Assembly: GCF_040529185.1 (NCBI RefSeq)
Contig: NZ_CP159510.1
Coordinates: forward strand, 3,100,001-3,164,000
Length of the DNA stretch: 64,000 nt
Origin: Sporolactobacillus sp. Y61
Lineage (GTDB): Bacteria > Bacillota > Bacilli > Bacillales > Sporolactobacillaceae
Direction: 5' to 3'
This document shows, in pieces, positions 1-64,000 of the stretch. Numbering within the stretch: position 1 is the first letter of the stretch; every line of letters begins with the position of its first letter. Below the pieces are notes generated by a model. The model worked only from the letters and a program-made list of their open reading frames with translations, did no database searches and was not told where the DNA came from. Made by a program: the position numbers and the translations under genes.

Positions 1-168
1 CTTCACTTCCTTCAAACCAGAAAGAGTGACAATATCAAAAATGTATGAAGCATTTACAACCTGAGTGGCTAAACAGGTCAATCCCAATGTGTCTACATAA
101 AATCTTAGTGCATCCTCTAAACATTTGACCGTAATTCCGCTGTGAATATAGCCGATGATCTTACCCAT
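1..168 (-). CDS. VOC (glyoxalase/bleomycin-resistance fold) family protein, 5' part only
   Basis: The first 56 codons lie in the window and the gene runs off the left edge. The N-terminus reads MGKIIGYIHSGITVKCLEDA and continues RFYVDTLGL, the typical first beta-alpha unit of vicinal-oxygen-chelate proteins (His at the start of strand 1, then the LxFYxDxLGL helix). The ATG at 168 is preceded by a strong GGGAGGTGAG ribosome binding site (about 177-186). A sigma-54-type promoter ends about 30 bp upstream, so this is probably the first gene of a sigma-54-dependent operon that continues outside the window. The substrate is unknown: VOC proteins include lyases, dioxygenases and binding proteins. 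The family call is fairly safe; the function is not. Confidence 0.7.
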   Translation of the reverse strand, partial: MGKIIGYIHSGITVKCLEDALRFYVDTLGLTCLATQVVNASYIFDIVTLSGLKEVK

Positions 169-196
169 CCGTTGATCTCACCTCCCATAATTTAAT

Positions 197-214
197 AAGC
201 AATTATCGTGCCAG
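197..214 (-). promoter_or_regulatory. sigma-54 (RpoN/SigL) -24/-12 promoter
   Basis: Read on the minus strand this is CTGGCACGATAATTGCTT. The GG of the -24 element (211-212) and the GC of the -12 element (199-200) are ten bases apart, matching the TGGCAC-N5-TTGC consensus with no mismatch. The predicted transcript start (about 187-188) lies just ahead of the VOC gene's ribosome binding site. A sigma-54 activator gene lies about 650 bp away, which supports the call. Confidence 0.75.
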
Positions 215-219
215 TTTTA

Positions 220-330
220 TCAGAAGCAGACTTTCGTGTAGATACCATTTTTTTCATCAGGCAAGTCGTGCAATTTTGCATACATGTTGTAACCATGCAT
301 AAGTATTTCTGCATGAGTCCCTTTTTTGAA
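220..330 (-). pseudogene. possible C-terminal remnant of an ABC exporter ATPase
   Basis: On the minus strand a short open stretch contains KKGTHAEILMHGYNMYAKLH, which looks like the extreme C-terminus of ABC exporter ATPases (GTHxELLxxGxxYAxLyxLQ). Nothing upstream encodes the rest of such a protein, and the frame runs straight into dispersed repeat copy 1. It may be a remnant cut off when the repeat arrived, or a chance match. Confidence 0.3.
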
Positions 331-381
331 GGCAGATTCATTCCTTCCGGGGAAAATATACTGTGGATTGAAGTCAGCAAA

Positions 382-590
382 AAGTGAAACTTCAATAAGC
401 AGGGGGGGTCGACGCACAGGACGTGCCAGTGCAGGTGTTGCGACAGGGCGTTGCGTCTTTAGCCTGTTTCATCCCCACTGGTTGTACGTTCAACCCATCA
501 GGCTGCGCTGCGGGCAGTTATCCCCCACCTGGTCCTGTTCGTTTACCCTTATGACCCTGAGGGGGGTACTGCCCTGCAGGATAAGACACG
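382..590 (+). repeat. dispersed structured repeat, copy 1 (degenerate)
   Basis: This is the first of four related non-coding segments; the others begin at 40219, 58804 and 60010. It starts with AAGTGAAACTTCAATAAGCA and shares later blocks with the others: GTGCAGGTGTTGCGACAGG, AACCCATCAGGCTGC, CCTGTTCGTTTACCCT and TACTGCCC. The outer stem pairing seen in the other copies is weakened here and the 3' hairpin is eroded, so this is the most decayed copy. It lies between the sigma-54 promoter and the activator gene, in the plus orientation like all the others. Confidence 0.7.
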
Positions 591-869
591 AGGCAGAACA
601 AGTTCAATAATTTCACTCAGGTGATTGAAGCATGGTAATATCTGTGTAAGCGTTTTTCGACATTCGTCTGAATGGAAAAACACGATCAATGTTTGATCAA
701 ACGAATGGGATGACATTGAGCAATCGTGCTGCCGGCCTTCAAATAGCCAATGCATTCAATTTCAACTGCAAAGGACAGCCCTTCAGTCCCTCACTCCGCC
801 ACCTGTTTGAGTCACTTAGCTTATCTGGGGGCGAAGGATTGCCTGATGAATGAGGAGGTTCTTCAAACG

Positions 870-2564
870 ATGGATTATTTTTTTCTTGAAAAACTGCAAT
901 CAATTGGTGTATTTACTTTTAACCACCAGCGAAAAGTATGCTTTTACAATCAACTGGCCCAGGACTATCAATCTCAATTCAATCAGATCATGGATTTAAC
1001 ATTTAGCGGCGCCACTTTTTACAGCATCTGTTCAAAACCGGCTGAAGTTCAGATCATTACTGATCAGAATGACTATTTTGCTTTTATCAAACCGGTCGAT
1101 AAACTGGTCCGTCTCATTAGTGAAAAGGAAGAACTTCAAACGATACAGACTGAATTCAACCAATTAATTGATTCGTCGTTCGACGGTATCGTATTTAGCG
1201 ATAATGAAGGAATTATTCTATATCAAAATCCTGCATATGAGAAAATAGCAGGTCTGTCAACCAAATTTTGTGTGGGAAAAAGCCTGAAGACGCTGCAAGA
1301 TGAGGGAATCATCAATGTATCAGCATCGCTGCGCGCACTTGCAGAAAATCGGCCGGTCACCGTCAATCAGAAAATTAACACCGGAGCAAGCGTTTTAGTT
1401 ACTGCAACACCCATTCACGATAAAAATGGATCGATATCAAAAGTTGTTAACAATGTTCGCGATTTAACCTACTTGCAATCTCTGGAAAAAGAAGTGAAGG
1501 ATTTAGAGGCCGAGAAAAAGGTGGTGTATCAGGAATTAGAAGTACTAAAAAGTCAGACTGATACAGAATTATCGATTGTCGCTCACTCTGAGAAAATGCA
1601 GTTTGTCATTGAACGTGCTCTGCGCGTGGCCCAAATCGATTCCATTGTCCTCATACAAGGGGAATCAGGTGTTGGGAAAGAAAAGATCGTGGATTTAATT
1701 CACAAGAAGAGCAGGCGCTCAAATGGTTCTTTGATCAAGGTCAACTGCGGGGCAATTCCTGAGACGTTATTAGAATCTGAACTTTTCGGGTATGAATCAG
1801 GTTCATTCACCGGAGCTCATCACAAAGGCAAACCCGGCTTATTTGAGGCAGCCAACAAAGGAACCATCTTTCTTGATGAAATCGGTGAAATGTCCTTACC
1901 ATTGCAAGTAAAACTGTTAAGGGTCCTCCAGGAATTTGAAATTGTTCGTGTCGGAGGTTCAAAACCGATCTCAATCGATGTCCGTGTGATTGCAGCCACC
2001 AACAAAGACCTGAATAAAATGAGCGAAGAAGGGATGTTCCGGAAAGATCTATACTACCGACTAAACATCATTCCCATCGTCATCCCACCCTTACGTGAAC
2101 GTAAGGAAGATATTGTGCCATTGATTTATCATTTTTTAAAAAGTATCAATTACAAGTATGGATTTCAACGCTCTTTTTCCAAAGATGCCTTAGATAGGCT
2201 GCAAAAATATAAATGGCCGGGTAATGTACGGGAACTTCGGAACCTGGTCGAACGTATGGTTTTAATGAATCACAAATCCCAAATAGATGTTCTGGACATT
2301 CACAATGAAATGACGTTGAACCAGGATAGAAAATTCAGCAGTAAAACCAGCAGTGACTCCATGTTGGCAGATCCAAAACCATTAAAAAAAACAATGGCGG
2401 AGCTTGAATCTCATATCATCCAGGACACCATTAATAAAGCACCCAGTGTTCGAGCAGCAGCTTCAATCCTGCAAATTGATCCCTCTACATTGGTACGAAA
2501 GATGCAGAAATACCATATAAAAAAAGGTAAAAAAACTGATAAATCATCTATTCACTCATTCTGA
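870..2564 (+). CDS. sigma-54-dependent transcriptional activator (PAS, AAA+, Fis-type HTH)
   Basis: A bacterial enhancer-binding protein of about 564 residues. Around residues 100-210 is a PAS sensor domain (SSFDGIVFSDNEGIILYQNP), then a short coiled coil, then the sigma-54 AAA+ domain with Walker A GESGVGKE, the sigma-54 contact loop written GSFTGA, and Walker B GTIFLDEIGEM. The C-terminus has a Fis-type helix-turn-helix (VRAAASILQIDPSTLVRKMQ). I chose ATG 870 because GAGGAGG (852-858) sits 11 bp upstream; ATG 846 and 750 are also in frame, but their extra residues look non-protein-like. It resembles RocR/PrdR-type regulators that sense small molecules. The only sigma-54 promoter seen nearby is the one at 197-214, reading away from this gene, so it probably activates the VOC operon. 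The ligand is unknown. Confidence 0.88.
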   Translation: MDYFFLEKLQSIGVFTFNHQRKVCFYNQLAQDYQSQFNQIMDLTFSGATFYSICSKPAEVQIITDQNDYFAFIKPVDKLVRLISEKEELQTIQTEFNQLIDSSFDGIVFSDNEGIILYQNPAYEKIAGLSTKFCVGKSLKTLQDEGIINVSASLRALAENRPVTVNQKINTGASVLVTATPIHDKNGSISKVVNNVRDLTYLQSLEKEVKDLEAEKKVVYQELEVLKSQTDTELSIVAHSEKMQFVIERALRVAQIDSIVLIQGESGVGKEKIVDLIHKKSRRSNGSLIKVNCGAIPETLLESELFGYESGSFTGAHHKGKPGLFEAANKGTIFLDEIGEMSLPLQVKLLRVLQEFEIVRVGGSKPISIDVRVIAATNKDLNKMSEEGMFRKDLYYRLNIIPIVIPPLRERKEDIVPLIYHFLKSINYKYGFQRSFSKDALDRLQKYKWPGNVRELRNLVERMVLMNHKSQIDVLDIHNEMTLNQDRKFSSKTSSDSMLADPKPLKKTMAELESHIIQDTINKAPSVRAAASILQIDPSTLVRKMQKYHIKKGKKTDKSSIHSF

Positions 2565-2658
2565 AGGAAACTGCCTGATTCTCGGAATATATTTTTCAAT
2601 TATTGACGTTCGAGTCGCAATTCGTCTGGCATTGGAAAAATAATATATATATGTATAC

Positions 2659-2690
2659 CTTTTGCCGCCCTGGCGTAAGGGCGGCAAAAG
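2659..2690. terminator. perfect 12-bp inverted repeat between convergent genes
   Basis: CTTTTGCCGCCC (2659-2670) pairs perfectly with GGGCGGCAAAAG (2679-2690) around an 8-nt loop. It sits between the end of the sigma-54 activator and the end of the minus-strand repair-like operon, so a bidirectional terminator is the natural reading. The outer A/T bases of the stem are the only U-rich part; no separate T-run follows on either strand. Confidence 0.55.
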
Positions 2691-2709
2691 CTGTTACGGC
2701 CTTCTCCAT

Positions 2710-3567
2710 TCACTCATTCAAAAAGAGTAAATGCCTGGCCCTTTTTCGATGAAAATAATTCTGCATCTTCGCCTCATCATCCAAGTCAAGAATAACAAAA
2801 TCTAATCGAATATCCTTAAGCTTCCTGAATGTCTCAAATTCGCTCTTTTTAATGATTCCTTTAATCATGTAATGCTCAATGCCATCAAAGTCTGGTTTCC
2901 CAAATTCAATTAACGCATGAATCATCCTTTGATTTGAACGATGCGTGAACCGATAACGCAGGGGTTTTCGAAGAAGGGATAATGAGCCATATTTATAGGT
3001 CACTTTCTTTTCCACAGCTAATTGACTGGATCTGGCCAATTCATCCTTCAGCTTGTCATACTCAGCTTTTACGGCTTTTAAATGATTTCGATTTTGGCTG
3101 ATTCTTATCGCCGCATCGTTCAGAGTCAAATTCACTTCAGGTGTTGGCTCACTCTTTATCAGTTCCTGCCCCGCTCGATTAAAAGAGGGTTTCACATAAT
3201 ATTCCGGAGTTAAGTGGTACGGTTCAAATAAGTCCAGCAGTTTCTGGTCTTTATTCAAATTGCGACTGGTCAGTATCGTCAGCCTCTGGAGTAATCCAAG
3301 ATTATACAGATACTCATTAAGTCCAGTGTAATCATATTGATAAATTTTTTTAGGAATGAACTTCGCCACTAGATGACTGCCAATCTCGTACCTTCTTGAT
3401 TCACCACTGCTGAGGCAATAGCGCACACGATCTCGAAGTGCCTTCCCTTCCCTTTCAAGTTCTTTTAGCCGTTTATACGAACCGGATGCGACAAAGGCCT
3501 CCATTAATTGCTTTGCATCCCCTCTGTTTGAAGAGAGGGTTTTACTTTTTATATGAGAACAGGACAT
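2710..3567 (-). CDS. protein of unknown function in a DNA-repair-like gene run
   Basis: About 285 residues, not recognised. It is soluble-looking and basic, with no signal peptide or membrane segment. A charged helical stretch around residues 165-190 (HLKAVKAEYDKLKDEL) could be a short coiled coil. The C-terminal third is rich in Arg/Lys/His (RYRFTHRSNQR, YFHRKRARH), which would suit nucleic-acid contact, but that is only inference. ATG 3567 is chosen because AAAGGGGGC lies just upstream; a longer reading frame would overlap the preceding gene. It begins 31 bp after the UvrC-like gene on the same strand and is probably cotranscribed with it. Confidence 0.6.
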   Translation of the reverse strand: MSCSHIKSKTLSSNRGDAKQLMEAFVASGSYKRLKELEREGKALRDRVRYCLSSGESRRYEIGSHLVAKFIPKKIYQYDYTGLNEYLYNLGLLQRLTILTSRNLNKDQKLLDLFEPYHLTPEYYVKPSFNRAGQELIKSEPTPEVNLTLNDAAIRISQNRNHLKAVKAEYDKLKDELARSSQLAVEKKVTYKYGSLSLLRKPLRYRFTHRSNQRMIHALIEFGKPDFDGIEHYMIKGIIKKSEFETFRKLKDIRLDFVILDLDDEAKMQNYFHRKRARHLLFLNE

Positions 3568-3598
3568 AACCCAGATGCCCCCTTTGAACGGACAGTGA

Positions 3599-4693
3599 TC
3601 AGTTCTTAATGCCCGTTGATTCCAATTTCGATAATGACAGCTTATTTTGCAACGCGATGCGTGCATTTTGGCAGGCCATCTGTACAAGATTCTTTTTCGT
3701 GCCCCGTTTGGGATGGATCAAACGGATGCCCAGAAATTCCTGGATCGTTTTATCATCATCCAATTCCGGCATTAAGATTTCTTTTGGCCTGATATGGCGA
3801 TTGCCTAAATAAAATTGTCCCAGATAAGTACGAATACCCGTTTCCGGCTCAGCATACACGGGAAAGAATGAAGCTGCGCGCTGTATTAATTTTCCGCAGC
3901 GAATATGGAAAACCTGCACGCATAGCCAGCTTTTCTGAAAAGCGAAACCGAACACATCGCGATCGACGAAATCCAGGTTATTGATGCTCTGCCTGTCCAT
4001 CGTCGCTTCAATACAAGAGATCAAATCATGGAGATCCCGGGCCTTCTCAAAGTCTAAACGATCCGAGGCCTCCCGCATCTCTTCTTTTAATTTTCGCGCA
4101 ACCGCTCTGAACCCGCCATGGAAAAAATGAACGATTTTACGCGTTACCTGGCGATATTCTTCTTCGCTTACTTCTCTGGCACAACACCCAATGCATCGGC
4201 CAATCTGGTAATAGAGACAGGGGCGCCGCGCGGTAAGCGGGCACCGTCTTAGTGGATAGAGACGGTCCAGCAATGCTTTTGTTTCATTAGCGGCACTTAC
4301 ATTGGGAAAGGGGCCGAAATATTTTCCCTTATCTTTGCTTACCTGTCTAGTAATGATGAGCCTGGGATTGCGCTCATCCGTTATTTTTATATAAGGATAG
4401 CTTTTATCATCTTTCAGCAAAATGTTGTATTTAGGATGATAGTTTTTAATTAAATTATTTTCAAGAATGAGTGCGTCAACATTAGATGCAGTCACGATAA
4501 ACGTAAAATCAGCAATTTGACTCACTAATTTCTCCGTCTTTGGATTATGTTTGCCGATGAAGTAAGAGTGTACGCGTCTCTTTAAGATCTTTGCTTTTCC
4601 AACATAAATGACCGTACCACGATAATCCTTCATCAGATAACAACCGGGCTGTTTCGGAAGCAAGGATAGTTTATCTCGAATCACCTGATTCAT
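3599..4693 (-). CDS. half-length UvrC-like protein (GIY-YIG nuclease plus UVR motif)
   Basis: 364 residues. The N-terminus is a clear UvrC-type GIY-YIG nuclease: LPKQPGCYLMKDYRGTVIYV followed by GKAKILKRRVHSYF. Then come the Cys-rich region (CPLTARRPCLYYQIGRCIGCC) and a UVR/UvrB-binding helix (RLDFEKARDLHDLISCIEA). Full UvrC is about 590 residues; this protein stops just where the second, RNase-H-like 5' nuclease domain and the HhH repeats would begin. It is therefore a paralogue able at most to make the 3' incision, comparable in layout to Cho of enteric bacteria. Start ATG 4693 follows GGAGGTGAAATAG. It lies between a uracil-DNA glycosylase-like gene and an unknown gene, all minus strand, suggesting a small repair operon. 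Confidence 0.82.
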   Translation of the reverse strand: MNQVIRDKLSLLPKQPGCYLMKDYRGTVIYVGKAKILKRRVHSYFIGKHNPKTEKLVSQIADFTFIVTASNVDALILENNLIKNYHPKYNILLKDDKSYPYIKITDERNPRLIITRQVSKDKGKYFGPFPNVSAANETKALLDRLYPLRRCPLTARRPCLYYQIGRCIGCCAREVSEEEYRQVTRKIVHFFHGGFRAVARKLKEEMREASDRLDFEKARDLHDLISCIEATMDRQSINNLDFVDRDVFGFAFQKSWLCVQVFHIRCGKLIQRAASFFPVYAEPETGIRTYLGQFYLGNRHIRPKEILMPELDDDKTIQEFLGIRLIHPKRGTKKNLVQMACQNARIALQNKLSLSKLESTGIKN

Positions 4694-4759
4694 CTATTTC
4701 ACCTCCGCATTTCATCATCTGTCGGTTGAATCAGCACGTATAAGCGGTTCGATCAGGAT

Positions 4760-5341
4760 TTACGATAGAATCCGGTTAATCAATTTCTTCAAATCCGGTA
4801 AGACGCTGTCCTCAAACCAGGGATTTCTTTTTATCCAAATAGTGTTTCGCGGTGACGGATGAACCAATGGAAAATAGTCAGGTAAATAACGGCGATAATC
4901 TTTAACAATTTCAGTTAATGTCATTTTTGAATGCGTCTTCAGGTAGTACTTTTGTGCGTAGGAGCCGACTAATAAAGTTAACTCGATGTCCGGCATCGCC
5001 CTGATGATTGGATCATGCCACTTTGCCGCGAATCCCTTCCTCGGCGGCAAATCGCTACTCTTCCCTTTGCCGGGAAAATAAAAATCCATCGGAAGCACGG
5101 CAATTTTCCCCGAATGATAGAAAGTATCGTCTGATACACCCATCCATTCCCGTAACCGCACGCCGCTTCGATCATTCCATATTATCTTTGTATTCTGCGC
5201 GATCTCACCCGGAGCCTGCCCGATGATTAACAGCTTTGCTGTTGGGGCGGCATAGTAGAGCGGATCGATGTTTCTATTTGTGAAACGAATATTTTCAGGA
5301 TCTGCTTTTATTTGATTAAAAAGATCTTTTAACACGTCCAT
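4760..5341 (-). CDS. uracil-DNA glycosylase superfamily protein
   Basis: About 193 residues. Two UDG-fold signatures are visible: motif 1 as LLIIGQAPGEIAQ near residue 40 and the substrate-loop motif as PLVHPSPRNT near residue 165. These would excise uracil or a related damaged base from DNA, leaving an abasic site. The exact UDG subfamily cannot be told from these motifs. ATG 5341 is preferred because AGGAGGT sits 7 bp upstream; an ATG at 5374 lacks a site. It is the first gene of the three-gene minus-strand run with the UvrC-like protein. Confidence 0.75.
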   Translation of the reverse strand: MDVLKDLFNQIKADPENIRFTNRNIDPLYYAAPTAKLLIIGQAPGEIAQNTKIIWNDRSGVRLREWMGVSDDTFYHSGKIAVLPMDFYFPGKGKSSDLPPRKGFAAKWHDPIIRAMPDIELTLLVGSYAQKYYLKTHSKMTLTEIVKDYRRYLPDYFPLVHPSPRNTIWIKRNPWFEDSVLPDLKKLINRILS

Positions 5342-5463
5342 CTTCGTTACCTCCTGAATCTGGTTCATTGGCAAAAATAAAAGAGCCGGTCAGTGATCCA
5401 TCCTGCACCCTGTGCGCATCAGCACGGCGAATGTTTCGGGCGCAGCCCCGGAACGGATCCTGA

Positions 5464-6812
5464 TCAGAATACCAAAACGAGCCATGGCGCCGCATACAGG
5501 ACCATGAATAATATCCCGTATCCCACACCCCAGCGGTGAAGCAGTCCGGAAAAAAGTCCAATCAGCATAACGCCGCCGATATTCATCCAACCCGCATCCA
5601 TATACGCAAGCAGGAGAACGAAAGCGAAAAACAGGCCGAGGATGGCTTCGTGGGGAATCCGTTTAAACACAAAGGCACAAATTGATTGCGCATATTTGAT
5701 TGCCAGCGTATACGTGACCATGAGTGCAACGCCGGCGCCAATCACTGTCGCCCAGATGAAATCGGCCTGTGAAAGGATATGATGCATATTGCGGGTTGCA
5801 GTAAAGACTGGTGGCGCGTCAAACAGCGCATGAGCAGGACCTATGGCAACCGGAGAAAGGGGGATGCCTAACGCGATCAGCGGGATCAGCGTCCCGGAAA
5901 GATAGGTCGCGTTTGCCAGTGCATTCATCGTTGTAATTGCAAGTACCGACCGTTCAACCGAATCCTGCGTTCGTTTTGAAAAGAGTTCGCCAAGAAGTGT
6001 CGTCATCCCGACCGGGCTGAGAATAAAAGTAAAACAGCTGACCAATGACGCTCCGGCGCTTGTGACCCATTCCTGCTTTTTCAACGCGTGAAACGGATTG
6101 AGCGATTTCCATTCGAAGGGCACTTTCTGAAGGGTAATCCTGCGCGGCTGATCACACTTCATCTGTTCTCTTTTCTCTTTATTCAGCAGCTCAAACAGAG
6201 TCAGGATGATCGGTCCAATCGTAATGCCGAGAAAGAACGAAATGAACACTGTGGTTCCCTTTGGTACAATGCCGATGCCCCAATAGAGATAGCGCAGCCC
6301 TTCAATGAGCAGTGTGAAAGGGAGAATGGAGGCAAGTGCCAGTACCTTATTCTTACTCAGCAAGGCAAGTAAAACGGCGCCGGCAAAGAAGAGCGGGTTG
6401 GCGTACGCTTTAATGGCTTCGGCAAGCGGGATCAGACTTCTTGCAAGCAGCAGACTGACCGGAACACTGACCAGTACGCCGATCAGTGAACCCCGGCCAT
6501 TTTGCGCAGCGACTGGTCGGCCATCCCCTTTCGTTTAAGTAACAGCGCATGACCAACGAGCGGACTTGCCATAACGCCGCCGGGAATTCCGACAACGACG
6601 GCAGGTACCGCATCCATCAAGTTATTGGCAATCACAGCTGAGATAAAAAAGCAGAGGACAACGACGGGTTGAACACCGGCGAGCACTAAGATCAGTGTGA
6701 CGGGAACCAGAACGGCCGTTTCGTCCGTCCCCGGGATGATGCCAATAATTGTATATAAAAGTGCAGCTGCAACCGCTGCAACGATCATTTCGGCTAAAAG
6801 AACCAGATCCAT
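5464..6812 (-). pseudogene. TctA-family (tripartite tricarboxylate transporter) large permease, frameshifted
   Basis: The N-terminal part (6812 down to about 6490) reads through GIIPGTDETAVLVPVTLI and GIPGGVMASPLVGHALLLKR, typical of TctA-like permeases with about a dozen membrane segments. It stops early at 6483-6485. The rest continues in another frame down to 5464 (LIGVLVSVPVSLLLARSLIP, then membrane helices to APWLVLVF). The break is at a run of four C on the plus strand (6491-6494): one more base there would restore a single frame of about 450 residues. It is either a recent single-base deletion or a sequencing error. The substrate is unknown, and no TctC-type binding protein is nearby. 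It lies downstream of a small membrane protein gene and the Fur-box-controlled ABC ATPase gene, on the same strand. Confidence 0.72.
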
Positions 6813-6815
6813 CCA

Positions 6816-7061
6816 TTATTTCTTCCTTTCCGTCTCTTCAAAAATGCGTTTCGGTTTAATGAAAAGTGAGCAAATCATAAACCCGATCACCGCTCCGATT
6901 AAGCCAAATAAGAGCGGCATCGGCGCATGGTCCGGTGCGGCAAAATAACCGCCTAATGTTGTTATGCTGTTGATCGCAATCGCGAGCACAAGATCCCTGA
7001 TCCGAACGACATCATCCCATATTTCAATCATTTCGGAATCGTGTTTTGAACGTGCAGTCAT
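6816..7061 (-). CDS. small two-helix membrane protein next to the TctA-like permease
   Basis: 81 residues with two predicted membrane helices (about residues 23-42, LVLAIAINSITTLGGYFAA, and 48-68, MPLLFGLIGAVIGFMICSLF) and charged ends. ATG 7061 follows AAAGGAGAG. Its stop lies 3 bp before the start of the permease gene, so the two are surely cotranscribed. By position it may take the role of the small TctB-like subunit, but it is shorter than usual TctB (about 150 residues, four helices), and I do not recognise the family. Confidence 0.6.
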   Translation of the reverse strand: MTARSKHDSEMIEIWDDVVRIRDLVLAIAINSITTLGGYFAAPDHAPMPLLFGLIGAVIGFMICSLFIKPKRIFEETERKK

Positions 7062-7186
7062 CGATAACGACTCTCCTTTCTGATTCAGCAGGCAGGAGCA
7101 GGCATGTGCAAGTCGGGCAGTCCCCTTTTCACACCTTTTTTCACCACGATCTTTATATCAGGCACTTAATCCTGTACGCTGATGAT

Positions 7187-9217
7187 TTAACCCCGTATTT
7201 TAGACTGAGTTAACCGCTCATACTTATCCTTCAATACGGATACTTCACTCTCGTCACAGGAGACAAAATGTCCGGGAATGATTTGGCGCAGTCTCTTCTT
7301 CGCTGCCTCTCCTGTCTTCTGACGATCCGGCTGAAAGATCAATCTTTTTTTATGCTGCTCGCGAAGTGGATCCGCCTGCGGGATCGCCGAAATCAATGCC
7401 TTTGTATATGGGTGGAGCGGGCATTGATACAGGTCATCTGCCGGCGCGAGTTCGACGATCTTGCCCGCGTACATCACACCGATCCGATCACTTATATACT
7501 TGACCATGGAAAGATCATGAGCGATGAATAAAAGTGTGAGCCCGCGTTCTTTTTGTAACTTCTTTAATAAGTTGACAATTTGGGCCTGAATGGAAACATC
7601 CAGAGCAGAGATAGGTTCATCTGCAATGATCAGCTCCGGTTTAACGGCAAGTGCCCGGGCGATACCCACACGCTGCCGCTGACCACCGGAAAGTTCATAC
7701 GGATAGCGCCTGGCAAATCCCGGTTCCAGACCAACCGTTGTAAGAAGTTCGGCGACCTGCTGTTCTAAATCTTCTTTGGATTTTGCAAGATTATTCAGGA
7801 CTATTCCTTCCGCGACAATTTGACCAATGATTAAATGCGGGTCTAACGAAGAGTAGGGATCCTGGAAAATCATCTGCACCTTTTGATGGAACGCACGTTT
7901 CATTTGTTTGCCATGATGATTGCCAATCGACTGATCTTCCAGCCGTATGGCGCCGCCCGACGCTTTATAGATGCCCATGATGGTTCGTCCCAGAGTCGAT
8001 TTGCCGCATCCCGATTCACCGACCAGGCCAAAAGTCTCTCCCTGATACAGTTTGAGTGAAAGATCATCAACGGCGTTCAACGGGCTTCTCCCATTTAAAA
8101 AGGTTTTCTTCAAATGACTGACCTCAAGCATGACTTTGCCTGAGTGCTTTATATTTTCAGCTTCCTTGTGTTCGAATCGTCGCTTACTCCCGGCCTGCTG
8201 CCTGCGCATGCGAATCTCCTCCGGCACATCTACGGATGGCGCTTCGGGGTGCAGTAACCAGGTTGCAGCAAAGTGAGTATCGGAAACCCGGAACATTGGT
8301 GGTTGCTTAACCTGATCGATTTTCATGGCATATTTATTTCTCGGTGCAAACGCATCACCTTGAATGGGCTGCTGCAGATTCGGCGGAGAGCCTGGTATGG
8401 TGTATAACACATCACCGGTTGTTTCCAGACTGGGTGTTGCACTGAGCAGCCCCCACGAATAGGGATGCCTGGAATGATAGAAAATATCCGCTGATGTGCC
8501 GATCTCAACGATCTTTCCCGCATACATGACGGCTACCCGGTCCGCCACATTCGCAATCACACCGAGATCATGCGAGATAAAAATAATGGACATGCCGTTC
8601 TCTTTTTGAATATCCTTCAGCAGTTCGATAATCTGTGCCTGAACAGTGACATCAAGCGCTGTTGTTGGTTCATCAGCAAGCAAAATATCGGGTTTGCAGG
8701 CCAATGCAATCGCGATCATCGCTCGCTGCCGCATGCCACCGGAAAATTGATGCGGATACTGTTTCATTCGCAGATCGGCATCCTTGATTCCGACCCGTTG
8801 TAGCAGCTGCAAAGCCCTTTCTTTCGCTTCAGTGCCCGAATGATTTTGATGCGCCTTCACAGCCTCCATAATTTGATTGCCGACTTTCATCGTCGGATTC
8901 AATGAAGTCATGGGATCCTGGAAAATCATCGAAATTCCTCGTCCGCGAACACTTTGCAGGACATGCTCTTTCGCCCTGGCCAGGTCTAATCCCTTGTACC
9001 GTATACGCCCCTTCTTAATTCGTGTATTATTTTTGGGAAGCAAGCCGATAATTGCCTTTGCCAGGGTTGATTTCCCAGAGCCGGATTCACCGACGAGGCC
9101 GAGTATCTCGCCTTTTCTAAGTGACAAATTCACTCCGCGAATCGCCCGGATTTCGCCGCCATACGTGTCAAAAGAAAGATGCAAATCTTCAATTTCGAGT
9201 AAAGCTTTTCCCTCCAT
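7187..9217 (-). CDS. fused two-domain peptide/nickel-type ABC transporter ATPase (DppD-DppF / GsiA type)
   Basis: 676 residues containing two complete ABC ATPases. Domain 1 has Walker A GESGSGKST near residue 40 and signature FSGGMRQR. Domain 2, from about residue 355, has GESGCGKST and LSGGQRQR. Each is followed by the oligopeptide-type C-terminal extension (HPYSWGLL, HPYTKALI). It is a cytoplasmic energy unit for oligopeptide/dipeptide/nickel/opine-type importers. No permease or solute-binding protein of that family lies beside it; instead the same strand carries a small membrane protein and a TctA-like permease. GAGGG precedes ATG 9217. The promoter upstream has a Fur box in its spacer, so iron-responsive expression is likely and a metal or metal-chelate substrate is plausible, but that is inference. 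Confidence 0.88.
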   Translation of the reverse strand: MEGKALLEIEDLHLSFDTYGGEIRAIRGVNLSLRKGEILGLVGESGSGKSTLAKAIIGLLPKNNTRIKKGRIRYKGLDLARAKEHVLQSVRGRGISMIFQDPMTSLNPTMKVGNQIMEAVKAHQNHSGTEAKERALQLLQRVGIKDADLRMKQYPHQFSGGMRQRAMIAIALACKPDILLADEPTTALDVTVQAQIIELLKDIQKENGMSIIFISHDLGVIANVADRVAVMYAGKIVEIGTSADIFYHSRHPYSWGLLSATPSLETTGDVLYTIPGSPPNLQQPIQGDAFAPRNKYAMKIDQVKQPPMFRVSDTHFAATWLLHPEAPSVDVPEEIRMRRQQAGSKRRFEHKEAENIKHSGKVMLEVSHLKKTFLNGRSPLNAVDDLSLKLYQGETFGLVGESGCGKSTLGRTIMGIYKASGGAIRLEDQSIGNHHGKQMKRAFHQKVQMIFQDPYSSLDPHLIIGQIVAEGIVLNNLAKSKEDLEQQVAELLTTVGLEPGFARRYPYELSGGQRQRVGIARALAVKPELIIADEPISALDVSIQAQIVNLLKKLQKERGLTLLFIAHDLSMVKYISDRIGVMYAGKIVELAPADDLYQCPLHPYTKALISAIPQADPLREQHKKRLIFQPDRQKTGEAAKKRLRQIIPGHFVSCDESEVSVLKDKYERLTQSKIRG

Positions 9218-9344
9218 GATTTTCCCTCTTTTCTATATTTCACTTATTTCTATATCGTCGATCACTGTGTTTTCAATATAAATCGGTTGATCATCATGAA
9301 CTGCTCCTCAGTGGCATTGTGACTTTCATCACATGTATACTTAA

Positions 9345-9374
9345 AATTATAGTGATAATGGTTCTCATTTTCAA
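9345..9374 (-). promoter_or_regulatory. sigma-A promoter with Fur box in the spacer, for the ABC ATPase operon
   Basis: On the minus strand, TTGAAA (9369-9374) and TATAAT (9345-9350) are separated by 18 bp. The spacer contains the plus-strand sequence TGATAATGGTTCTCA (9353-9367), which matches the 7-1-7 Fur box TGATAATnATTATCA with two mismatches. Fur bound here would block RNA polymerase directly. Confidence 0.65.
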
Positions 9375-9520
9375 TCAATATCCTCCACCGAGCGCGTATT
9401 ATCCATGACAGTTTTGTGACTATTCAGGTGGCTGATAAACAATTAATTTTCAAATACAAACCCTGAGCAAAATGAAAAGGATACCACTAAACTATTTTTC
9501 TCTTCTTTGCTGACCCGCCC

Positions 9521-9549
9521 TTGCAATTGATAATGGTTATCACTAAAAT
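9521..9549 (+). promoter_or_regulatory. sigma-A promoter with near-perfect Fur box in the spacer, rightward
   Basis: TTGCAA (9521-9526), 17 bp, TAAAAT (9544-9549). The spacer and adjoining bases hold TGATAATGGTTATCA (9528-9542), a 7-1-7 Fur box with a single mismatch. It points away from the ABC operon, toward a 25-codon ORF at 9625 and the ATPase gene at 9954. Confidence 0.65.
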
Positions 9550-9624
9550 AGCAAGTGATCCAGGAAAAAATCTGGCTGCACTGCCCTTGCACTGCAGCTA
9601 TTAATCTATACAGGTGGAGAAAAG

Positions 9625-9702
9625 ATGGCTATACGCGAACGGATGGCAAGGGGCGAACCCGTATCATCGGTGGTCGAAGAAATCAGGACGACCTCGCATT
9701 GA
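9625..9702 (+). CDS. 25-codon ORF behind the rightward Fur-box promoter
   Basis: ATG 9625 follows AGGTGGAGAAAAG, a good ribosome binding site. The peptide starts MAIRERMARGEPVSSVVEEI and stops at 9700-9702. It lies 75 bp downstream of a promoter whose spacer is a Fur box. It could be a small iron-regulated peptide, a leader, or the beginning of a decayed gene: the following 250 bp have no convincing frame. Not recognised. Confidence 0.35.
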   Translation: MAIRERMARGEPVSSVVEEIRTTSH

Positions 9703-9953
9703 GGCATAGGGAACGCCTGCATCTGCTTCCCTCCCCATTGCCCGGACAGTGGCAAGAAGCGCTGAACGATGCAACGCTGAAGCAGGATATGGCACTGCCC
9801 TCTCCCCTTGCGACATATCCATCGTCTCTCTGATTACTTTTTTGCTGCCGCACACGTCGCCAGCTTTCGGCTCCATCGTTCGAAGTGCGCGCGTCTTTCG
9901 GGGAATAAAAAGCTAAGAAATATGTGCAGCGTTAATCCATCTCATAAAGGCTG

Positions 9954-10775
9954 GTGTTATCCATGCGTCGCATAGCTGATCTCTTTAATGCAGACGGCAT
10001 TGATTTGAAGCGAACCTTAGTCGATGTCACGCATTGCCGCAATTGCGGCAGAGCGTTGAATGTTTATAAAATGCGCATGGTCGGCGGGCCACGAAAAGGT
10101 TCATGGACGACGATCACCGAGCATTGTGACTGCTCGTTGTCTCAGCAGGCGGTACAGGAGGCCGACAGAATCAAGCGTGAACGATTTTCCGAACTGTCGA
10201 CGATCAACGATGCCTTAAAACAAGCAACGTTAAAAAATTTTTCTGTCCAGAATGCGTCACAGATCCATGCGGTCGAACAGGCTATTGCATTTGTTAAAAA
10301 GATAGGAGAAAATAAGCCGGCGAGAATGATTTATTACGGCAAACCCGGCCTGGGCAAATCGCATTTGGCCGTAGGAATCAGTAAACTGCTTGACCAAAAG
10401 TATCATAAAACGTGCTTATTTATTGATGTCCCGGCTCTAAAGCTCATCTTTAAATCAACCTGGGCGAAAGAAAGTACGCTCACAGAGCGCGAACTCATGA
10501 CATTCATCGCAGATGCCGATCTGCTCATTCTGGATGATGTTGGTGCAGAAGGGATTACGCCATGGACGAAAGAGCTCCTGTTCGCCATACTCAATGCGCG
10601 ATTATCGAAGAGTCTGCTGGTAACGACAAATCGATCAATCTCAGAACTCTATCTCGATTACGGTCCTAAAATTATCGACCGTTTTCTGGAGAATATGTCC
10701 AAAGCGGATCTTGTCCACTTAGACGGTGACTACAGCTATCGCCTGGCTCGCTTTATCGAGGATGATAAACTATAA
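9954..10775 (+). CDS. DnaC/IstB-like helicase-loader-type AAA+ ATPase
   Basis: 273 residues. The N-terminus has a possible zinc site (CRNCG near residue 29 and CDC near 59). An AAA+ module follows with Walker A YGKPGLGKSHLAVGIS near residue 130 and Walker B ADLLILDDVGAE near 185, and a sensor-1-like LLVTTNRS. This is the DnaC/DnaI/IstB group, which loads replicative helicases or helps transposases. No phage, replication or IS21 genes lie next to it, so its partner is unknown. The start may be GTG 9954 or ATG 9963; AAAGG at 9946-9950 could serve either. It ends just before a strong terminator. Downstream of a Fur-box promoter, but 400 bp away. Confidence 0.75.
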   Translation: MLSMRRIADLFNADGIDLKRTLVDVTHCRNCGRALNVYKMRMVGGPRKGSWTTITEHCDCSLSQQAVQEADRIKRERFSELSTINDALKQATLKNFSVQNASQIHAVEQAIAFVKKIGENKPARMIYYGKPGLGKSHLAVGISKLLDQKYHKTCLFIDVPALKLIFKSTWAKESTLTERELMTFIADADLLILDDVGAEGITPWTKELLFAILNARLSKSLLVTTNRSISELYLDYGPKIIDRFLENMSKADLVHLDGDYSYRLARFIEDDKL

Positions 10776-10798
10776 AGCCTGGCGGACCGGAGCATAGG

Positions 10799-10838
10799 AA
10801 ACGGCTTTCCCGGAAATAAAACCGGGAAAGCCGTTTTT
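10799..10838. terminator. strong intrinsic terminator shared by convergent genes
   Basis: A 15-bp stem, AAACGGCTTTCCCGG (10799-10813) with CCGGGAAAGCCGTTT (10822-10836), 8-nt loop, followed by T. The A-run on the other arm makes it work in both directions, for the ATPase gene and the NCS1 permease. Confidence 0.9.
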
Positions 10839-10853
10839 GTCGATAGCTAATGA

Positions 10854-12575
10854 TCAGGAATTCGCCTGGCTCGCCCTTTCATGCCGGCGGATCCAAATGA
10901 TCGCAAAAATAAAGTAGGCAATCGTCAGGTCAAAACTGATGTTTCTGAAAGCTGTAAAGTCGACGGATCCAACGAAGACGCCAATCGACAGTACCATGAT
11001 CGCAGCCAGGTCGACAATAGCCAATATACCAACAATCCCCGTAATCCATCCGGCAGGGGACGCCGTGACTTTCTTATTACGTATTTCCTGTTCTTTAAGC
11101 GCCTTTTTATCCTGTTCGTGGATGACCCTTTTTGTGATCTCCTCATCCAGTGCCTGTTCTTCGGGATATTTTTCCCTTGCTCCTCCGATTGCTGCCAGAC
11201 CGATATAAAGGAACAGAGCCACAATCCAGGAAGCAGCCGGAAGAAAGAAGAGATGAAGAACATTAAAGTAATTCATGGCGAGGGACAGGGCAATGGCCAG
11301 CATCCATGAGGCAAATGCCGGTACATTCAGTCTGGAGCCCTTATAAAAGGACCAGAAACGGGTCATACCGATTCGCTGAAAAATCCAGTGCTCGGCAACG
11401 ACAATGGCGCCGATTGGAGCAACGATAATACCCAGATAGGTGGTGAAGTCGAGCAGTTTCGTAAAGACAAACGGAAAACAGGCGACAACCGTCATCATCA
11501 GGCCCGTGCAGAAAGTCACTTTTCGCGGTTTAAACTGAGTGAAAATCGTCTGAAAAGCGAGCCCCGCCCGATAAATATTCGGGTTTGATGTGGTCCAGCC
11601 GGCAATCAGCACGGCGATGATGCCAGTATAACCGAGTGTGTAAAAGGCCACTGCTCCGGAATCGATTTGTGTAATCGATTGTTGCAGTAACAAGGCGGAA
11701 GACGCCCCCATGATGCTGCAGCAGATCCAGGCCAGACAGTGCCCGAAGTACATGCCGACCGCTGACGCGAATCCATAGGAACTTTTTTTGGCGAACCGCA
11801 GCACGGCCATATCGCTGAGCGCACCATGCGCAATCATATTTGACAGCCACGCGTAGGCGATCACGTGATAGATACTCAGCCCCTGACTGTTTTCCGAGTC
11901 GATGACCCAGATATACTGATTGGCCAGGCTGAGAAAATCGGAGAACGAACCAATGTGGTCAAATCCCGGAACCAGAGTCACAATCTGTGCGACACCGATG
12001 ATGGCTCCAACGATGAAAATCAATAGCAGCCACGGCGCGCAGACAGATGAAAACTGCGCCACCGATTTAAATCCGAAAGCCGCAATCGTCGAGACAATGA
12101 AACCAACACAGAGCACGAGCATAACAAAGCCGGCATTGGTCGGGTACCAGTGCGTCTGCGGTGGCAGACCGAACAGCACACGGATCGCCGACGCAGAGAT
12201 GGTGACCATCGCTCCGGAAAAGAAAACAAATAAGATTCCATTTACAATATTATAGATTTTCTGCATCCAGGGACCGGCGATTTTTTTCAGATAAGCGTAA
12301 ACCGTCAGCCGGGTGCTGGTAGCAATCGGTGCACAGATCAGCCCCCAGGTCAGGACTGCGAGCGCGTTCCCGATAATCAAGCCAAGAATGACATCGCCGA
12401 TACTGACGCCCCATAAAACCAGGCTGGCGCCAACGACAAATTCCGTTCCGGAGACGTGCTCGCCCCCATACAACCCAAGAAAGTAAGACAGTTTCTGCGC
12501 TTTATACTTTGATACAGGTTTATCCTGCTCAGGTATGCTCTCCAGTATCTCTTCCTGTTCATTCCCCTTCTCCAA
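10854..12575 (-). CDS. NCS1-family nucleobase:cation symporter
   Basis: 573 residues with about 12 membrane helices, a hydrophilic N-terminus and a charged cytoplasmic loop near residues 475-510. The early stretch YGGEHVSGTEFVVGASLVLW and the GWTTSNPNIYRAGLAFQ segment are typical of cytosine/purine/allantoin permeases of the NCS1 family. It imports a nucleobase or related compound with H+ or Na+; which one cannot be told. The family is usually 440-500 residues, so this is a long member with a C-terminal extra. The frame opens at TTG 12575, but the good AAGGAGG site lies about 24 bp further upstream and is not followed at normal distance by any standard start codon, so the true start is uncertain. 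No purine riboswitch was seen upstream. Confidence 0.85.
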   Translation of the reverse strand: MEKGNEQEEILESIPEQDKPVSKYKAQKLSYFLGLYGGEHVSGTEFVVGASLVLWGVSIGDVILGLIIGNALAVLTWGLICAPIATSTRLTVYAYLKKIAGPWMQKIYNIVNGILFVFFSGAMVTISASAIRVLFGLPPQTHWYPTNAGFVMLVLCVGFIVSTIAAFGFKSVAQFSSVCAPWLLLIFIVGAIIGVAQIVTLVPGFDHIGSFSDFLSLANQYIWVIDSENSQGLSIYHVIAYAWLSNMIAHGALSDMAVLRFAKKSSYGFASAVGMYFGHCLAWICCSIMGASSALLLQQSITQIDSGAVAFYTLGYTGIIAVLIAGWTTSNPNIYRAGLAFQTIFTQFKPRKVTFCTGLMMTVVACFPFVFTKLLDFTTYLGIIVAPIGAIVVAEHWIFQRIGMTRFWSFYKGSRLNVPAFASWMLAIALSLAMNYFNVLHLFFLPAASWIVALFLYIGLAAIGGAREKYPEEQALDEEITKRVIHEQDKKALKEQEIRNKKVTASPAGWITGIVGILAIVDLAAIMVLSIGVFVGSVDFTAFRNISFDLTIAYFIFAIIWIRRHERASQANS

Positions 12576-12911
12576 TGATAAAGAATTGTAGATTGTGAGA
12601 TTCCTCCTTATTTATTAGACACTCAGACAAAATGGCGAGTGTGATCCACAATTGAAGACCTTTTTGCCCTTCCCGCAAAGAGTACCCATTCAGGGTTCTT
12701 AACGGATCGGATCAACAGAGTATCGTGCAGAAAAAATGCTTATAACCCAAATCTTGTGAAATTGTTTTGGCTGGCGCTTGCTTCAGAAGAAAACCAGGAG
12801 GGATAAATCGAAATGGGCACGATCATACGGACTGATATGATCATGAAATATGAATGCTGCCAAAGAAATATTTTCAATCGCAGATTAACAAATGAAAAAT
12901 TGTTTCATTTA

Positions 12912-12926
12912 CACTATACAATAGTG
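12912..12926. promoter_or_regulatory. perfect 6-3-6 palindrome in the intergenic region
   Basis: CACTAT-ACA-ATAGTG is operator-like and lies about 340 bp upstream of the NCS1 permease. The 12576-13466 stretch holds, besides this, only the decayed lipase fragment at 13099-13275 and the DUF1672 ribosome binding site. Confidence 0.25.
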
Positions 12927-13098
12927 AGGCACTGCTTTCAAATAATCGGGCCCGCTTGAGTCATGAACGGTGTTTACGGGGAAGAGGAAAAAAGCCGGCA
13001 TCGGCTTATGTAGGGTTTGCTGAACCAATCCCGTTTTTCGGTAATTATAATATTCAAATATCCCGTAGCCTGAAAATGGTTGGAAAACCTGCGGAGCC

Positions 13099-13275
13099 TA
13101 AATGAAATCAGAATATGGCATGCAGGATATGCGCACCATCCAGCTCCTCAGCAACTATGATCCTGCACAGTTACAAGCCGCACGTGACTATATGAATAAA
13201 GCATATGGTGTACAATTCGTCTGCATTAATTCACTTGGCGGAGCTGAGCGAACACGGTGAGTGTTCATTGGGCAT
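13099..13275 (+). pseudogene. decayed fragment of the lipase-like gene found intact at 14413-16506
   Basis: The DNA matches the intact gene around 14637-14820, for example GAATATGGCATGCAGGATAT, with scattered substitutions, a short deletion and a frame break after the GGAGC that corresponds to the nucleophile region (intact GNSLGGALAN; here INSLGGAERTR, then stop). Nothing before or after belongs to the gene. It shows that a second copy of the module once stood here. Confidence 0.85.
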
Positions 13276-13466
13276 ATTGCAGCTAATGTTACCTGGACTA
13301 ATTCCTCAATTCGTTACTTTTGACCTCCCCTCCCCCATAGTTCTATAGACTGATTTTTGATGAGAATATGAGCTGAAGATACACATCTTTCACATAATGT
13401 TCTACAATTGTTTCATATCCGCAATCGCTTACATATCTGCAGACCTCATCTGAGGAGGATCTCACT

Positions 13467-14393
13467 TTGAAATACAAAAAAATATTAACGCCAATTATAT
13501 GTATATCGTTACTACTGGGAGGTTGCTCGTTTATGAATCAGACAAACGATCCAAATTCGATCACCGGAGAAAATCGGAATGAACAAAATGAAAATGTCTT
13601 TGCCCGTGTCCAGGACTACACCGGTCAGGGTTATGCTCTTGAAGGTGGGGAAGAAACCGATAAAATAGCCGAAGCCCATCGAGATGAAGTCGTTCATGCA
13701 GTGGAAAAGTTTTTTAGAGAGAAATATAAAACCGAAGTGATCGTTCATAACCTGGTCGGGAATATTGACGGCGTTACGGTATTCGTTGAATCGGTGGGTG
13801 AGCCACATTTCTATACTTATGCGATTGTCCCGATTGATAAATCCCAGAAAAAAATAAATACTGACGCTGTTTGGTCTCAGGAAGGCAAGGTCGAGGATGC
13901 TATAAGAACCGGAATCTATAATATGGTATTCGATGACAAATTCAAAAATTTAGATGACTATTTAACAGATTTTACTTCAAACAATCTCGTGGTTGGTAAG
14001 AAAGAAGATGCGATTGCAAACGTCGGTGGCAACGGATTTAGTACACCATATTATTATATGTCCATTTCGAAAGATGCATTCAGCGAGGACATTCTGAGTA
14101 AATATCTTGAAAATCCTCAAATGACCAAAATCGAGTGGAAAGAAGAAATGAAGGATATAAAATTGCACCCTAAAGAAATTTACATTACTTTACAGTTGTT
14201 TATGAAAGAGCACAATGCTCAGCCTAATAAAGAAATTTTTAACAAGATATCATCTGATATAGAAAAATTGAAAAATATCCCCTCTGGAGCTTATAGCATT
14301 TATCTGCATGACAATAAAATCTATAGGAGTTCAGGGATTGGAAATAAAGAAAATTCGTTAAAAAGAGGAACTCCAAATAAGATAATAAAATAA
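13467..14393 (+). CDS. DUF1672-family lipoprotein
   Basis: 308 residues. A lipoprotein signal is clear: charged MKYKK, hydrophobic core, lipobox LLGGC near residue 20, so the protein should be anchored on the outside of the membrane. The body matches what I recall of the staphylococcal DUF1672 lipoproteins: YTGQGY, VFVESVGEPHFYTYAIVPID and VWSQEGKVEDAI. Function is unknown for the family. TTG 13467 is chosen because GAGGAGG lies 8 bp upstream. It ends 20 bp before the large lipase-like gene, so they are very likely one operon; this suggests a partner or protective role, which is inference. It is AT-richer than the flanking core genes. Confidence 0.82.
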   Translation: MKYKKILTPIICISLLLGGCSFMNQTNDPNSITGENRNEQNENVFARVQDYTGQGYALEGGEETDKIAEAHRDEVVHAVEKFFREKYKTEVIVHNLVGNIDGVTVFVESVGEPHFYTYAIVPIDKSQKKINTDAVWSQEGKVEDAIRTGIYNMVFDDKFKNLDDYLTDFTSNNLVVGKKEDAIANVGGNGFSTPYYYMSISKDAFSEDILSKYLENPQMTKIEWKEEMKDIKLHPKEIYITLQLFMKEHNAQPNKEIFNKISSDIEKLKNIPSGAYSIYLHDNKIYRSSGIGNKENSLKRGTPNKIIK

Positions 14394-14412
14394 TTTAAAG
14401 GAGTTGAACCAG

Positions 14413-16506
14413 ATGTCTGTAACAGCTAATATGATAAAAAGTACTGCGAATGATAAAGACTTGGTTGAATTAGCAGGATTTCATGCTTATAAAGTACATG
14501 ATATGGATACTAGCATTTACGTAAATAAAACTAGATATTATATTGTTGATAATATACAAGATGAAACCGGTCTCAACGCCATGACTGTACAAAATATCAA
14601 ATCTGGAGAATTTACCATCGTCTACCAGGGCACTCAAATGAAATCGGAATATGGCATGCAGGATATGCTCACCAATGTCCAGCTCCTGAGCAACTATGAT
14701 CCCGCGCAATTACAAGCTGCACGTGACTATTTTGAAGATATGAACGAAAAATATGGGGTTCAATCCGTCTGCGGAAATTCGCTTGGCGGAGCCTTAGCGA
14801 ATACGGTGGGTGTTCATTACCCTGAGGTGAAAGCTGTAACACTGAATCCTGCGATTTTACCCGAAGGACAGGTTAAAGCTGATCAGAATTATGCCAACGT
14901 AACCAACTATTTCAGCAAGTACGATGGACTGACACGTGGCGAAGAAGCACTCAATTTAAACGATCGATTCCCCGGAAACATTTATCGGATCAACAATGGG
15001 ATTCCCCATTTCTCCCGGGCATTTGGCTCAAACCACACCGGGTATATCGGTGACAGCCCGGACAATCAGTCGATCAATGTGGGGATTGAAGGACAACCCG
15101 GCTATGGAAAGATCTATATTGCGGCGGACGATCATATTGTGACGAGTATCTGGAGCGGAGAGCCACTTTATCGAAGCGGTTCCTGGGAAAGGATCAGCAT
15201 TAACCAGGAGAGCATAACCGCCTTGTCGGATGCATTGAAAAACGGAGTCATTGGCCGAATTGGGTATGTGGTTGAATACATCAATCATGCCACCGAAATT
15301 GTCATCGACGTCAAGGCTCGTATGCCTGCGCGGCTGAATGAGCTTCAACGCAAATTCGAAGATATTCTCGAAAACAGCTTCGGCAATACATCCTGGTTCA
15401 AAGGGATCACAACAGGCGGGTATGTGACAAAAGGAATCATCGACCACCTGATCCATTTGTTATCTCAGGCGGAAACATATTGCCTTTATATTGAAAAAAC
15501 GGTTAAAAATCGTCCGGATAAACTGCTGGAATATATGACCATTAGAACCTTTCATGTCGGCGATCAACTGCGTGAGGCTCAAAAAATTTTACGGAATGTA
15601 AAAATGGAAATCGATGATTTAGTCAATTTTGCAGATAAATTTACCAGGGAGGTCATCCCTCGCCTTCTGGCGGATGAAGCAAGAGGGCTTGCCGATGCCG
15701 TTGTCGATGAGCTCTATAATCATTTCCAAATTGTCGGGCAGAACAAAGATCAGTTATTGGCGCAGCTCGTTAAATTCCAGAAGCAGGTCCAGGCCGTTGG
15801 TGATCAGTTTCAATCGGCAGATCAGTCTCTTGCTCAGGGAATCAATCAGGGTTCCCTGCAAAGCGGATCTGTCACGATCCCGACGGCTGATCATACTCAG
15901 CTGAAGTCATCCAGCGATTTACCTTATGGAGTGAATACCAAAGAACGGCATCTCAATGGATCAATGACCCGTTTATCCGCCTCGATTAACAGGGCAATCA
16001 CTCCATTGTCCACTCTTCTTACCGGGCATTTATGGGCTTTAGAAACAATTACAGAGGCCACCTCTGCTACAGTTAAAGCGGCGAGTTATGGCGTCTGGTA
16101 CTCCAGTCCGCCCGCCATCTTGATTGGATTATTTACCGACTGGGACGACAGGCTACGGTTGCAGGTCAAACAGGCATTAAAACCGCTCGACGAATTTGCC
16201 AATACAATTGAAGGGCTTCGGACCGGAATCAACCATTTAAAAGCTAATGTACCGGCGCTCATTCAGCAGTATAAACCCTTTATAGATCAGGCAATCTTTG
16301 ATTCCAACAACTATTCTTATGTCGCCCTGTACAACACTGCTGCCTCCGATATTCTCGATGAAACCGCCCTGCTCTTCCAGGATATTGTTTATCAATTATC
16401 CGGTCAGGAAGCCAAATCGATAACCGCCCTCTGTGAGACATCGAGAAGCGTGCTGAAAAATATACAGCTCCTCCACGAGGATGTTTCTCGTGCTGCAATC
16501 CCATAA
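14413..16506 (+). CDS. large alpha/beta-hydrolase (lipase class 3-like, SA1320-type) protein with helical C-terminus
   Basis: About 697 residues. Residues 1-220 look like a lipase fold: FTIVYQGTQMKSEYGMQDML, then the nucleophile elbow SVCGNSLGGALANTVGVHYP near residue 120 (GNSLGG) and a later HIVTSIWSG that may carry a catalytic His. The remaining 450 residues are largely helical with coiled-coil character, plus one hydrophobic stretch (YSSPPAILIGLF). There is no signal peptide. I recall similar proteins beside DUF1672 lipoproteins in staphylococci (SA1320 family). A lipase head with a long helical tail next to a surface lipoprotein suggests a secreted or surface effector with a partner, but nothing here proves secretion. 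ATG 14413 has AAAGGAG 9 bp upstream. A broken copy lies at 13099-13275. Confidence 0.65.
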   Translation: MSVTANMIKSTANDKDLVELAGFHAYKVHDMDTSIYVNKTRYYIVDNIQDETGLNAMTVQNIKSGEFTIVYQGTQMKSEYGMQDMLTNVQLLSNYDPAQLQAARDYFEDMNEKYGVQSVCGNSLGGALANTVGVHYPEVKAVTLNPAILPEGQVKADQNYANVTNYFSKYDGLTRGEEALNLNDRFPGNIYRINNGIPHFSRAFGSNHTGYIGDSPDNQSINVGIEGQPGYGKIYIAADDHIVTSIWSGEPLYRSGSWERISINQESITALSDALKNGVIGRIGYVVEYINHATEIVIDVKARMPARLNELQRKFEDILENSFGNTSWFKGITTGGYVTKGIIDHLIHLLSQAETYCLYIEKTVKNRPDKLLEYMTIRTFHVGDQLREAQKILRNVKMEIDDLVNFADKFTREVIPRLLADEARGLADAVVDELYNHFQIVGQNKDQLLAQLVKFQKQVQAVGDQFQSADQSLAQGINQGSLQSGSVTIPTADHTQLKSSSDLPYGVNTKERHLNGSMTRLSASINRAITPLSTLLTGHLWALETITEATSATVKAASYGVWYSSPPAILIGLFTDWDDRLRLQVKQALKPLDEFANTIEGLRTGINHLKANVPALIQQYKPFIDQAIFDSNNYSYVALYNTAASDILDETALLFQDIVYQLSGQEAKSITALCETSRSVLKNIQLLHEDVSRAAIP

Positions 16507-16691
16507 ACCCGGGTAAAAGTAGTTAAACGATCACTCACAAGAAACATCTTCTGAACCATGAACACTCAGACAAAACAGCTTAAAAGTCGCATGTTTCAGA
16601 TCCACATCTGCCACTGTAAGAACGAACCCTCTCGTTTTCAGGATTTTATTAACCTGTCCAAGTCGAAGAATTCCCAGCTTCCAAATAATTA

Positions 16692-16829
16692 AAGCCTTAT
16701 CTACTTCCTTAGAGAACTTCTCCTTTTCTGTGTATCTGCATTTCGGGAATCCCGAGCAGCCCGGGAAGTGCTCACCACTGTGTTTCCCATGCCGTGCTAC
16801 CCGTTGCACCATGGGCTTTCCGTGATATC
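16692..16829 (-). pseudogene. C-terminal zinc-ribbon fragment related to the NERD protein at 20960-22039
   Basis: The minus strand encodes [19 protein letters not shown] and the rest of a topoisomerase-type zinc ribbon, nearly identical to the last residues of the NERD protein. It then runs into a stretch (KFSKEVDKAL) that also has a match near 20731-20762 beyond that gene. The NERD domain itself is missing. The remainder of 16531-16690 is open but unrecognised. Confidence 0.7.
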
Positions 16830-16881
16830 TGTTCATCGTAAACTAAATTTAGTTAAAAGCACTTCAACTATTATTAGTATC

Positions 16882-16910
16882 TTGACAAAATATATTGATT
16901 AATCTATATT
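16882..16910 (+). promoter_or_regulatory. sigma-A promoter for the DAACS symporter
   Basis: TTGACA (16882-16887), 17-bp spacer, TATATT (16905-16910), about 50 bp before the start codon at 16959. Confidence 0.7.
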
Positions 16911-16958
16911 TAATGTAAATTATTCGTATTTAAATAGTAGGATTTAAGAGGACTCTAT

Positions 16959-18176
16959 ATGAAATTATCAACAAAAATTACCGTTAGTTTACTACTCGGT
17001 ATCATTGCGGGAATTATTCTTAATTTATTTTTCCCAAGTATTATTCCTGGTCTGGACCAATATGTGTTATCGCCAGTGGGGAAAATCTTTTTAAGAGGTA
17101 TTCAATTTATTGTTGTACCAATCGTCTTTACTTCACTAATAGTTGGTTTTACGAGTATTAAAAACTCGGAAAAAGTTGGAAGGCTTACTTGGAGATTATT
17201 ATCATTGTATATTGTAACAAACTTAGTAGCTCTTGTAGTCGGAATGGCAACTGCCGCTATCTTAAAGCCTGGGAATTCCGTGAGCAATATTGGCGAATTA
17301 AGCACGCAAAAAGCGGCTCAAGGCCAAGGAATTCTGGATTGGCTGGTTTCAATCGTTCCAACAAATCCATTTGAGTCGTTTTCAACAGGTAATTTATTGC
17401 AAATTATCTTCACGGCGATTTTAATCATTGTAGGTATTCGCCTTGTTGGGGAAAAAGCCAATCCATTTGTATCCTTTGTTAAGAGCTTTCATGAGATTAT
17501 TGGAAAAATTACATCTGTTGTCATGAAGTTTTCACCTATTGGGGTGTTTGCCTTAATTTCCTCTGTTATTGCAACCCAAGGATTGGAACTTGTCCAAAAA
17601 CTAGTGATGTATATCGTTGGATTAATTCTAGCGGTTGTCATTATGATTTTTGTCTATTTCTTATTCTTAACCTTTATGAAAATTTCGCCTGTTCGTTTCT
17701 GGAAAAGCTTCCTGCCAGCTTTCGGTATCGCGTTTGGTACCTCAAGTTCTAACGCTGCTTTACCTGTTGCGATTGAAAACGCGCAGGGTCCCTTTAAGAT
17801 GAAAAAAGAAATCGCAAGTTTTGCCATTTCATTAGGAACGGCCTTAAAACGTGATGGCGCCTGCATCATGCAAGGTTTTAACGCCTTATTTATAGCGCAG
17901 CTTTTCGATGTAGAGCTAACACCAACTCTCATTGTGAGCGTCATGATTAGTACGGTCATTGTTTCCTTTAGTACAGCAGGTGTTCCCGGTGCTGGAATCA
18001 TTATGATGTCAACCGTATTAACTGCTGCAGGTTTACCATTAGAAGGCATCGCCATCGTTGCTGGTGTCGATCGTCTAACTGAAGGATTTAGAACGCTTTT
18101 AAATGTTCTTGGCAATACAGCTAATGCGGCTATGCTTGATAAGTGGGAAAATAAAGAAGTGGAATCAGCAAATTAG
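16959..18176 (+). CDS. DAACS-family dicarboxylate/amino acid:cation symporter
   Basis: 405 residues with eight membrane helices and two re-entrant loops. Family signatures are present: GTSSSNAALPVAIENA (re-entrant loop 1), STAGVPGAGIIMMSTVL (re-entrant loop 2) and DRLTEGFRTLLNVLGNTANA in the last helix, where cation and substrate bind. It imports glutamate, aspartate or C4-dicarboxylates with Na+ or H+. The exact substrate is uncertain. It has its own promoter and an AGAGG site before ATG 16959. Codon use is clearly AT-richer than in the core genes of the window, as in the OsmC gene that follows convergently, suggesting recent acquisition. Confidence 0.9.
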   Translation: MKLSTKITVSLLLGIIAGIILNLFFPSIIPGLDQYVLSPVGKIFLRGIQFIVVPIVFTSLIVGFTSIKNSEKVGRLTWRLLSLYIVTNLVALVVGMATAAILKPGNSVSNIGELSTQKAAQGQGILDWLVSIVPTNPFESFSTGNLLQIIFTAILIIVGIRLVGEKANPFVSFVKSFHEIIGKITSVVMKFSPIGVFALISSVIATQGLELVQKLVMYIVGLILAVVIMIFVYFLFLTFMKISPVRFWKSFLPAFGIAFGTSSSNAALPVAIENAQGPFKMKKEIASFAISLGTALKRDGACIMQGFNALFIAQLFDVELTPTLIVSVMISTVIVSFSTAGVPGAGIIMMSTVLTAAGLPLEGIAIVAGVDRLTEGFRTLLNVLGNTANAAMLDKWENKEVESAN

Positions 18177-18183
18177 GATTATA

Positions 18184-18609
18184 TTAAAACTTTTTCTCAC
18201 CTTTTACCCCATTGATGGAATAGCTGGCGGTAATGTCTGCTTTTAATGAATGAGCAACAGAACAATATTTATCTTTTGATAGTTGAATCGCCCGGATAAC
18301 TTTGTCTTCAGGTAATTCACCTTCTAATGCATAATGAATATGGATATTGGTAAATACCTTTGGTGGATTTTCTGCGCGATCTCCCTTTATATCCATGTGA
18401 AAAGAGGTAAGATTCAAACGCATTTTTTTCAAAATCATAATAATATCAATACCTGTACAACCCGCAACGGCGTTCATTACAAGCTCCATCGGTCTTGCAC
18501 CTGAATTCTGCCCACCTATTTCCTCTGCTGCGTCCATTCTAATTTCATGACCAGAAGCCGTAGCCCCTGAAAAAGCCATATTTCCAGCCCACTTGACAGT
18601 TAATTCCAT
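18184..18609 (-). CDS. OsmC/YhfA-type protein
   Basis: 141 residues, the usual length for OsmC-fold proteins. The two conserved cysteines are visible in VAGCTGIDI near residue 51 and KYCSVAHSL near residue 114, as in OsmC/Ohr thiol peroxidases and their YhfA relatives, together with the ARPMELVMNAVAGC run. It probably reduces organic hydroperoxides in the cytoplasm or handles a related thiol chemistry. AAAGGAGC precedes ATG 18609. It converges on the DAACS symporter with only 7 bp between stops and shares its AT-rich composition. Confidence 0.88.
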   Translation of the reverse strand: MELTVKWAGNMAFSGATASGHEIRMDAAEEIGGQNSGARPMELVMNAVAGCTGIDIIMILKKMRLNLTSFHMDIKGDRAENPPKVFTNIHIHYALEGELPEDKVIRAIQLSKDKYCSVAHSLKADITASYSINGVKGEKKF

Positions 18610-18805
18610 AAGATGATCAAGCTCCTTTCAATTACATATTTTAGCACTATACTTCAGTAGAAAAAATTTTTCTGGGAAGTGTGTGCCGTTGTCCCCTTGC
18701 CTCTCCCTCAGCGAAACACCAGCCCTTCTTATTATCCCCAATGCCATATTTTTTGTACGACTTTCATAGGAAATTGGACTCGACTTCGACAGTTTCTAGG
18801 TACAC

Positions 18806-18849
18806 AAAAGTCCGAAAAAAGGCGACAGGTAGCCTGTTTTCGGACTTTT
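18806..18849. terminator. intrinsic terminator inside the IS, downstream of the transposase
   Basis: AAAAGTCCGAAAA (18806-18818) pairs with TTTTCGGACTTTT (18837-18849), with an inner GGC/GCC pairing. It lies 20 bp after the transposase stop and would limit read-through in either direction. Confidence 0.8.
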
Positions 18850-18868
18850 AATTTTTATATGTGTGTAT

Positions 18869-20533
18869 CTAGGATTTAAGGTCGATTCGACATATCTTTC
18901 GAGGAACCTTTATCCCAAGAGTCTTAATGATTTCATGCTGTTTTGCGGTGATTTCCGTTCTTTGATAGAAGTCTCCTTTTTTCGAAGAAAATTTGCCCAG
19001 AACCATCTGATCCATGGTATGTTTCAGTTTTGGCCAGGTTTCACCGGTCTTCAGTTCCGCCAGCCGAATAAGAAGCAGAGCCAGCCAGTTCAGTAAAAGG
19101 TGCGTCTTAATCCGATCCTCGATCCGATGGTACATCGGTCGAAGACAGAGTGTAGACTTTAAGGTTCGGAATCCATTTTCTACAGCCATCAGGTTCTTGT
19201 ATCCCAGCGCCACTTCTTCTGCGGACAGGGTGTCATCCGATGTTCGAATCAGGTATTTCCCGTCATAACGCGCCGCATCTCGAAGCGCCTGCCGATTAAT
19301 TCTCAGCTGCCCGTCCTTCAGCTGGCGAAGATAACGACCATAAAGCTTATGTGACCGCAGGGCACAGGCCGCTTTGGTATGCTTCTTTTCAGGCAACTGA
19401 TGTAAGTCTTCCAGAGCCATCTCCAAATCACGAACCAGTCGTTCCCGCTGTTTCTTATCTTTCTCTGCTTCTTTTGAGTTGTAGGCAAGGATAAAACGCT
19501 GCCGCTTTTCTCCGTCCCCGACGACAATCTCCTTAACCTCAAGATGGTTGCGAACCTTTTGATAACGTCCCTTGCGGGACATCGCTTCATCCACAATTTT
19601 CTTACCGGAACGCATGGGCTCACCAACAATATAATGCCCTCCGGCACGCTGCAGCGTCGTTAGATTGTCTTCCGTGGAAAAGCCACGGTCCATCACACTG
19701 ATCACCCGTCCCAGCTTCCAGCCAACTAAATCCTTTTTGGCCTCTTCAACGACTGTTTTATCCGCCGTGTTACCTGGCCAGACCCAGCATCGGATGGGCA
19801 AGCCTTCCTTCGTAACGGCCATGCCGATGACCACCTGCAGCAGATCCGGGCGTTTGTCTTTGGAATAGCCCAGCTTTCGCAGATTTTCCTTTTCCGGAGC
19901 TTCCTGGGGCTCAACCTCAAAGTAGGACGAGGTTGTATCAAAATAGATCAGGTCGACTTCAAGATTCAGTAGATTCGCTGTCGAAAAATAAACCTGTTCC
20001 TCCAGCTGGCTGCGCATTTCCAGGAGTAAATCCATGGCACGGTAAAACTGATGGACATGTGCCTCATTGAGTCCGGGCAGTGCCACTTCATCCTGTATCC
20101 ACTCCTCAAGCCCCAGCTTGCTTGTTGGATCCAGAGCTCGATTGGCTACCATAGCGAAGATGAGTCGTTCGACGTCGATATCATGTTTACGACCCGCCAA
20201 TAATTCATGAATGATCTGGTCCATGCTCAGCATTTTCCAGAGCTGATCCAGTGTCCAGACTCCACCCAGCCTTTTGGATGCTTTGAAAGCAAAATCAGCC
20301 GCCTGACCAATCTCAGACTGAGCCCGCAGGGCTTCTTCAGGAGAGAGATACCTTGAAATGCTTTCCACCAGCCGACGGAGCGCGTCAACATCCAGTTGAT
20401 CCTCGCGACCGAACGAATAAATCACCCTTGCTTTGGCATATTTGGCCTTGGAATCCCACTCATTTTGAGCCAGCTGCAGATAGGCTACTGTACGACCATC
20501 TTTATTTTTTCGAGAAACCCTTCGTAAATACAT
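18869..20533 (-). CDS. IS1634-family DDE transposase
   Basis: 554 residues, normal length for the family. The catalytic triad is recognisable: first Asp in DLIYFDTTSSYFE, second Asp in VISVMDRGFSTEDN, and Glu in MAVENGFRTLKSTLCLRPMY near the C-terminus. It is full length without frameshift, within intact inverted repeats, so probably active. The N-terminus MYLRRVSRKNKDGRTVAYLQ is the usual start for this group. Confidence 0.95.
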   Translation of the reverse strand: MYLRRVSRKNKDGRTVAYLQLAQNEWDSKAKYAKARVIYSFGREDQLDVDALRRLVESISRYLSPEEALRAQSEIGQAADFAFKASKRLGGVWTLDQLWKMLSMDQIIHELLAGRKHDIDVERLIFAMVANRALDPTSKLGLEEWIQDEVALPGLNEAHVHQFYRAMDLLLEMRSQLEEQVYFSTANLLNLEVDLIYFDTTSSYFEVEPQEAPEKENLRKLGYSKDKRPDLLQVVIGMAVTKEGLPIRCWVWPGNTADKTVVEEAKKDLVGWKLGRVISVMDRGFSTEDNLTTLQRAGGHYIVGEPMRSGKKIVDEAMSRKGRYQKVRNHLEVKEIVVGDGEKRQRFILAYNSKEAEKDKKQRERLVRDLEMALEDLHQLPEKKHTKAACALRSHKLYGRYLRQLKDGQLRINRQALRDAARYDGKYLIRTSDDTLSAEEVALGYKNLMAVENGFRTLKSTLCLRPMYHRIEDRIKTHLLLNWLALLLIRLAELKTGETWPKLKHTMDQMVLGKFSSKKGDFYQRTEITAKQHEIIKTLGIKVPRKICRIDLKS

Positions 20534-20574
20534 GCCTATATTATATTACAGGTGAGTTTCAATATCAAGCATAG

Positions 20575-20645
20575 TTATCCACAGATGTGTGCCTATGGAT
20601 AACTTTTGGATGACCTATTATGCACATGTGGATAATTTAAAAAAA
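20575..20645. promoter_or_regulatory. two perfect DnaA boxes near the right end of the IS
   Basis: TTATCCACA at 20575-20583 and its reverse complement TGTGGATAA at 20637-20645 face each other, with a one-mismatch TATGGATAA between (20594-20602). All are inside the IS, in the 180 bp upstream of the transposase. Confidence 0.6.
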
Positions 20646-20959
20646 TCCCTAGAACAAGGGATTCCTTTAATCGCTCACTTGAAAGATTGTGCCTACAACT
20701 GTCGAAGTCGAGTTGGAGAAACGTTCTTTTAAAGCCTTATCTGTTTCCTTAGAGAACTTCTTATGGGTTACATTCCCCGCCTTCCCGCACTCACTTTTGC
20801 CAGAACCTCTGAAAAATCATAATCAGATCCTGTACCGCCATACACAGATCAGTAAATGATTCCTTTGAGAAAGGCTCCTCTTTTGTGATGATTTCTTCTA
20901 TACCGCCGGTATGCTCACGATAAGGAGCGGATGCGCTATGGGGAAAAAGTAAAATAAAA

Positions 20960-22039
20960 TCAGTCAGCCTTCTCCTTTTCTGTGTATCTGCATTTCGGAA
21001 ATCCCGAACAGCCCAGGAAGTGCTCGCCACGGTGTTTCCCGTGCCGTGCTACCCGTTGCACCATGGGCTTTCCACATCGTGGGCAGATTTTTTCACCTTC
21101 TGTGAGTGGTTCTTTCGGAGCGGACTCTGTAACGGGATTCAGCTGTCGGTCTTCTTTAATCTCGTCAGGGACGGTTCTTCTGGTATCTTTTTCCGGTTGC
21201 GTGTGATCCGGTGCGCTTTCTTCTGCAAGAGATCTGTCAGGGTCCAGAGATGGCGCAGTCTCCGTTGCTGTTTGTTTCACTGTACGCTTATTCTGAGAGA
21301 GAACGCTTTTCTTTGGACGGGGTCGATACTTTGCCTGAATGTTCTCGATATGGGTCTGTTTCGTTTCTTCGGAAGTTTGTGAATACGGAAAAAGTATCTG
21401 ATAGATGGATTCCACGTCATTATGACTCAGGACTACTTCGGTGCCGGCAATCGTTCTCTTAACAAACGGCTTGACCTGGTGACGATTCATGACGGCTGCC
21501 TTCCCCTGATCCAGGGTAATCTTTTTCAGTTCGCAGCGGTCACTGAATAGAATAATAGAATGACAGACGATCTGCGCATAATCGGAAAGGCACTGCTTCA
21601 AATGACTGATATGCCCTTCGTTTTGCATAATCGGGTTATAGAAGTGATTTTTCACGCTTTTCCTGCCGGCAGCGAGTGACTGGGTCCAGGTTCGCCGGCT
21701 TTCCGTTCCGAAAATCCAGCCACAGTAATTTTTCGACTCAAAAACGTACAGCCCGCTTGAATGGATCAGCAGCACATCCAGTTCAGTCGTTGTTCCATCT
21801 TCTTTCGGCAGATAAACATTGAAAAGAAAGCGTCCTTCTTTTTCCAGTGACCGCAGATGTCTGTATATGAGGTATTCACCGTAACTGCCTGTTGAACGTA
21901 TCATTCGCAAAAAAGGGCGATGGGTGATGCGATAGTATTCCGTTTTCCTGTATTTTGCATTGGAGTAAGCATAAAACAAAAACGCACAGGTAAGGGTACC
22001 CACGAACAGTACAATTAAAAATCCGTAGAGTTGAAGCAT
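20960..22039 (-). CDS. NERD-domain nuclease-like membrane protein with topoisomerase-type zinc ribbon
   Basis: 359 residues. One N-terminal membrane helix ([20 protein letters not shown]), then a NERD domain of the PD-(D/E)xK type with [20 protein letters not shown] (the D and ExK residues are visible), an acidic linker, and a C-terminal zinc ribbon ([18 protein letters not shown], then CSGFPKCRY). This suggests a membrane-tethered DNA- or RNA-processing protein; the role is unknown. AAAGGGG precedes ATG 22039. It lies 35 bp after the stop of the DUF2927-like gene on the same strand, and its zinc-ribbon end is duplicated at 16692-16829. Confidence 0.8.
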
Positions 22040-22073
22040 TTGACCGCCCCTTTCTTTTTACGGTTTCCGGTCG

Positions 22074-23213
22074 TTAGCGAATAATAGGGTTTAACGTTTC
22101 CAGTACGGCTTCTTTATCCATTCCAGGCTCGATTTCTTTCAAATATAATAGCTGAATGACTTTTTTGTCCATAGCCGAATAGTGCGTCACAGCCTGATTT
22201 TTTTCCTGCTGAAAGACACTGTCCTTATAGTCATATGTGTCATTTCCAAGGCCCAGAGCCTGAGTGATTTCTTCCAGTATCACTTCATTCCGTAAATCCT
22301 GACTCAGATCCCTGTCAATTAATAGATAAGCCTTATATATCATATTGTCAGAATCGAAATAGTTGAAATAGCCCCAGTTATTTCGATAGGTCGGACCTTG
22401 ATATTTTGCCATGTCTTTGTCTTTTGGAAAATAAATACTCATATTTTCTTTGCGTTTATCGGACGGATCTAGCACGGAAATATCAAGACCCGTTAACTGG
22501 CTTAACGCTTTGGCTGTTTTTTTAATCATATCCCTGTCTTCTTTTGTTGTTTCCAGATAGGGTTTAATCACGATGGGTTCTGTCCATTTATTTATGAACT
22601 TATCATTTGGATTATATTCTGTTCCCAGAGCAATTTTCAAAAAGTAACGGACTTCTTCTTTTGAGAAGGCAGTTTCGAAGATATGAAAGGTTCTGATATC
22701 GATATTCTTTAAGCCATTGCTCTGATCCGAAGAGATGATTTTAAGCTGGTGCTCTCCTGGCTGTGTGATCGCTTTATTCAGTAGCCAGGGCCTGTTATCC
22801 AGATAAGCCTTGTAATCGATTCCGGGTTCTTCTTTTACATGAATAGCAGCCTGTTTTAAGTGAATAGATGAGGGCTCAATGTTCACCAGTGGATACCCGG
22901 GTTTCTCCGTGTCGATTGTTAAATGAAATGTTTTGTCCACCGTTTTTCCTGAAAAACTGATTTCCGCTTTGATCAGATGCTTGCCGTTCCGGTTAACGGC
23001 GGTCCCCTCTTTATACTTCTTTCCATCGATGTAGAGCTGATAGTGATACAGGCGCCGTTTATTTTCAAAGTGGATCTTTACCGGTTCGTTATATACCGCA
23101 TGATATTTGTTTCCCTTAATAAAAATTTCAGGCTCAGGCGGATGGAAAAATACAAAAAACAACCCTGAACCGATAAGTACAGTTATCAAGATAGACAGAC
23201 TAAATCGTTTCAC
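22074..23213 (-). CDS. membrane-anchored DUF2927-like protein
   Basis: About 379 residues. One N-terminal membrane helix (FSLSILITVLIGSGLFFVFF), then a beta-rich extracellular region with two Ig-like stretches (residues 30-180). The C-terminal half contains EVILEEITQALGLGNDTYDY, the signature I associate with DUF2927, thought to be metalloprotease-like, although no HExxH is seen. I prefer GTG 23213, which has GGGAGG 6 bp upstream, over ATG 23240. The next gene on this strand is the NERD protein. Function unknown. Confidence 0.65.
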   Translation of the reverse strand: MKRFSLSILITVLIGSGLFFVFFHPPEPEIFIKGNKYHAVYNEPVKIHFENKRRLYHYQLYIDGKKYKEGTAVNRNGKHLIKAEISFSGKTVDKTFHLTIDTEKPGYPLVNIEPSSIHLKQAAIHVKEEPGIDYKAYLDNRPWLLNKAITQPGEHQLKIISSDQSNGLKNIDIRTFHIFETAFSKEEVRYFLKIALGTEYNPNDKFINKWTEPIVIKPYLETTKEDRDMIKKTAKALSQLTGLDISVLDPSDKRKENMSIYFPKDKDMAKYQGPTYRNNWGYFNYFDSDNMIYKAYLLIDRDLSQDLRNEVILEEITQALGLGNDTYDYKDSVFQQEKNQAVTHYSAMDKKVIQLLYLKEIEPGMDKEAVLETLNPIIR

Positions 23214-23240
23214 CGTATTCCTCCCGTTTGTTATGTTCAC

Positions 23241-23577
23241 TCACTGATAGTCCAATCAGGCGTACGACTGAATCGCCGACAGGCAGGTAAATAACCCATT
23301 TTCTATGTTATCGGCATTTTTTTCTGGCGTTTTTAACTATTCGTAAAAAAAATTTTCCATCACTGGATATGACAGATTCCATTTCTCCATGTGTTGCGCA
23401 CCTTTTTAGAGACTTAATCTGTTCTGATTGGAGACGGATCGATATGCGAAGCTGTCTGGCCTCAGCATGTCGTATTCGGAACAGGCTGATTCTCTATCCA
23501 TGGACGTCTTCTTATTCTATGGTGAAAAAAAGCGCCACCTGCGAATATAAGCAAATGGCACTAGTCATGATAGAGCA
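23241..23577. other. gene-free stretch, nothing recognised
   Basis: 337 bp between the DUF2927-like gene and the GbsR-type regulator. I see A/T-rich patches but no convincing gene, repeat or terminator. Confidence 0.4.
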
Positions 23578-24105
23578 TTATTTTCTGGGCAGATACCGAA
23601 ACACCTCATCATCGTCAAAAAACTCGATCAGATGGCTAATCCAGTTGAAATAATCCAGATGCTTTCTGGATTCTTGCAGAAAGTCTTCTGCTGTCTTCTG
23701 ATCAGCCTCGGAAAGCTCGCCTTTGTTCAGAAGCTCGGTTAATTCCTGATAGATCCGTTTTTCCTGTCTGCGGTTGTTACGGATCATTCGCCGCCAGGTC
23801 TCGGTAAATAATGAAATAAAAATCTGATAGTAATCTCGTTCAACGTCATAAAGGTCCTGACGTACACCTTTTGTGAACACTTTCTCAGCGATTCCGAGTT
23901 CCGCCAGCTCACGGACGACCTGACTCATACGGGTCTTGCTCATCCCCGTCGCCTCTGAAAGTTCAGACAGGGTCATTGGCCTCCGGTTCAGATAGATGAT
24001 ACCAAGGACACGACCAAGTGTCGAGGGAAGGCCGAACGTACTCATGTTCTCAGCAATCTGCTCGGCAAAAAGGATCTGTATCTGTTTCAGACGATTATCT
24101 TCCAA
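23578..24105 (-). CDS. GbsR/OpcR-type MarR-fold regulator of compatible-solute uptake
   Basis: 175 residues, matching GbsR-family length. The winged-helix region is RRPMTLSELSEATGMSKTRM followed by SQVVRELAELGI. The family (GbsR, YvaV/OpcR, YvbF) represses choline and glycine-betaine genes in Bacillus and can sense choline. It is divergent from the opuC operon with about 390 bp between, so it most likely controls it. Translation seems to begin at TTG 24105, with GAGGGGGAG upstream. An imperfect dyad (TGGAC...GTCCA, about 24218-24253) between the genes may be the operator. Confidence 0.85.
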   Translation of the reverse strand: MEDNRLKQIQILFAEQIAENMSTFGLPSTLGRVLGIIYLNRRPMTLSELSEATGMSKTRMSQVVRELAELGIAEKVFTKGVRQDLYDVERDYYQIFISLFTETWRRMIRNNRRQEKRIYQELTELLNKGELSEADQKTAEDFLQESRKHLDYFNWISHLIEFFDDDEVFRYLPRK

Positions 24106-24499
24106 AATAAAATGCTCCCCCTCACATCCGACATTGTCATTTTTCTCCCCCTATTTTCTTAGAAAAATGGCTTAAGATCAAGTACAGAACCAAAATTTTT
24201 CAGCGAAAAACAAACGCACTGGACACTAGTTTTATACATTATATATAGTCCATGCAATTTATTTGCTGTATAAACTTTATATTACACACAATTTATTATA
24301 TCATTAATAGAGAAGATAGAGCGACGATTCATGTGTGATCAGGGCGCAGAAACTCATCAGAACACACCATACCGCCGTACATCACCGCTTGACGGGCGTT
24401 CTGCTTCTTTTTTCAACGACCGAAAAGAAGCAGGATTCATCAGACAGGTGGTTCTCGAAAGGGATCGTATCAATCTATCAATTAATCGGAGGGTTATTA

Positions 24500-25645
24500 T
24501 TGTTAAAACTTGAACATGTATCCAAGTTATATACAGGAGGAAAAGCAGCAGTCAGGGACTTTTCTCTGGACATCGATCAGGGGGAGTTTATCTGTATCAT
24601 TGGGCCAAGCGGTTGTGGAAAGACAACCACACTGAAAATGATCAATCGGCTGATTGAACCCACTAAGGGGACTGTTTATCTGAACGGCGAGGACATTCTG
24701 AAAAAGAATCCCATTCAACTGAGACGGCAGATTGGATATGTGATTCAGCAGATCGGGCTGTTTCCACATATGACTATTGGTGAGAATATCGCGCTCGTGC
24801 CGAAACTTCTGAAGTGGCCGTCTGCCAAAAGGAGAAAGCGTGCTGAAGAATTGATTGATATGGCTCATCTCGGGACGGATTATCTGGATCGTTATCCAAG
24901 TGAACTCAGTGGGGGGCAGCAGCAGAGAATCGGTGTACTTCGGGCACTGGCAGCTGATCCGCCATTGATCCTGATGGACGAGCCGTTTGGTGCGCTCGAT
25001 CCGATCACGCGTGACGACCTTCAGGATGAATTCAAGAAACTCCAGCAGAAAATGGGTAAGACCATTGTTTTTGTGACGCATGATATGGATGAGGCCATCA
25101 AGCTGGCGGATCGGATCGTCATTATGAGAGAGGGTGAAATCGTCCAGACTGGAACGCCGGATGACATTCTTCGAAATCCGGAAAATGACTTTGTTAAAAA
25201 GTTTATCGGAGAAGACCGCATGATTCAGACGCGTCCTTCTCTGGAACGGGTGGAACAAATCATGGACGAACATCCAGTGACGATCAGGCAGAACAGAACA
25301 CTGTCCGAAGCGGTTACGCTGATGCGCCACCGACGCGTCGATACGCTGCTTGTGGTTGACGAGAAAAAGCGATTCATTGGGTATGTCGACATTGAAAACA
25401 TTGACCAGTCCCGGGGTGAATCGAAGTATGTCGGCGAAGTGCTCCAGACAAATATTTTCACCGTACGTCAGGATACGCTCCTCCGTGATACCGTTCGCAG
25501 AATTTTAAAGCAGGGAGCGAAATACGTGCCCGTCGTTGATGAACAGGATCACCTGACAGGCATTGTGACGCGTGCCTCACTGGTGGATATCGTATATGAC
25601 AATATTTGGGGTGCTGATGATCGGGTAGCCGCTGAAGATAAATAA
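24500..25645 (+). CDS. opuCA: OpuC-type glycine betaine/carnitine/choline ABC transporter ATPase
   Basis: 381 residues, the normal OpuCA length. Walker [18 protein letters not shown], signature [12 protein letters not shown], Walker [14 protein letters not shown] and a switch His (VFVTHDMDE), then two CBS domains (from about residue 255: [20 protein letters not shown] and later [13 protein letters not shown]). CBS domains in this family sense ionic strength or c-di-AMP. TTG 24500 is used: CGGAGGG lies 6 bp upstream and homology starts exactly here ([11 protein letters not shown]). It is the first gene of the four-gene operon. Confidence 0.93.
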
Positions 25646-25655
25646 CGGGAGGCTG

Positions 25656-27244
<1,589 letters not shown>

Positions 27245-27259
27245 AGGGGGAAAAAAGAA

Positions 27260-27940
27260 ATGAATGTAATCAGCCAATTGTGGACCTACTACGTTCAAAA
27301 CGGAAGTTACGTCCTTGTTGAATTTTACCGACATTTTCTAATGTCCGCTTATGGCGTGCTTTTTGCTGCCATTGTAGCGATCCCATTAGGCATTTTCATT
27401 GCAAGGCATCGACAGCTGAGTAAATGGATATTTGCAGTCGCTAATGTCATTCAGACGATCCCGGCTCTTGCGATGCTGGCGGTGCTAATGCTCGTCATGG
27501 GGCTTGGAACGAACACGGTTGTTTTCTCTCTGTTTCTGTATTCGCTCCTTCCCATTCTGCGTAATACCTGTTCGGGCATCAGAAACATCAGTCCGGCCTA
27601 CCTTGAGTCGGGCCGGGCAATGGGCATGACAAAATTCCAGATTTTCCGAATGGTGGAATGGCCACTTTCGCTGTCTGTTATTATGGGAGGACTGAGAACG
27701 GCGCTGGTCGTGACGATCGGCATCACCGCGATCGGAACTTTTGTCGGCGCCGGTGGACTCGGAGATATCATCGTCCGGGGAACAAATGCAACGAATGGAA
27801 CGGCCATCATTCTGGCTGGCGCCATTCCAACCGCAGTCATGGCTGTACTTGCGGATCTGCTCCTCGGCTGGCTGGAGCATGCGCTTTCCCCCGTCAAAAA
27901 GGCGAAAAAGACGAAAGAAAGGCAGTCGCTGGCGGCCTGA
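27260..27940 (+). CDS. opuCD: OpuC-type ABC transporter permease, downstream subunit
   Basis: 226 residues with about six membrane helices and the permease loop ESGRAMGMTKFQIFRMVEWP. AAAGGGGG lies before ATG 27260, 15 bp after opuCC. It is the last gene of the intact operon and is followed by a terminator. The very end of this gene is duplicated at about 29713-29771. Confidence 0.92.
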   Translation: MNVISQLWTYYVQNGSYVLVEFYRHFLMSAYGVLFAAIVAIPLGIFIARHRQLSKWIFAVANVIQTIPALAMLAVLMLVMGLGTNTVVFSLFLYSLLPILRNTCSGIRNISPAYLESGRAMGMTKFQIFRMVEWPLSLSVIMGGLRTALVVTIGITAIGTFVGAGGLGDIIVRGTNATNGTAIILAGAIPTAVMAVLADLLLGWLEHALSPVKKAKKTKERQSLAA

Positions 27941-27972
27941 GTCACTCGGTTACCTTTCTCTATCGCAGCCAG

Positions 27973-28008
27973 AGCCTCATCCTGAATCCAGGATGAGGCT
28001 TTCATCTT
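27973..28008 (+). terminator. opuC operon terminator
   Basis: AGCCTCATCCTG (27973-27984) pairs with CAGGATGAGGCT (27989-28000) around AATC, followed by a T-rich tail. A near-identical copy is at 29801-29835. Confidence 0.85.
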
Positions 28009-28141
28009 CATATGAAACAGGCAGCGACGTGAATCTTATGGGCCTATGCATCGTCCCGGCTGCGATACACAACACCTGATTAATAATCCTTCCCCTCCAG
28101 CCAGGAAAGTTGATATAATTTTAGAATAACAAGTCATTGTT

Positions 28142-28170
28142 TTGATTTTTAACATAGAATAACCTACAAT
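28142..28170 (+). promoter_or_regulatory. sigma-A promoter between the two opuC units
   Basis: TTGATT (28142-28147), 17 bp, TACAAT (28165-28170). It drives the short ORF at 28209 and perhaps, past the terminators, the second opuC unit. Confidence 0.55.
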
Positions 28171-28208
28171 GTTGATGTTCAGGATTTTACAGGAGGATTA
28201 TTAAAAAG

Positions 28209-28316
28209 ATGACACACTCTATGAGACTTAAATTCCCAACTTTGAATCCGTATCTTAATATGTTCAAAGACTCTGTCTGTGTGCAGAGTAAACGGGATCA
28301 GTCCGTCCTTTTTTAA
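28209..28316 (+). CDS. 35-residue ORF between the opuC units
   Basis: ATG 28209 with AGGAGG at 28191-28196 (12 bp away, rather long). The peptide starts MTHSMRLKFPTLNPYLNMFK and ends DQSVLF. Its last codons overlap a short hairpin and T-run (ACGG-loop-CCGT-CCTTTTTT, about 28292-28314). Promoter, ribosome site, ORF and terminator make a compact transcription unit; it may be a leader peptide or a small protein. Not recognised. Confidence 0.4.
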   Translation: MTHSMRLKFPTLNPYLNMFKDSVCVQSKRDQSVLF

Positions 28317-28346
28317 TAATCTTGACGTACCTGTTAAATACGGCAA

Positions 28347-28380
28347 AAAAAGAAGGGTGGATCATTCTGCCCTTCTTTTT
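28347..28380. terminator. intrinsic terminator before the duplicated opuC unit
   Basis: AAAAAGAAGGG (28347-28357) pairs with CCCTTCTTTTT (28370-28380). A and T runs on both sides make it bidirectional. Confidence 0.85.
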
Positions 28381-28408
28381 CAGTTTCTGATATTGATAAA
28401 AACGTATC

Positions 28409-29712
<1,304 letters not shown>

Positions 29713-29715
<3 letters not shown>

Positions 29716-29771
29716 AGGGGGCTCTCCCGCGTTAAAAAATGCAAAGGAAAAACAGTCGCTGACCGCCTGAG
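29713..29771 (+). pseudogene. 3'-terminal remnant of a second opuCD
   Basis: About 55 bp matching the last codons of opuCD (AGTCGCTG...GCCTGA) directly follow the second opuCC; the first about 620 bp of the gene are deleted. The copied terminator follows at 29801. Confidence 0.8.
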
Positions 29772-29800
29772 ACACCCGATTACATTTTTCTATGGCAACC

Positions 29801-29835
29801 AAAGCCTCATCCTGGTGGATCCAGGATGAGGCTTT
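29801..29835 (+). terminator. duplicated opuC terminator
   Basis: AAAGCCTCATCCTGG (29801-29815) pairs with CCAGGATGAGGCTTT (29821-29835). The copied similarity continues about 80 bp beyond. Confidence 0.85.
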
Positions 29836-29973
29836 CATCTTCATATGAAACAGGCAGCGACGTGAATCTTATGGGCTCTGTGCATCGTCCGGCTGCGATA
29901 CGCAGCACCTGATTGATGACCAACCTTTTTTCTGTATGAGCGTAGCACCATCACCCTGCCGCAATTCTCATGC

Positions 29974-30018
29974 AAAAATCGCCTTCAGCACAGTTTAATT
30001 GCGCTGAAAGCGATTTTT
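29974..30018 (-). terminator. terminator of the rRNA-tRNA operon
   Basis: AAAAATCGCCTTCAGC (29974-29989) pairs with GCTGAAAGCGATTTTT (30003-30018). On the minus strand it ends in a U-run, about 65 bp after the last tRNA. Confidence 0.85.
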
Positions 30019-30081
30019 ATAACGCTCTTTATCCATTTCTATTTGATCTCACATTCAATAGCAAGCAACTGGAAATTTTAA

Positions 30082-30163
30082 TACCGGCGGTGGGGGTCGA
30101 ACCCACACTCCTTACGGAACACGATTTTGAGTCGTGCGCGTCTGCCTATTCCGCCACGCCGGC
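30082..30163 (-). tRNA. tRNA-Leu (CAA)
   Basis: Cloverleaf with long variable arm; anticodon loop ACTCAAAAT on the minus strand. CCA is not encoded. Last tRNA of the operon. Confidence 0.93.
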
Positions 30164-30186
30164 AAATAAAAATAAACATAAAAAAA

Positions 30187-30259
30187 TGGAGGCGACACCG
30201 GAATCGAACCGGGGCTAAGGGTTTTGCAGACCCGTGCCTTACCGCTTGGCTATGCCGCC
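30187..30259 (-). tRNA. tRNA-Cys (GCA)
   Basis: Acceptor GGCGGCA pairs with TGTCGCC; anticodon loop CTGCAAA. CCA is encoded. Confidence 0.93.
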
Positions 30260-30273
30260 ATCATAAATAAAAT

Positions 30274-30348
30274 TGGAGCGGAAGACGGGATTCGAACCCG
30301 CGACCCCCACCATGGCAAGGTGATGTTCTACCACTGAACTACTTCCGC
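30274..30348 (-). tRNA. tRNA-Gly (GCC)
   Basis: Acceptor GCGGAAG pairs with CTTCCGC; anticodon loop TTGCCAT. CCA is encoded. Confidence 0.93.
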
Positions 30349-30355
30349 ATTACTA

Positions 30356-30427
30356 CTGGCCCAGCTGGATTCGAACCAGCGCATGACGGCACCAAAAACC
30401 GTTGCCTTACCGCTTGGCTATGGGCCA
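30356..30427 (-). tRNA. tRNA-Gln (TTG)
   Basis: Acceptor TGGCCCA pairs with TGGGCCA; anticodon loop TTTTGGT. CCA is not encoded. Confidence 0.92.
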
Positions 30428-30434
30428 ACAACAG

Positions 30435-30509
30435 GGCGGTTAGTGGGGATCGAACCCACGCGTGCCGGAACCACAATCCGGTGTGTTAAACCGCTTCACC
30501 ATAACCGCC
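30435..30509 (-). tRNA. tRNA-His (GTG)
   Basis: Extra 5' G opposite C73, as expected for His; anticodon loop TTGTGGT. Confidence 0.92.
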
Positions 30510-30517
30510 ATAATAAG

Positions 30518-30588
30518 CAGGGGTAGTAGGAATCGAACCCACACTAGAGGTTTTGGAGACCTCTGTTCTGCCTTTAAACTATACCCCT
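30518..30588 (-). tRNA. tRNA-Trp (CCA)
   Basis: Acceptor AGGGGTA pairs with TACCCCT; anticodon loop CTCCAAA. Confidence 0.93.
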
Positions 30589-30598
30589 ATATGTAAGA

Positions 30599-30680
30599 TG
30601 GAGGGAGAAGGATTCGAACCTTCGAACCCGTAGGGAGCGGATTTACAGTCCGCCGCGTTTAGCCACTTCGCTATCCCTCC
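30599..30680 (-). tRNA. tRNA-Tyr (GTA)
   Basis: Acceptor GGAGGGA pairs with TCCCTCC; long variable arm; anticodon loop CTGTAAA. Confidence 0.93.
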
Positions 30681-30697
30681 ATGAATATATATATAAA

Positions 30698-30773
<76 letters not shown>

Positions 30774-30782
30774 ATACCGTAA

Positions 30783-30858
<76 letters not shown>

Positions 30859-30927
30859 GTAATATAAAGCAGTTTGTTTGATAAATCAAATTCTGAACAA
30901 ACACACTGATATGAATAATAAAACGAA

Positions 30928-31000
30928 CGGGTCCGAGCGGATTTGAACCGCCGATCTCCTGCGTGACAGGCAGGCATGTTAACCACTACACCACGGACCC
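30928..31000 (-). tRNA. tRNA-Asp (GTC)
   Basis: Acceptor GGGTCCG pairs with CGGACCC; anticodon loop CTGTCAC. Confidence 0.94.
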
Positions 31001-31007
31001 ATATGTA

Positions 31008-31080
<73 letters not shown>

Positions 31081-31105
31081 ATAATTTGATAAAAATATCA
31101 GTAAA

Positions 31106-31181
31106 TGGTGGAGGATATAGGGTTCGAACCTATGACCCTCTGCTTGTAAGGCAGACGCTCTCCCAGCTGAGCTAATCCTCC
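31106..31181 (-). tRNA. tRNA-Val (TAC)
   Basis: Acceptor GGAGGAT pairs with ATCCTCC; anticodon loop CTTACAA; CCA encoded. Confidence 0.94.
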
Positions 31182-31258
31182 ATAAAGAAAGAAAATGCTT
31201 TCTCTCTTAAAAACACCACTATATTTTATTATATGGTGAGTAAAAAATCAAGATAATA

Positions 31259-31333
31259 TGGTGACCCGTGCGGGATTCGAACCCACGAACCCACCGTGAA
31301 AGGGTGGTGTCTTAACCACTTGACGAACGGGCC
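31259..31333 (-). tRNA. tRNA-Glu (TTC)
   Basis: Acceptor GGCCCGT pairs with ACGGGTC; anticodon loop CTTTCAC; CCA encoded. Confidence 0.93.
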
Positions 31334-31338
31334 ATAAA

Positions 31339-31430
31339 TGGCGGAGAGCGAGGGATTCGAACCCTCGAGACGGCCTTAACCGTCTACACGATTTCCAATC
31401 GTGCTCCTTCAGCCTCTCGGACAGCTCTCC
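31339..31430 (-). tRNA. tRNA-Ser (GGA)
   Basis: Acceptor GGAGAGC pairs with GCTCTCC; long variable arm; anticodon loop TTGGAAA; CCA encoded. First tRNA after 5S. Confidence 0.93.
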
Positions 31431-31436
31431 AAAAGG

Positions 31437-31504
31437 CTTCATGACAGAGCCCGTGTCTGCTCCGCCCGTTTTTCGGCTGATAGCCGGATACTCTGTTTAT
31501 GAAG
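31437..31504 (-). other. long-stem hairpin between 5S rRNA and tRNA-Ser
   Basis: CTTCAT-g-ACAGAG (31437-31449) pairs with CTCTGT-tt-ATGAAG (31491-31504). Its place in the precursor suggests a processing stem, for example for RNase III. Confidence 0.45.
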
Positions 31505-31534
31505 CACAGTATTCATTTCAATATCAAAGATATT

Positions 31535-31651
31535 GCCTGGCAGTGACCTACTCTCACAGGGGGGCAACCCCCCACTACCATCGGCACAGAAGAGCTTAAC
31601 GACCGTGTTCGGGATGGGAACGGGTGTGACCTCTTCGCTATGACCGCCAGA
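31535..31651 (-). rRNA. rrf: 5S rRNA
   Basis: About 117 nt. The ends pair (TCTGGCGG...CTGCCAGGC) and the core GTGTTCGGGATGGGAACGGG region on the plus strand is the standard 5S loop. Ends are placed to within a few bases. Confidence 0.93.
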
Positions 31652-31740
31652 CTGAAAATCACCCGGGCCAGACGACCCCTCAAAACCGGTAACGAAAGAT
31701 ACAGCACGTCTTTTTTTTCTTTTGTCCACTGACTTTGGGT

Positions 31741-34665
<2,925 letters not shown>

Positions 34666-34795
34666 ACCGACACAATCATTGATCATGTCCTGGACAAAAT
34701 GGAATTCTTGACGTGTTTTCTGTATCTTTCGTTATCCAGTTTTCAAGGATCGTTATACCCTGGTCAGGTGATAGATAAAATACCTGATTGATATA

Positions 34796-34871
34796 TGGTG
34801 GAGCCTGGGAGGATCGAACTCCCGACCTCCTGCGTGCAAAGCAGGCGCTCTCCCAGCTGAGCTAAGGCCCC
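34796..34871 (-). tRNA. tRNA-Ala (TGC)
   Basis: In the 16S-23S spacer. Acceptor GGGGCCT pairs with AGGCTCC; anticodon loop TTTGCAC; CCA encoded. Confidence 0.94.
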
Positions 34872-34872
34872 A

Positions 34873-34949
34873 TGGTGGGCCTGAGTGGACTTGAACCACC
34901 GACCTCACGCTTATCAGGCGTGCGCTCTTACCAGCTGAGCTACAGGCCC
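34873..34949 (-). tRNA. tRNA-Ile (GAT)
   Basis: In the 16S-23S spacer, one base from tRNA-Ala. Acceptor GGGCCTG; anticodon loop CTGATAA; CCA encoded. Confidence 0.94.
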
Positions 34950-35030
34950 ACACCAAAAGGGTTCACTATACTGAAGGAATGATTCCTTCAAAACCAAACA
35001 AAAGCGCAAACGTTTCGCTATCGATCGTTT

Positions 35031-36586
<1,556 letters not shown>

Positions 36587-36741
36587 AAAGTATTGCTTCT
36601 TCCAGATCCCTTTCGGCATCCGGGTCAGACTTTTTTCGTTCATCAGATCCATAGCAAATTGAATTGATCAGGGGATAAACCCCTCAAATCACGCTTGGCT
36701 TTTGTTCAGTTTTCAAGGAACATTCAAACAGCAACTCTAAT

Positions 36742-36770
36742 ATTATACTATCAAACAGGAATGATGTCAA
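36742..36770 (-). promoter_or_regulatory. rRNA operon promoter P2
   Basis: Minus strand TTGACA (36765-36770), 17 bp, TATAAT (36742-36747): full consensus. About 155 bp upstream of 16S. Confidence 0.85.
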
Positions 36771-36931
36771 CACCTGAAAAATATCAGGCGAAACATTCAC
36801 TGTCTGTCGAAAAGGGCAAGAAAAATCTTATCATGTTCGTTCAGACAAGTCAACCGGAAATTTTAAATCAATCCGTCAATCTGTCGCTGAAAGAACATGT
36901 TTGATGTTCCCGCCAAAAGACAACGATATAT

Positions 36932-36960
36932 AATTTAACATGGATTTTATCGATCGTCAA
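36932..36960 (-). promoter_or_regulatory. rRNA operon promoter P1
   Basis: Minus strand TTGACG (36955-36960), 17 bp, TAAATT (36932-36937), about 190 bp upstream of P2. Tandem promoters are normal for Bacillus rRNA operons. The rest of 36587-37010 holds no convincing gene. Confidence 0.65.
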
Positions 36961-37010
36961 TACCTGATCGTAAAAATCAGTAAAGCAAAATCCGCCAGAA
37001 TATAATCAAT

Positions 37011-37052
37011 CAACAAAACAAGGCTCCGATGGAATTGAAATCAGGAGCCTGG
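37011..37052 (-). terminator. terminator after perR
   Basis: AGGCTCC (37022-37028) pairs with GGAGCCT (37045-37051); the minus-strand tail is TGTTTTGTTG. Confidence 0.7.
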
Positions 37053-37109
37053 TTGAATCTCACGCATTCATCTCATTGATTCAGACTTCCATCGGGAACA
37101 TGCCTTACT

Positions 37110-37589
37110 CTATTTTCCGACGGTATCCGGATCGTCGGTATGACTGGCTTCTTTATGCTGACATTCCGGACAGATACCATACACTTCCAGCCTGTGCGAA
37201 TCGACTTTAAATCCTGTCACCTGAGCCGCCAGAGACTGAACTTCATCCAGTCCCGGATAATAAAAGTCTACAATTTTTCCACACTTGCGGCAGATAATAT
37301 GATAATGCTGTTTAGTTGAAAAATCAAAACGGCTTGACGAATCTCCATAGGTCAGTTCTTTGACCAGACCTGTCTTTTTAAAAACACGCAGGTTGTTATA
37401 AACCGTCGCAACACTCATATTAGGAAATTTATGTTCCAGAGCTTTATAAATCTCATCAGCAGTTGGGTGCGAACCGGAAACCACAAGGTATTCCAGAATC
37501 GCATGGCGCTGAGGTGTAATTCGAACACCGGAGTTTTTAAGCATATCAATGGCTTTATCAACTTTCACCGTTCCTGTATCCACCGTCAC
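37110..37589 (-). CDS. perR: peroxide-stress repressor PerR (Fur family)
   Basis: 159 residues. Fur-family winged helix ([32 protein letters not shown]) and dimer domain with the regulatory metal site around [20 protein letters not shown]. Two CxxC pairs hold structural zinc (CRKC, CPEC). The HYH...C spacing and the D in FDFS fit PerR rather than Fur or Zur. With Fe or Mn it represses peroxide defence genes; peroxide oxidises its His ligands and releases it. A PerR-like box lies upstream (37637-37651), suggesting autoregulation. It is next to bcp, a peroxiredoxin gene, as in B. subtilis. Confidence 0.92.
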
Positions 37590-37636
37590 GCACCTCGCTT
37601 TCAGACAGATAGCGTTATCAAATATAAATTATCACC

Positions 37637-37651
37637 TTAAAATGGTTACAA
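37637..37651. promoter_or_regulatory. possible PerR box
   Basis: TTAAAATGGTTACAA matches TTATAATnATTATAA at 11 of 14 positions, about 50 bp upstream of perR. Confidence 0.45.
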
Positions 37652-37853
37652 TTCATTTTCAGTTTATCCTGTTTATGCCTGTCCTGTCAATGCAGAGCAC
37701 TTAGTCTGTCTGTCCGCCATGTTTTTCCAGATTGTGTCCGGACCGGATCATATTATTATGTATATCATATACCGATTTTTCGATGTGTATCCGAATTCTT
37801 TTTCTCAACTGCGCCTGTATCTGAAAAGATCTGTTTAACAATAAGTAAAGAAA

Positions 37854-37881
37854 AAACCGGACAATGAACAACGTCCGGTTT
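37854..37881 (-). terminator. terminator after bcp
   Basis: AAACCGGAC (37854-37862) pairs with GTCCGGTTT (37873-37881), followed on the minus strand by TTTCTTT. Confidence 0.88.
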
Positions 37882-37912
37882 ACCAAAGGGAAGTGATGCA
37901 TTTACTTCCGAA

Positions 37913-38380
37913 TTAATTCAATTTTTCTTTTACAAACTGATAAACATCGGCAATATGTCCGGATACTTTAACTTTCGGCCAGACCTTTACGACCTTGCCC
38001 TGCTTATCAATCACAAACGTTGAGCGGACAATACCCATATACTCTCTGCCGAAATTCTTTTTCTTCTGCCAGGCTCCGTACAGCTTCGCTGCGGTATGAT
38101 CAATATCTGCGAGAAGGGTAAACGGCAGATCGTGTTTCGCTGTAAACTTCTGATGCTTCTCGATCGGATCCGGGCTCACACCGATGACGACGGTGTCCAG
38201 GTCTTTAAACATTTTATTCTGATCACGAAAATCGCACGCTTCATTCGTACAACCCGGTGTCATGTCCTTCGGGTAGAAATACAGAACAATATTCCTTCCC
38301 TTCAATTTTGACAAGGTTACATTTTCTCCGCCGGTTGCCCGAAGAGTAAAATCCGGTGCTTCCGTTCCTTCTTCAATCAT
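37913..38380 (-). CDS. bcp: thiol peroxidase of the Bcp/PrxQ type
   Basis: 155 residues. Thioredoxin-fold peroxiredoxin: peroxidatic Cys44 in KDMTPGCTNEACDFRD and resolving Cys49 five residues later, the PrxQ arrangement. It reduces hydrogen and organic peroxides in the cytoplasm using thioredoxin. ATG 38380 has AGGAGG 8 bp upstream; a TTG 6 bp earlier is also in frame. It lies 320 bp from perR on the same strand but has its own terminator. Confidence 0.93.
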   Translation of the reverse strand: MIEEGTEAPDFTLRATGGENVTLSKLKGRNIVLYFYPKDMTPGCTNEACDFRDQNKMFKDLDTVVIGVSPDPIEKHQKFTAKHDLPFTLLADIDHTAAKLYGAWQKKKNFGREYMGIVRSTFVIDKQGKVVKVWPKVKVSGHIADVYQFVKEKLN

Positions 38381-38410
38381 CAACAATGCCTCCTGGTTTG
38401 ATTATGTTTT

Positions 38411-39409
38411 TCAGGAAATCCGAATACCAATCTTTCCAAACTGTGTGCCCGCCTTCAGTTTCTGAAGCGCTTCTCCGGCATGTTCCAGGGGGACGACTTC
38501 ATCTACTACGGGCCTGATTTTGTTTTTACGGAATAAATCCGTCATCCGTAAAAATTCCTCAATACTGCCTAAAGTGGATCCGTGCAGATTCCACTGATTG
38601 TAGAAAAACTGTCGCAGATCCAGCTGAATGATGTCTCCCGCCGATGCACCGAAAGCAACGACCGTTCCGCCCTCCTTCAAGAGGCCGAGCGAACGGTGAA
38701 ACGTCGCGGCTCCGACACTTTCAATGACCAGATCGACCGTCTCACCTTTTAAGGCTTTCTGCCAGTCCTGATCATTTTCCAGCGTGATATCGGCACCGAG
38801 GTCCCTTGCCTTCTCCAGCTTTTCTGTGCTGCGTGAGGATACAATGACTTTTGCCCCGACAGCCTTTGCCATCTGCAGCATATATGTAGCAACGCCGCTC
38901 CCGATACCGGGAATAAATACGGCTTCCCCCTCCTTCAGGGCACCGCGGGTGAACATCGCGCGGTAACCGGTCAGTGCAGACAGGGGCAGAACGCCGGCTT
39001 CATCCCACGACAGATATTCAGGCTTTGCGGTCACCTGAGACTCAGCGACAACGATATATTCCGCAAGCGTCCCGTTGTCAGGCAGTCCGAGAATCTCAAA
39101 ATCTGCAGGGGGGGCAGGAGACTCCTTTTCCCAGCGCAGAGCAGGGATGATCAGCACCTCATCACCGACCCGTGCTTTCGTGACACCCTCTCCTGTTGCA
39201 GTAACGACACCGGCGCCGTCTGAACCGATAATCAGCGGTGGATCACCTGCCTGATGGCGTTTCTGAACGACAAACAGATCACGATGATTGAGACCGGAAG
39301 CTCTGAGTGCGACTTTTACTTCACCCGGGCCAGGCTGAGGTTCGGGGAAATCGTTTCGAAAGTGCAGCCCTTCAAAACCCGCGTGACCTTCATGAACTAA
39401 TGCTCTCAT
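38411..39409 (-). CDS. zinc-independent-type MDR oxidoreductase (YogA-like)
   Basis: 332 residues of the medium-chain dehydrogenase/quinone oxidoreductase family. N-terminal GroES-like domain (GEVKVALRASGLNHRDLFVV; IGSDGAGVV) and Rossmann domain with the nucleotide loop as FIPGIGSGVATYMLQMAKAVG. The cysteines that bind zinc in alcohol dehydrogenases are absent, so it is likely an NADPH-dependent quinone or enone reductase. ATG 39409 has GAGGTGG 5 bp upstream. It ends 30 bp before bcp on the same strand, so the two are probably cotranscribed. Confidence 0.85.
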   Translation of the reverse strand: MRALVHEGHAGFEGLHFRNDFPEPQPGPGEVKVALRASGLNHRDLFVVQKRHQAGDPPLIIGSDGAGVVTATGEGVTKARVGDEVLIIPALRWEKESPAPPADFEILGLPDNGTLAEYIVVAESQVTAKPEYLSWDEAGVLPLSALTGYRAMFTRGALKEGEAVFIPGIGSGVATYMLQMAKAVGAKVIVSSRSTEKLEKARDLGADITLENDQDWQKALKGETVDLVIESVGAATFHRSLGLLKEGGTVVAFGASAGDIIQLDLRQFFYNQWNLHGSTLGSIEEFLRMTDLFRKNKIRPVVDEVVPLEHAGEALQKLKAGTQFGKIGIRIS

Positions 39410-39526
39410 TTTGACCACCTCATGTCTATTCTCTCAAAAGTGGCATCAATACACAAATTAAACGGCATTTATATCGCCATGGATTATGGTAAAATGAGTT
39501 GAAACTGGATTTTCAAAGGTGAGGAC

Positions 39527-40153
39527 ATGGATTTAAAAAGTATTCAACGACGCATTGAAAATGACGGCATGATTATCGGGGAAGATACGGCAAAGAAAAC
39601 ATCCGTCTTTATCCCGCTGATCCCCGATCAGGATACATGGGACCTCCTTCTTGAAGTCCGCTCGATGAACCTGAAAAGGCAGCCGGGTGATGTCTGCTTT
39701 CCGGGCGGGCGCAGCGAGAAAATAGACAATTCACTCCGCGGAACGGCTATCCGGGAGACGTGTGAGGAGTTGGGGGTGCCGGAAGAAGCGATCACCGTGA
39801 TCGGCAGAATGGCGACCTGCATTGCGACACCGGATCTGTTTATTTATCCGTTTGTCGGGGTGATCGATGCCGACGTACCGATCAGGCCGAATCCGGACGA
39901 AGTGGCAGAAGTCTTCACGATTCCACTGCCCTGGCTGATGAAACAGATGCCGGAAAAGTTCCCGCTCTCCCTTTCCGCCGATCCTGATCAGGATTTTCCC
40001 TTCGAGCGGATTGTCTCAGGTAAAAATTACCCTTTCCGTTCGCGAAAGATTATTGAGCCCTTCTATGACTATCAGGGCCGGACGATCTGGGGACTGACCG
40101 CCCGCATTCTCGAACATTTTGTTTCTCTAATCAATCACAGAATGTTTGAATAA
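39527..40153 (+). CDS. CoA pyrophosphatase-type NUDIX hydrolase
   Basis: 208 residues. The NUDIX box is complete: GGRSEKIDNSLRGTAIRETC followed by EELG. The preceding LKRQPGDVCFPGGR is the extra signature of the NudL/CoAse group, which splits coenzyme A into phosphopantetheine and 3',5'-ADP. An AGGTGAGGAC site lies just before ATG 39527. It is divergent from the MDR oxidoreductase gene and is followed by repeat copy 2. Confidence 0.88.
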   Translation: MDLKSIQRRIENDGMIIGEDTAKKTSVFIPLIPDQDTWDLLLEVRSMNLKRQPGDVCFPGGRSEKIDNSLRGTAIRETCEELGVPEEAITVIGRMATCIATPDLFIYPFVGVIDADVPIRPNPDEVAEVFTIPLPWLMKQMPEKFPLSLSADPDQDFPFERIVSGKNYPFRSRKIIEPFYDYQGRTIWGLTARILEHFVSLINHRMFE

Positions 40154-40218
40154 CGAGACCGGTCTGACTCTTGTTAAAATCATCCATTTGGCGGATACTG
40201 GATATGCCTGCTCAGATA

Positions 40219-40411
40219 AAGTGAAACGTCGGTCAGCGGAGGGTTTTCGGACGCAGAATGTGCCCGTGCAGGTGCTGCGACAGCGCCATCGCTTTTAGCC
40301 CGCGTCATCCTCTGCTGATTGTCAGTTGAACCCATCCGGCTGCTGCGCGCCTCAGCCTGCTCGTTTACCCTCATGTCCTGAAGCAGGGTCTTACTGCCCG
40401 TTCATGCGGGA
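40219..40411 (+). repeat. dispersed structured repeat, copy 2
   Basis: Begins AAGTGAAACGTCGGTCAGCG and ends TTACTGCCCGTTCATGCGGG. The outer stem TCAGCGGAGG pairs with CCTCTGCTGA, and CCCTCATG near the 3' end pairs with CATGCGGG. It lies between the NUDIX gene and gsaB, about 40 bp upstream of gsaB. Confidence 0.85.
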
Positions 40412-40453
40412 AAAAGAAGTAAAGAAGTAAAGAAACTAAGGGGAGATTTTTTC

Positions 40454-41746
40454 ATGAACATCAGCACTTCAGAAAAACTTTATCAGGAAGCACTGGAACA
40501 TATCGTCGGAGGAGTCAACAGTCCTTCCCGCGCGTATGCAGCGGTTGGCGGAGGCGCTCCGGTTTTTATGAAGAAAGGAAAAGGCGCCTATTTCTGGGAT
40601 GAAGACGGCAACCGGTATATCGATTACCTGGCGGCTTACGGGCCGATTATTACCGGTTTTGCCCACCCGCACATTACGGAAGCCATTAAGAGGCAGGCTG
40701 AACTCGGCGTTCTGTACGGGACGCCGACTAAGCTGGAAACCGAACTTGCGGTCATGCTGGAAAAAGCCATTCCTTCGATGGATAAAGTACGCTTCACCAA
40801 TTCCGGTACCGAGGCGGTTATGACGACGGTACGTGTCGCCCGTGCGTATACAGGAAGAAAGAAAATCTTAAAATTTGCCGGGAGCTATCATGGCCACTTT
40901 GACCTGGTACTTGTTGCCGCCGGTTCCGGACCTTCCACACTTGGATCCCCGGATTCAGCCGGTGTGACGGAAAGTACGGCACATGAAGTGATCACAGTTC
41001 CCTATAACAACGTCGACACCCTGCAGCAGGCTTTTGATAAATGGGGCGATGATATCGCCGGCGTTCTTGTTGAGCCGATTGTGGGCAACTTCGGTATGGT
41101 AATGCCAAAACCGGGATTTCTTGAAGCGATTAATAAAATTGCACACCAGGCGGGAGCGATTGTCATCTACGACGAAGTCATCACCGGATTTCGGTTTATG
41201 TACGGTGGTGCTCAGAATTATCTCGGCGTGATTCCCGACCTGACAGCGATGGGCAAAATCATCGGCGGCGGTCTGCCGATTGGTGCTTACGGCGGACCAA
41301 AGAAAATCATGGATGAAGTCGCACCGCTCGGCCCGGCATATCAGGCCGGTACGATGGCCGGTAACCCGCTTTCCATGGCGAGCGGCATCGCCTGCCTCGA
41401 AGTTCTTCAGAAGCCCGGCGTCTACGAAGAAATGGACAGACTCGGTCATAAGCTGGAAGAAGGCATCCTGTCACTGAACGTGAAATATCATCTGCCGATT
41501 GCAATCAATCGAATTGGCGGATCGATGACCCTGTATTTTTCCGATCATCCAGTGACAAACTATGAAGAAGCGAAAAAAACAGATACGGAAATGTTCGGCC
41601 GCTTCTTTAAACTGATGCTGTCCAAAGGTGTAAACCTGGCGCCATCAAAATATGAAGCCTGGTTCCTGACGACTGAACATACAGAAGCAGATATTGATGA
41701 GACACTTGATGCTGTTGATTATGCTTTTTCAGAACTTGCAAAATAA
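40454..41746 (+). CDS. gsaB: glutamate-1-semialdehyde 2,1-aminomutase
   Basis: 430 residues, the normal length. Class III PLP aminotransferase fold with [20 protein letters not shown] (phosphate-binding) and the PLP lysine in [18 protein letters not shown] near residue 268. It converts glutamate-1-semialdehyde to 5-aminolevulinate, the haem precursor. Spore formers often have two copies (hemL and gsaB); the location between ygaE-like and bcp/perR genes points to the second copy. AAGGGGAG precedes ATG 40454. A terminator follows. Confidence 0.93.
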
Positions 41747-41788
41747 TCACCGCCTGAGCTGAGCATGCTTTAACCCGGACGGAATTGA

Positions 41789-41809
41789 GGGGCAGATGCC
41801 CCTTTTTTT
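41789..41809 (+). terminator. gsaB terminator
   Basis: GGGGCA-GA-TGCCCC followed by seven T. Confidence 0.9.
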
Positions 41810-41916
41810 ATGCGATAAAGTACAATCTTTGCAGGAAAAAGGATCAGAAAAAAGGTCTCTGACACCTGTAACTGGCCGCCTGCGTTTCTCTTTATAAAAA
41901 TACTGGAGGAAGAACG

Positions 41917-42999
41917 ATGCATCTGGGTGCAAGAAGCCTGAAAACAGGAATAGCCGTTACCATCGCTCTGATGATCGCCGATCTGTTTCAGCTGACACCT
42001 CCGATTATGGCCGGTGTTGCCGCTGCCGCAACCACATTACCTTCTGTCCGTCGCTCTTTCCGGGCGATGATCAGTAATATCTATGGTAATCTGATCGGTG
42101 CCGTCATTGCGATTCTATTTGTGATTCTGATTGGTGATCACCCGATTTCCGTTGGCCTTGCCGTCGTCACGGTGATTGCCATCCATCTGAAATTCAGTCT
42201 GAATAACACGCTTACACTGACGATGATCACCGTTATTTTTATTATGTCGAGCGGGATGAATGACCAGATTGCTTTTATCTTGGAAGCCTTCAGACGTTTC
42301 GTCCTGATCTGCATCGGTGTTGGCTCGGCAACCCTGATTAACATTCTGCTCCTGCCGCCAAAATATGAAGACAGCCTTTATCAGTCGATTCTCGGACAGA
42401 CCGGCGGACTTTTCAAATGGGTCCGGCTGCTCAGCGCAGGTACATCGGACAATACAAAAATAAAAAGCGAACGGGCGGCCTTTGACCGGGAGAAGCTGAA
42501 AATAGAAGACTACTATCACTGGTATAAGGAAGAACGCGTTTATTCACGCAAAATACGGCTGGTGAAATTCAGGCGGTGTGTCCTGTTCCGGGAAATGATC
42601 CGGACGACCGGGCGGCTGCATCGTATGCTTGACCTCCTCGACCGGCAGGAAAACGCCTGGCGCAAGCTTCCTGCTGATTTCCGGCAGATGTTTAAAGCAC
42701 ATCTGGATGCTCTGATGGACTACCACGAACGGATTTTGCTGATGTATGACGGAAAAATCAGGCGTAAACGCCATGAAGAACAGGCAAAAAGCAGCGGCCA
42801 GGATAAAAGCGGCATCGTCTCTGCTTTTGCGCGCCATTGTGCCGATCCCGTCGACGGGGTATGGATGGATGTTTTGCCACTGATATCCGCACTGACCGAA
42901 TACAGTCAGCATGTCGAACATCTCGATTCACTTGTAAACAGCTTTCAGACCTGGCATCGCAAAGAAAACCGGATCCGGATCAACGGCAGGCCCGGATAA
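41917..42999 (+). CDS. ygaE: FUSC/aromatic acid exporter-like membrane protein (YgaE-like)
   Basis: 360 residues. N-terminal half has about five membrane helices (residues 10-145, for example VIAIHLKFSLNNTLTLTMIT), the C-terminal half is a charged helical cytoplasmic domain. This layout matches the DUF939/FUSC group, related to aromatic-acid exporters. Position next to gsaB agrees with B. subtilis ygaE, also 360 residues from memory. Substrate unknown. GGAGGAA lies before ATG 41917, and a terminator follows. Confidence 0.8.
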   Translation: MHLGARSLKTGIAVTIALMIADLFQLTPPIMAGVAAAATTLPSVRRSFRAMISNIYGNLIGAVIAILFVILIGDHPISVGLAVVTVIAIHLKFSLNNTLTLTMITVIFIMSSGMNDQIAFILEAFRRFVLICIGVGSATLINILLLPPKYEDSLYQSILGQTGGLFKWVRLLSAGTSDNTKIKSERAAFDREKLKIEDYYHWYKEERVYSRKIRLVKFRRCVLFREMIRTTGRLHRMLDLLDRQENAWRKLPADFRQMFKAHLDALMDYHERILLMYDGKIRRKRHEEQAKSSGQDKSGIVSAFARHCADPVDGVWMDVLPLISALTEYSQHVEHLDSLVNSFQTWHRKENRIRINGRPG

Positions 43000-43047
43000 T
43001 CTAATCTGTTTCTTTCCCATACGCCTTAAGTCCTAAATTGAAATACA

Positions 43048-43080
43048 GCGGAGGCTCATTACCCGGCCTCCGCCTTTTTT
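43048..43080 (+). terminator. terminator between ygaE and the lia operon
   Basis: GCGGAGGC (43048-43055) pairs with GCCTCCGC (43066-43073), then TTTTTT. Only about 30 bp separate it from the liaI start site, so the lia promoter must overlap or precede it. CTTAAGTC occurs on both sides, at 43025-43032 and 43086-43093. Confidence 0.88.
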
Positions 43081-43114
43081 ATACACTTAAGTCATAGAAA
43101 GGAGGACACAAATC

Positions 43115-43453
43115 ATGAAAAAATTTCTGTTATTCGTACTCGGAGCTGTCAGCCTGATCATTCTGCTGACCCAGATCGGCCCGCTTATCGGACTCGTCGT
43201 CAGCCTGGCTGTCCTCTGGTTCGCATTCAGAAGATTCATCCGATCAGGCGAGACCGGAGGCAAAATCCTCTGGGCAGCGGTCGGTCTGATTGCCCTGTGC
43301 TTCTCAATCGGAAACGTTCCGGCCATCATCGGTATCGTTGCACTCGCCGGCCTTTATTTCGTTTACAAATTCTGGAATAAAGAGAAGAAGGAAGAAGCAG
43401 AACCTGCAGATCCTTTCGACAACTTTGAAAAACAGTGGAAAGAAATGCACTGA
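43115..43453 (+). CDS. liaI: LiaI-like small membrane protein
   Basis: 112 residues with three or four membrane helices (residues 4-38 and 50-88) and an acidic, lysine-rich tail. It is immediately followed by a PspA-type gene and the LiaFSR regulators, the arrangement of the cell-envelope stress operon. LiaI is thought to anchor LiaH at the membrane. AAAGGAGG is 10 bp before ATG 43115. Confidence 0.8.
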   Translation: MKKFLLFVLGAVSLIILLTQIGPLIGLVVSLAVLWFAFRRFIRSGETGGKILWAAVGLIALCFSIGNVPAIIGIVALAGLYFVYKFWNKEKKEEAEPADPFDNFEKQWKEMH

Positions 43454-43476
43454 ATGAAAAAAAGGAGCGAATGAAA

Positions 43477-44124
43477 ATGAGTAACCTGTTTACCCGTATC
43501 AAAGATTCCATTTCAGCTGATCTGAATGATCTGCTCGACCAGAAGGAACAGAAAAATCCGATTGCCATGCTGAATCAGCATCTGCGCCGCTGTGAAAAGG
43601 AAGTGAAGCGTGTCCGTGAACTGATCGACCGCCAGTATTTTCTGAAAGACACCTTCATGAAAGAATATCATCAGGCAGCGGACATGGCGGCAAAACGTGA
43701 GCACCAGGCAGATATCGCTGAACACGCTGCTGAAACGGAACTCGCCGGATTCGCACGCAAAGAGCAGCAGGACTACGCAGAAAAAGCGACACGTCTGAAA
43801 TCGGCGTATAAAAAAAACGTACGCCAGATTGATCAGTTGGAACAGAAGTACGCGGACATGAAGCGTAAGCTGAAGGATATGTATCTGAAAAGGATGGAAT
43901 TGATGAGCCGTGAAAACATCGCCAATGCCAGCCGGCGGATCGATCATGTGATCCGTCCGGACCAGGCGTTCGGCCAGTCTTTCTCGAAGTTCGAAGAAAG
44001 TGAACTGTACCTGGAGCGTCTGGAGCAGAAAGTGAACGCGGATTATCATCATAACACCATTGATGCGCGGATTCGCCAGATTGAACGCGAGCTGGAGAAA
44101 AAGGATACTGAAGCCCGATCCTGA
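43477..44124 (+). CDS. liaH: PspA/IM30 family phage-shock protein (LiaH)
   Basis: 215 residues. Almost entirely coiled coil: LFTRIKDSISADLNDLLDQK at the start, then repeated heptads to the C-terminus. This is the PspA/LiaH layout, which forms large rings on stressed membranes. ATG 43477 is used because GGAG lies 9 bp upstream; ATG 43471 would be too close. Cotranscribed with liaI, and ends about 45 bp before a terminator that separates it from liaF. Confidence 0.9.
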   Translation: MSNLFTRIKDSISADLNDLLDQKEQKNPIAMLNQHLRRCEKEVKRVRELIDRQYFLKDTFMKEYHQAADMAAKREHQADIAEHAAETELAGFARKEQQDYAEKATRLKSAYKKNVRQIDQLEQKYADMKRKLKDMYLKRMELMSRENIANASRRIDHVIRPDQAFGQSFSKFEESELYLERLEQKVNADYHHNTIDARIRQIERELEKKDTEARS

Positions 44125-44168
44125 GCAATAAACGGCTGTGGCAGACATAGTGGCACTCTGATAAAATG

Positions 44169-44193
44169 AAAAAGGCGTATCAGGCGCCTTTTT
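44169..44193 (+). terminator. partial terminator between liaH and liaF
   Basis: AAAAAGGCG (44169-44177) pairs with CGCCTTTTT (44185-44193). It would let the liaIH mRNA accumulate above liaFSR, so that effector and regulator levels differ. Confidence 0.85.
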
Positions 44194-44227
44194 CTCTTGT
44201 ACATAATGGAACGCCCCGGGAAGGCAG

Positions 44228-44971
44228 GTGATCCCCTTGTTCGAACAGTTCAGAAACGATAAATACAGCTGGACACTGATTGGCGGACTGATACTGATTA
44301 TTGTTCAGGCTGTATTCGGCGATTGGGGATTTCTCTTCCCGGCCGCCCTCTTCGGCGCCATGGTCTATTATGGAAAAAATAAAACTCCCTCAAGGAAGGG
44401 AAAAATCATTTTCTGGATTGGGATCGCCGGGCTTATTTTCACCGTAGTGAACCTGATTGTCTTTAAATTAGTGATTCTGATCCTGCTTATTTTCCTGGTC
44501 TATGAATTTGTTCAGAACAAAAAACATCCGAAACACATTTTTCCGGTATTTCATCCGGATTCAGACGATGAAGCAGGATCAGAAACGGTATCCGGGACCC
44601 CGCTCCTGAAAAATAAATGGTTCGGGTACCAGAAGACCCCCGACGGAGATTATGAATGGCAGGATATTAACATCCAGACAGGTGCCGGGGACACGCTGAT
44701 TGATCTCAGCCGGACGATACTCCCGAAGAAGGAGTCAGTGATCTTTATTCGTCACTTTGCCGGGCGCGTCCGTATTCTCGTCCCTTATGGTGTCGAAGCG
44801 GCCCTGCAGTATTCGATGGTTCTCGGTCAGCTTCAATTTTTTGACCGAAAAATTCCACAGCTGGTCAATTCATCCCTCACCTTTGAGACAAAAGACTATG
44901 CACAGGCCGAACAGAAAGTGAAAATTTTCGTTTCTGGCGTAGCCGGTAATCTGGAGGTGCGTCGCATATGA
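44228..44971 (+). CDS. liaF: LiaF-like inhibitor of the envelope stress two-component system
   Basis: 247 residues. Four membrane helices in the first 95 residues, then a soluble domain (WQDINIQTGAGDTLIDLSRT, LPKKESVIFIRHFAGRVRIL) of the LiaF/DUF2154 type. LiaF holds the LiaS kinase inactive until lipid-II-cycle stress. The start may be GTG 44228 or TTG 44237; AGGTG at 44226-44230 suits the TTG. Overlaps liaS by 4 bp (ATGA). Confidence 0.85.
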   Translation: MIPLFEQFRNDKYSWTLIGGLILIIVQAVFGDWGFLFPAALFGAMVYYGKNKTPSRKGKIIFWIGIAGLIFTVVNLIVFKLVILILLIFLVYEFVQNKKHPKHIFPVFHPDSDDEAGSETVSGTPLLKNKWFGYQKTPDGDYEWQDINIQTGAGDTLIDLSRTILPKKESVIFIRHFAGRVRILVPYGVEAALQYSMVLGQLQFFDRKIPQLVNSSLTFETKDYAQAEQKVKIFVSGVAGNLEVRRI

Positions 44972-46011
44972 CGGCCATGAAAAGGCAGATACTGACCGGC
45001 GTGTTTTTCGCATTCGGTTTTCTGATTCTGTTTTCAGTGCTTTACCTGTTTGCCTTCCCGATCGATGACTGGTCCCTGCTCTGGAGGCGGCAAATATGGA
45101 ATCTTCCCTTTGTCTTTATCGTTCCTGTTCTCGCTCTGTCGGCAGGTACAGTGGCCGGTGTGCTTTCCGGATTTTTCTGGCGGAATGCACTCATGTCAGT
45201 CAGTGACGCTGTGGACGGTCTGACAGAAGGCCTTGCAACGGACGTATCCGGGGCGCCGCATCTTGAAGAACTGGAAAATATTCAGGGGCGACTGAGCAGG
45301 CTGGCCGGACAGATGGCTCTTCAGGCTCAACAGGTGCAGAAAATGTCCAATGAGAAGGCTGAAGCTGAAGAAGCAGCCATAGAGAAAATTGTCTCTGAAG
45401 AACGTAACCGTCTTGCCCGCGAGCTGCACGACTCGGTCAGCCAGCAGCTGTTCGCCGCATCCATGCTCATGTCAACAATTAACGAGCTGCGGCCCTCTGT
45501 CGATGATCCGGAATCAAAGCAGCTCAGACTGGTTGAGGCAACGATTCATCAAGCGCAGCTTGAAATGCGGGCGTTGTTTCTCCATCTCCGTCCGATTCAG
45601 CTTCATGGTAAGGCGCTGAAAGACGGGATGGAGGGCCTTTTGGGAGAACTCCGGCAGAAAGTCCCGATGAAAATCAGCTGGCACATTGAACCGGTCACAC
45701 TTGAAAAAGGAATTGAAGATCAATTGTTCCGGATCCTCCAGGAATCGGTATCCAATACTCTCCGTCACGCCCGGGCGAAGTCACTTGACGTGCTTCTGAT
45801 CCGTCGTGAAAAATGGATTATTATGCGGGTGACCGATGACGGTACCGGATTCCGGCCAAAAGAGACGAAGCCCGGATCGTACGGGCTCCAGAATATGAAA
45901 GAACGCGCATCGCAGATCGGCGGCCAGCTGAAACTGGTCAGTGTCCCGGGAAAGGGAACGAGCCTTGAGGTCAAGGTTCCTGTACTTAAGGAGGATGAGG
46001 GAAATGATTAG
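44968..46011 (+). CDS. liaS: LiaS-like sensor histidine kinase
   Basis: 347 residues. Two membrane helices with a short extracellular loop, a HAMP-like linker, a HisKA_3 dimerisation helix with the phospho-accepting His in [20 protein letters not shown] near residue 154, and a HATPase domain (DDGTGF, GYG-like GSYGLQNM). This is an intramembrane-sensing NarL-type kinase. It is coupled to liaF by an ATGA overlap and to liaR by an 8-bp overlap. Confidence 0.92.
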
Positions 46012-46636
46012 AGTTGTGTTTGTCGATGATCATGAAATGGTCCGGATCGGGGTCTCGGCGTATCTGTCTGCTCAGCAGGATATCGATGTGGTCGGCGAAG
46101 CGTCAAACGGGAGCGAAGGCGTCGATATGGTTTTAGACCTGAAACCGGATATTATCCTCATGGATCTGGTCATGGATCAGATGGACGGCATCGAAGCAAC
46201 CAAACAGATTATCGCCCGGTGGCCGGAAGCAAAGATTATTATTGTCACGAGTTTTCTTGATGACGACAAGGTCTATCCGGCAATCGAGGCCGGAGCCACC
46301 AGCTATCTGCTCAAAACATCCAAAGCTTCTGAAATTGCCGATGCGATCCGGACAACCTATGGCGGCCAGTCCGTACTTGAACCTGAGGTGACGGAAAAAG
46401 TTATCGCCCGAATGAATCACCGGCAGCCAAAGGCCCTGCATGAGTCGCTGACGAAGCGTGAAATGGAAGTGCTTCTTCTGATGGCAAAGGGAAAAAGCAA
46501 TCAGGAAATCGCCGATGAACTTTACATAGCCCTGAAAACGGTCAAAGTGCACGTCAGTAACATCCTGAGTAAACTGGAGGTTCAGGATCGGACGCAGGCC
46601 GTCATTTATGCCTTCCAGCATAATCTGTGCCACTGA
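46004..46636 (+). CDS. liaR: LiaR-like response regulator (NarL/LuxR family)
   Basis: 210 residues. Receiver domain with the DD pair ([10 protein letters not shown]), phospho-acceptor Asp in [17 protein letters not shown], and conserved Thr/Lys ([12 protein letters not shown]). C-terminal LuxR-type HTH ([20 protein letters not shown]). Phosphorylated LiaR should activate the liaI promoter. GGAGGATGAGG lies before ATG 46004. A terminator ends the operon. Confidence 0.93.
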
Positions 46637-46689
46637 CAGCATGGCCCTGCAATCCTTGAACATTTCTTTGCTTTTAATGTAATGGTATG

Positions 46690-46729
46690 AAAAGCGCCCC
46701 ACCTGTTGCTCACAGGCGGGGTGCTTTTT
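46690..46729. terminator. terminator between liaR and sspE
   Basis: AAAAGCGCCCCACCTGT pairs with ACAGGCGGGGTGCTTTTT around a short loop; A/T tails on both sides allow use in both directions. Confidence 0.9.
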
Positions 46730-46744
46730 GATAATGTAAGGTGA

Positions 46745-46906
46745 TTACTGTTTGTTTTGCTGAGATTTCTTGTTCTGCTGACGAACTTCCTGAGCGTTTG
46801 TTTCGCTGGCAAATTCGCTGCCGAACTGACCTGCCCCGGACTGGGACTGGGCATTTTGCTTTTTCACTTGTTCAACATTCGTGCCCGCATTTGTCTTCTT
46901 AGCCAT
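46745..46906 (-). CDS. sspE: gamma-type small acid-soluble spore protein (SspE-like)
   Basis: 53 residues. Repeated Gln- and Asn-rich motifs with the diagnostic GQFGSEFASETNAQEVRQQN, which also holds the site (EFASE) cut by the germination protease. The protein stores amino acids in the spore core and is degraded at germination. It has one repeat where B. subtilis SspE has two, so it is a short form. GGAGGTGAT lies 8 bp before ATG 46906. It marks the organism as an endospore former. Expression by a forespore sigma factor (sigma-G) is expected; I did not locate its promoter. Confidence 0.93.
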   Translation of the reverse strand: MAKKTNAGTNVEQVKKQNAQSQSGAGQFGSEFASETNAQEVRQQNKKSQQNKQ

Positions 46907-46952
46907 TGAGTATCACCTCCACGACCATTAGACTTGCCAACTTTTCGATATT

Positions 46953-48122
46953 TTATGAGTTCATGCTGTAATTTTTTTTCATCCATTCGATGACTTTCTG
47001 ATGCGGGACAGGAAAAGGATACCGCTCCAGCTGCTCAGGCGTGACCCAGTGCCTGTTTCCCATTTTATCCGCTTCATCCAGTTTCCCGGTATAAAGAGAC
47101 AGGTTCCAGATCAAATGTGAGAACCTGTGGGTACAGGTAAAAGGAGTTTTATGCAGATCACACCGCGTCCCGAATGTTTTCTCCGCAGACCGCCTGACAT
47201 AGCCTTTTCCGTGACCGGTCATGCTGATCATCGGAAACTGCCAGAGCCCGGCGAGCAGACCCGTTGATGGCCGTTTCTCGATCATCAGACGTCCCCGGCT
47301 GTCACTGATCAGTAAAACCGCGTAATCTGCCAGGCGCGGTTTTTTTGCCCGGCTCTTTACCGGATAATCCTGCTGCACGCCCTCTTCATATGCCTTGCAG
47401 TATTTCCTGACCGGGCAGGCACCGCAGTTCGGGTTTTTCGGACGGCAGATCATGGCGCCAAGATCCATCAGGCTTTGATTAAACGCGGATGGATCAGTCT
47501 CGGCAATAAATGCGGCAACCCGCTGCTCAAACAGTTTTCGTGTCCGCGCCCTGGCAATATCCGCGTCGATGAGAAAAATACGGGACATGACACGCATCAC
47601 ATTGCCGTCTATTGCCGGCTCAGGTTCACCGAATGCCATACTGAGCAGTGCACCAGCTGTATAGGGTCCGATTCCGCGGATCGAGAGCAGTTCTTTTTTT
47701 TTATCCGGAACCTGTGCCCCATATTTCTCCGCGACTTCACGCACACCGGCCTGAAGATTGCGTGCTCTTGAATAATAACCCAGCCCTTCCCATCTTTTCA
47801 GAACATCTTCTTCAGGCGCATGAGCAAGTGCTTCTATAGTTGGAAAACGTTCGATAAATTTCTGATAATACGGGATCACCGTATCCACCTGGGTCTGCTG
47901 CAGCATGATTTCGGAAATCCAGATATAATACGGATTCTTTGTACGCCGCCAGGGCAGGTCCCGGCTGTTCTGATGAAACCATGACAGAAGATCATGATTA
48001 AATGACTGAATAAATTCCGGATTCACAGGTTTCACTCCATTTGATTTCTTCAATTGCCAGGAAGGTTCTGCACGAGGTTCTATTTTACACACTTCTGTCA
48101 TTTTTTTCACCACATTTTCCAT
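46953..48122 (-). CDS. mutY: A/G-specific adenine DNA glycosylase
   Basis: 389 residues. HhH-GPD glycosylase: catalytic Glu in SEIMLQQTQVDTV, HhH motif LLSIRGIGPYTAGALLSMAF, catalytic Asp in AIDGNVMRVMSR, and the iron-sulphur cluster CRPKNPNCGACPVRKYC (C-x6-C-x2-C-x5-C). The C-terminal NUDIX-like domain (from about residue 260) recognises 8-oxoG. It removes A opposite 8-oxoG. ATG 48122 is preferred for its AAAGGGAT site; longer frames exist. The N-terminus is about 25 residues longer than usual. Confidence 0.94.
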   Translation of the reverse strand: MENVVKKMTEVCKIEPRAEPSWQLKKSNGVKPVNPEFIQSFNHDLLSWFHQNSRDLPWRRTKNPYYIWISEIMLQQTQVDTVIPYYQKFIERFPTIEALAHAPEEDVLKRWEGLGYYSRARNLQAGVREVAEKYGAQVPDKKKELLSIRGIGPYTAGALLSMAFGEPEPAIDGNVMRVMSRIFLIDADIARARTRKLFEQRVAAFIAETDPSAFNQSLMDLGAMICRPKNPNCGACPVRKYCKAYEEGVQQDYPVKSRAKKPRLADYAVLLISDSRGRLMIEKRPSTGLLAGLWQFPMISMTGHGKGYVRRSAEKTFGTRCDLHKTPFTCTHRFSHLIWNLSLYTGKLDEADKMGNRHWVTPEQLERYPFPVPHQKVIEWMKKNYSMNS

Positions 48123-48220
48123 ATATATCCCTTTCATTATCACTGATTTTGTGTGACAATGATAGTATATAAGCACATGTTTCCGGGATATATTTACTTT
48201 AAGGAGGACATTCGCCAGGA

Positions 48221-49210
48221 ATGGATACAGCAACTCATGTTGTTATTGGATTTGGTCTTGCGGGCATTGCGACACTGGACCCGGCTGTAGCGGGAAGTTC
48301 GCTGACTTTTCAGGCTGTCATGCTGGGTACTGTTGCAGGATCCGTTATTCCGGACATTGATACGGTTTTGAAACTGAAAAACAATGCCACGTACATCCGC
48401 AATCATCGGGGCATGACGCACTCTCTTCCGGTCACTATGCTGTGGCCGTACCTGATTGCCATGCTGACGATGATGATTTTCCCAGGAGCGAATGCATCAC
48501 ATGTTCTGTTCTGGGCCGCAGTCGGCGTCTTTCTGCATGTGTTTTCAGACATTTTTAATGCCTATGGCACACAGGCGATCCGGCCGCTGAGCGATCAATG
48601 GATTGCACTCGGCGTTATTAATATCTTTGACCCGTTTATTTTCAGCCTGCACATTATGGGATTGATCATCTGGCAGACGATCGGTCATCCAGGGATCACC
48701 TTCCTCATCATCTATGCCATCCTGATTGCCTACTATATACTGCGCATCCATCATCATCACCAGATGGTGATGGAAGTAAGAAAACAGCTTCCGAACCTGA
48801 CCAAGGTTCTTCTGTCTCCGACAATGAGATGGTCGCATTATCATCTTGCTGCCGAGAGTGCAGATCGTTATTATGTAGGAAAAATCGAAGGCAAAAAGCT
48901 GATTCTGATTGACGCGTTCAATCGGAAACCGATAGACCGCCGTGATGGAAAAATCCGGGCCGCGATGAAGGATAAAAATGTGCGCGCCTTTCTGTCTTTT
49001 TCGCCAATGTATCGCTGGACGGTATCTGAGAGAAACGGCCGCTACGTCATTCAGTTCACGGATCTGCGCTATTTTTCAAAGGGCATGTATCCTTTTACGG
49101 CTACTGTGTGGCTGAATAACGCTTTATCTATACAGAGTTCTTACACGGGCTGGGTCTTCAGCGAAAAGAAGCTCAGGAAGAAGCTGGTCCTTGCCCAGAC
49201 TAAAGCTTAA
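48221..49210 (+). CDS. yfhP: YfhP-like membrane metal-dependent hydrolase
   Basis: 329 residues. YdjM/YfhP family: several membrane helices with conserved polar motifs VIPDIDTVLKL, NHRGMTHSLPVTML and HVFSDIFNAYG that probably bind metal. Families of this type were linked to membrane lipid hydrolysis, but the substrate is unknown. Divergent from mutY with about 100 bp between. AAGGAGG precedes ATG 48221 by 13 bp. In B. subtilis yfhP lies by mutY as well. Confidence 0.85.
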   Translation: MDTATHVVIGFGLAGIATLDPAVAGSSLTFQAVMLGTVAGSVIPDIDTVLKLKNNATYIRNHRGMTHSLPVTMLWPYLIAMLTMMIFPGANASHVLFWAAVGVFLHVFSDIFNAYGTQAIRPLSDQWIALGVINIFDPFIFSLHIMGLIIWQTIGHPGITFLIIYAILIAYYILRIHHHHQMVMEVRKQLPNLTKVLLSPTMRWSHYHLAAESADRYYVGKIEGKKLILIDAFNRKPIDRRDGKIRAAMKDKNVRAFLSFSPMYRWTVSERNGRYVIQFTDLRYFSKGMYPFTATVWLNNALSIQSSYTGWVFSEKKLRKKLVLAQTKA

Positions 49211-49216
49211 ATTTTG

Positions 49217-49240
49217 AAAGCCGGGATATCCCGGCTTTTT
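49217..49240 (+). terminator. yfhP terminator
   Basis: AAAGCCGGGATATCCCGGCTTT, with T-run, 6 bp after the stop codon. Confidence 0.92.
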
Positions 49241-49350
49241 TTATACCTCACCGAATGAGTCCGTTGTTTTCCGCTTCCATACGCTTGCTTTCTGCAGACG
49301 ACCCCGTAAACCGGCAACAGCGACCGGCCAGCCGGCGAGTTTTTCTTCAA

Positions 49351-49698
49351 TTATTGCCGTACCCATTTTTTCTTCTTCAGAAGTGATATAGGGAAAGCAC
49401 AGAATTTATCTTCATTTTCAAACGTTCCCCAGGCAAATGTGCCTTTCATGTGATCAATTGTAAACGGGCGCTGATCCACATAATAGATCTGACCGGGTTT
49501 AAAGCTTTGCGGATCCATCAGGTATGCCTTTGCCATATCGATCTTCCGCTCATAGACGGCGAGCTCATTGAGCATCCCCGACTGCTCTAGTTTTCTGGCT
49601 TTCTCTGTAAATTCCCTGATTTTATCGGTTAATTCATAAGGCGTCATTTCACTGAATCGTCGCTCCAATTTTCGCATCTCCTCATTATTATCTGTCAC
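49351..49698 (-). CDS. yfhH: YfhH-like protein (DUF1811)
   Basis: 115 residues. Two parts: a helical hairpin (RRFSEMTPYELTDKIREFTE) and a small beta domain (PGQIYYVDQRPFTIDHMKGT). I recognise this as the YfhH/DUF1811 family, of unknown function. GTG 49698 is preferred, with GGGAG 7 bp upstream; it overlaps the end of recX by 11 bp, so the two are translationally coupled. Confidence 0.82.
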   Translation of the reverse strand: MTDNNEEMRKLERRFSEMTPYELTDKIREFTEKARKLEQSGMLNELAVYERKIDMAKAYLMDPQSFKPGQIYYVDQRPFTIDHMKGTFAWGTFENEDKFCAFPISLLKKKKWVRQ

Positions 49699-50503
49699 CT
49701 GTCTGCTCCCGAAGATAAGAAGTAATGGCATCGACGGGAAATCCTTTTTTATATAGAAACGTCCGGACTTTTAGATTAAATTCTTTTCCGCTGAATTTCC
49801 TGAATTTCTGCATGGCTTTCTCCGCCTGATGTTGCAGGGCATTTCTTTCATTTTCAATCAGAAAATCATTGATCTCGTTTACGACCTGTTCCGTGATTTT
49901 ACGTGAGTAGCCTCTTTGCATCAAGAGACGTGAGAGCACCTGTCTTGATTCAATATATGATTTCTTGTTTTTTACTGACGCCTTCTGCTTATGCAGATAT
50001 TTCCGCGCATGTTCCAGCTGCTCTTTAGCAGGAAACAGATCTTCTGTTTCTGCTGCCAGCTCCTGATTTATTCCGGCCTGAAGCAGTTCGCGATAGATCA
50101 TCTGCGGACCCTTTGTCGACGTCCTGATCCGTGTTTTGGCAAATGACAGTGCGTATTGACGGTCATCCAGCAACTTTTCTTCCTTCAGGTGTTCGATGGC
50201 GAAGGTGATCTGCTGGTCTGAAAAATGCTTTCTGTTCAGATAATCCCGCATTTCATGGACAGAGCGGATCCTGTAGGACAGATAACGCAGTCCGGCGTGG
50301 TACGCCCGGATTCCCTGAGCTTCACGCCGCAGCTGCTCCAGCTTTTCCCGCGAGAGCATCATCCCTTTATGCAGTCCTTCATGTACGAGAACATCCTCAT
50401 GAACATCCACCGTGGAAATTTCTCCGCCCTCTTCCGTCACATCAATCTGATAAAAACCCTGTTCCTCCTGATTATTGGTTCGGATTCTGGCGATCACCGG
50501 CAT
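49688..50503 (-). CDS. recX: regulatory protein RecX
   Basis: 271 residues, typical for long Bacillus RecX. Repeated three-helix modules: GLRYLSYRIRSVHEMRDYLN and LKEEKLLDDRQYALSFAKTR, then a later RGYSRKITEQVVNEIN. It binds RecA filaments and limits recombination. ATG 50503 has GAAAGG 9 bp upstream; ATG 50512 is too close to it. Confidence 0.92.
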   Translation of the reverse strand: MPVIARIRTNNQEEQGFYQIDVTEEGGEISTVDVHEDVLVHEGLHKGMMLSREKLEQLRREAQGIRAYHAGLRYLSYRIRSVHEMRDYLNRKHFSDQQITFAIEHLKEEKLLDDRQYALSFAKTRIRTSTKGPQMIYRELLQAGINQELAAETEDLFPAKEQLEHARKYLHKQKASVKNKKSYIESRQVLSRLLMQRGYSRKITEQVVNEINDFLIENERNALQHQAEKAMQKFRKFSGKEFNLKVRTFLYKKGFPVDAITSYLREQTGDR

Positions 50504-50780
50504 CCCGTTCATCCTTTCAGCTCTTTTTAAGTATCATAGCACAACCTCAAAATCAGGGTTATGCCTGCTGTTTCGTCTACTCCGCGTATACGATCCATCA
50601 CTGGTATCAATAACTCCGGAATTTCACTTCTCCTGATACTCATTATATCGTAACAAAATGACTATGCGTGAACCTTTTTAAACGCTTTTTCTGAAATTTT
50701 AAAGGGGAATGGGGAATGTTGGCTAAAAATTTCCTATTCTGAATTTGTCAGGTCAAAACATATGAAATTGTCAATAACTC

Positions 50781-50947
50781 TGTGGATAAGTGGATAAGTT
50801 GGATAAATGGCGGTACTAAGCCAGTCGAAATGTGGACTTTTTTGTTGATAATTCACAGATTATCTGTGGATAATGTGCATAAGTGGGGACTATCTCGATA
50901 CGATCAGGAATGGCTGATGTCAAGTCTGTGGATAAATCTGTGGATCC
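50781..50947. promoter_or_regulatory. DnaA-box cluster
   Basis: Three perfect boxes (TGTGGATAA, the reverse complement of TTATCCACA) at 50781-50789, 50865-50873 and 50927-50935, all the same way round. Near matches: AGTGGATAA (50789), TTGGATAAA (50799), TGTGGACTT (50831) and TGTGGATCC (50939). The surrounding 50513-51040 is AT-rich with no convincing gene. It resembles the DnaA-box clusters that hold DnaA away from the origin, rather than an origin itself, since no dnaA/dnaN genes are near. Confidence 0.65.
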
Positions 50948-51040
50948 TGTTCTTTCATATTTTTTATAAATTTTTTTTGAAGAAAAAATGAACCTTCTTC
51001 CCTGTTTTACCGGAAGAAGGTTCATTGAATTTTGGGCAGC

Positions 51041-51814
51041 TCACCAGAATACGGCAGGAAGCTGTTTTTTGGCTGTCAGATCATCCAGACTGCGGAAGTG
51101 ATACCCCATTTTCTTCAAATCATGAATGACCCGGGGCAAGGCCTCTGCATTATCACTGGAAACGGTGTGGAGAAGCAGAATCGCTCCGGGATGCATCCTT
51201 TTCATGATCTGCATGTAAGCGTAATCCGCCCCGCGCGGCTGGTCACGCAGCCAGTCCTTATAAGCCGCAGACCAGAAAACGCTGATATAACCCTGTTCCT
51301 GCGCGAGCTTCATCGAACGCTCGCTGAATGTTCCGCGTGGCGGGCGCAGATAAGGCATCGACCGCTTTCCTGTCAGTTCGGTGTATGCCTGTCTGAGTTT
51401 TTCAAGCTCCATTTTATATTTTTCATCGCTGATACGGGACAGATCCGGATGACCCCAGGAATGATTGCCGATAATATGCCCTTCCCGTACCATCCGTCTG
51501 ACCAGTCCCGGCTGATCCTTGATGTAATGACCGGTGATAAAAAAAGCAGCCGGTACATGTTCCTTTTTCAGTGTATCAAGGATTTTCGCAGTATAACCCG
51601 CTTCATAACCGTTATCAAATGTAAAGTAGACTTCTTTTTTCGTTATGTCGCCAATATAGATGCCGTCGTATTTTTTCAGAAGCGCCTTATACTCAGGTTC
51701 TGTTGTTGCCGGCTGATGATTCTTCGATGGTTTGAAATACCAGTCCGCAGCAGCAGCGGTGCCCGGCGCAGCCAGAATGACAGCAGCCAGCAGAACAGCC
51801 AGCCCTTTTTTCAA
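51041..51814 (-). CDS. pdaA: PdaA-type peptidoglycan N-acetylmuramic acid deacetylase
   Basis: About 257 residues. Signal peptide (KKGLAVLLAAVILAAPGTAAA), then a polysaccharide-deacetylase domain: VYFTFDNGYEAGYTAKILDT (motif 1, with the FDNGYE form typical of PdaA), HSWGHPDLS (metal His), RPPRGTFS and LLLHTVSSDN. It is needed to make muramic delta-lactam in the spore cortex. TTG 51814 is chosen since GGGGGAT lies just before it and the signal peptide starts there; ATG 51853 is possible. No signs of decay. Confidence 0.9.
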   Translation of the reverse strand: MKKGLAVLLAAVILAAPGTAAAADWYFKPSKNHQPATTEPEYKALLKKYDGIYIGDITKKEVYFTFDNGYEAGYTAKILDTLKKEHVPAAFFITGHYIKDQPGLVRRMVREGHIIGNHSWGHPDLSRISDEKYKMELEKLRQAYTELTGKRSMPYLRPPRGTFSERSMKLAQEQGYISVFWSAAYKDWLRDQPRGADYAYMQIMKRMHPGAILLLHTVSSDNAEALPRVIHDLKKMGYHFRSLDDLTAKKQLPAVFW

Positions 51815-51903
51815 ATCGATCCCCCTAAGTCGTCCTTCTCTTAGGGTGACCATCTCTTATCGGATTATGTCTGTTCGGATAGAAACTTCAATCCGTGGGG
51901 AGC

Positions 51904-52116
51904 TTACTGTCCGTTAAAGCGGGATAAATCTTCTTTCCAGTCGTCACGGAACCGGCGGATTCTGATTTCAAATTCATCCATCATATGAAGTAATTGATCA
52001 AGATCTTCCGGCTGCGTGCTCCCAGCTTCGAATGCCTGAACCATATAAGAAATTAATTGAATCCGATTCTTCATGTAACTGATTTGCGCATCCTTTGAAT
52101 GTGTTGCTCTTCCCAT
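51904..52116 (-). CDS. small YfjT/SE1561-like protein
   Basis: 70 residues, helical and charged: HSKDAQISYMKNRIQLISYM, then a second helix (LDQLLHMMDEFEIRIRRF). I believe it is the SE1561/YfjT family, as B. subtilis yfjT lies next to pdaA (yfjS), but the similarity is from memory. Function unknown. GGAGG lies about 10 bp before ATG 52116. Confidence 0.6.
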   Translation of the reverse strand: MGRATHSKDAQISYMKNRIQLISYMVQAFEAGSTQPEDLDQLLHMMDEFEIRIRRFRDDWKEDLSRFNGQ

Positions 52117-52137
52117 TTCTATTCCTCCGGTAAAAAT

Positions 52138-53313
52138 TCAGTCGAACAGATGCAGTGCACCAATGCGTTCAACGGCTTCGGTCAGGCGTTCCGGTTCGGT
52201 CAGAAGTCCGACACGGATGTAATTCCCGCCGCTGCTTCCAAAGCCAATGCCCGGTGCCACAACCACGTGCGCCTTAGTGAGCAGTTCATCAAAAAATGTT
52301 TCAGAGGTAAATCCTTCCGGCACCGGCAGCCAGCCAAAGAAGGAGCCCTGTGACGGAGCCGCATGCCACCCGATCCGGTGCGCCGCATTGAAAAAGGCAT
52401 TCCTTCTGGTTTCATAGCGTGCCACAAGATCACGCACGCAGTCCTGCGGTCCGAGAAGTGCCTTCGCACTGGCTTCCTGGATAGCGCCGAACAGGCTGAC
52501 ATAATAATGATCCTGGATCAGTTCGATCGCGCGGATCACGCTCTTGTTTCCGAGTGCGAACCCGACGCGCCAGCCGGCCATGTTGTACGTTTTCGACATG
52601 GTGTACATCTCCACACCGATATCTTTTGCTCCCGGCGTCTGGAGGAAACTGCGGGGCTTTTCCCCGTCAAATCCCAGTGCCCCATAGGCAAAGTCGTGAA
52701 CCACACAGATGTTGTGCTTCTCAGCCGTTCTCACGGTCTGTTCAAAAAAATCAGCGGGTGCCGTAACCGCCGTCGGATTGTTCGGATAGTTGAGGAACAT
52801 CAGCCGGGCTGTGTCCAGTACACTTTCCGGAAGCGCATCATAATCCGGTAAAAAGCCATTTTCCGAGGTCAGCGGCATTTTTTCCACTTTCAGATTGGCC
52901 AGAGCGAATCCCGACAGATAATCCGGATACCCGGGATCCGGCATTAATACGGTGTCTCCGCTGTTCAGCAGGCACTCCCCGACCTCAACGAGTCCCGTTT
53001 TTGAACCAAACAGGATCGCAACTTCTTTCTTCGGATCGAGATCAACATCATATTCCCTCTTATAGAAAGTGGCGATGGCTTCCTTCAAAAAGTCATAACC
53101 GCGAAAGGGTGAATACTTATGATACAGCGGGTTCGCCGCCGCCTGCTGCAAAGCACGGACGATGTGCTGCGGCGTCGGCTGATCGGGATTCCCCTGTCCG
53201 AGATTAATCACATCATACCCCTTTGCAATCTCCGCATTCGTTTTGACAACAAGATCGGCGAAAAACTGTTTCGGCAGACGCTTCAAAGCGTCCGACATTG
53301 GATAATCAACCAC
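52138..53313 (-). CDS. mtnE: PLP aminotransferase, methionine-salvage type
   Basis: 391 residues. Fold-type I aminotransferase with INLGQGNPDQPTPQHIVRAL, FLNYPNNPTAVTAPADFF, and the PLP lysine in YTMSKTYNMAGWRVGFALGN near residue 230. It converts 2-keto-4-methylthiobutyrate to methionine, or a related amino acid reaction. The divergent mtnU-like gene beside it supports mtnE (ykrV). The frame starts at GTG 53313; ATG 53298 is also possible. No S-box riboswitch is seen in the short upstream region. Confidence 0.82.
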   Translation of the reverse strand: MVDYPMSDALKRLPKQFFADLVVKTNAEIAKGYDVINLGQGNPDQPTPQHIVRALQQAAANPLYHKYSPFRGYDFLKEAIATFYKREYDVDLDPKKEVAILFGSKTGLVEVGECLLNSGDTVLMPDPGYPDYLSGFALANLKVEKMPLTSENGFLPDYDALPESVLDTARLMFLNYPNNPTAVTAPADFFEQTVRTAEKHNICVVHDFAYGALGFDGEKPRSFLQTPGAKDIGVEMYTMSKTYNMAGWRVGFALGNKSVIRAIELIQDHYYVSLFGAIQEASAKALLGPQDCVRDLVARYETRRNAFFNAAHRIGWHAAPSQGSFFGWLPVPEGFTSETFFDELLTKAHVVVAPGIGFGSSGGNYIRVGLLTEPERLTEAVERIGALHLFD

Positions 53314-53511
53314 AATCCATCACTTCCACTTCAATAATTTAGAGATAACCTGCTGCTTTTGATTCATCCTGCAAGAAACAGGAAGCATCAGCTTATATTT
53401 GACCCCGTTGTTTATTTTCAACAGTGTGAAAAAAACATATAATAGAGCTACGGTTTCTTTTATTGTCGGAGAAAAAAAGCGTTTTGTAAAGACGTGAAAG
53501 GGGGATCTGAA

Positions 53512-54288
53512 ATGAAAGCAGCGATTATTCAGCTGAATATTGCATTTGGCAACCCGGATCAGAACCTGGAGCATGCGGAACATCTGATTTCTGAGGCACT
53601 GAAAGACCATCCGGACGTCATCATCCTTCCTGAACTCTGGACAACAGGCTATGATCTGGAACATCTGAACCGGACGGCGGACTCTGAGGGAAAAGCGATA
53701 CGGCGCGCAGCCGGACGTCTGGCCGGAAAACATCATGTGAATCTCATCGCCGGTTCAACAGCAGTAAAAACCGATAAGGGCATTTTTAACAGAATGGCCG
53801 TTTTCAATCGTGAAGGAACATGTATCAAAACATATGATAAAATCCATTTGTTCCGTCTGATGCGTGAAGAACGATTCCTTAAGGCGGGCAGGCGGGACGG
53901 TCTGTTTCAGATCGACGGGGTCCTTTCAGCCGGTTTCATCTGTTATGATATCCGCTTTCCCGAATGGATCCGGAAACATGTCCTCGCCGGGGCGAAAATG
54001 CTGTTCATCCCCGCAGAATGGCCAAAACCCCGGCTTGACCACTGGCGGACCCTGTTAACCTGCCGGGCGATTGAAAACCAGGTCTATGTGGTGGCCTGCA
54101 ACCGTGCCGGCAGCGACCCGGACAATCATTTTGCCGGTCACTCCCTGGTGATCGGTCCCTGGGGAGATATCCTTGCAGAAGCGGATGAGAATGAAGGGAT
54201 TCTGTCTGTTGATCTGCCTCTTTCAGCTGTGGAAGAGGTCCGTTCCCGGATTCCCGTCTTCGAGGACCGGCGTCCGGAAATATACTAA
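53512..54288 (+). CDS. mtnU: nitrilase-family carbon-nitrogen hydrolase (MtnU-like)
   Basis: 258 residues. Nitrilase superfamily with the catalytic triad: Glu in ILPELWTTGYDL, Lys in TYDKIHLFRLM, Cys in SAGFICYDIRFPEWIR. In B. subtilis mtnU (ykrU) is beside mtnE; it is thought to act as an omega-amidase on alpha-ketoglutaramate or 2-oxosuccinamate, so transamination is driven forward. ATG 53512 follows AAAGGGGGATC. Start at 53494 would be without a site. Confidence 0.85.
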   Translation: MKAAIIQLNIAFGNPDQNLEHAEHLISEALKDHPDVIILPELWTTGYDLEHLNRTADSEGKAIRRAAGRLAGKHHVNLIAGSTAVKTDKGIFNRMAVFNREGTCIKTYDKIHLFRLMREERFLKAGRRDGLFQIDGVLSAGFICYDIRFPEWIRKHVLAGAKMLFIPAEWPKPRLDHWRTLLTCRAIENQVYVVACNRAGSDPDNHFAGHSLVIGPWGDILAEADENEGILSVDLPLSAVEEVRSRIPVFEDRRPEIY

Positions 54289-54409
54289 CGGTTTTGAAAC
54301 GAAAGTATGTCAACTACTGTCGAAGAACAGTTGAGCAAATAACCAATACCACCGCTTTGCATACAATAAAAGGGCAATCCATCAACTATTGAGGAATGGA
54401 GAATGCCCG

Positions 54410-54853
54410 ATGAAGAAAAATCTGAAGTTGCCCGATCTGAGTCAGGCTACGCACTGGATCAATCAAAGACCCGATCAAAAGGCCCTGTCCGGCCGGCCGT
54501 TGCTTGTTTATTTCTGGTCTCTTGGCTGCGTCTACTGCAAAAAGGTCATACCTCAGATCCATGAATTACGAGAACGGTGCCGCGATCAGCTGAACATCAT
54601 CGCCATTCATATGCCGTTATCTGAATCTGAACTGGATCCGGAACAGGTAGCCCGGAGCTGTATGATGCATGAAATGAAGTGCCCCGTTCTGATTGATAAC
54701 CGGCACCGTCTGGCAGATGCATTCGGCAACCGCCATGTCCCCACCTGTTATCTCTTCGACAGACGCGGACAACTGCTGGAATACCATATGGGGGAACTCG
54801 GAGTCAGGCGCGCCTTGAAAGCGGCAGAACAACTCGTCTATTCTTTGGAATAG
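54410..54853 (+). CDS. TlpA/ResA-like thioredoxin-fold protein, cytoplasmic
   Basis: 147 residues. A redox motif CVYC is in LLVYFWSLGCVYCKKVIPQI near residue 46, and the cis-Pro is in RHVPTCYLFDRRGQ. No signal peptide or membrane helix is seen, unlike ResA or StoA, so it should act in the cytoplasm. The partner is unknown. ATG 54410 follows TGGAG with 9 bp. Its end overlaps the end of the convergent VanZ-family gene by 16 bp. Confidence 0.8.
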   Translation: MKKNLKLPDLSQATHWINQRPDQKALSGRPLLVYFWSLGCVYCKKVIPQIHELRERCRDQLNIIAIHMPLSESELDPEQVARSCMMHEMKCPVLIDNRHRLADAFGNRHVPTCYLFDRRGQLLEYHMGELGVRRALKAAEQLVYSLE

Positions 54854-55284
54854 AATATGATGAAATGGCGACGGACAAACAGGAGAAAGCTGAAGATCAT
54901 GCGGCCAATAACTGCACCGGTAATATTCAGCCACATATCATCAATATCAAAAATGCGGGAGGCAAACAGATACTGCGAGGACTCGATAAACAGACTGAAC
55001 AGAAAGGCAGACAGAATGAGCAGCGGATACCTCCCCGCCGGTTTTGACAAGATTGGAAGCAGGAGACCAAACGGGAGAAACAGCAGCATATTTCCGATGA
55101 CATTTTTAAAAATCAGGGCCAGACTCCCACTCCTTATCATCAGAGCAAGGCTGCTGAAAATCTTCAGGTTTTCTGATCTTCCATAGGTGTAGTAGTTGTG
55201 GGTGAAAAGGGTCAGTAGGAGCACAACAGAAAGGTAACTGAGAAAGAAAAACATAAGAAGATATTTTTTCTGAAAGAGGTTCAT
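54838..55284 (-). CDS. VanZ-family membrane protein
   Basis: 148 residues with four membrane helices. The VanZ core is seen: LIFKNVIGNMLLFLPFGLLL, then FSLFIESSQYLFASRIFDID and DDMWLNITGAVIGRMI, with conserved N, E, Q and D residues. Some members give low-level teicoplanin resistance, but most have unknown roles. ATG 55284 has GGGAGGG about 9 bp upstream; a longer frame has none. It overlaps the tlpA-like gene tail to tail. Confidence 0.85.
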   Translation of the reverse strand: MNLFQKKYLLMFFFLSYLSVVLLLTLFTHNYYTYGRSENLKIFSSLALMIRSGSLALIFKNVIGNMLLFLPFGLLLPILSKPAGRYPLLILSAFLFSLFIESSQYLFASRIFDIDDMWLNITGAVIGRMIFSFLLFVRRHFIIFYSKE

Positions 55285-55345
55285 CAGCTTTTCCCTCCCT
55301 TTTGCATAGGTATGATCTGTTGCGGACAAACATGCCCGCCGGCAG

Positions 55346-56230
55346 TTATCCTGTGTGCGTCCGCCCTTTTCCTATATGAAGCTGATAACAGAGCGCATTG
55401 ATCTGACCACCGATAATAATCGTAAATGCAGTCAGATAAAACCAGAGCATCAGAATGATGATCCCGCCAAGGGTCCCGTATGTAGAGGTATAATTGCCCA
55501 GATACCGGACATAAAAGGAGAACGCGTAAGAGGCGAGCTGCCACCCGGCGCCGGCTATCACTGCCCCGATAATCACTTCGCCCGGCTTCAGCCTGATATT
55601 CGGAGCGAGCATAAACAGAAAATCAAAGATCATAATGATCACCACAAACGTGACCAGTGTGCTGATAACAGACCACATTCCGGCAAAGCTTTCGGAAAAG
55701 CCGAGATATCTGAACAGAGAGCGCATCCACGCTGCAGCAATAACGTTGACAGCAAGCGTCATCGCAATCGCAAAAATCATGGCCAGTGTAAAACACATGG
55801 CAAGAAAGCGGGTCAGAATAAAGGGCCTTGTTTCTTTGACATGATACGCCCGGTTCAGCGTCCGTATCAAGGCATTGATGGCGCCTGAAGCCGGCCAGAT
55901 GGTCGCAATCACGCCGAGAGAGAGCAGACCCCCGCTTTTTGTAAAGACGCCGTTCAGGTTCTGCTCAATTAAGGACATGACCTCCCCCGGCAGGTAACGT
56001 TCAAGAAATGGAATGATCTCCGCCTGCGTCAGGCCGAGATAAGGGAGGATCGCAAAAAGAAAAATCACCAGCGGAAAAAGCGACAACAGGAAATAAAACG
56101 CTAATGTTGCCGCCAGATCCACCGTATGATCTTCAATAAATCTTTTTGTGAGAAGTTTAATGAACAAACGGACTTCCTTAAACTCCTTTTCTCTTTTCAC
56201 TTTCTCCATCTCCGCGTCTTTCCTTTTCAT
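55346..56230 (-). CDS. YihY/BrkB-family membrane protein (YfkH-like)
   Basis: 294 residues with six membrane helices: LAATLAFYFLLSLFPLVIFL, then GGLLSLGVIATIWPASGAIN and WLYLTAF-type end (LMLWFYLTAFTIIIGGQINA). The family was once called RNase BN in error and has no settled function. The start may be ATG 56230 or 56209. It follows the YtxH-like gene by about 20 bp and is likely in one operon with it. Confidence 0.85.
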   Translation of the reverse strand: MKRKDAEMEKVKREKEFKEVRLFIKLLTKRFIEDHTVDLAATLAFYFLLSLFPLVIFLFAILPYLGLTQAEIIPFLERYLPGEVMSLIEQNLNGVFTKSGGLLSLGVIATIWPASGAINALIRTLNRAYHVKETRPFILTRFLAMCFTLAMIFAIAMTLAVNVIAAAWMRSLFRYLGFSESFAGMWSVISTLVTFVVIIMIFDFLFMLAPNIRLKPGEVIIGAVIAGAGWQLASYAFSFYVRYLGNYTSTYGTLGGIIILMLWFYLTAFTIIIGGQINALCYQLHIGKGRTHTG

Positions 56231-56249
56231 TTCCGGACAATGACCGAAG

Positions 56250-56765
56250 TCAGGCGTCGTCCGAACCTTCAGGCTTATATCCGGATGGCATGGATTTCAG
56301 CGGCATCGTACCGGGATTCGGTACAGTGGTTTCATTTTCAAGACGCTGCAAAGCCTCTTCTTCAGGACTAATCAGAGACGGTTCCTGATAGTTCGCCACA
56401 CTCTGCCCGGCGCGTCTTATTTTTCCTGCTATTTCCGTCAGCTCGCTGCCTGCTTCCATGACATACTGATACGTATTTCCCGTACTTTTCCTGGCCTTCT
56501 CCGCGTTGTCGATCATCTGCTGGACGTCTTCCGATATTTCACGTGCCAGACCTTTCAGCCGGGATCCCGTCGCCGTAAAATAATTTCCGACCTGATCGGG
56601 ATGCCTCCAGACCGTCTGAATCACTCTTCCGCTGTTCTTTGCAGCGGTCTGCAGCCGGTTTCCCCATACCGACCGTGTCTCCCGTCCGAAGAGTGACAGT
56701 CCGCAGCCGATCATTCCCCCGATCAGCATAAACCTGCCCATCCGGCTCCTGCCGTATATGCTCAT
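56250..56765 (-). CDS. YtxH-like membrane-associated protein
   Basis: 171 residues. A short glycine-rich hydrophobic segment (MGRFMLIGGMIGCGLSLFG) near the N-terminus, then a helical region with coiled-coil features, and a disordered Pro-rich tail. Similar in layout to YtxH-type proteins, of unknown role. GGGGAG lies 9 bp before ATG 56765. First gene of the pair with the BrkB-family protein. Confidence 0.6.
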   Translation of the reverse strand: MSIYGRSRMGRFMLIGGMIGCGLSLFGRETRSVWGNRLQTAAKNSGRVIQTVWRHPDQVGNYFTATGSRLKGLAREISEDVQQMIDNAEKARKSTGNTYQYVMEAGSELTEIAGKIRRAGQSVANYQEPSLISPEEEALQRLENETTVPNPGTMPLKSMPSGYKPEGSDDA

Positions 56766-57016
56766 CAGAATCAGCTCCCCTGCGATAAGCTATAACCCAT
56801 CAAGGATTACGCTTTTTAGTGTGCACCGGAGGCCGTTTAATATGAGAATCCAGGGTCTGTTAAAAAGTGGAGAAACTCCGTAATAGAAAACCGGACAGCT
56901 TATCACTGCACTCATCATAACAGAAACGGTATAAAAAAACATAAACTCAAGTGTCGTTCGGTCTTGCAAGACGGGTATGCTAAAATGAGGCAAGGATACA
57001 GAAAGAAGGGACACTG

Positions 57017-58804
57017 TTGGCAAAACTGAATCAGAAGTGGGATCTTGATCCCGTTTTTAAAGGGGGAAGCGCGTCCCCGGCATTTTCCGGCTTTCTTAAG
57101 CAACTGCAGGAAGACCTCAGACATTTCAAGTCTGTCCTTCAGCACAGAGTTCAGGTAACTGCAGCTGATGCCGACGCCTTTCAGACCATCATGAAACAAT
57201 ACGGTGAGCTCGCAGGGCGACTGCGTGAAGCGGCTGCATTCACGGAATGCCTGACTTCTCAGAATGTCAAAGATGAGAAAGCGCTGGCGCTGAGCAGCCG
57301 GGTGCAGCGCCTTATCGCTTTATTTGAAGCCTGCGACACGCAGACCGATGCACTCCTGCGCCGGATTGACGATAAGGACTGGCAGAGACTTGTTGAAAAC
57401 CTGGGCGACATCCGTTTTGCCCTTGAGGAGAAAAGAAGTCTTTCCAGAAAAAAGCTACCTGCTGAGCAGGAAGAACTGATCAGCAGCCTGTCGGTTGACG
57501 GTTATCATGCATGGGGACAGCTGTATTATGCCCTCGTCGGGAAAATAAAGATCCCGCTGGCGCATCCTGCAGGTGGAAAAGAGACCCTCTCCGTCAGCCA
57601 GGCCAGTAATCTGCTTGATGATCCGGATCGCACCGTACGACAGCAGGTCTTTCATGCGCTGGAGAATTCCTGGTCGGAAAACGCCGACCTTTTTGCTGCA
57701 ACCCTGAATCATCTCTCCGGGTACCGCCTGTCCGTCTACGAAGCACGCGGCTGGTCAGACTTTCTCGCTGAACCTCTGGCTTTTAACCGGATGACGCGCC
57801 GTACACTGGACACGATGTGGCAAACGGTCACGGAATATAAACCGAAATTTGTCAGGTTTCTCGAAAGAAAGGCGAAACTGCTCGGACTGGACCGACTCTC
57901 ATGGTTTGACGTTCATGCCCCGCTCACCCGGGATACAAAAAAGGTATCCTATGAGGATGCAGCCGGTTTTATCGTTAAGCATTTTCGGACATTCAATCCG
58001 AAGATGGCCGATTTTGCAAAACACGCCCTGGAAAATCGCTGGATTGAAGCGGAAAACCGCCCTGATAAACGACCGGGCGGATTTTGTACCAGTTTTCCTC
58101 TGACCGGCGAATCGCGTATTTTCATGACATTCAGCGGCACTGCCTCAAATACGTCGACTATTGCCCATGAACTTGGCCATGCCTACCACCAGTCAGTGAT
58201 GCAGGGTATTCCTTTCCTTTCGCAGCAATACGCGATGAATGTCGCAGAAACGGCATCAACTTTTTCGGAAATGATCGTCAGCGATGCTGCTGAATCGGCC
58301 GCAAAATCTAAAGAGGAAAAGCTGACTTTTCTCAGCACCAAACTGGAACGCAGTATTGATTTACTGATGAATATCCATGCCCGTTTCCTGTTTGAAACGC
58401 GGTTTTATGCCGAGCGGAAAAAAGGGGCGGTTCCGGTTGACCGGCTTAATCAGCTGATGGAAAGCGCAGAGAAGGAGGCCTATCTGAATTCGCTGGACGT
58501 TTATCATCCGGCGTTCTGGGCATCCAAGCTGCATTTTTATATTACGGACTGGCCCTTCTACAATTTCCCGTACACATTCGGGTTCCTGTTCAGTACCGGT
58601 ATTTATGTCCAGGCGCTTAAGGGAGGAAAATCTTTTGCGGCTAAATACGATGCACTTCTCCGCGATACAGGACGTATGACAACCGAACAGCTGGCTGAGA
58701 AACATCTGGGCGTCGTTCTGAGTGCACCGGACTTCTGGCGTTCCGCACTAGACTATCTGGCGCAGGACGTAGATAAGTTCCTGGCGCTCACAGACTCACC
58801 GTGA
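57017..58804 (+). CDS. pepF: M3-family oligoendopeptidase F
   Basis: 595 residues, full length for PepF. The zinc site is in STIAHELGHAYHQSVMQGIP (HExxH), and the third ligand Glu in AETASTFSEMIVSDA. It cleaves short peptides in the cytoplasm. TTG 57017 follows AGAAGGGAC with good spacing. Its stop coincides with the start of repeat copy 3. It appears to be a single-gene unit. Confidence 0.93.
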   Translation: MAKLNQKWDLDPVFKGGSASPAFSGFLKQLQEDLRHFKSVLQHRVQVTAADADAFQTIMKQYGELAGRLREAAAFTECLTSQNVKDEKALALSSRVQRLIALFEACDTQTDALLRRIDDKDWQRLVENLGDIRFALEEKRSLSRKKLPAEQEELISSLSVDGYHAWGQLYYALVGKIKIPLAHPAGGKETLSVSQASNLLDDPDRTVRQQVFHALENSWSENADLFAATLNHLSGYRLSVYEARGWSDFLAEPLAFNRMTRRTLDTMWQTVTEYKPKFVRFLERKAKLLGLDRLSWFDVHAPLTRDTKKVSYEDAAGFIVKHFRTFNPKMADFAKHALENRWIEAENRPDKRPGGFCTSFPLTGESRIFMTFSGTASNTSTIAHELGHAYHQSVMQGIPFLSQQYAMNVAETASTFSEMIVSDAAESAAKSKEEKLTFLSTKLERSIDLLMNIHARFLFETRFYAERKKGAVPVDRLNQLMESAEKEAYLNSLDVYHPAFWASKLHFYITDWPFYNFPYTFGFLFSTGIYVQALKGGKSFAAKYDALLRDTGRMTTEQLAEKHLGVVLSAPDFWRSALDYLAQDVDKFLALTDSP

Positions 58805-59016
58805 AGTGAAGCTTGAATCAGCGGGAGTTTTTCGGACGCGCAGGACGTGCCGTGCAGGCGTCGCGACAGGAGGTTCTTATTTTTAGCCTGCGCGCATCTC
58901 CCACTGAATGTCAGTTGAAACCCATCGGGCGGCTGCGGACCGTTACCTCCACCTGAGTATTATCATTTACCCGCATGACCCTGTGGTGGGGGTCTTACTG
59001 CCCGTTCATGCGGGAT
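58804..59016 (+). repeat. dispersed structured repeat, copy 3
   Basis: AAGTGAAGCTTGAATCAGCG at the start; the blocks GGACGTGCCGTGCAGGCG, TTTTTAGCCTGCG, CAGTTGAAACCCATCGGGC and TTACTGCCCGTTCATGCGGG follow. Outer stem TCAGCGGGAG pairs with CTCCCACTGA, and CCCGCATGA pairs perfectly with TCATGCGGG at the 3' end. It begins at the last bases of pepF. Confidence 0.88.
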
Positions 59017-59125
59017 TTTCCATACGATTTGAAGTGAAATGGAATCATTTTTCTATAGACAAAAATTCTCTTTCCGAATACAATAGGAGTGGAAAATTAA
59101 ATTATAATTGTTTTAATCAACAAAT

Positions 59126-59155
59126 CATGCTGTCATCCAAACGGGTGGCAGCATG
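59126..59155 (+). other. 13-bp hairpin and tiny ORF in the leader of the VIT1/CCC1 gene
   Basis: CATGCTGTCATCC (59126-59138) pairs with GGGTGGCAGCATG (59143-59155), two G-U pairs, loop AAAC. It is followed by a weak T-run, then AAGAGG and an 8-codon frame (MKMIPILN, 59174-59200). It could be an attenuator for the metal transporter gene. A weak Fur-like match (TGATTCCCATTCTCA, 59179-59193) overlaps the tiny frame. Confidence 0.4.
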
Positions 59156-59250
59156 TTCCGTTTTAAGAGGTATGAAGATGATTCCCATTCTCAATTAAAA
59201 TGAAAATTTTTCATTCTTACAGGTATTTATCAGGAAAAGAGGACAAAACC

Positions 59251-59928
59251 ATGAACGAACAGGCTGGAACCATGAATCAAAAACTGAACGTCCTTCGCGC
59301 CGGTGTTCTCGGAGCAAATGACGGGATTGTCTCAACTGCAGGACTGGTTGTCGGTGTGGCCGGGGCGACAGGAAATACGATGACTTTACTGATATCCGGT
59401 CTCGCCGGGCTGGTTGCCGGCGCGCTTTCCATGGCCGGCGGTGAGTATGTGTCTGTCAGCACACAGAAGGATACGGAAAAAGCAGTTGTGGAGGCAGAAA
59501 AGGTCAGATTAAAAGAAGATTATGAAGGTGAAGTGAATGAACTGACAGACATCTATGTGGCCAATGGCTTATCGGAACAACTATCCAGACAGGTCGCCCT
59601 GGAACTGATGAACAAGGATGCCATTGGGGCCCATGCGGCCGCGGAGCTGGGCGTCAGGCCGGGCGAATACGTGAATCCATGGCATGCCGCCTTCTCCTCC
59701 ATGTTCGCCTTTTCTATCGGAGCGATTCTTCCCCTGCTGATGATTGTCCTGATGCCGCCGCCGGTCAGAGTGCTGTTTACTGTGATTGCCGTTCTGATCT
59801 CACTTGCTTTAACCGGTTATATCAGTGCCCATCTCGGCGGTGCGCCAAAATGGCCGGCTGTCCTGCGCAATGTGGTTGTCGGTGCCCTGACCATGGGATT
59901 AACCTTCACGGTCGGCACGCTTCTATAA
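59251..59928 (+). CDS. VIT1/CCC1-family iron/manganese transporter
   Basis: 225 residues with five membrane helices. Helix 1 has the family motif RAGVLGANDGIVSTAGLVVG, helix 2 has LAGLVAGALSMAGGEYVSVS with the metal-binding Met/Gly/Glu residues, and a cytoplasmic metal-binding helical loop follows (residues 70-140, rich in Glu). These proteins move Fe2+ or Mn2+ out of the cytoplasm in exchange for H+. ATG 59251 is 8 bp after AAAAGAGG. It sits between repeat copies 3 and 4. Confidence 0.9.
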   Translation: MNEQAGTMNQKLNVLRAGVLGANDGIVSTAGLVVGVAGATGNTMTLLISGLAGLVAGALSMAGGEYVSVSTQKDTEKAVVEAEKVRLKEDYEGEVNELTDIYVANGLSEQLSRQVALELMNKDAIGAHAAAELGVRPGEYVNPWHAAFSSMFAFSIGAILPLLMIVLMPPPVRVLFTVIAVLISLALTGYISAHLGGAPKWPAVLRNVVVGALTMGLTFTVGTLL

Positions 59929-60009
59929 GAAAGGCACTCAGGCTGAGCAAGTCGCCGGCATCACAGAGGTCTGGTTTACCCAGGCCTTTTTCCGTAAAAA
60001 ATTTTTTAT

Positions 60010-60151
60010 GAAGTGAAACGTCAATCAGTGGGGGCTTGATTCCCCACTGATTTTTAGTTGTACCCATCGGGCTGCTGCGGGAAGTGATCCCCGCCCGGGC
60101 CTGTTCGTTTGCCCTCATCACCCTGGGGCGATGCTGCCGTTCATGGGGAAT
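60010..60151 (+). repeat. dispersed structured repeat, copy 4 (short form)
   Basis: AAGTGAAACGTCAATCAGTG at the start. Here TCAGTGGGG pairs perfectly with CCCCACTGA around a loop of only 8 nt; the longer copies carry about 70 nt inside this stem. The later blocks (CCCATCGGGCTGCTGCGGG, CCTGTTCGTTTGCCCTCATC, CCGTTCATGGGG) are kept. It lies between the metal transporter and adenine deaminase genes. Confidence 0.87.
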
Positions 60152-60314
60152 AAAGGATAAATAAGGCGGGTATCCGGACGGTCCCTGCACGTGGACCGTC
60201 TTTTTCAATGGCTGTCTGTTTCTCATTTTTCGTCTATAATGGTCTATATATATGGAATCGGTACGAGAAACGGGAAATCTGTTACGACGTTCTGGCGGGA
60301 GAGGAGAAAGACAT

Positions 60315-62051
60315 TTGACAGGAACAAGAGAGACTTATATCCACAGGATTCATACTGCTGCAAAAAAGGAACCTGCAGATCTGGTGATTAAAAACGGCAA
60401 GGTGGTCGATGTGTTCAGTGGAACACTGATGGACACAGATGTCGCGGTCAGGGATGGCATGATTGTCGGCCTGGGCCATTACGAAGGAAAGAAAACACTT
60501 GACGCAGCGGGAAAATTCATCTGCCCCGCACTGATTGACGGGCATGTGCACATCGAGTCATCGATGCTTACCCCCGGTCCGTTTGCCCGCGTACTTGCGG
60601 CACACGGGGTGACCACGGCCATCACAGATCCACATGAAATTGCCAATGTACTTGGGACAAAGGGCATCCGTTTCATGCTGGAGAGGGCGCGGGACAGCCT
60701 GATTGACATCTATGTGATGCTGCCCTCTTCTGTTCCATGCGCCTCCTTTGAACACAGTGGTGCAACGCTTCATGCTGAGGACCTTGAACCGCTGTTTCGT
60801 TATGATCATGTCCTCGGTCTTGCTGAGGTCATGGATTTTCCGGCTGTGCTGCATGCTGATCCGCAGATGGTCGACAAACTGCTCATGGCGCAGAAACACA
60901 CGTGGCGAATTGACGGGCACGGCGCCGGGCTCGATGCCGACGGAATAAATGTGTATACGGCAGCAGGCATCCATACCGATCACGAATGTGTTTCAATCGA
61001 TGAAGCACAGGATCGGTTATCGCGGGGCATGTATGTCATGATCCGTCAGGGAACCGTGGCGAAGGATCTCAATCAGCTGATCGGACTGGTGAATGAGAAG
61101 AACAGCCGCCGTTTCCTGTTTTGTACGGATGATAAATATCCGGATGATCTGATTGCGGAAGGCAGCGTGGATTACAATGTGCGCCTCGCAATCAGGAACG
61201 GGCTTGATCCGATCACCTGCATCCAGATGGCTTCGCTGAATGCAGCCGAGTGTTTCGGCCTGCGGACAAAAGGGGCCATAGCACCGGGATACGAAGCCAG
61301 TTTTCTTCTTCTGAATGACCTTGAGTCCTTTCAGATTCACGAAGTCTATGTCCGTGGAAAACGGGTTGCCGCGGGCGGTGCAGCCGAAGAGGCGGGTAGT
61401 AGCTCATCGATTCCTGCCGCCTCCCATCCGCTGGTCCTGAACGGTCTTAAGCCTGACAGGCTGCAGATTCCCATTGGTGATTCGGGAAAAGCACATATTA
61501 TTGAGATTATCCCCAACAGTCTGGTTACCCGCGAAAAAATAGCCAGGGTCCCGGTTAAGGACGGGAACTTTCAGTATACAGACAAGCAGGATCTTCTGAA
61601 ACTTGCCGTTATTGAGCGCCATAAGGGACTGGGTACGATCGGACTCGGGATCGTCAGTGGATTCGGGCTGCACTCCGGAGCGATCGCAACAACAATCGCT
61701 CATGATTCCCATAATCTGGTAGTCACGGGACACAGCGATTCCGATATGCTGGTCGCCGCTGAACGTCTGAAACAGCTGGATGGCGGAATGGTTGTCGTTG
61801 ACGGGGGCAGGGTCCTGGCTGAACTTGCTCTGCCCATTGCCGGACTGATGACGGACGCGCCGGCCGCTGAAGTAGCCGCCGCCCTGCAAAAACTGCGCGC
61901 GGCAGCAAGCTCCCTTGGGTCGGCCGAATCTTTTAATCCGTTTCTGACTCTGTCGTTTCTCAGCCTTCCGGTCATTCCAGACCTGAAGCTGACTGACACC
62001 GGCCTGTTCGACGTACGCGCCTTTCACCATATTCCGGTCTCTGCCGGATGA
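60315..62051 (+). CDS. adeC: adenine deaminase
   Basis: 578 residues, normal length for bacterial AdeC. Amidohydrolase fold with the metal motif PALIDGHVHIESSMLTPGPF, ITDPHEIANVLG, and a second half with GFGLHSGAIATTIAHDSHNL and GHSDSDML. It converts adenine to hypoxanthine and ammonia in purine salvage, with Mn or Fe in the site. TTG 60315 is preferred since GAGAGGAG lies upstream; a longer frame begins at 60252. Confidence 0.93.
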   Translation: MTGTRETYIHRIHTAAKKEPADLVIKNGKVVDVFSGTLMDTDVAVRDGMIVGLGHYEGKKTLDAAGKFICPALIDGHVHIESSMLTPGPFARVLAAHGVTTAITDPHEIANVLGTKGIRFMLERARDSLIDIYVMLPSSVPCASFEHSGATLHAEDLEPLFRYDHVLGLAEVMDFPAVLHADPQMVDKLLMAQKHTWRIDGHGAGLDADGINVYTAAGIHTDHECVSIDEAQDRLSRGMYVMIRQGTVAKDLNQLIGLVNEKNSRRFLFCTDDKYPDDLIAEGSVDYNVRLAIRNGLDPITCIQMASLNAAECFGLRTKGAIAPGYEASFLLLNDLESFQIHEVYVRGKRVAAGGAAEEAGSSSSIPAASHPLVLNGLKPDRLQIPIGDSGKAHIIEIIPNSLVTREKIARVPVKDGNFQYTDKQDLLKLAVIERHKGLGTIGLGIVSGFGLHSGAIATTIAHDSHNLVVTGHSDSDMLVAAERLKQLDGGMVVVDGGRVLAELALPIAGLMTDAPAAEVAAALQKLRAAASSLGSAESFNPFLTLSFLSLPVIPDLKLTDTGLFDVRAFHHIPVSAG

Positions 62052-62308
62052 TCCATTCAATGTTCCGACCCGGAAGGCCACAAGCCAGAGTAACCCATTG
62101 TTCTCGCTGACAGCAACGGCTGCTGATGATACCATGCAGAGAGATCGTAAAAGTCAGCCTGAAAGAGATTGATTCGCTGAAATTAAGATTGATCAATCAA
62201 AATGAGTAATCTGAAAATCGTTCGGCCGAAGTTCAGAACAGGGTATGCCCGCCCTTTTCGCGGATTCTAATAAAATGGATGATTGACACTTCATGGGAGG
62301 TTCTTTTC

Positions 62309-63685
62309 TTGACGCTGCCTGAAGCATTTACAGAAAAAATGACACACCTGCTGGGAGACGAGGCCCCCGCCTTTCTGGCCACATACCAGGAGAGCCGTTC
62401 GTACGGCCTGCGGGCGAATCTGCTGAAAATAACCCGTGATGAACTGGTGCATAAAAGTAGTTTTGCCCTGAAGTCCGTGCCTTTCTGCCCATCCGGATTC
62501 TATTATTCAGAAACGGATAGGCCGGGAAAACACCCGTGGCATCAGGCGGGCTTATATTACATCCAGGAACCCAGCGCGATGTTCGTTGCCGAAGTCGTTG
62601 GTGCCAAGCCTGGTGATCGAGTGCTTGACCTGTGTGCCGCCCCCGGCGGAAAGTCCACGCAGCTCGCTGCAGCAATGCATAACCGGGGATTACTCGTGAC
62701 AAACGAAATCTATCAGAAACGGGCAAAAGTGCTGTCCGGAAATATTGAGCGTATGGGGATCACGAATGCCCTTGTCACGAATGAAACCCCTGAGCGTCTT
62801 GCTGCTTATTTCCCGGGCAATTTTGACAAAATTCTTGTCGACGCCCCCTGTTCGGGTGAGGGCATGTTCCGGAAAGATCCGGAGGCTGCCGAATACTGGA
62901 GCCCGGAGCATGTCCGTGAATGTGCGGCGCTGCAGGCCCGGATCCTTGAGGAGGCCTGCCGCATGCTGCGCCAGGGCGGAGTGCTCGTCTATTCGACTTG
63001 CACCTTCTCACCGGAAGAAAATGAGCAGCAGATTGAAGCCCTCCTCACCCGTTATCCGGATCTCGAACTGGTACCACTCAAAAAAAGCGACGGGGTTGAA
63101 GACGGCCGTCCGGAGTGGAGCCGGTCAAAAAATCCTGCCCTGCTCCGAACTGCCCGGCTCTGGCCGCACCGTCTCAGGGGAGAAGGCCATTTTGTTGCGA
63201 AACTGATCAAAAACGGACCTGCCCCGACTAAGAAACTAAAGGCAGCACCCTCTGCCGGAACATCCTTATTGAAAGACTACCGGACGTTTGAAGCCCAAGC
63301 CCTGACCAAGAGAAGACACGGCCGCTTTTTCTATCGAGGCAGCCAGTTGTATCTTCTTCCGGAAGACTGTCCGGATTTTGGAAAACTCCGGGTCATCCGG
63401 GCAGGACTTCATCTCGGGGAACAGAAGAAACACCGCTTTGAGCCGAATCACGCCCTCGCCCTTGCGGGATCTGCAACGTCATTTCAATCACTTCTCCCGC
63501 TCCTGTCATCAGGAAAAGAATGGGTACGCTATCTGCATGGCGAAACCCTGCCTGTTCCACCGGAAATAAAGGGCTGGACCGTGGTGACCATCGACGGCTG
63601 CCCGCTCGGCTGGGGCAAAGCCTTGGGCGGTATTCTGAAAAATTTTTATCCGAAAGGTCTGCGTCTTTACGGACTGAATCACTAA
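62309..63685 (+). CDS. RsmF/NOL1-type 16S rRNA (cytosine-C5) methyltransferase
   Basis: 458 residues. SAM-binding site in DRVLDLCAAPGGKSTQLAAA; catalytic cysteines in DAPCSGEGMFRKDP and VYSTCTFSPEENEQQ, as in RsmB/RsmF/NSUN enzymes with two Cys. The C-terminal 150 residues form an RNA-binding (PUA-like) extension of RsmF type. It should methylate a cytosine in 16S rRNA; which base is not known. TTG 62309 is preferred: GGGAGG sits 8 bp before it, and the ATG 62279 would put that site inside the gene. Confidence 0.9.
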   Translation: MTLPEAFTEKMTHLLGDEAPAFLATYQESRSYGLRANLLKITRDELVHKSSFALKSVPFCPSGFYYSETDRPGKHPWHQAGLYYIQEPSAMFVAEVVGAKPGDRVLDLCAAPGGKSTQLAAAMHNRGLLVTNEIYQKRAKVLSGNIERMGITNALVTNETPERLAAYFPGNFDKILVDAPCSGEGMFRKDPEAAEYWSPEHVRECAALQARILEEACRMLRQGGVLVYSTCTFSPEENEQQIEALLTRYPDLELVPLKKSDGVEDGRPEWSRSKNPALLRTARLWPHRLRGEGHFVAKLIKNGPAPTKKLKAAPSAGTSLLKDYRTFEAQALTKRRHGRFFYRGSQLYLLPEDCPDFGKLRVIRAGLHLGEQKKHRFEPNHALALAGSATSFQSLLPLLSSGKEWVRYLHGETLPVPPEIKGWTVVTIDGCPLGWGKALGGILKNFYPKGLRLYGLNH

Positions 63686-63705
63686 CTATTAAAGGAGCTG
63701 GTCAT

Positions 63706-64000
63706 TTGCCATTGCTGAATATTGGAGATGCCGTCGGTCTGATCTCTTGTTCAGACGGACTGTATCCGGATGAGAAGAAAAAACTGAGAAAGATTATCCG
63801 GACCCTGGACGGGATCGGCCTGGACATCCGGGTCGCGAGAACCATCTATCGTACTGAGGAAGCGCCCTTCAGTGGAACACCTGAAGCCCGGGCGAAGGAA
63901 CTGATGAAGCTGTTTCGCGATCCTTCCGTCGAAGTCATTTTTGATGTATCCGGCGGCGACAGCGCCAATCAGATTCTGCCTTTTCTTGATTATGACGTGA
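63706..64000 (+). CDS. S66-family LD-carboxypeptidase / MccF-like protein, 5' part only
   Basis: The first 98 codons; the gene runs off the right edge. N-terminal MPLLNIGDAVGLISCSDGLY and, near residue 90, VSGGDSANQILPFLDYDV match S66 peptidases (LdcA cuts the L-D bond of cytoplasmic murein peptides; MccF gives resistance to microcin C). TTG 63706 follows AAAGGAGCTGG. It starts 20 bp after the methyltransferase and is likely cotranscribed with it. The catalytic Ser cannot be confirmed in the visible part. Confidence 0.8.
   Translation, partial: MPLLNIGDAVGLISCSDGLYPDEKKKLRKIIRTLDGIGLDIRVARTIYRTEEAPFSGTPEARAKELMKLFRDPSVEVIFDVSGGDSANQILPFLDYDV

Follow-up and report, generated by a model that had tools for sequence, protein, structure and literature searches.

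The window, a 64,000-nucleotide stretch of the Sporolactobacillus sp. Y61 genome, contains four segments that an earlier note had described as sharing one layout, with stems that mostly stay paired. Both observations are borne out: the segments are members of a dispersed family of small, gene-free DNA elements, and a covariance model (R1) refines their coordinates. Copy 1 (379..585, plus strand; R1 E 3.5e-20, outside the R1 training set) is a long form that carries an additional module and is decayed at the right, where the CGTTCATGCGGG end is missing. Copy 2 (40216..40415, plus strand, 200 bp; R1 E 3.0e-22, in the training set) has an enlarged loop in its first hairpin, P1, with no module match at E<=0.1, and lies upstream of a hemL-like gene (NCBIfam; 40454-41746). 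Copy 3 (58801..59019, plus strand; R1 E 5.6e-26, in the training set) is another long form. The TGA stop (58802-58804) of an M3-family oligoendopeptidase ORF (57017-58804) falls within its first bases, so that the intergenic placement noted earlier holds within the window with this one qualification. The P1 arms of copy 3, read directly, lie at 58816..58827 and 58898..58909 of the plus strand, the helix being counted on other copies; those of the second hairpin, P2, lie on the same strand at 58935..58954 and 58985..59005, with approximate ends, likewise read directly and counted in a class-wide alignment. Pairing is broken by one A-C mismatch within the stem of copy 3 quoted in the earlier note. 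Copy 4 (60008..60154, plus strand; R1 E 1.3e-28, in the training set) is a short form without the module, retains its 3' ATAAA and terminates in CGTTCATGGGGA. A fifth copy, a 54-bp remnant at 51875..51928 of the plus strand (R1 E 9e-4), has undergone an internal deletion that keeps both end regions and an intact 3' ATAAA.

A profile built from 24 copies in genomes of other families recovers all four copies, with best stretches at E 1.3e-8 to 1.5e-17. It matches copy 4 at 60008-60094 (E 6.6e-16) and the fifth copy at 51895-51928 (E 1.7e-4) and 51881-51904 (E 0.031), while no match at E<=0.05 arose in 20 windows after shuffling in 6-base blocks. The element itself was not matched as such when the window was scanned against Rfam.

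When intact, the unit spans about 157 bp and reads ATAAA-GTGAAACTTC-[hairpin P1]-GTTAGTTGAACCAATCGGGC-[long hairpin P2]-TTAATGCGGG-ATAAA; intact short forms mostly measure 154-160 bp. The hairpins lie about 10 nt in from either end, and the termini, GTGAAACTTC and CCCGCATTAA compared by eye, are not inverted repeats. R1 was built from 28 copies of this genome, namely the 33 with both ends minus three that were dropped (2910157, 2719271 and 1884612) and two near-duplicate tandem copies (1822020 and 1935603). It finds 83 matches in the genome, four of them antisense shadows. Site analysis retained 72, leaving out the shadows and seven weak matches (E>=2e-7) that include the window remnant. All copies in the window are on the plus strand, as had been remarked; genome-wide the strands are shared (35 plus, 37 minus), and with the origin assumed near coordinate 1 there is no replication-strand bias (34 leading-like, 38 lagging-like). 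The copies of this genome are decayed: of the 72, 48 retain an exact ATAAA at the 5' end and 38 at the 3' end, and 27 do so at both. Those in the window are likewise old and decayed.

Both P1 and P2 show covariation over 14 genera. Both sides have changed in 23 of the 37 pairs, against a mean of 9.2 after shuffling, and none of 500 shuffles reaches 23. RNAalifold on the copies of this genome recovers P1 alone; P2 was identified by eye on class-wide copies.

The flanks of the element point to a fixed target. Among young copies fetched from one genome, ATAAA stands at the start in 20/20 and at the end in 19/20. Five occupied sites of one genome were checked in a congener: two are empty, each with a single ATAAA, two show intervals measuring 273 and 189 bp, and one is unclear. 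One insertion interrupts an open frame that is uninterrupted at the congener's empty site. Neighbouring copies in tandem share one ATAAA, their overlap being its 5 bp, and array size varies within the species at four loci. In the two genomes of the window's species, all seven tested sites are occupied in both, one of them in partly deleted form, which gives no sign of a recent jump in this species. Taken together, copy number, covariation, insertion precisely at ATAAA and the modular composites make it very probable that the family is a mobile element that is small (~157 bp), non-coding and non-autonomous and that targets ATAAA (read as TTTAT on the complementary strand). The suggestion of a mobile, structured, gene-free element is thereby upheld by the many further copies, the covarying stems and the two empty sites. 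Insertion beside a pre-existing ATAAA would yield a copy with ATAAA on both flanks, and the use of an older copy's ATAAA as target would presumably build up a head-to-tail array sharing one ATAAA.

The roughly 70 nt absent from copy 4 belong to a genuine presence/absence arm. The P1 loop holds the reverse complement of the Bacillaceae-1 RNA (RF01690) in 17/72 copies of this genome. Copy 1 has the module in its P1 loop at 413..477 on the minus strand (cmscan 36.9 bits, gathering score 35; module profile E 3.2e-8), the only match to RF01690 above the gathering threshold in the window. A weak Bacillaceae-1-like match occupies 58839..58888 of the plus strand in the P1 loop of copy 3 (module profile, element positions 39-88, E 0.0078). 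In another genus the module stands between P1 and P2 in the 13 copies read. The hairpin module is a passenger in some lineages, lodged within the P1 loop in this genome and between P1 and P2 elsewhere; it matches the Rfam family on the reverse strand, and differs from it in being a mere passenger in the element. Within this bacterial family RF01690 is itself a high-copy repeat (counts per genome are at least those found, the best 129 having been scored, a number reached by one genome). In the text seen of the literature naming RF01690, it is not called mobile.

The element is patchily spread over many Bacillota families. It is present in 32/299 sampled genomes of the class and 14/398 of the phylum, with per-genome counts of at least those found (best 9 and best 7 per genome, respectively). 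R1 matches occur in 7/26 genomes of the family, where counts are again lower bounds, the best 114 candidates having been scored (a number one genome reached), and in 0/13 other genomes of the window's genus. No phage matched the element, and none of five exact strings taken from it turned up in the literature searched.

Non-autonomous elements derived from IS200/IS605, and REP/RAYT systems, have subterminal hairpins, no inverted termini and a fixed short target. The present element resembles them in its hairpins near both ends, its lack of inverted termini and its fixed short target, seen as one ATAAA at the two empty sites. It probably moves in an IS200/IS605-like manner, through folded single-stranded DNA. 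A trans-supplied enzyme would recognise the folded strand and cut at ATAAA; we put at about even the chance that such an enzyme acts and is, as the leading candidate, an HUH Y1 (IS200/IS605/RAYT-like) transposase. Y1-type enzymes are found in about half of the element-bearing genomes: a RAYT-like Y1 protein occurs in 15/32 of these against 21/267 without the element, phylogeny ignored (both surveys cover 299 genomes, taken as the same set from the genomes shown in both), and 11 of the 15 sharing genomes belong to one family. The window's own genome has no RAYT-like match at E<=1e-15, and the ends of its intact IS200/IS605, considered as an autonomous partner, do not match by eye. An element lies near 1/20 RAYT-like loci, 19 of the 20 being in element-bearing genomes, and near 2/14 Y1 loci in the family, one about 2 kb off and the other an IS200-type locus. 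There is therefore no REP/RAYT layout, the other 19 RAYT-like loci setting the element apart from that system. P2 is also far longer than REP palindromes, given as 20-40 bp (PMC3733652). Among the loci looked at, which were no systematic sample, none held an autonomous element with such ends. A less probable rival concerns the enzyme and leaves mobility untouched: a tyrosine or serine recombinase would insert a circular intermediate bearing a single ATAAA at an ATAAA in the chromosome, in the manner of integron cassettes, the hairpins forming a folded recombination site. Such recombination predicts the same end product, with ATAAA direct repeats, a shared ATAAA in arrays and a single ATAAA at empty sites; against it, no recombinase was linked to the element in searches aimed at Y1 enzymes.

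The earlier note had left a choice between movement in trans and action as an RNA; mobility has held up, and a need for RNA function has not. Retention of the element for an RNA function, be it as a 3'-UTR stability or terminator element or as a CsrA-binding RNA, with spread as a by-product, appears decidedly improbable. The covarying stems would suit it, yet wobble asymmetry is weak (plus strand, GU 45 vs AC 29, p 0.08; P1 of this genome, GU 25 vs AC 11, p 0.03), in keeping with stems that act at the DNA level, and copy 3 folds no better than its shuffles (z -0.54, 53/200 equally good). Orientation to genes is near even, the element sharing the strand of the upstream gene in 40/72 cases and of the downstream gene in 37/71. 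That 12/72 copies begin inside the stop codon of the ORF called upstream also speaks for an RNA, but can be put down to the TAA inside ATAAA and the TGA inside GTGA. The reverse complement of Bacillaceae-1 is reported to match CsrA-binding motifs (PMC4333381), and CsrA is present in 26/26 family genomes; these, however, include 19 without R1 matches, and the long copies of this genome carry two CAGG(A/G)(C/T)G motifs in 9/22 cases, one in 12/22 and none in 1/22. More improbable still is a decayed protein gene or a classical MITE with a DDE transposase, terminal inverted repeats and variable target duplication. The element is small, mostly intergenic and non-coding like many MITEs, among which bcr1 has been placed (PMC3733652). 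Both readings are contradicted by the fixed ATAAA of the young copies and the termini lacking inverted repeats, and the covarying stems argue against them as well.

The nearest published relative appears to be bcr1 (Bacillus cereus repeat group A), a likeness drawn from descriptions. It is a structured repeat of 147 to 167 bp (PMC2267715), a range that takes in most intact short forms of the present element, and copies of bcr1 are often located in UTRs or between the genes of operons (PMC3446304). Dozens of copies are described, along with a TTTAT motif associated with mobility (PMC6542083), which recalls the TTTAT (ATAAA) repeats at the element ends. By contrast, bcr1 is described as confined to the B. 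cereus group (PMC6542083), whereas the present element occurs in many Bacillota families. A distant blastn search with plasmids carrying two element copies gave, among the matches listed, one Bacillus record, 21 bases in Bacillus arachidis at E 2. The BOX elements of Streptococcus pneumoniae, short intergenic repeats of modular composition, are similar in both respects, by description only.

A wider and rather unlikely extension of the mobile-element reading would see phylum-wide, self-folding, ATAAA-specific cassettes, moved by an undescribed enzyme, that carry an exchangeable RNA module: Bacillaceae-1 GGA-loop hairpins would have been captured at two places and spread, seeding putative CsrA-type sites beside many genes. 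The Rfam Bacillaceae-1 'sRNA' appears in a new light, as a high-copy repeat and a passenger captured at two positions, and both it and the element are candidates for masking by annotators. With no genes of its own, an exact target of five bases and hairpins that covary, the element is a clean system in which to learn how enzyme-less elements move.

The four segments grouped by the earlier note under a common layout (model coordinates 379-585, 40216-40415, 58801-59019 and 60008-60154) indeed share it on direct reading. Copy 3 alone has 46 blastn matches in the genome, and the covariance model search proposed at that stage extends the set: the model R1, built from 28 copies of this genome with the variable arm taken out (copies 2-4 included, copy 1 left out), yields 83 matches at E<=0.01, four of which are antisense shadows of other copies. 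A weak R1 match at 51875-51928 marks a 54-bp remnant. All four copies and the remnant are also recovered by a profile of 24 copies from genomes outside the family. Run on 20 windows that had been shuffled by blocks of six bases, this profile has no match at E<=0.05. On its minus strand, the window also carries an rRNA operon with a large cluster of tRNAs (30082-36587). The placement of all four copies on the plus strand is true of the window but is a local accident, as 35 of 72 sites genome-wide are on that strand. By simple ORF calling, the upstream ORF runs in the direction of the element at 40/72 sites and the downstream ORF at 37/71. At 12/72 sites the stop of the upstream ORF falls among the element's first bases, because of the TAA within ATAAA and the TGA within GTGA.

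The intact consensus consists of ATAAA, GTGAAACTTC, hairpin P1, GTTAGTTGAACCAATCGGGC(TTTTA), the long hairpin P2, whose tip varies, TTAATGCGGG and ATAAA. The compensating stems described earlier are borne out on a class-wide alignment of 28 copies (24 genomes in 14 genera, plus one plasmid): 92.8% of P1/P2 cells are paired against a shuffled mean of 84.5, 23 of 37 pairs are changed on both sides against 9.2, and the covariation score is 0.270 against 0.129, with none of 500 shuffles reaching any of these values. They also far exceed those of slid versions of the structure, over which P1/P2, drawn after inspection of the aligned sequences, hold an advantage. Among wobble cells, which are not independent, GU exceeds AC weakly both in this alignment (45 versus 29, p 0.08) and in P1 of the own genome (25 versus 11, p 0.03), so neither strand stands out as that of an RNA. 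In one own copy (2719236-2719392) the P2 interior is seemingly inverted between the P2 arms, and the models match both strands there. In the second genome of the species, the counterpart of copy 3 retains the module but has lost most of the P2 hairpin; element copies can thus decay via hairpin deletion.

The element moves to ATAAA. In the family genome G024, the 20 copies fetched from among the best-scoring look closely similar to one another, and ATAAA is found at the start of 20 and at the end of 19. The copies of the own genome are older; ATAAA is present at the start of 48/72, at the end of 38/72 and at both ends of 27/72. Five G024 sites were compared with its congener, G023. Two of them are empty there, with a straight alignment across (L179 versus L201, L182 versus L199), and both have one ATAAA in G023 against ATAAA-element-ATAAA in G024. 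These sites confirm the mobility suspected from the window, and the search for target-site duplications reveals a fixed ATAAA at both sides of the element and a single one where it is absent. The L179 copy interrupts an open reading frame, presumably for a protein of the pyridoxamine-oxidase type; joining its flanks at a single ATAAA restores continuous reading, and the frame is uninterrupted in L201. Two of the other three sites have intervals of 273 bp and 189 bp in G023, and one is unclear. In the second genome of the species, 131-207 bp occupy the element position at six of seven own-genome sites tested and 75 bp at one. Tandem copy number differs between the two genomes of the species at four loci, the tandem units sharing exactly ATAAA as overlap. 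At 1620927, where the second genome has two copies, the one own copy looks like a hybrid between them, which is consistent with recombination inside an array.

Fixed direct repeats, the lack of inverted termini and hairpins near both ends fit an HUH enzyme (IS200/IS605/RAYT), which would transpose the folded strand of the element; we give this route to ATAAA an even chance. The same features fit nearly as well a recombinase acting on a circle, a possible but less likely mover, and other routes take up the remaining probability. RAYT-like proteins occur in 15/32 element-bearing genomes against 21/267 others (Fisher p 1.2e-7, phylogeny ignored), with 11 of the 15 from one family. The element is found at 1/20 RAYT-like loci, and no RAYT-like protein was found in the own genome at the cut-off of the genome survey.

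Within the family, R1 matches at E<=0.001 occur in 7/26 genomes, numbering 79 in the own genome, 74 in the same species and 89, 97, at least 114 (G024), 9 and 1 in the others; 0/13 other genomes of the genus have such matches. The element is present in 32/299 genomes (17/118 genera) of the class sample and 14/398 of the phylum sample. Five phylum-level copies that were read all keep a P1-like hairpin followed by GTTAGTT, and four have ATAAA near the right end. A plasmid of Pseudalkalibacillus hwajinpoensis bears two full copies, and shorter or decayed ones are found on plasmids of Peribacillus (three records), Niallia and Klebsiella grimontii. The last (L261, 3001-3092), though short, is clearly related and has ATAAA at each end (R1 E 6.6e-8); it may represent transfer, a mosaic or a contaminated assembly. 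Phages gave zero matches. No published report of the element was found in the open-licence literature by exact strings or related descriptions. The bcr1 repeat of the B. cereus group is of the same size class and has a TTTAT motif, a likeness by description (PMC2267715, PMC6542083), and is termed MITE-like (PMC3446304, PMC3733652).

The variable arm proposed by the earlier note is real in its presence and absence, and is a separate repeat. Besides rRNA and tRNA, the single Rfam match in the window at gathering thresholds is to RF01690 (Bacillaceae-1); it falls within copy 1, on the minus strand (413-477). A module resembling it is found in 17/72 own copies (profile E<=0.1), 22/72 exceeding 175 bp, and lies between core positions ~30 and ~38, in the P1 loop. 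Two long G023 copies have a weak module match there (E 0.0013, 0.0038). In the family genome G006, 12 of 58 RF01690 matches, mostly best-scoring, were read together with L073; the right part of the element follows the module in 13/13 and the left part precedes it in 12/13 (L243 has no detected left part), placing the module between core positions ~58 and ~62, in the P1-P2 linker. RF01690 is present in 22/26 family genomes, with at least 129 matches in one. Three other G023 copies lie outside the element, and all three tested in G003 and G013, two genomes without any R1 match, are free of it. RF01690 copies at contig ends in several genomes stand beside sequence that is rRNA-operon-like by eye (L078, L081, L082, L083), and free-standing copies at L260 and L257 adjoin further partial copies in an array-like manner. 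Weinberg et al. (PMC2864571) list RF01690 as an RNA, and its reverse complement is reported to resemble CsrA-binding motifs (PMC4333381). The two CAGG(A/G)(C/T)G motifs are kept in just 9/22 long own copies, and CsrA, present in 26/26 family genomes, does not discriminate by its presence. The two placements of the module, together with its free-standing copies, identify the variable arm as a separate repeat captured by the element at two positions.
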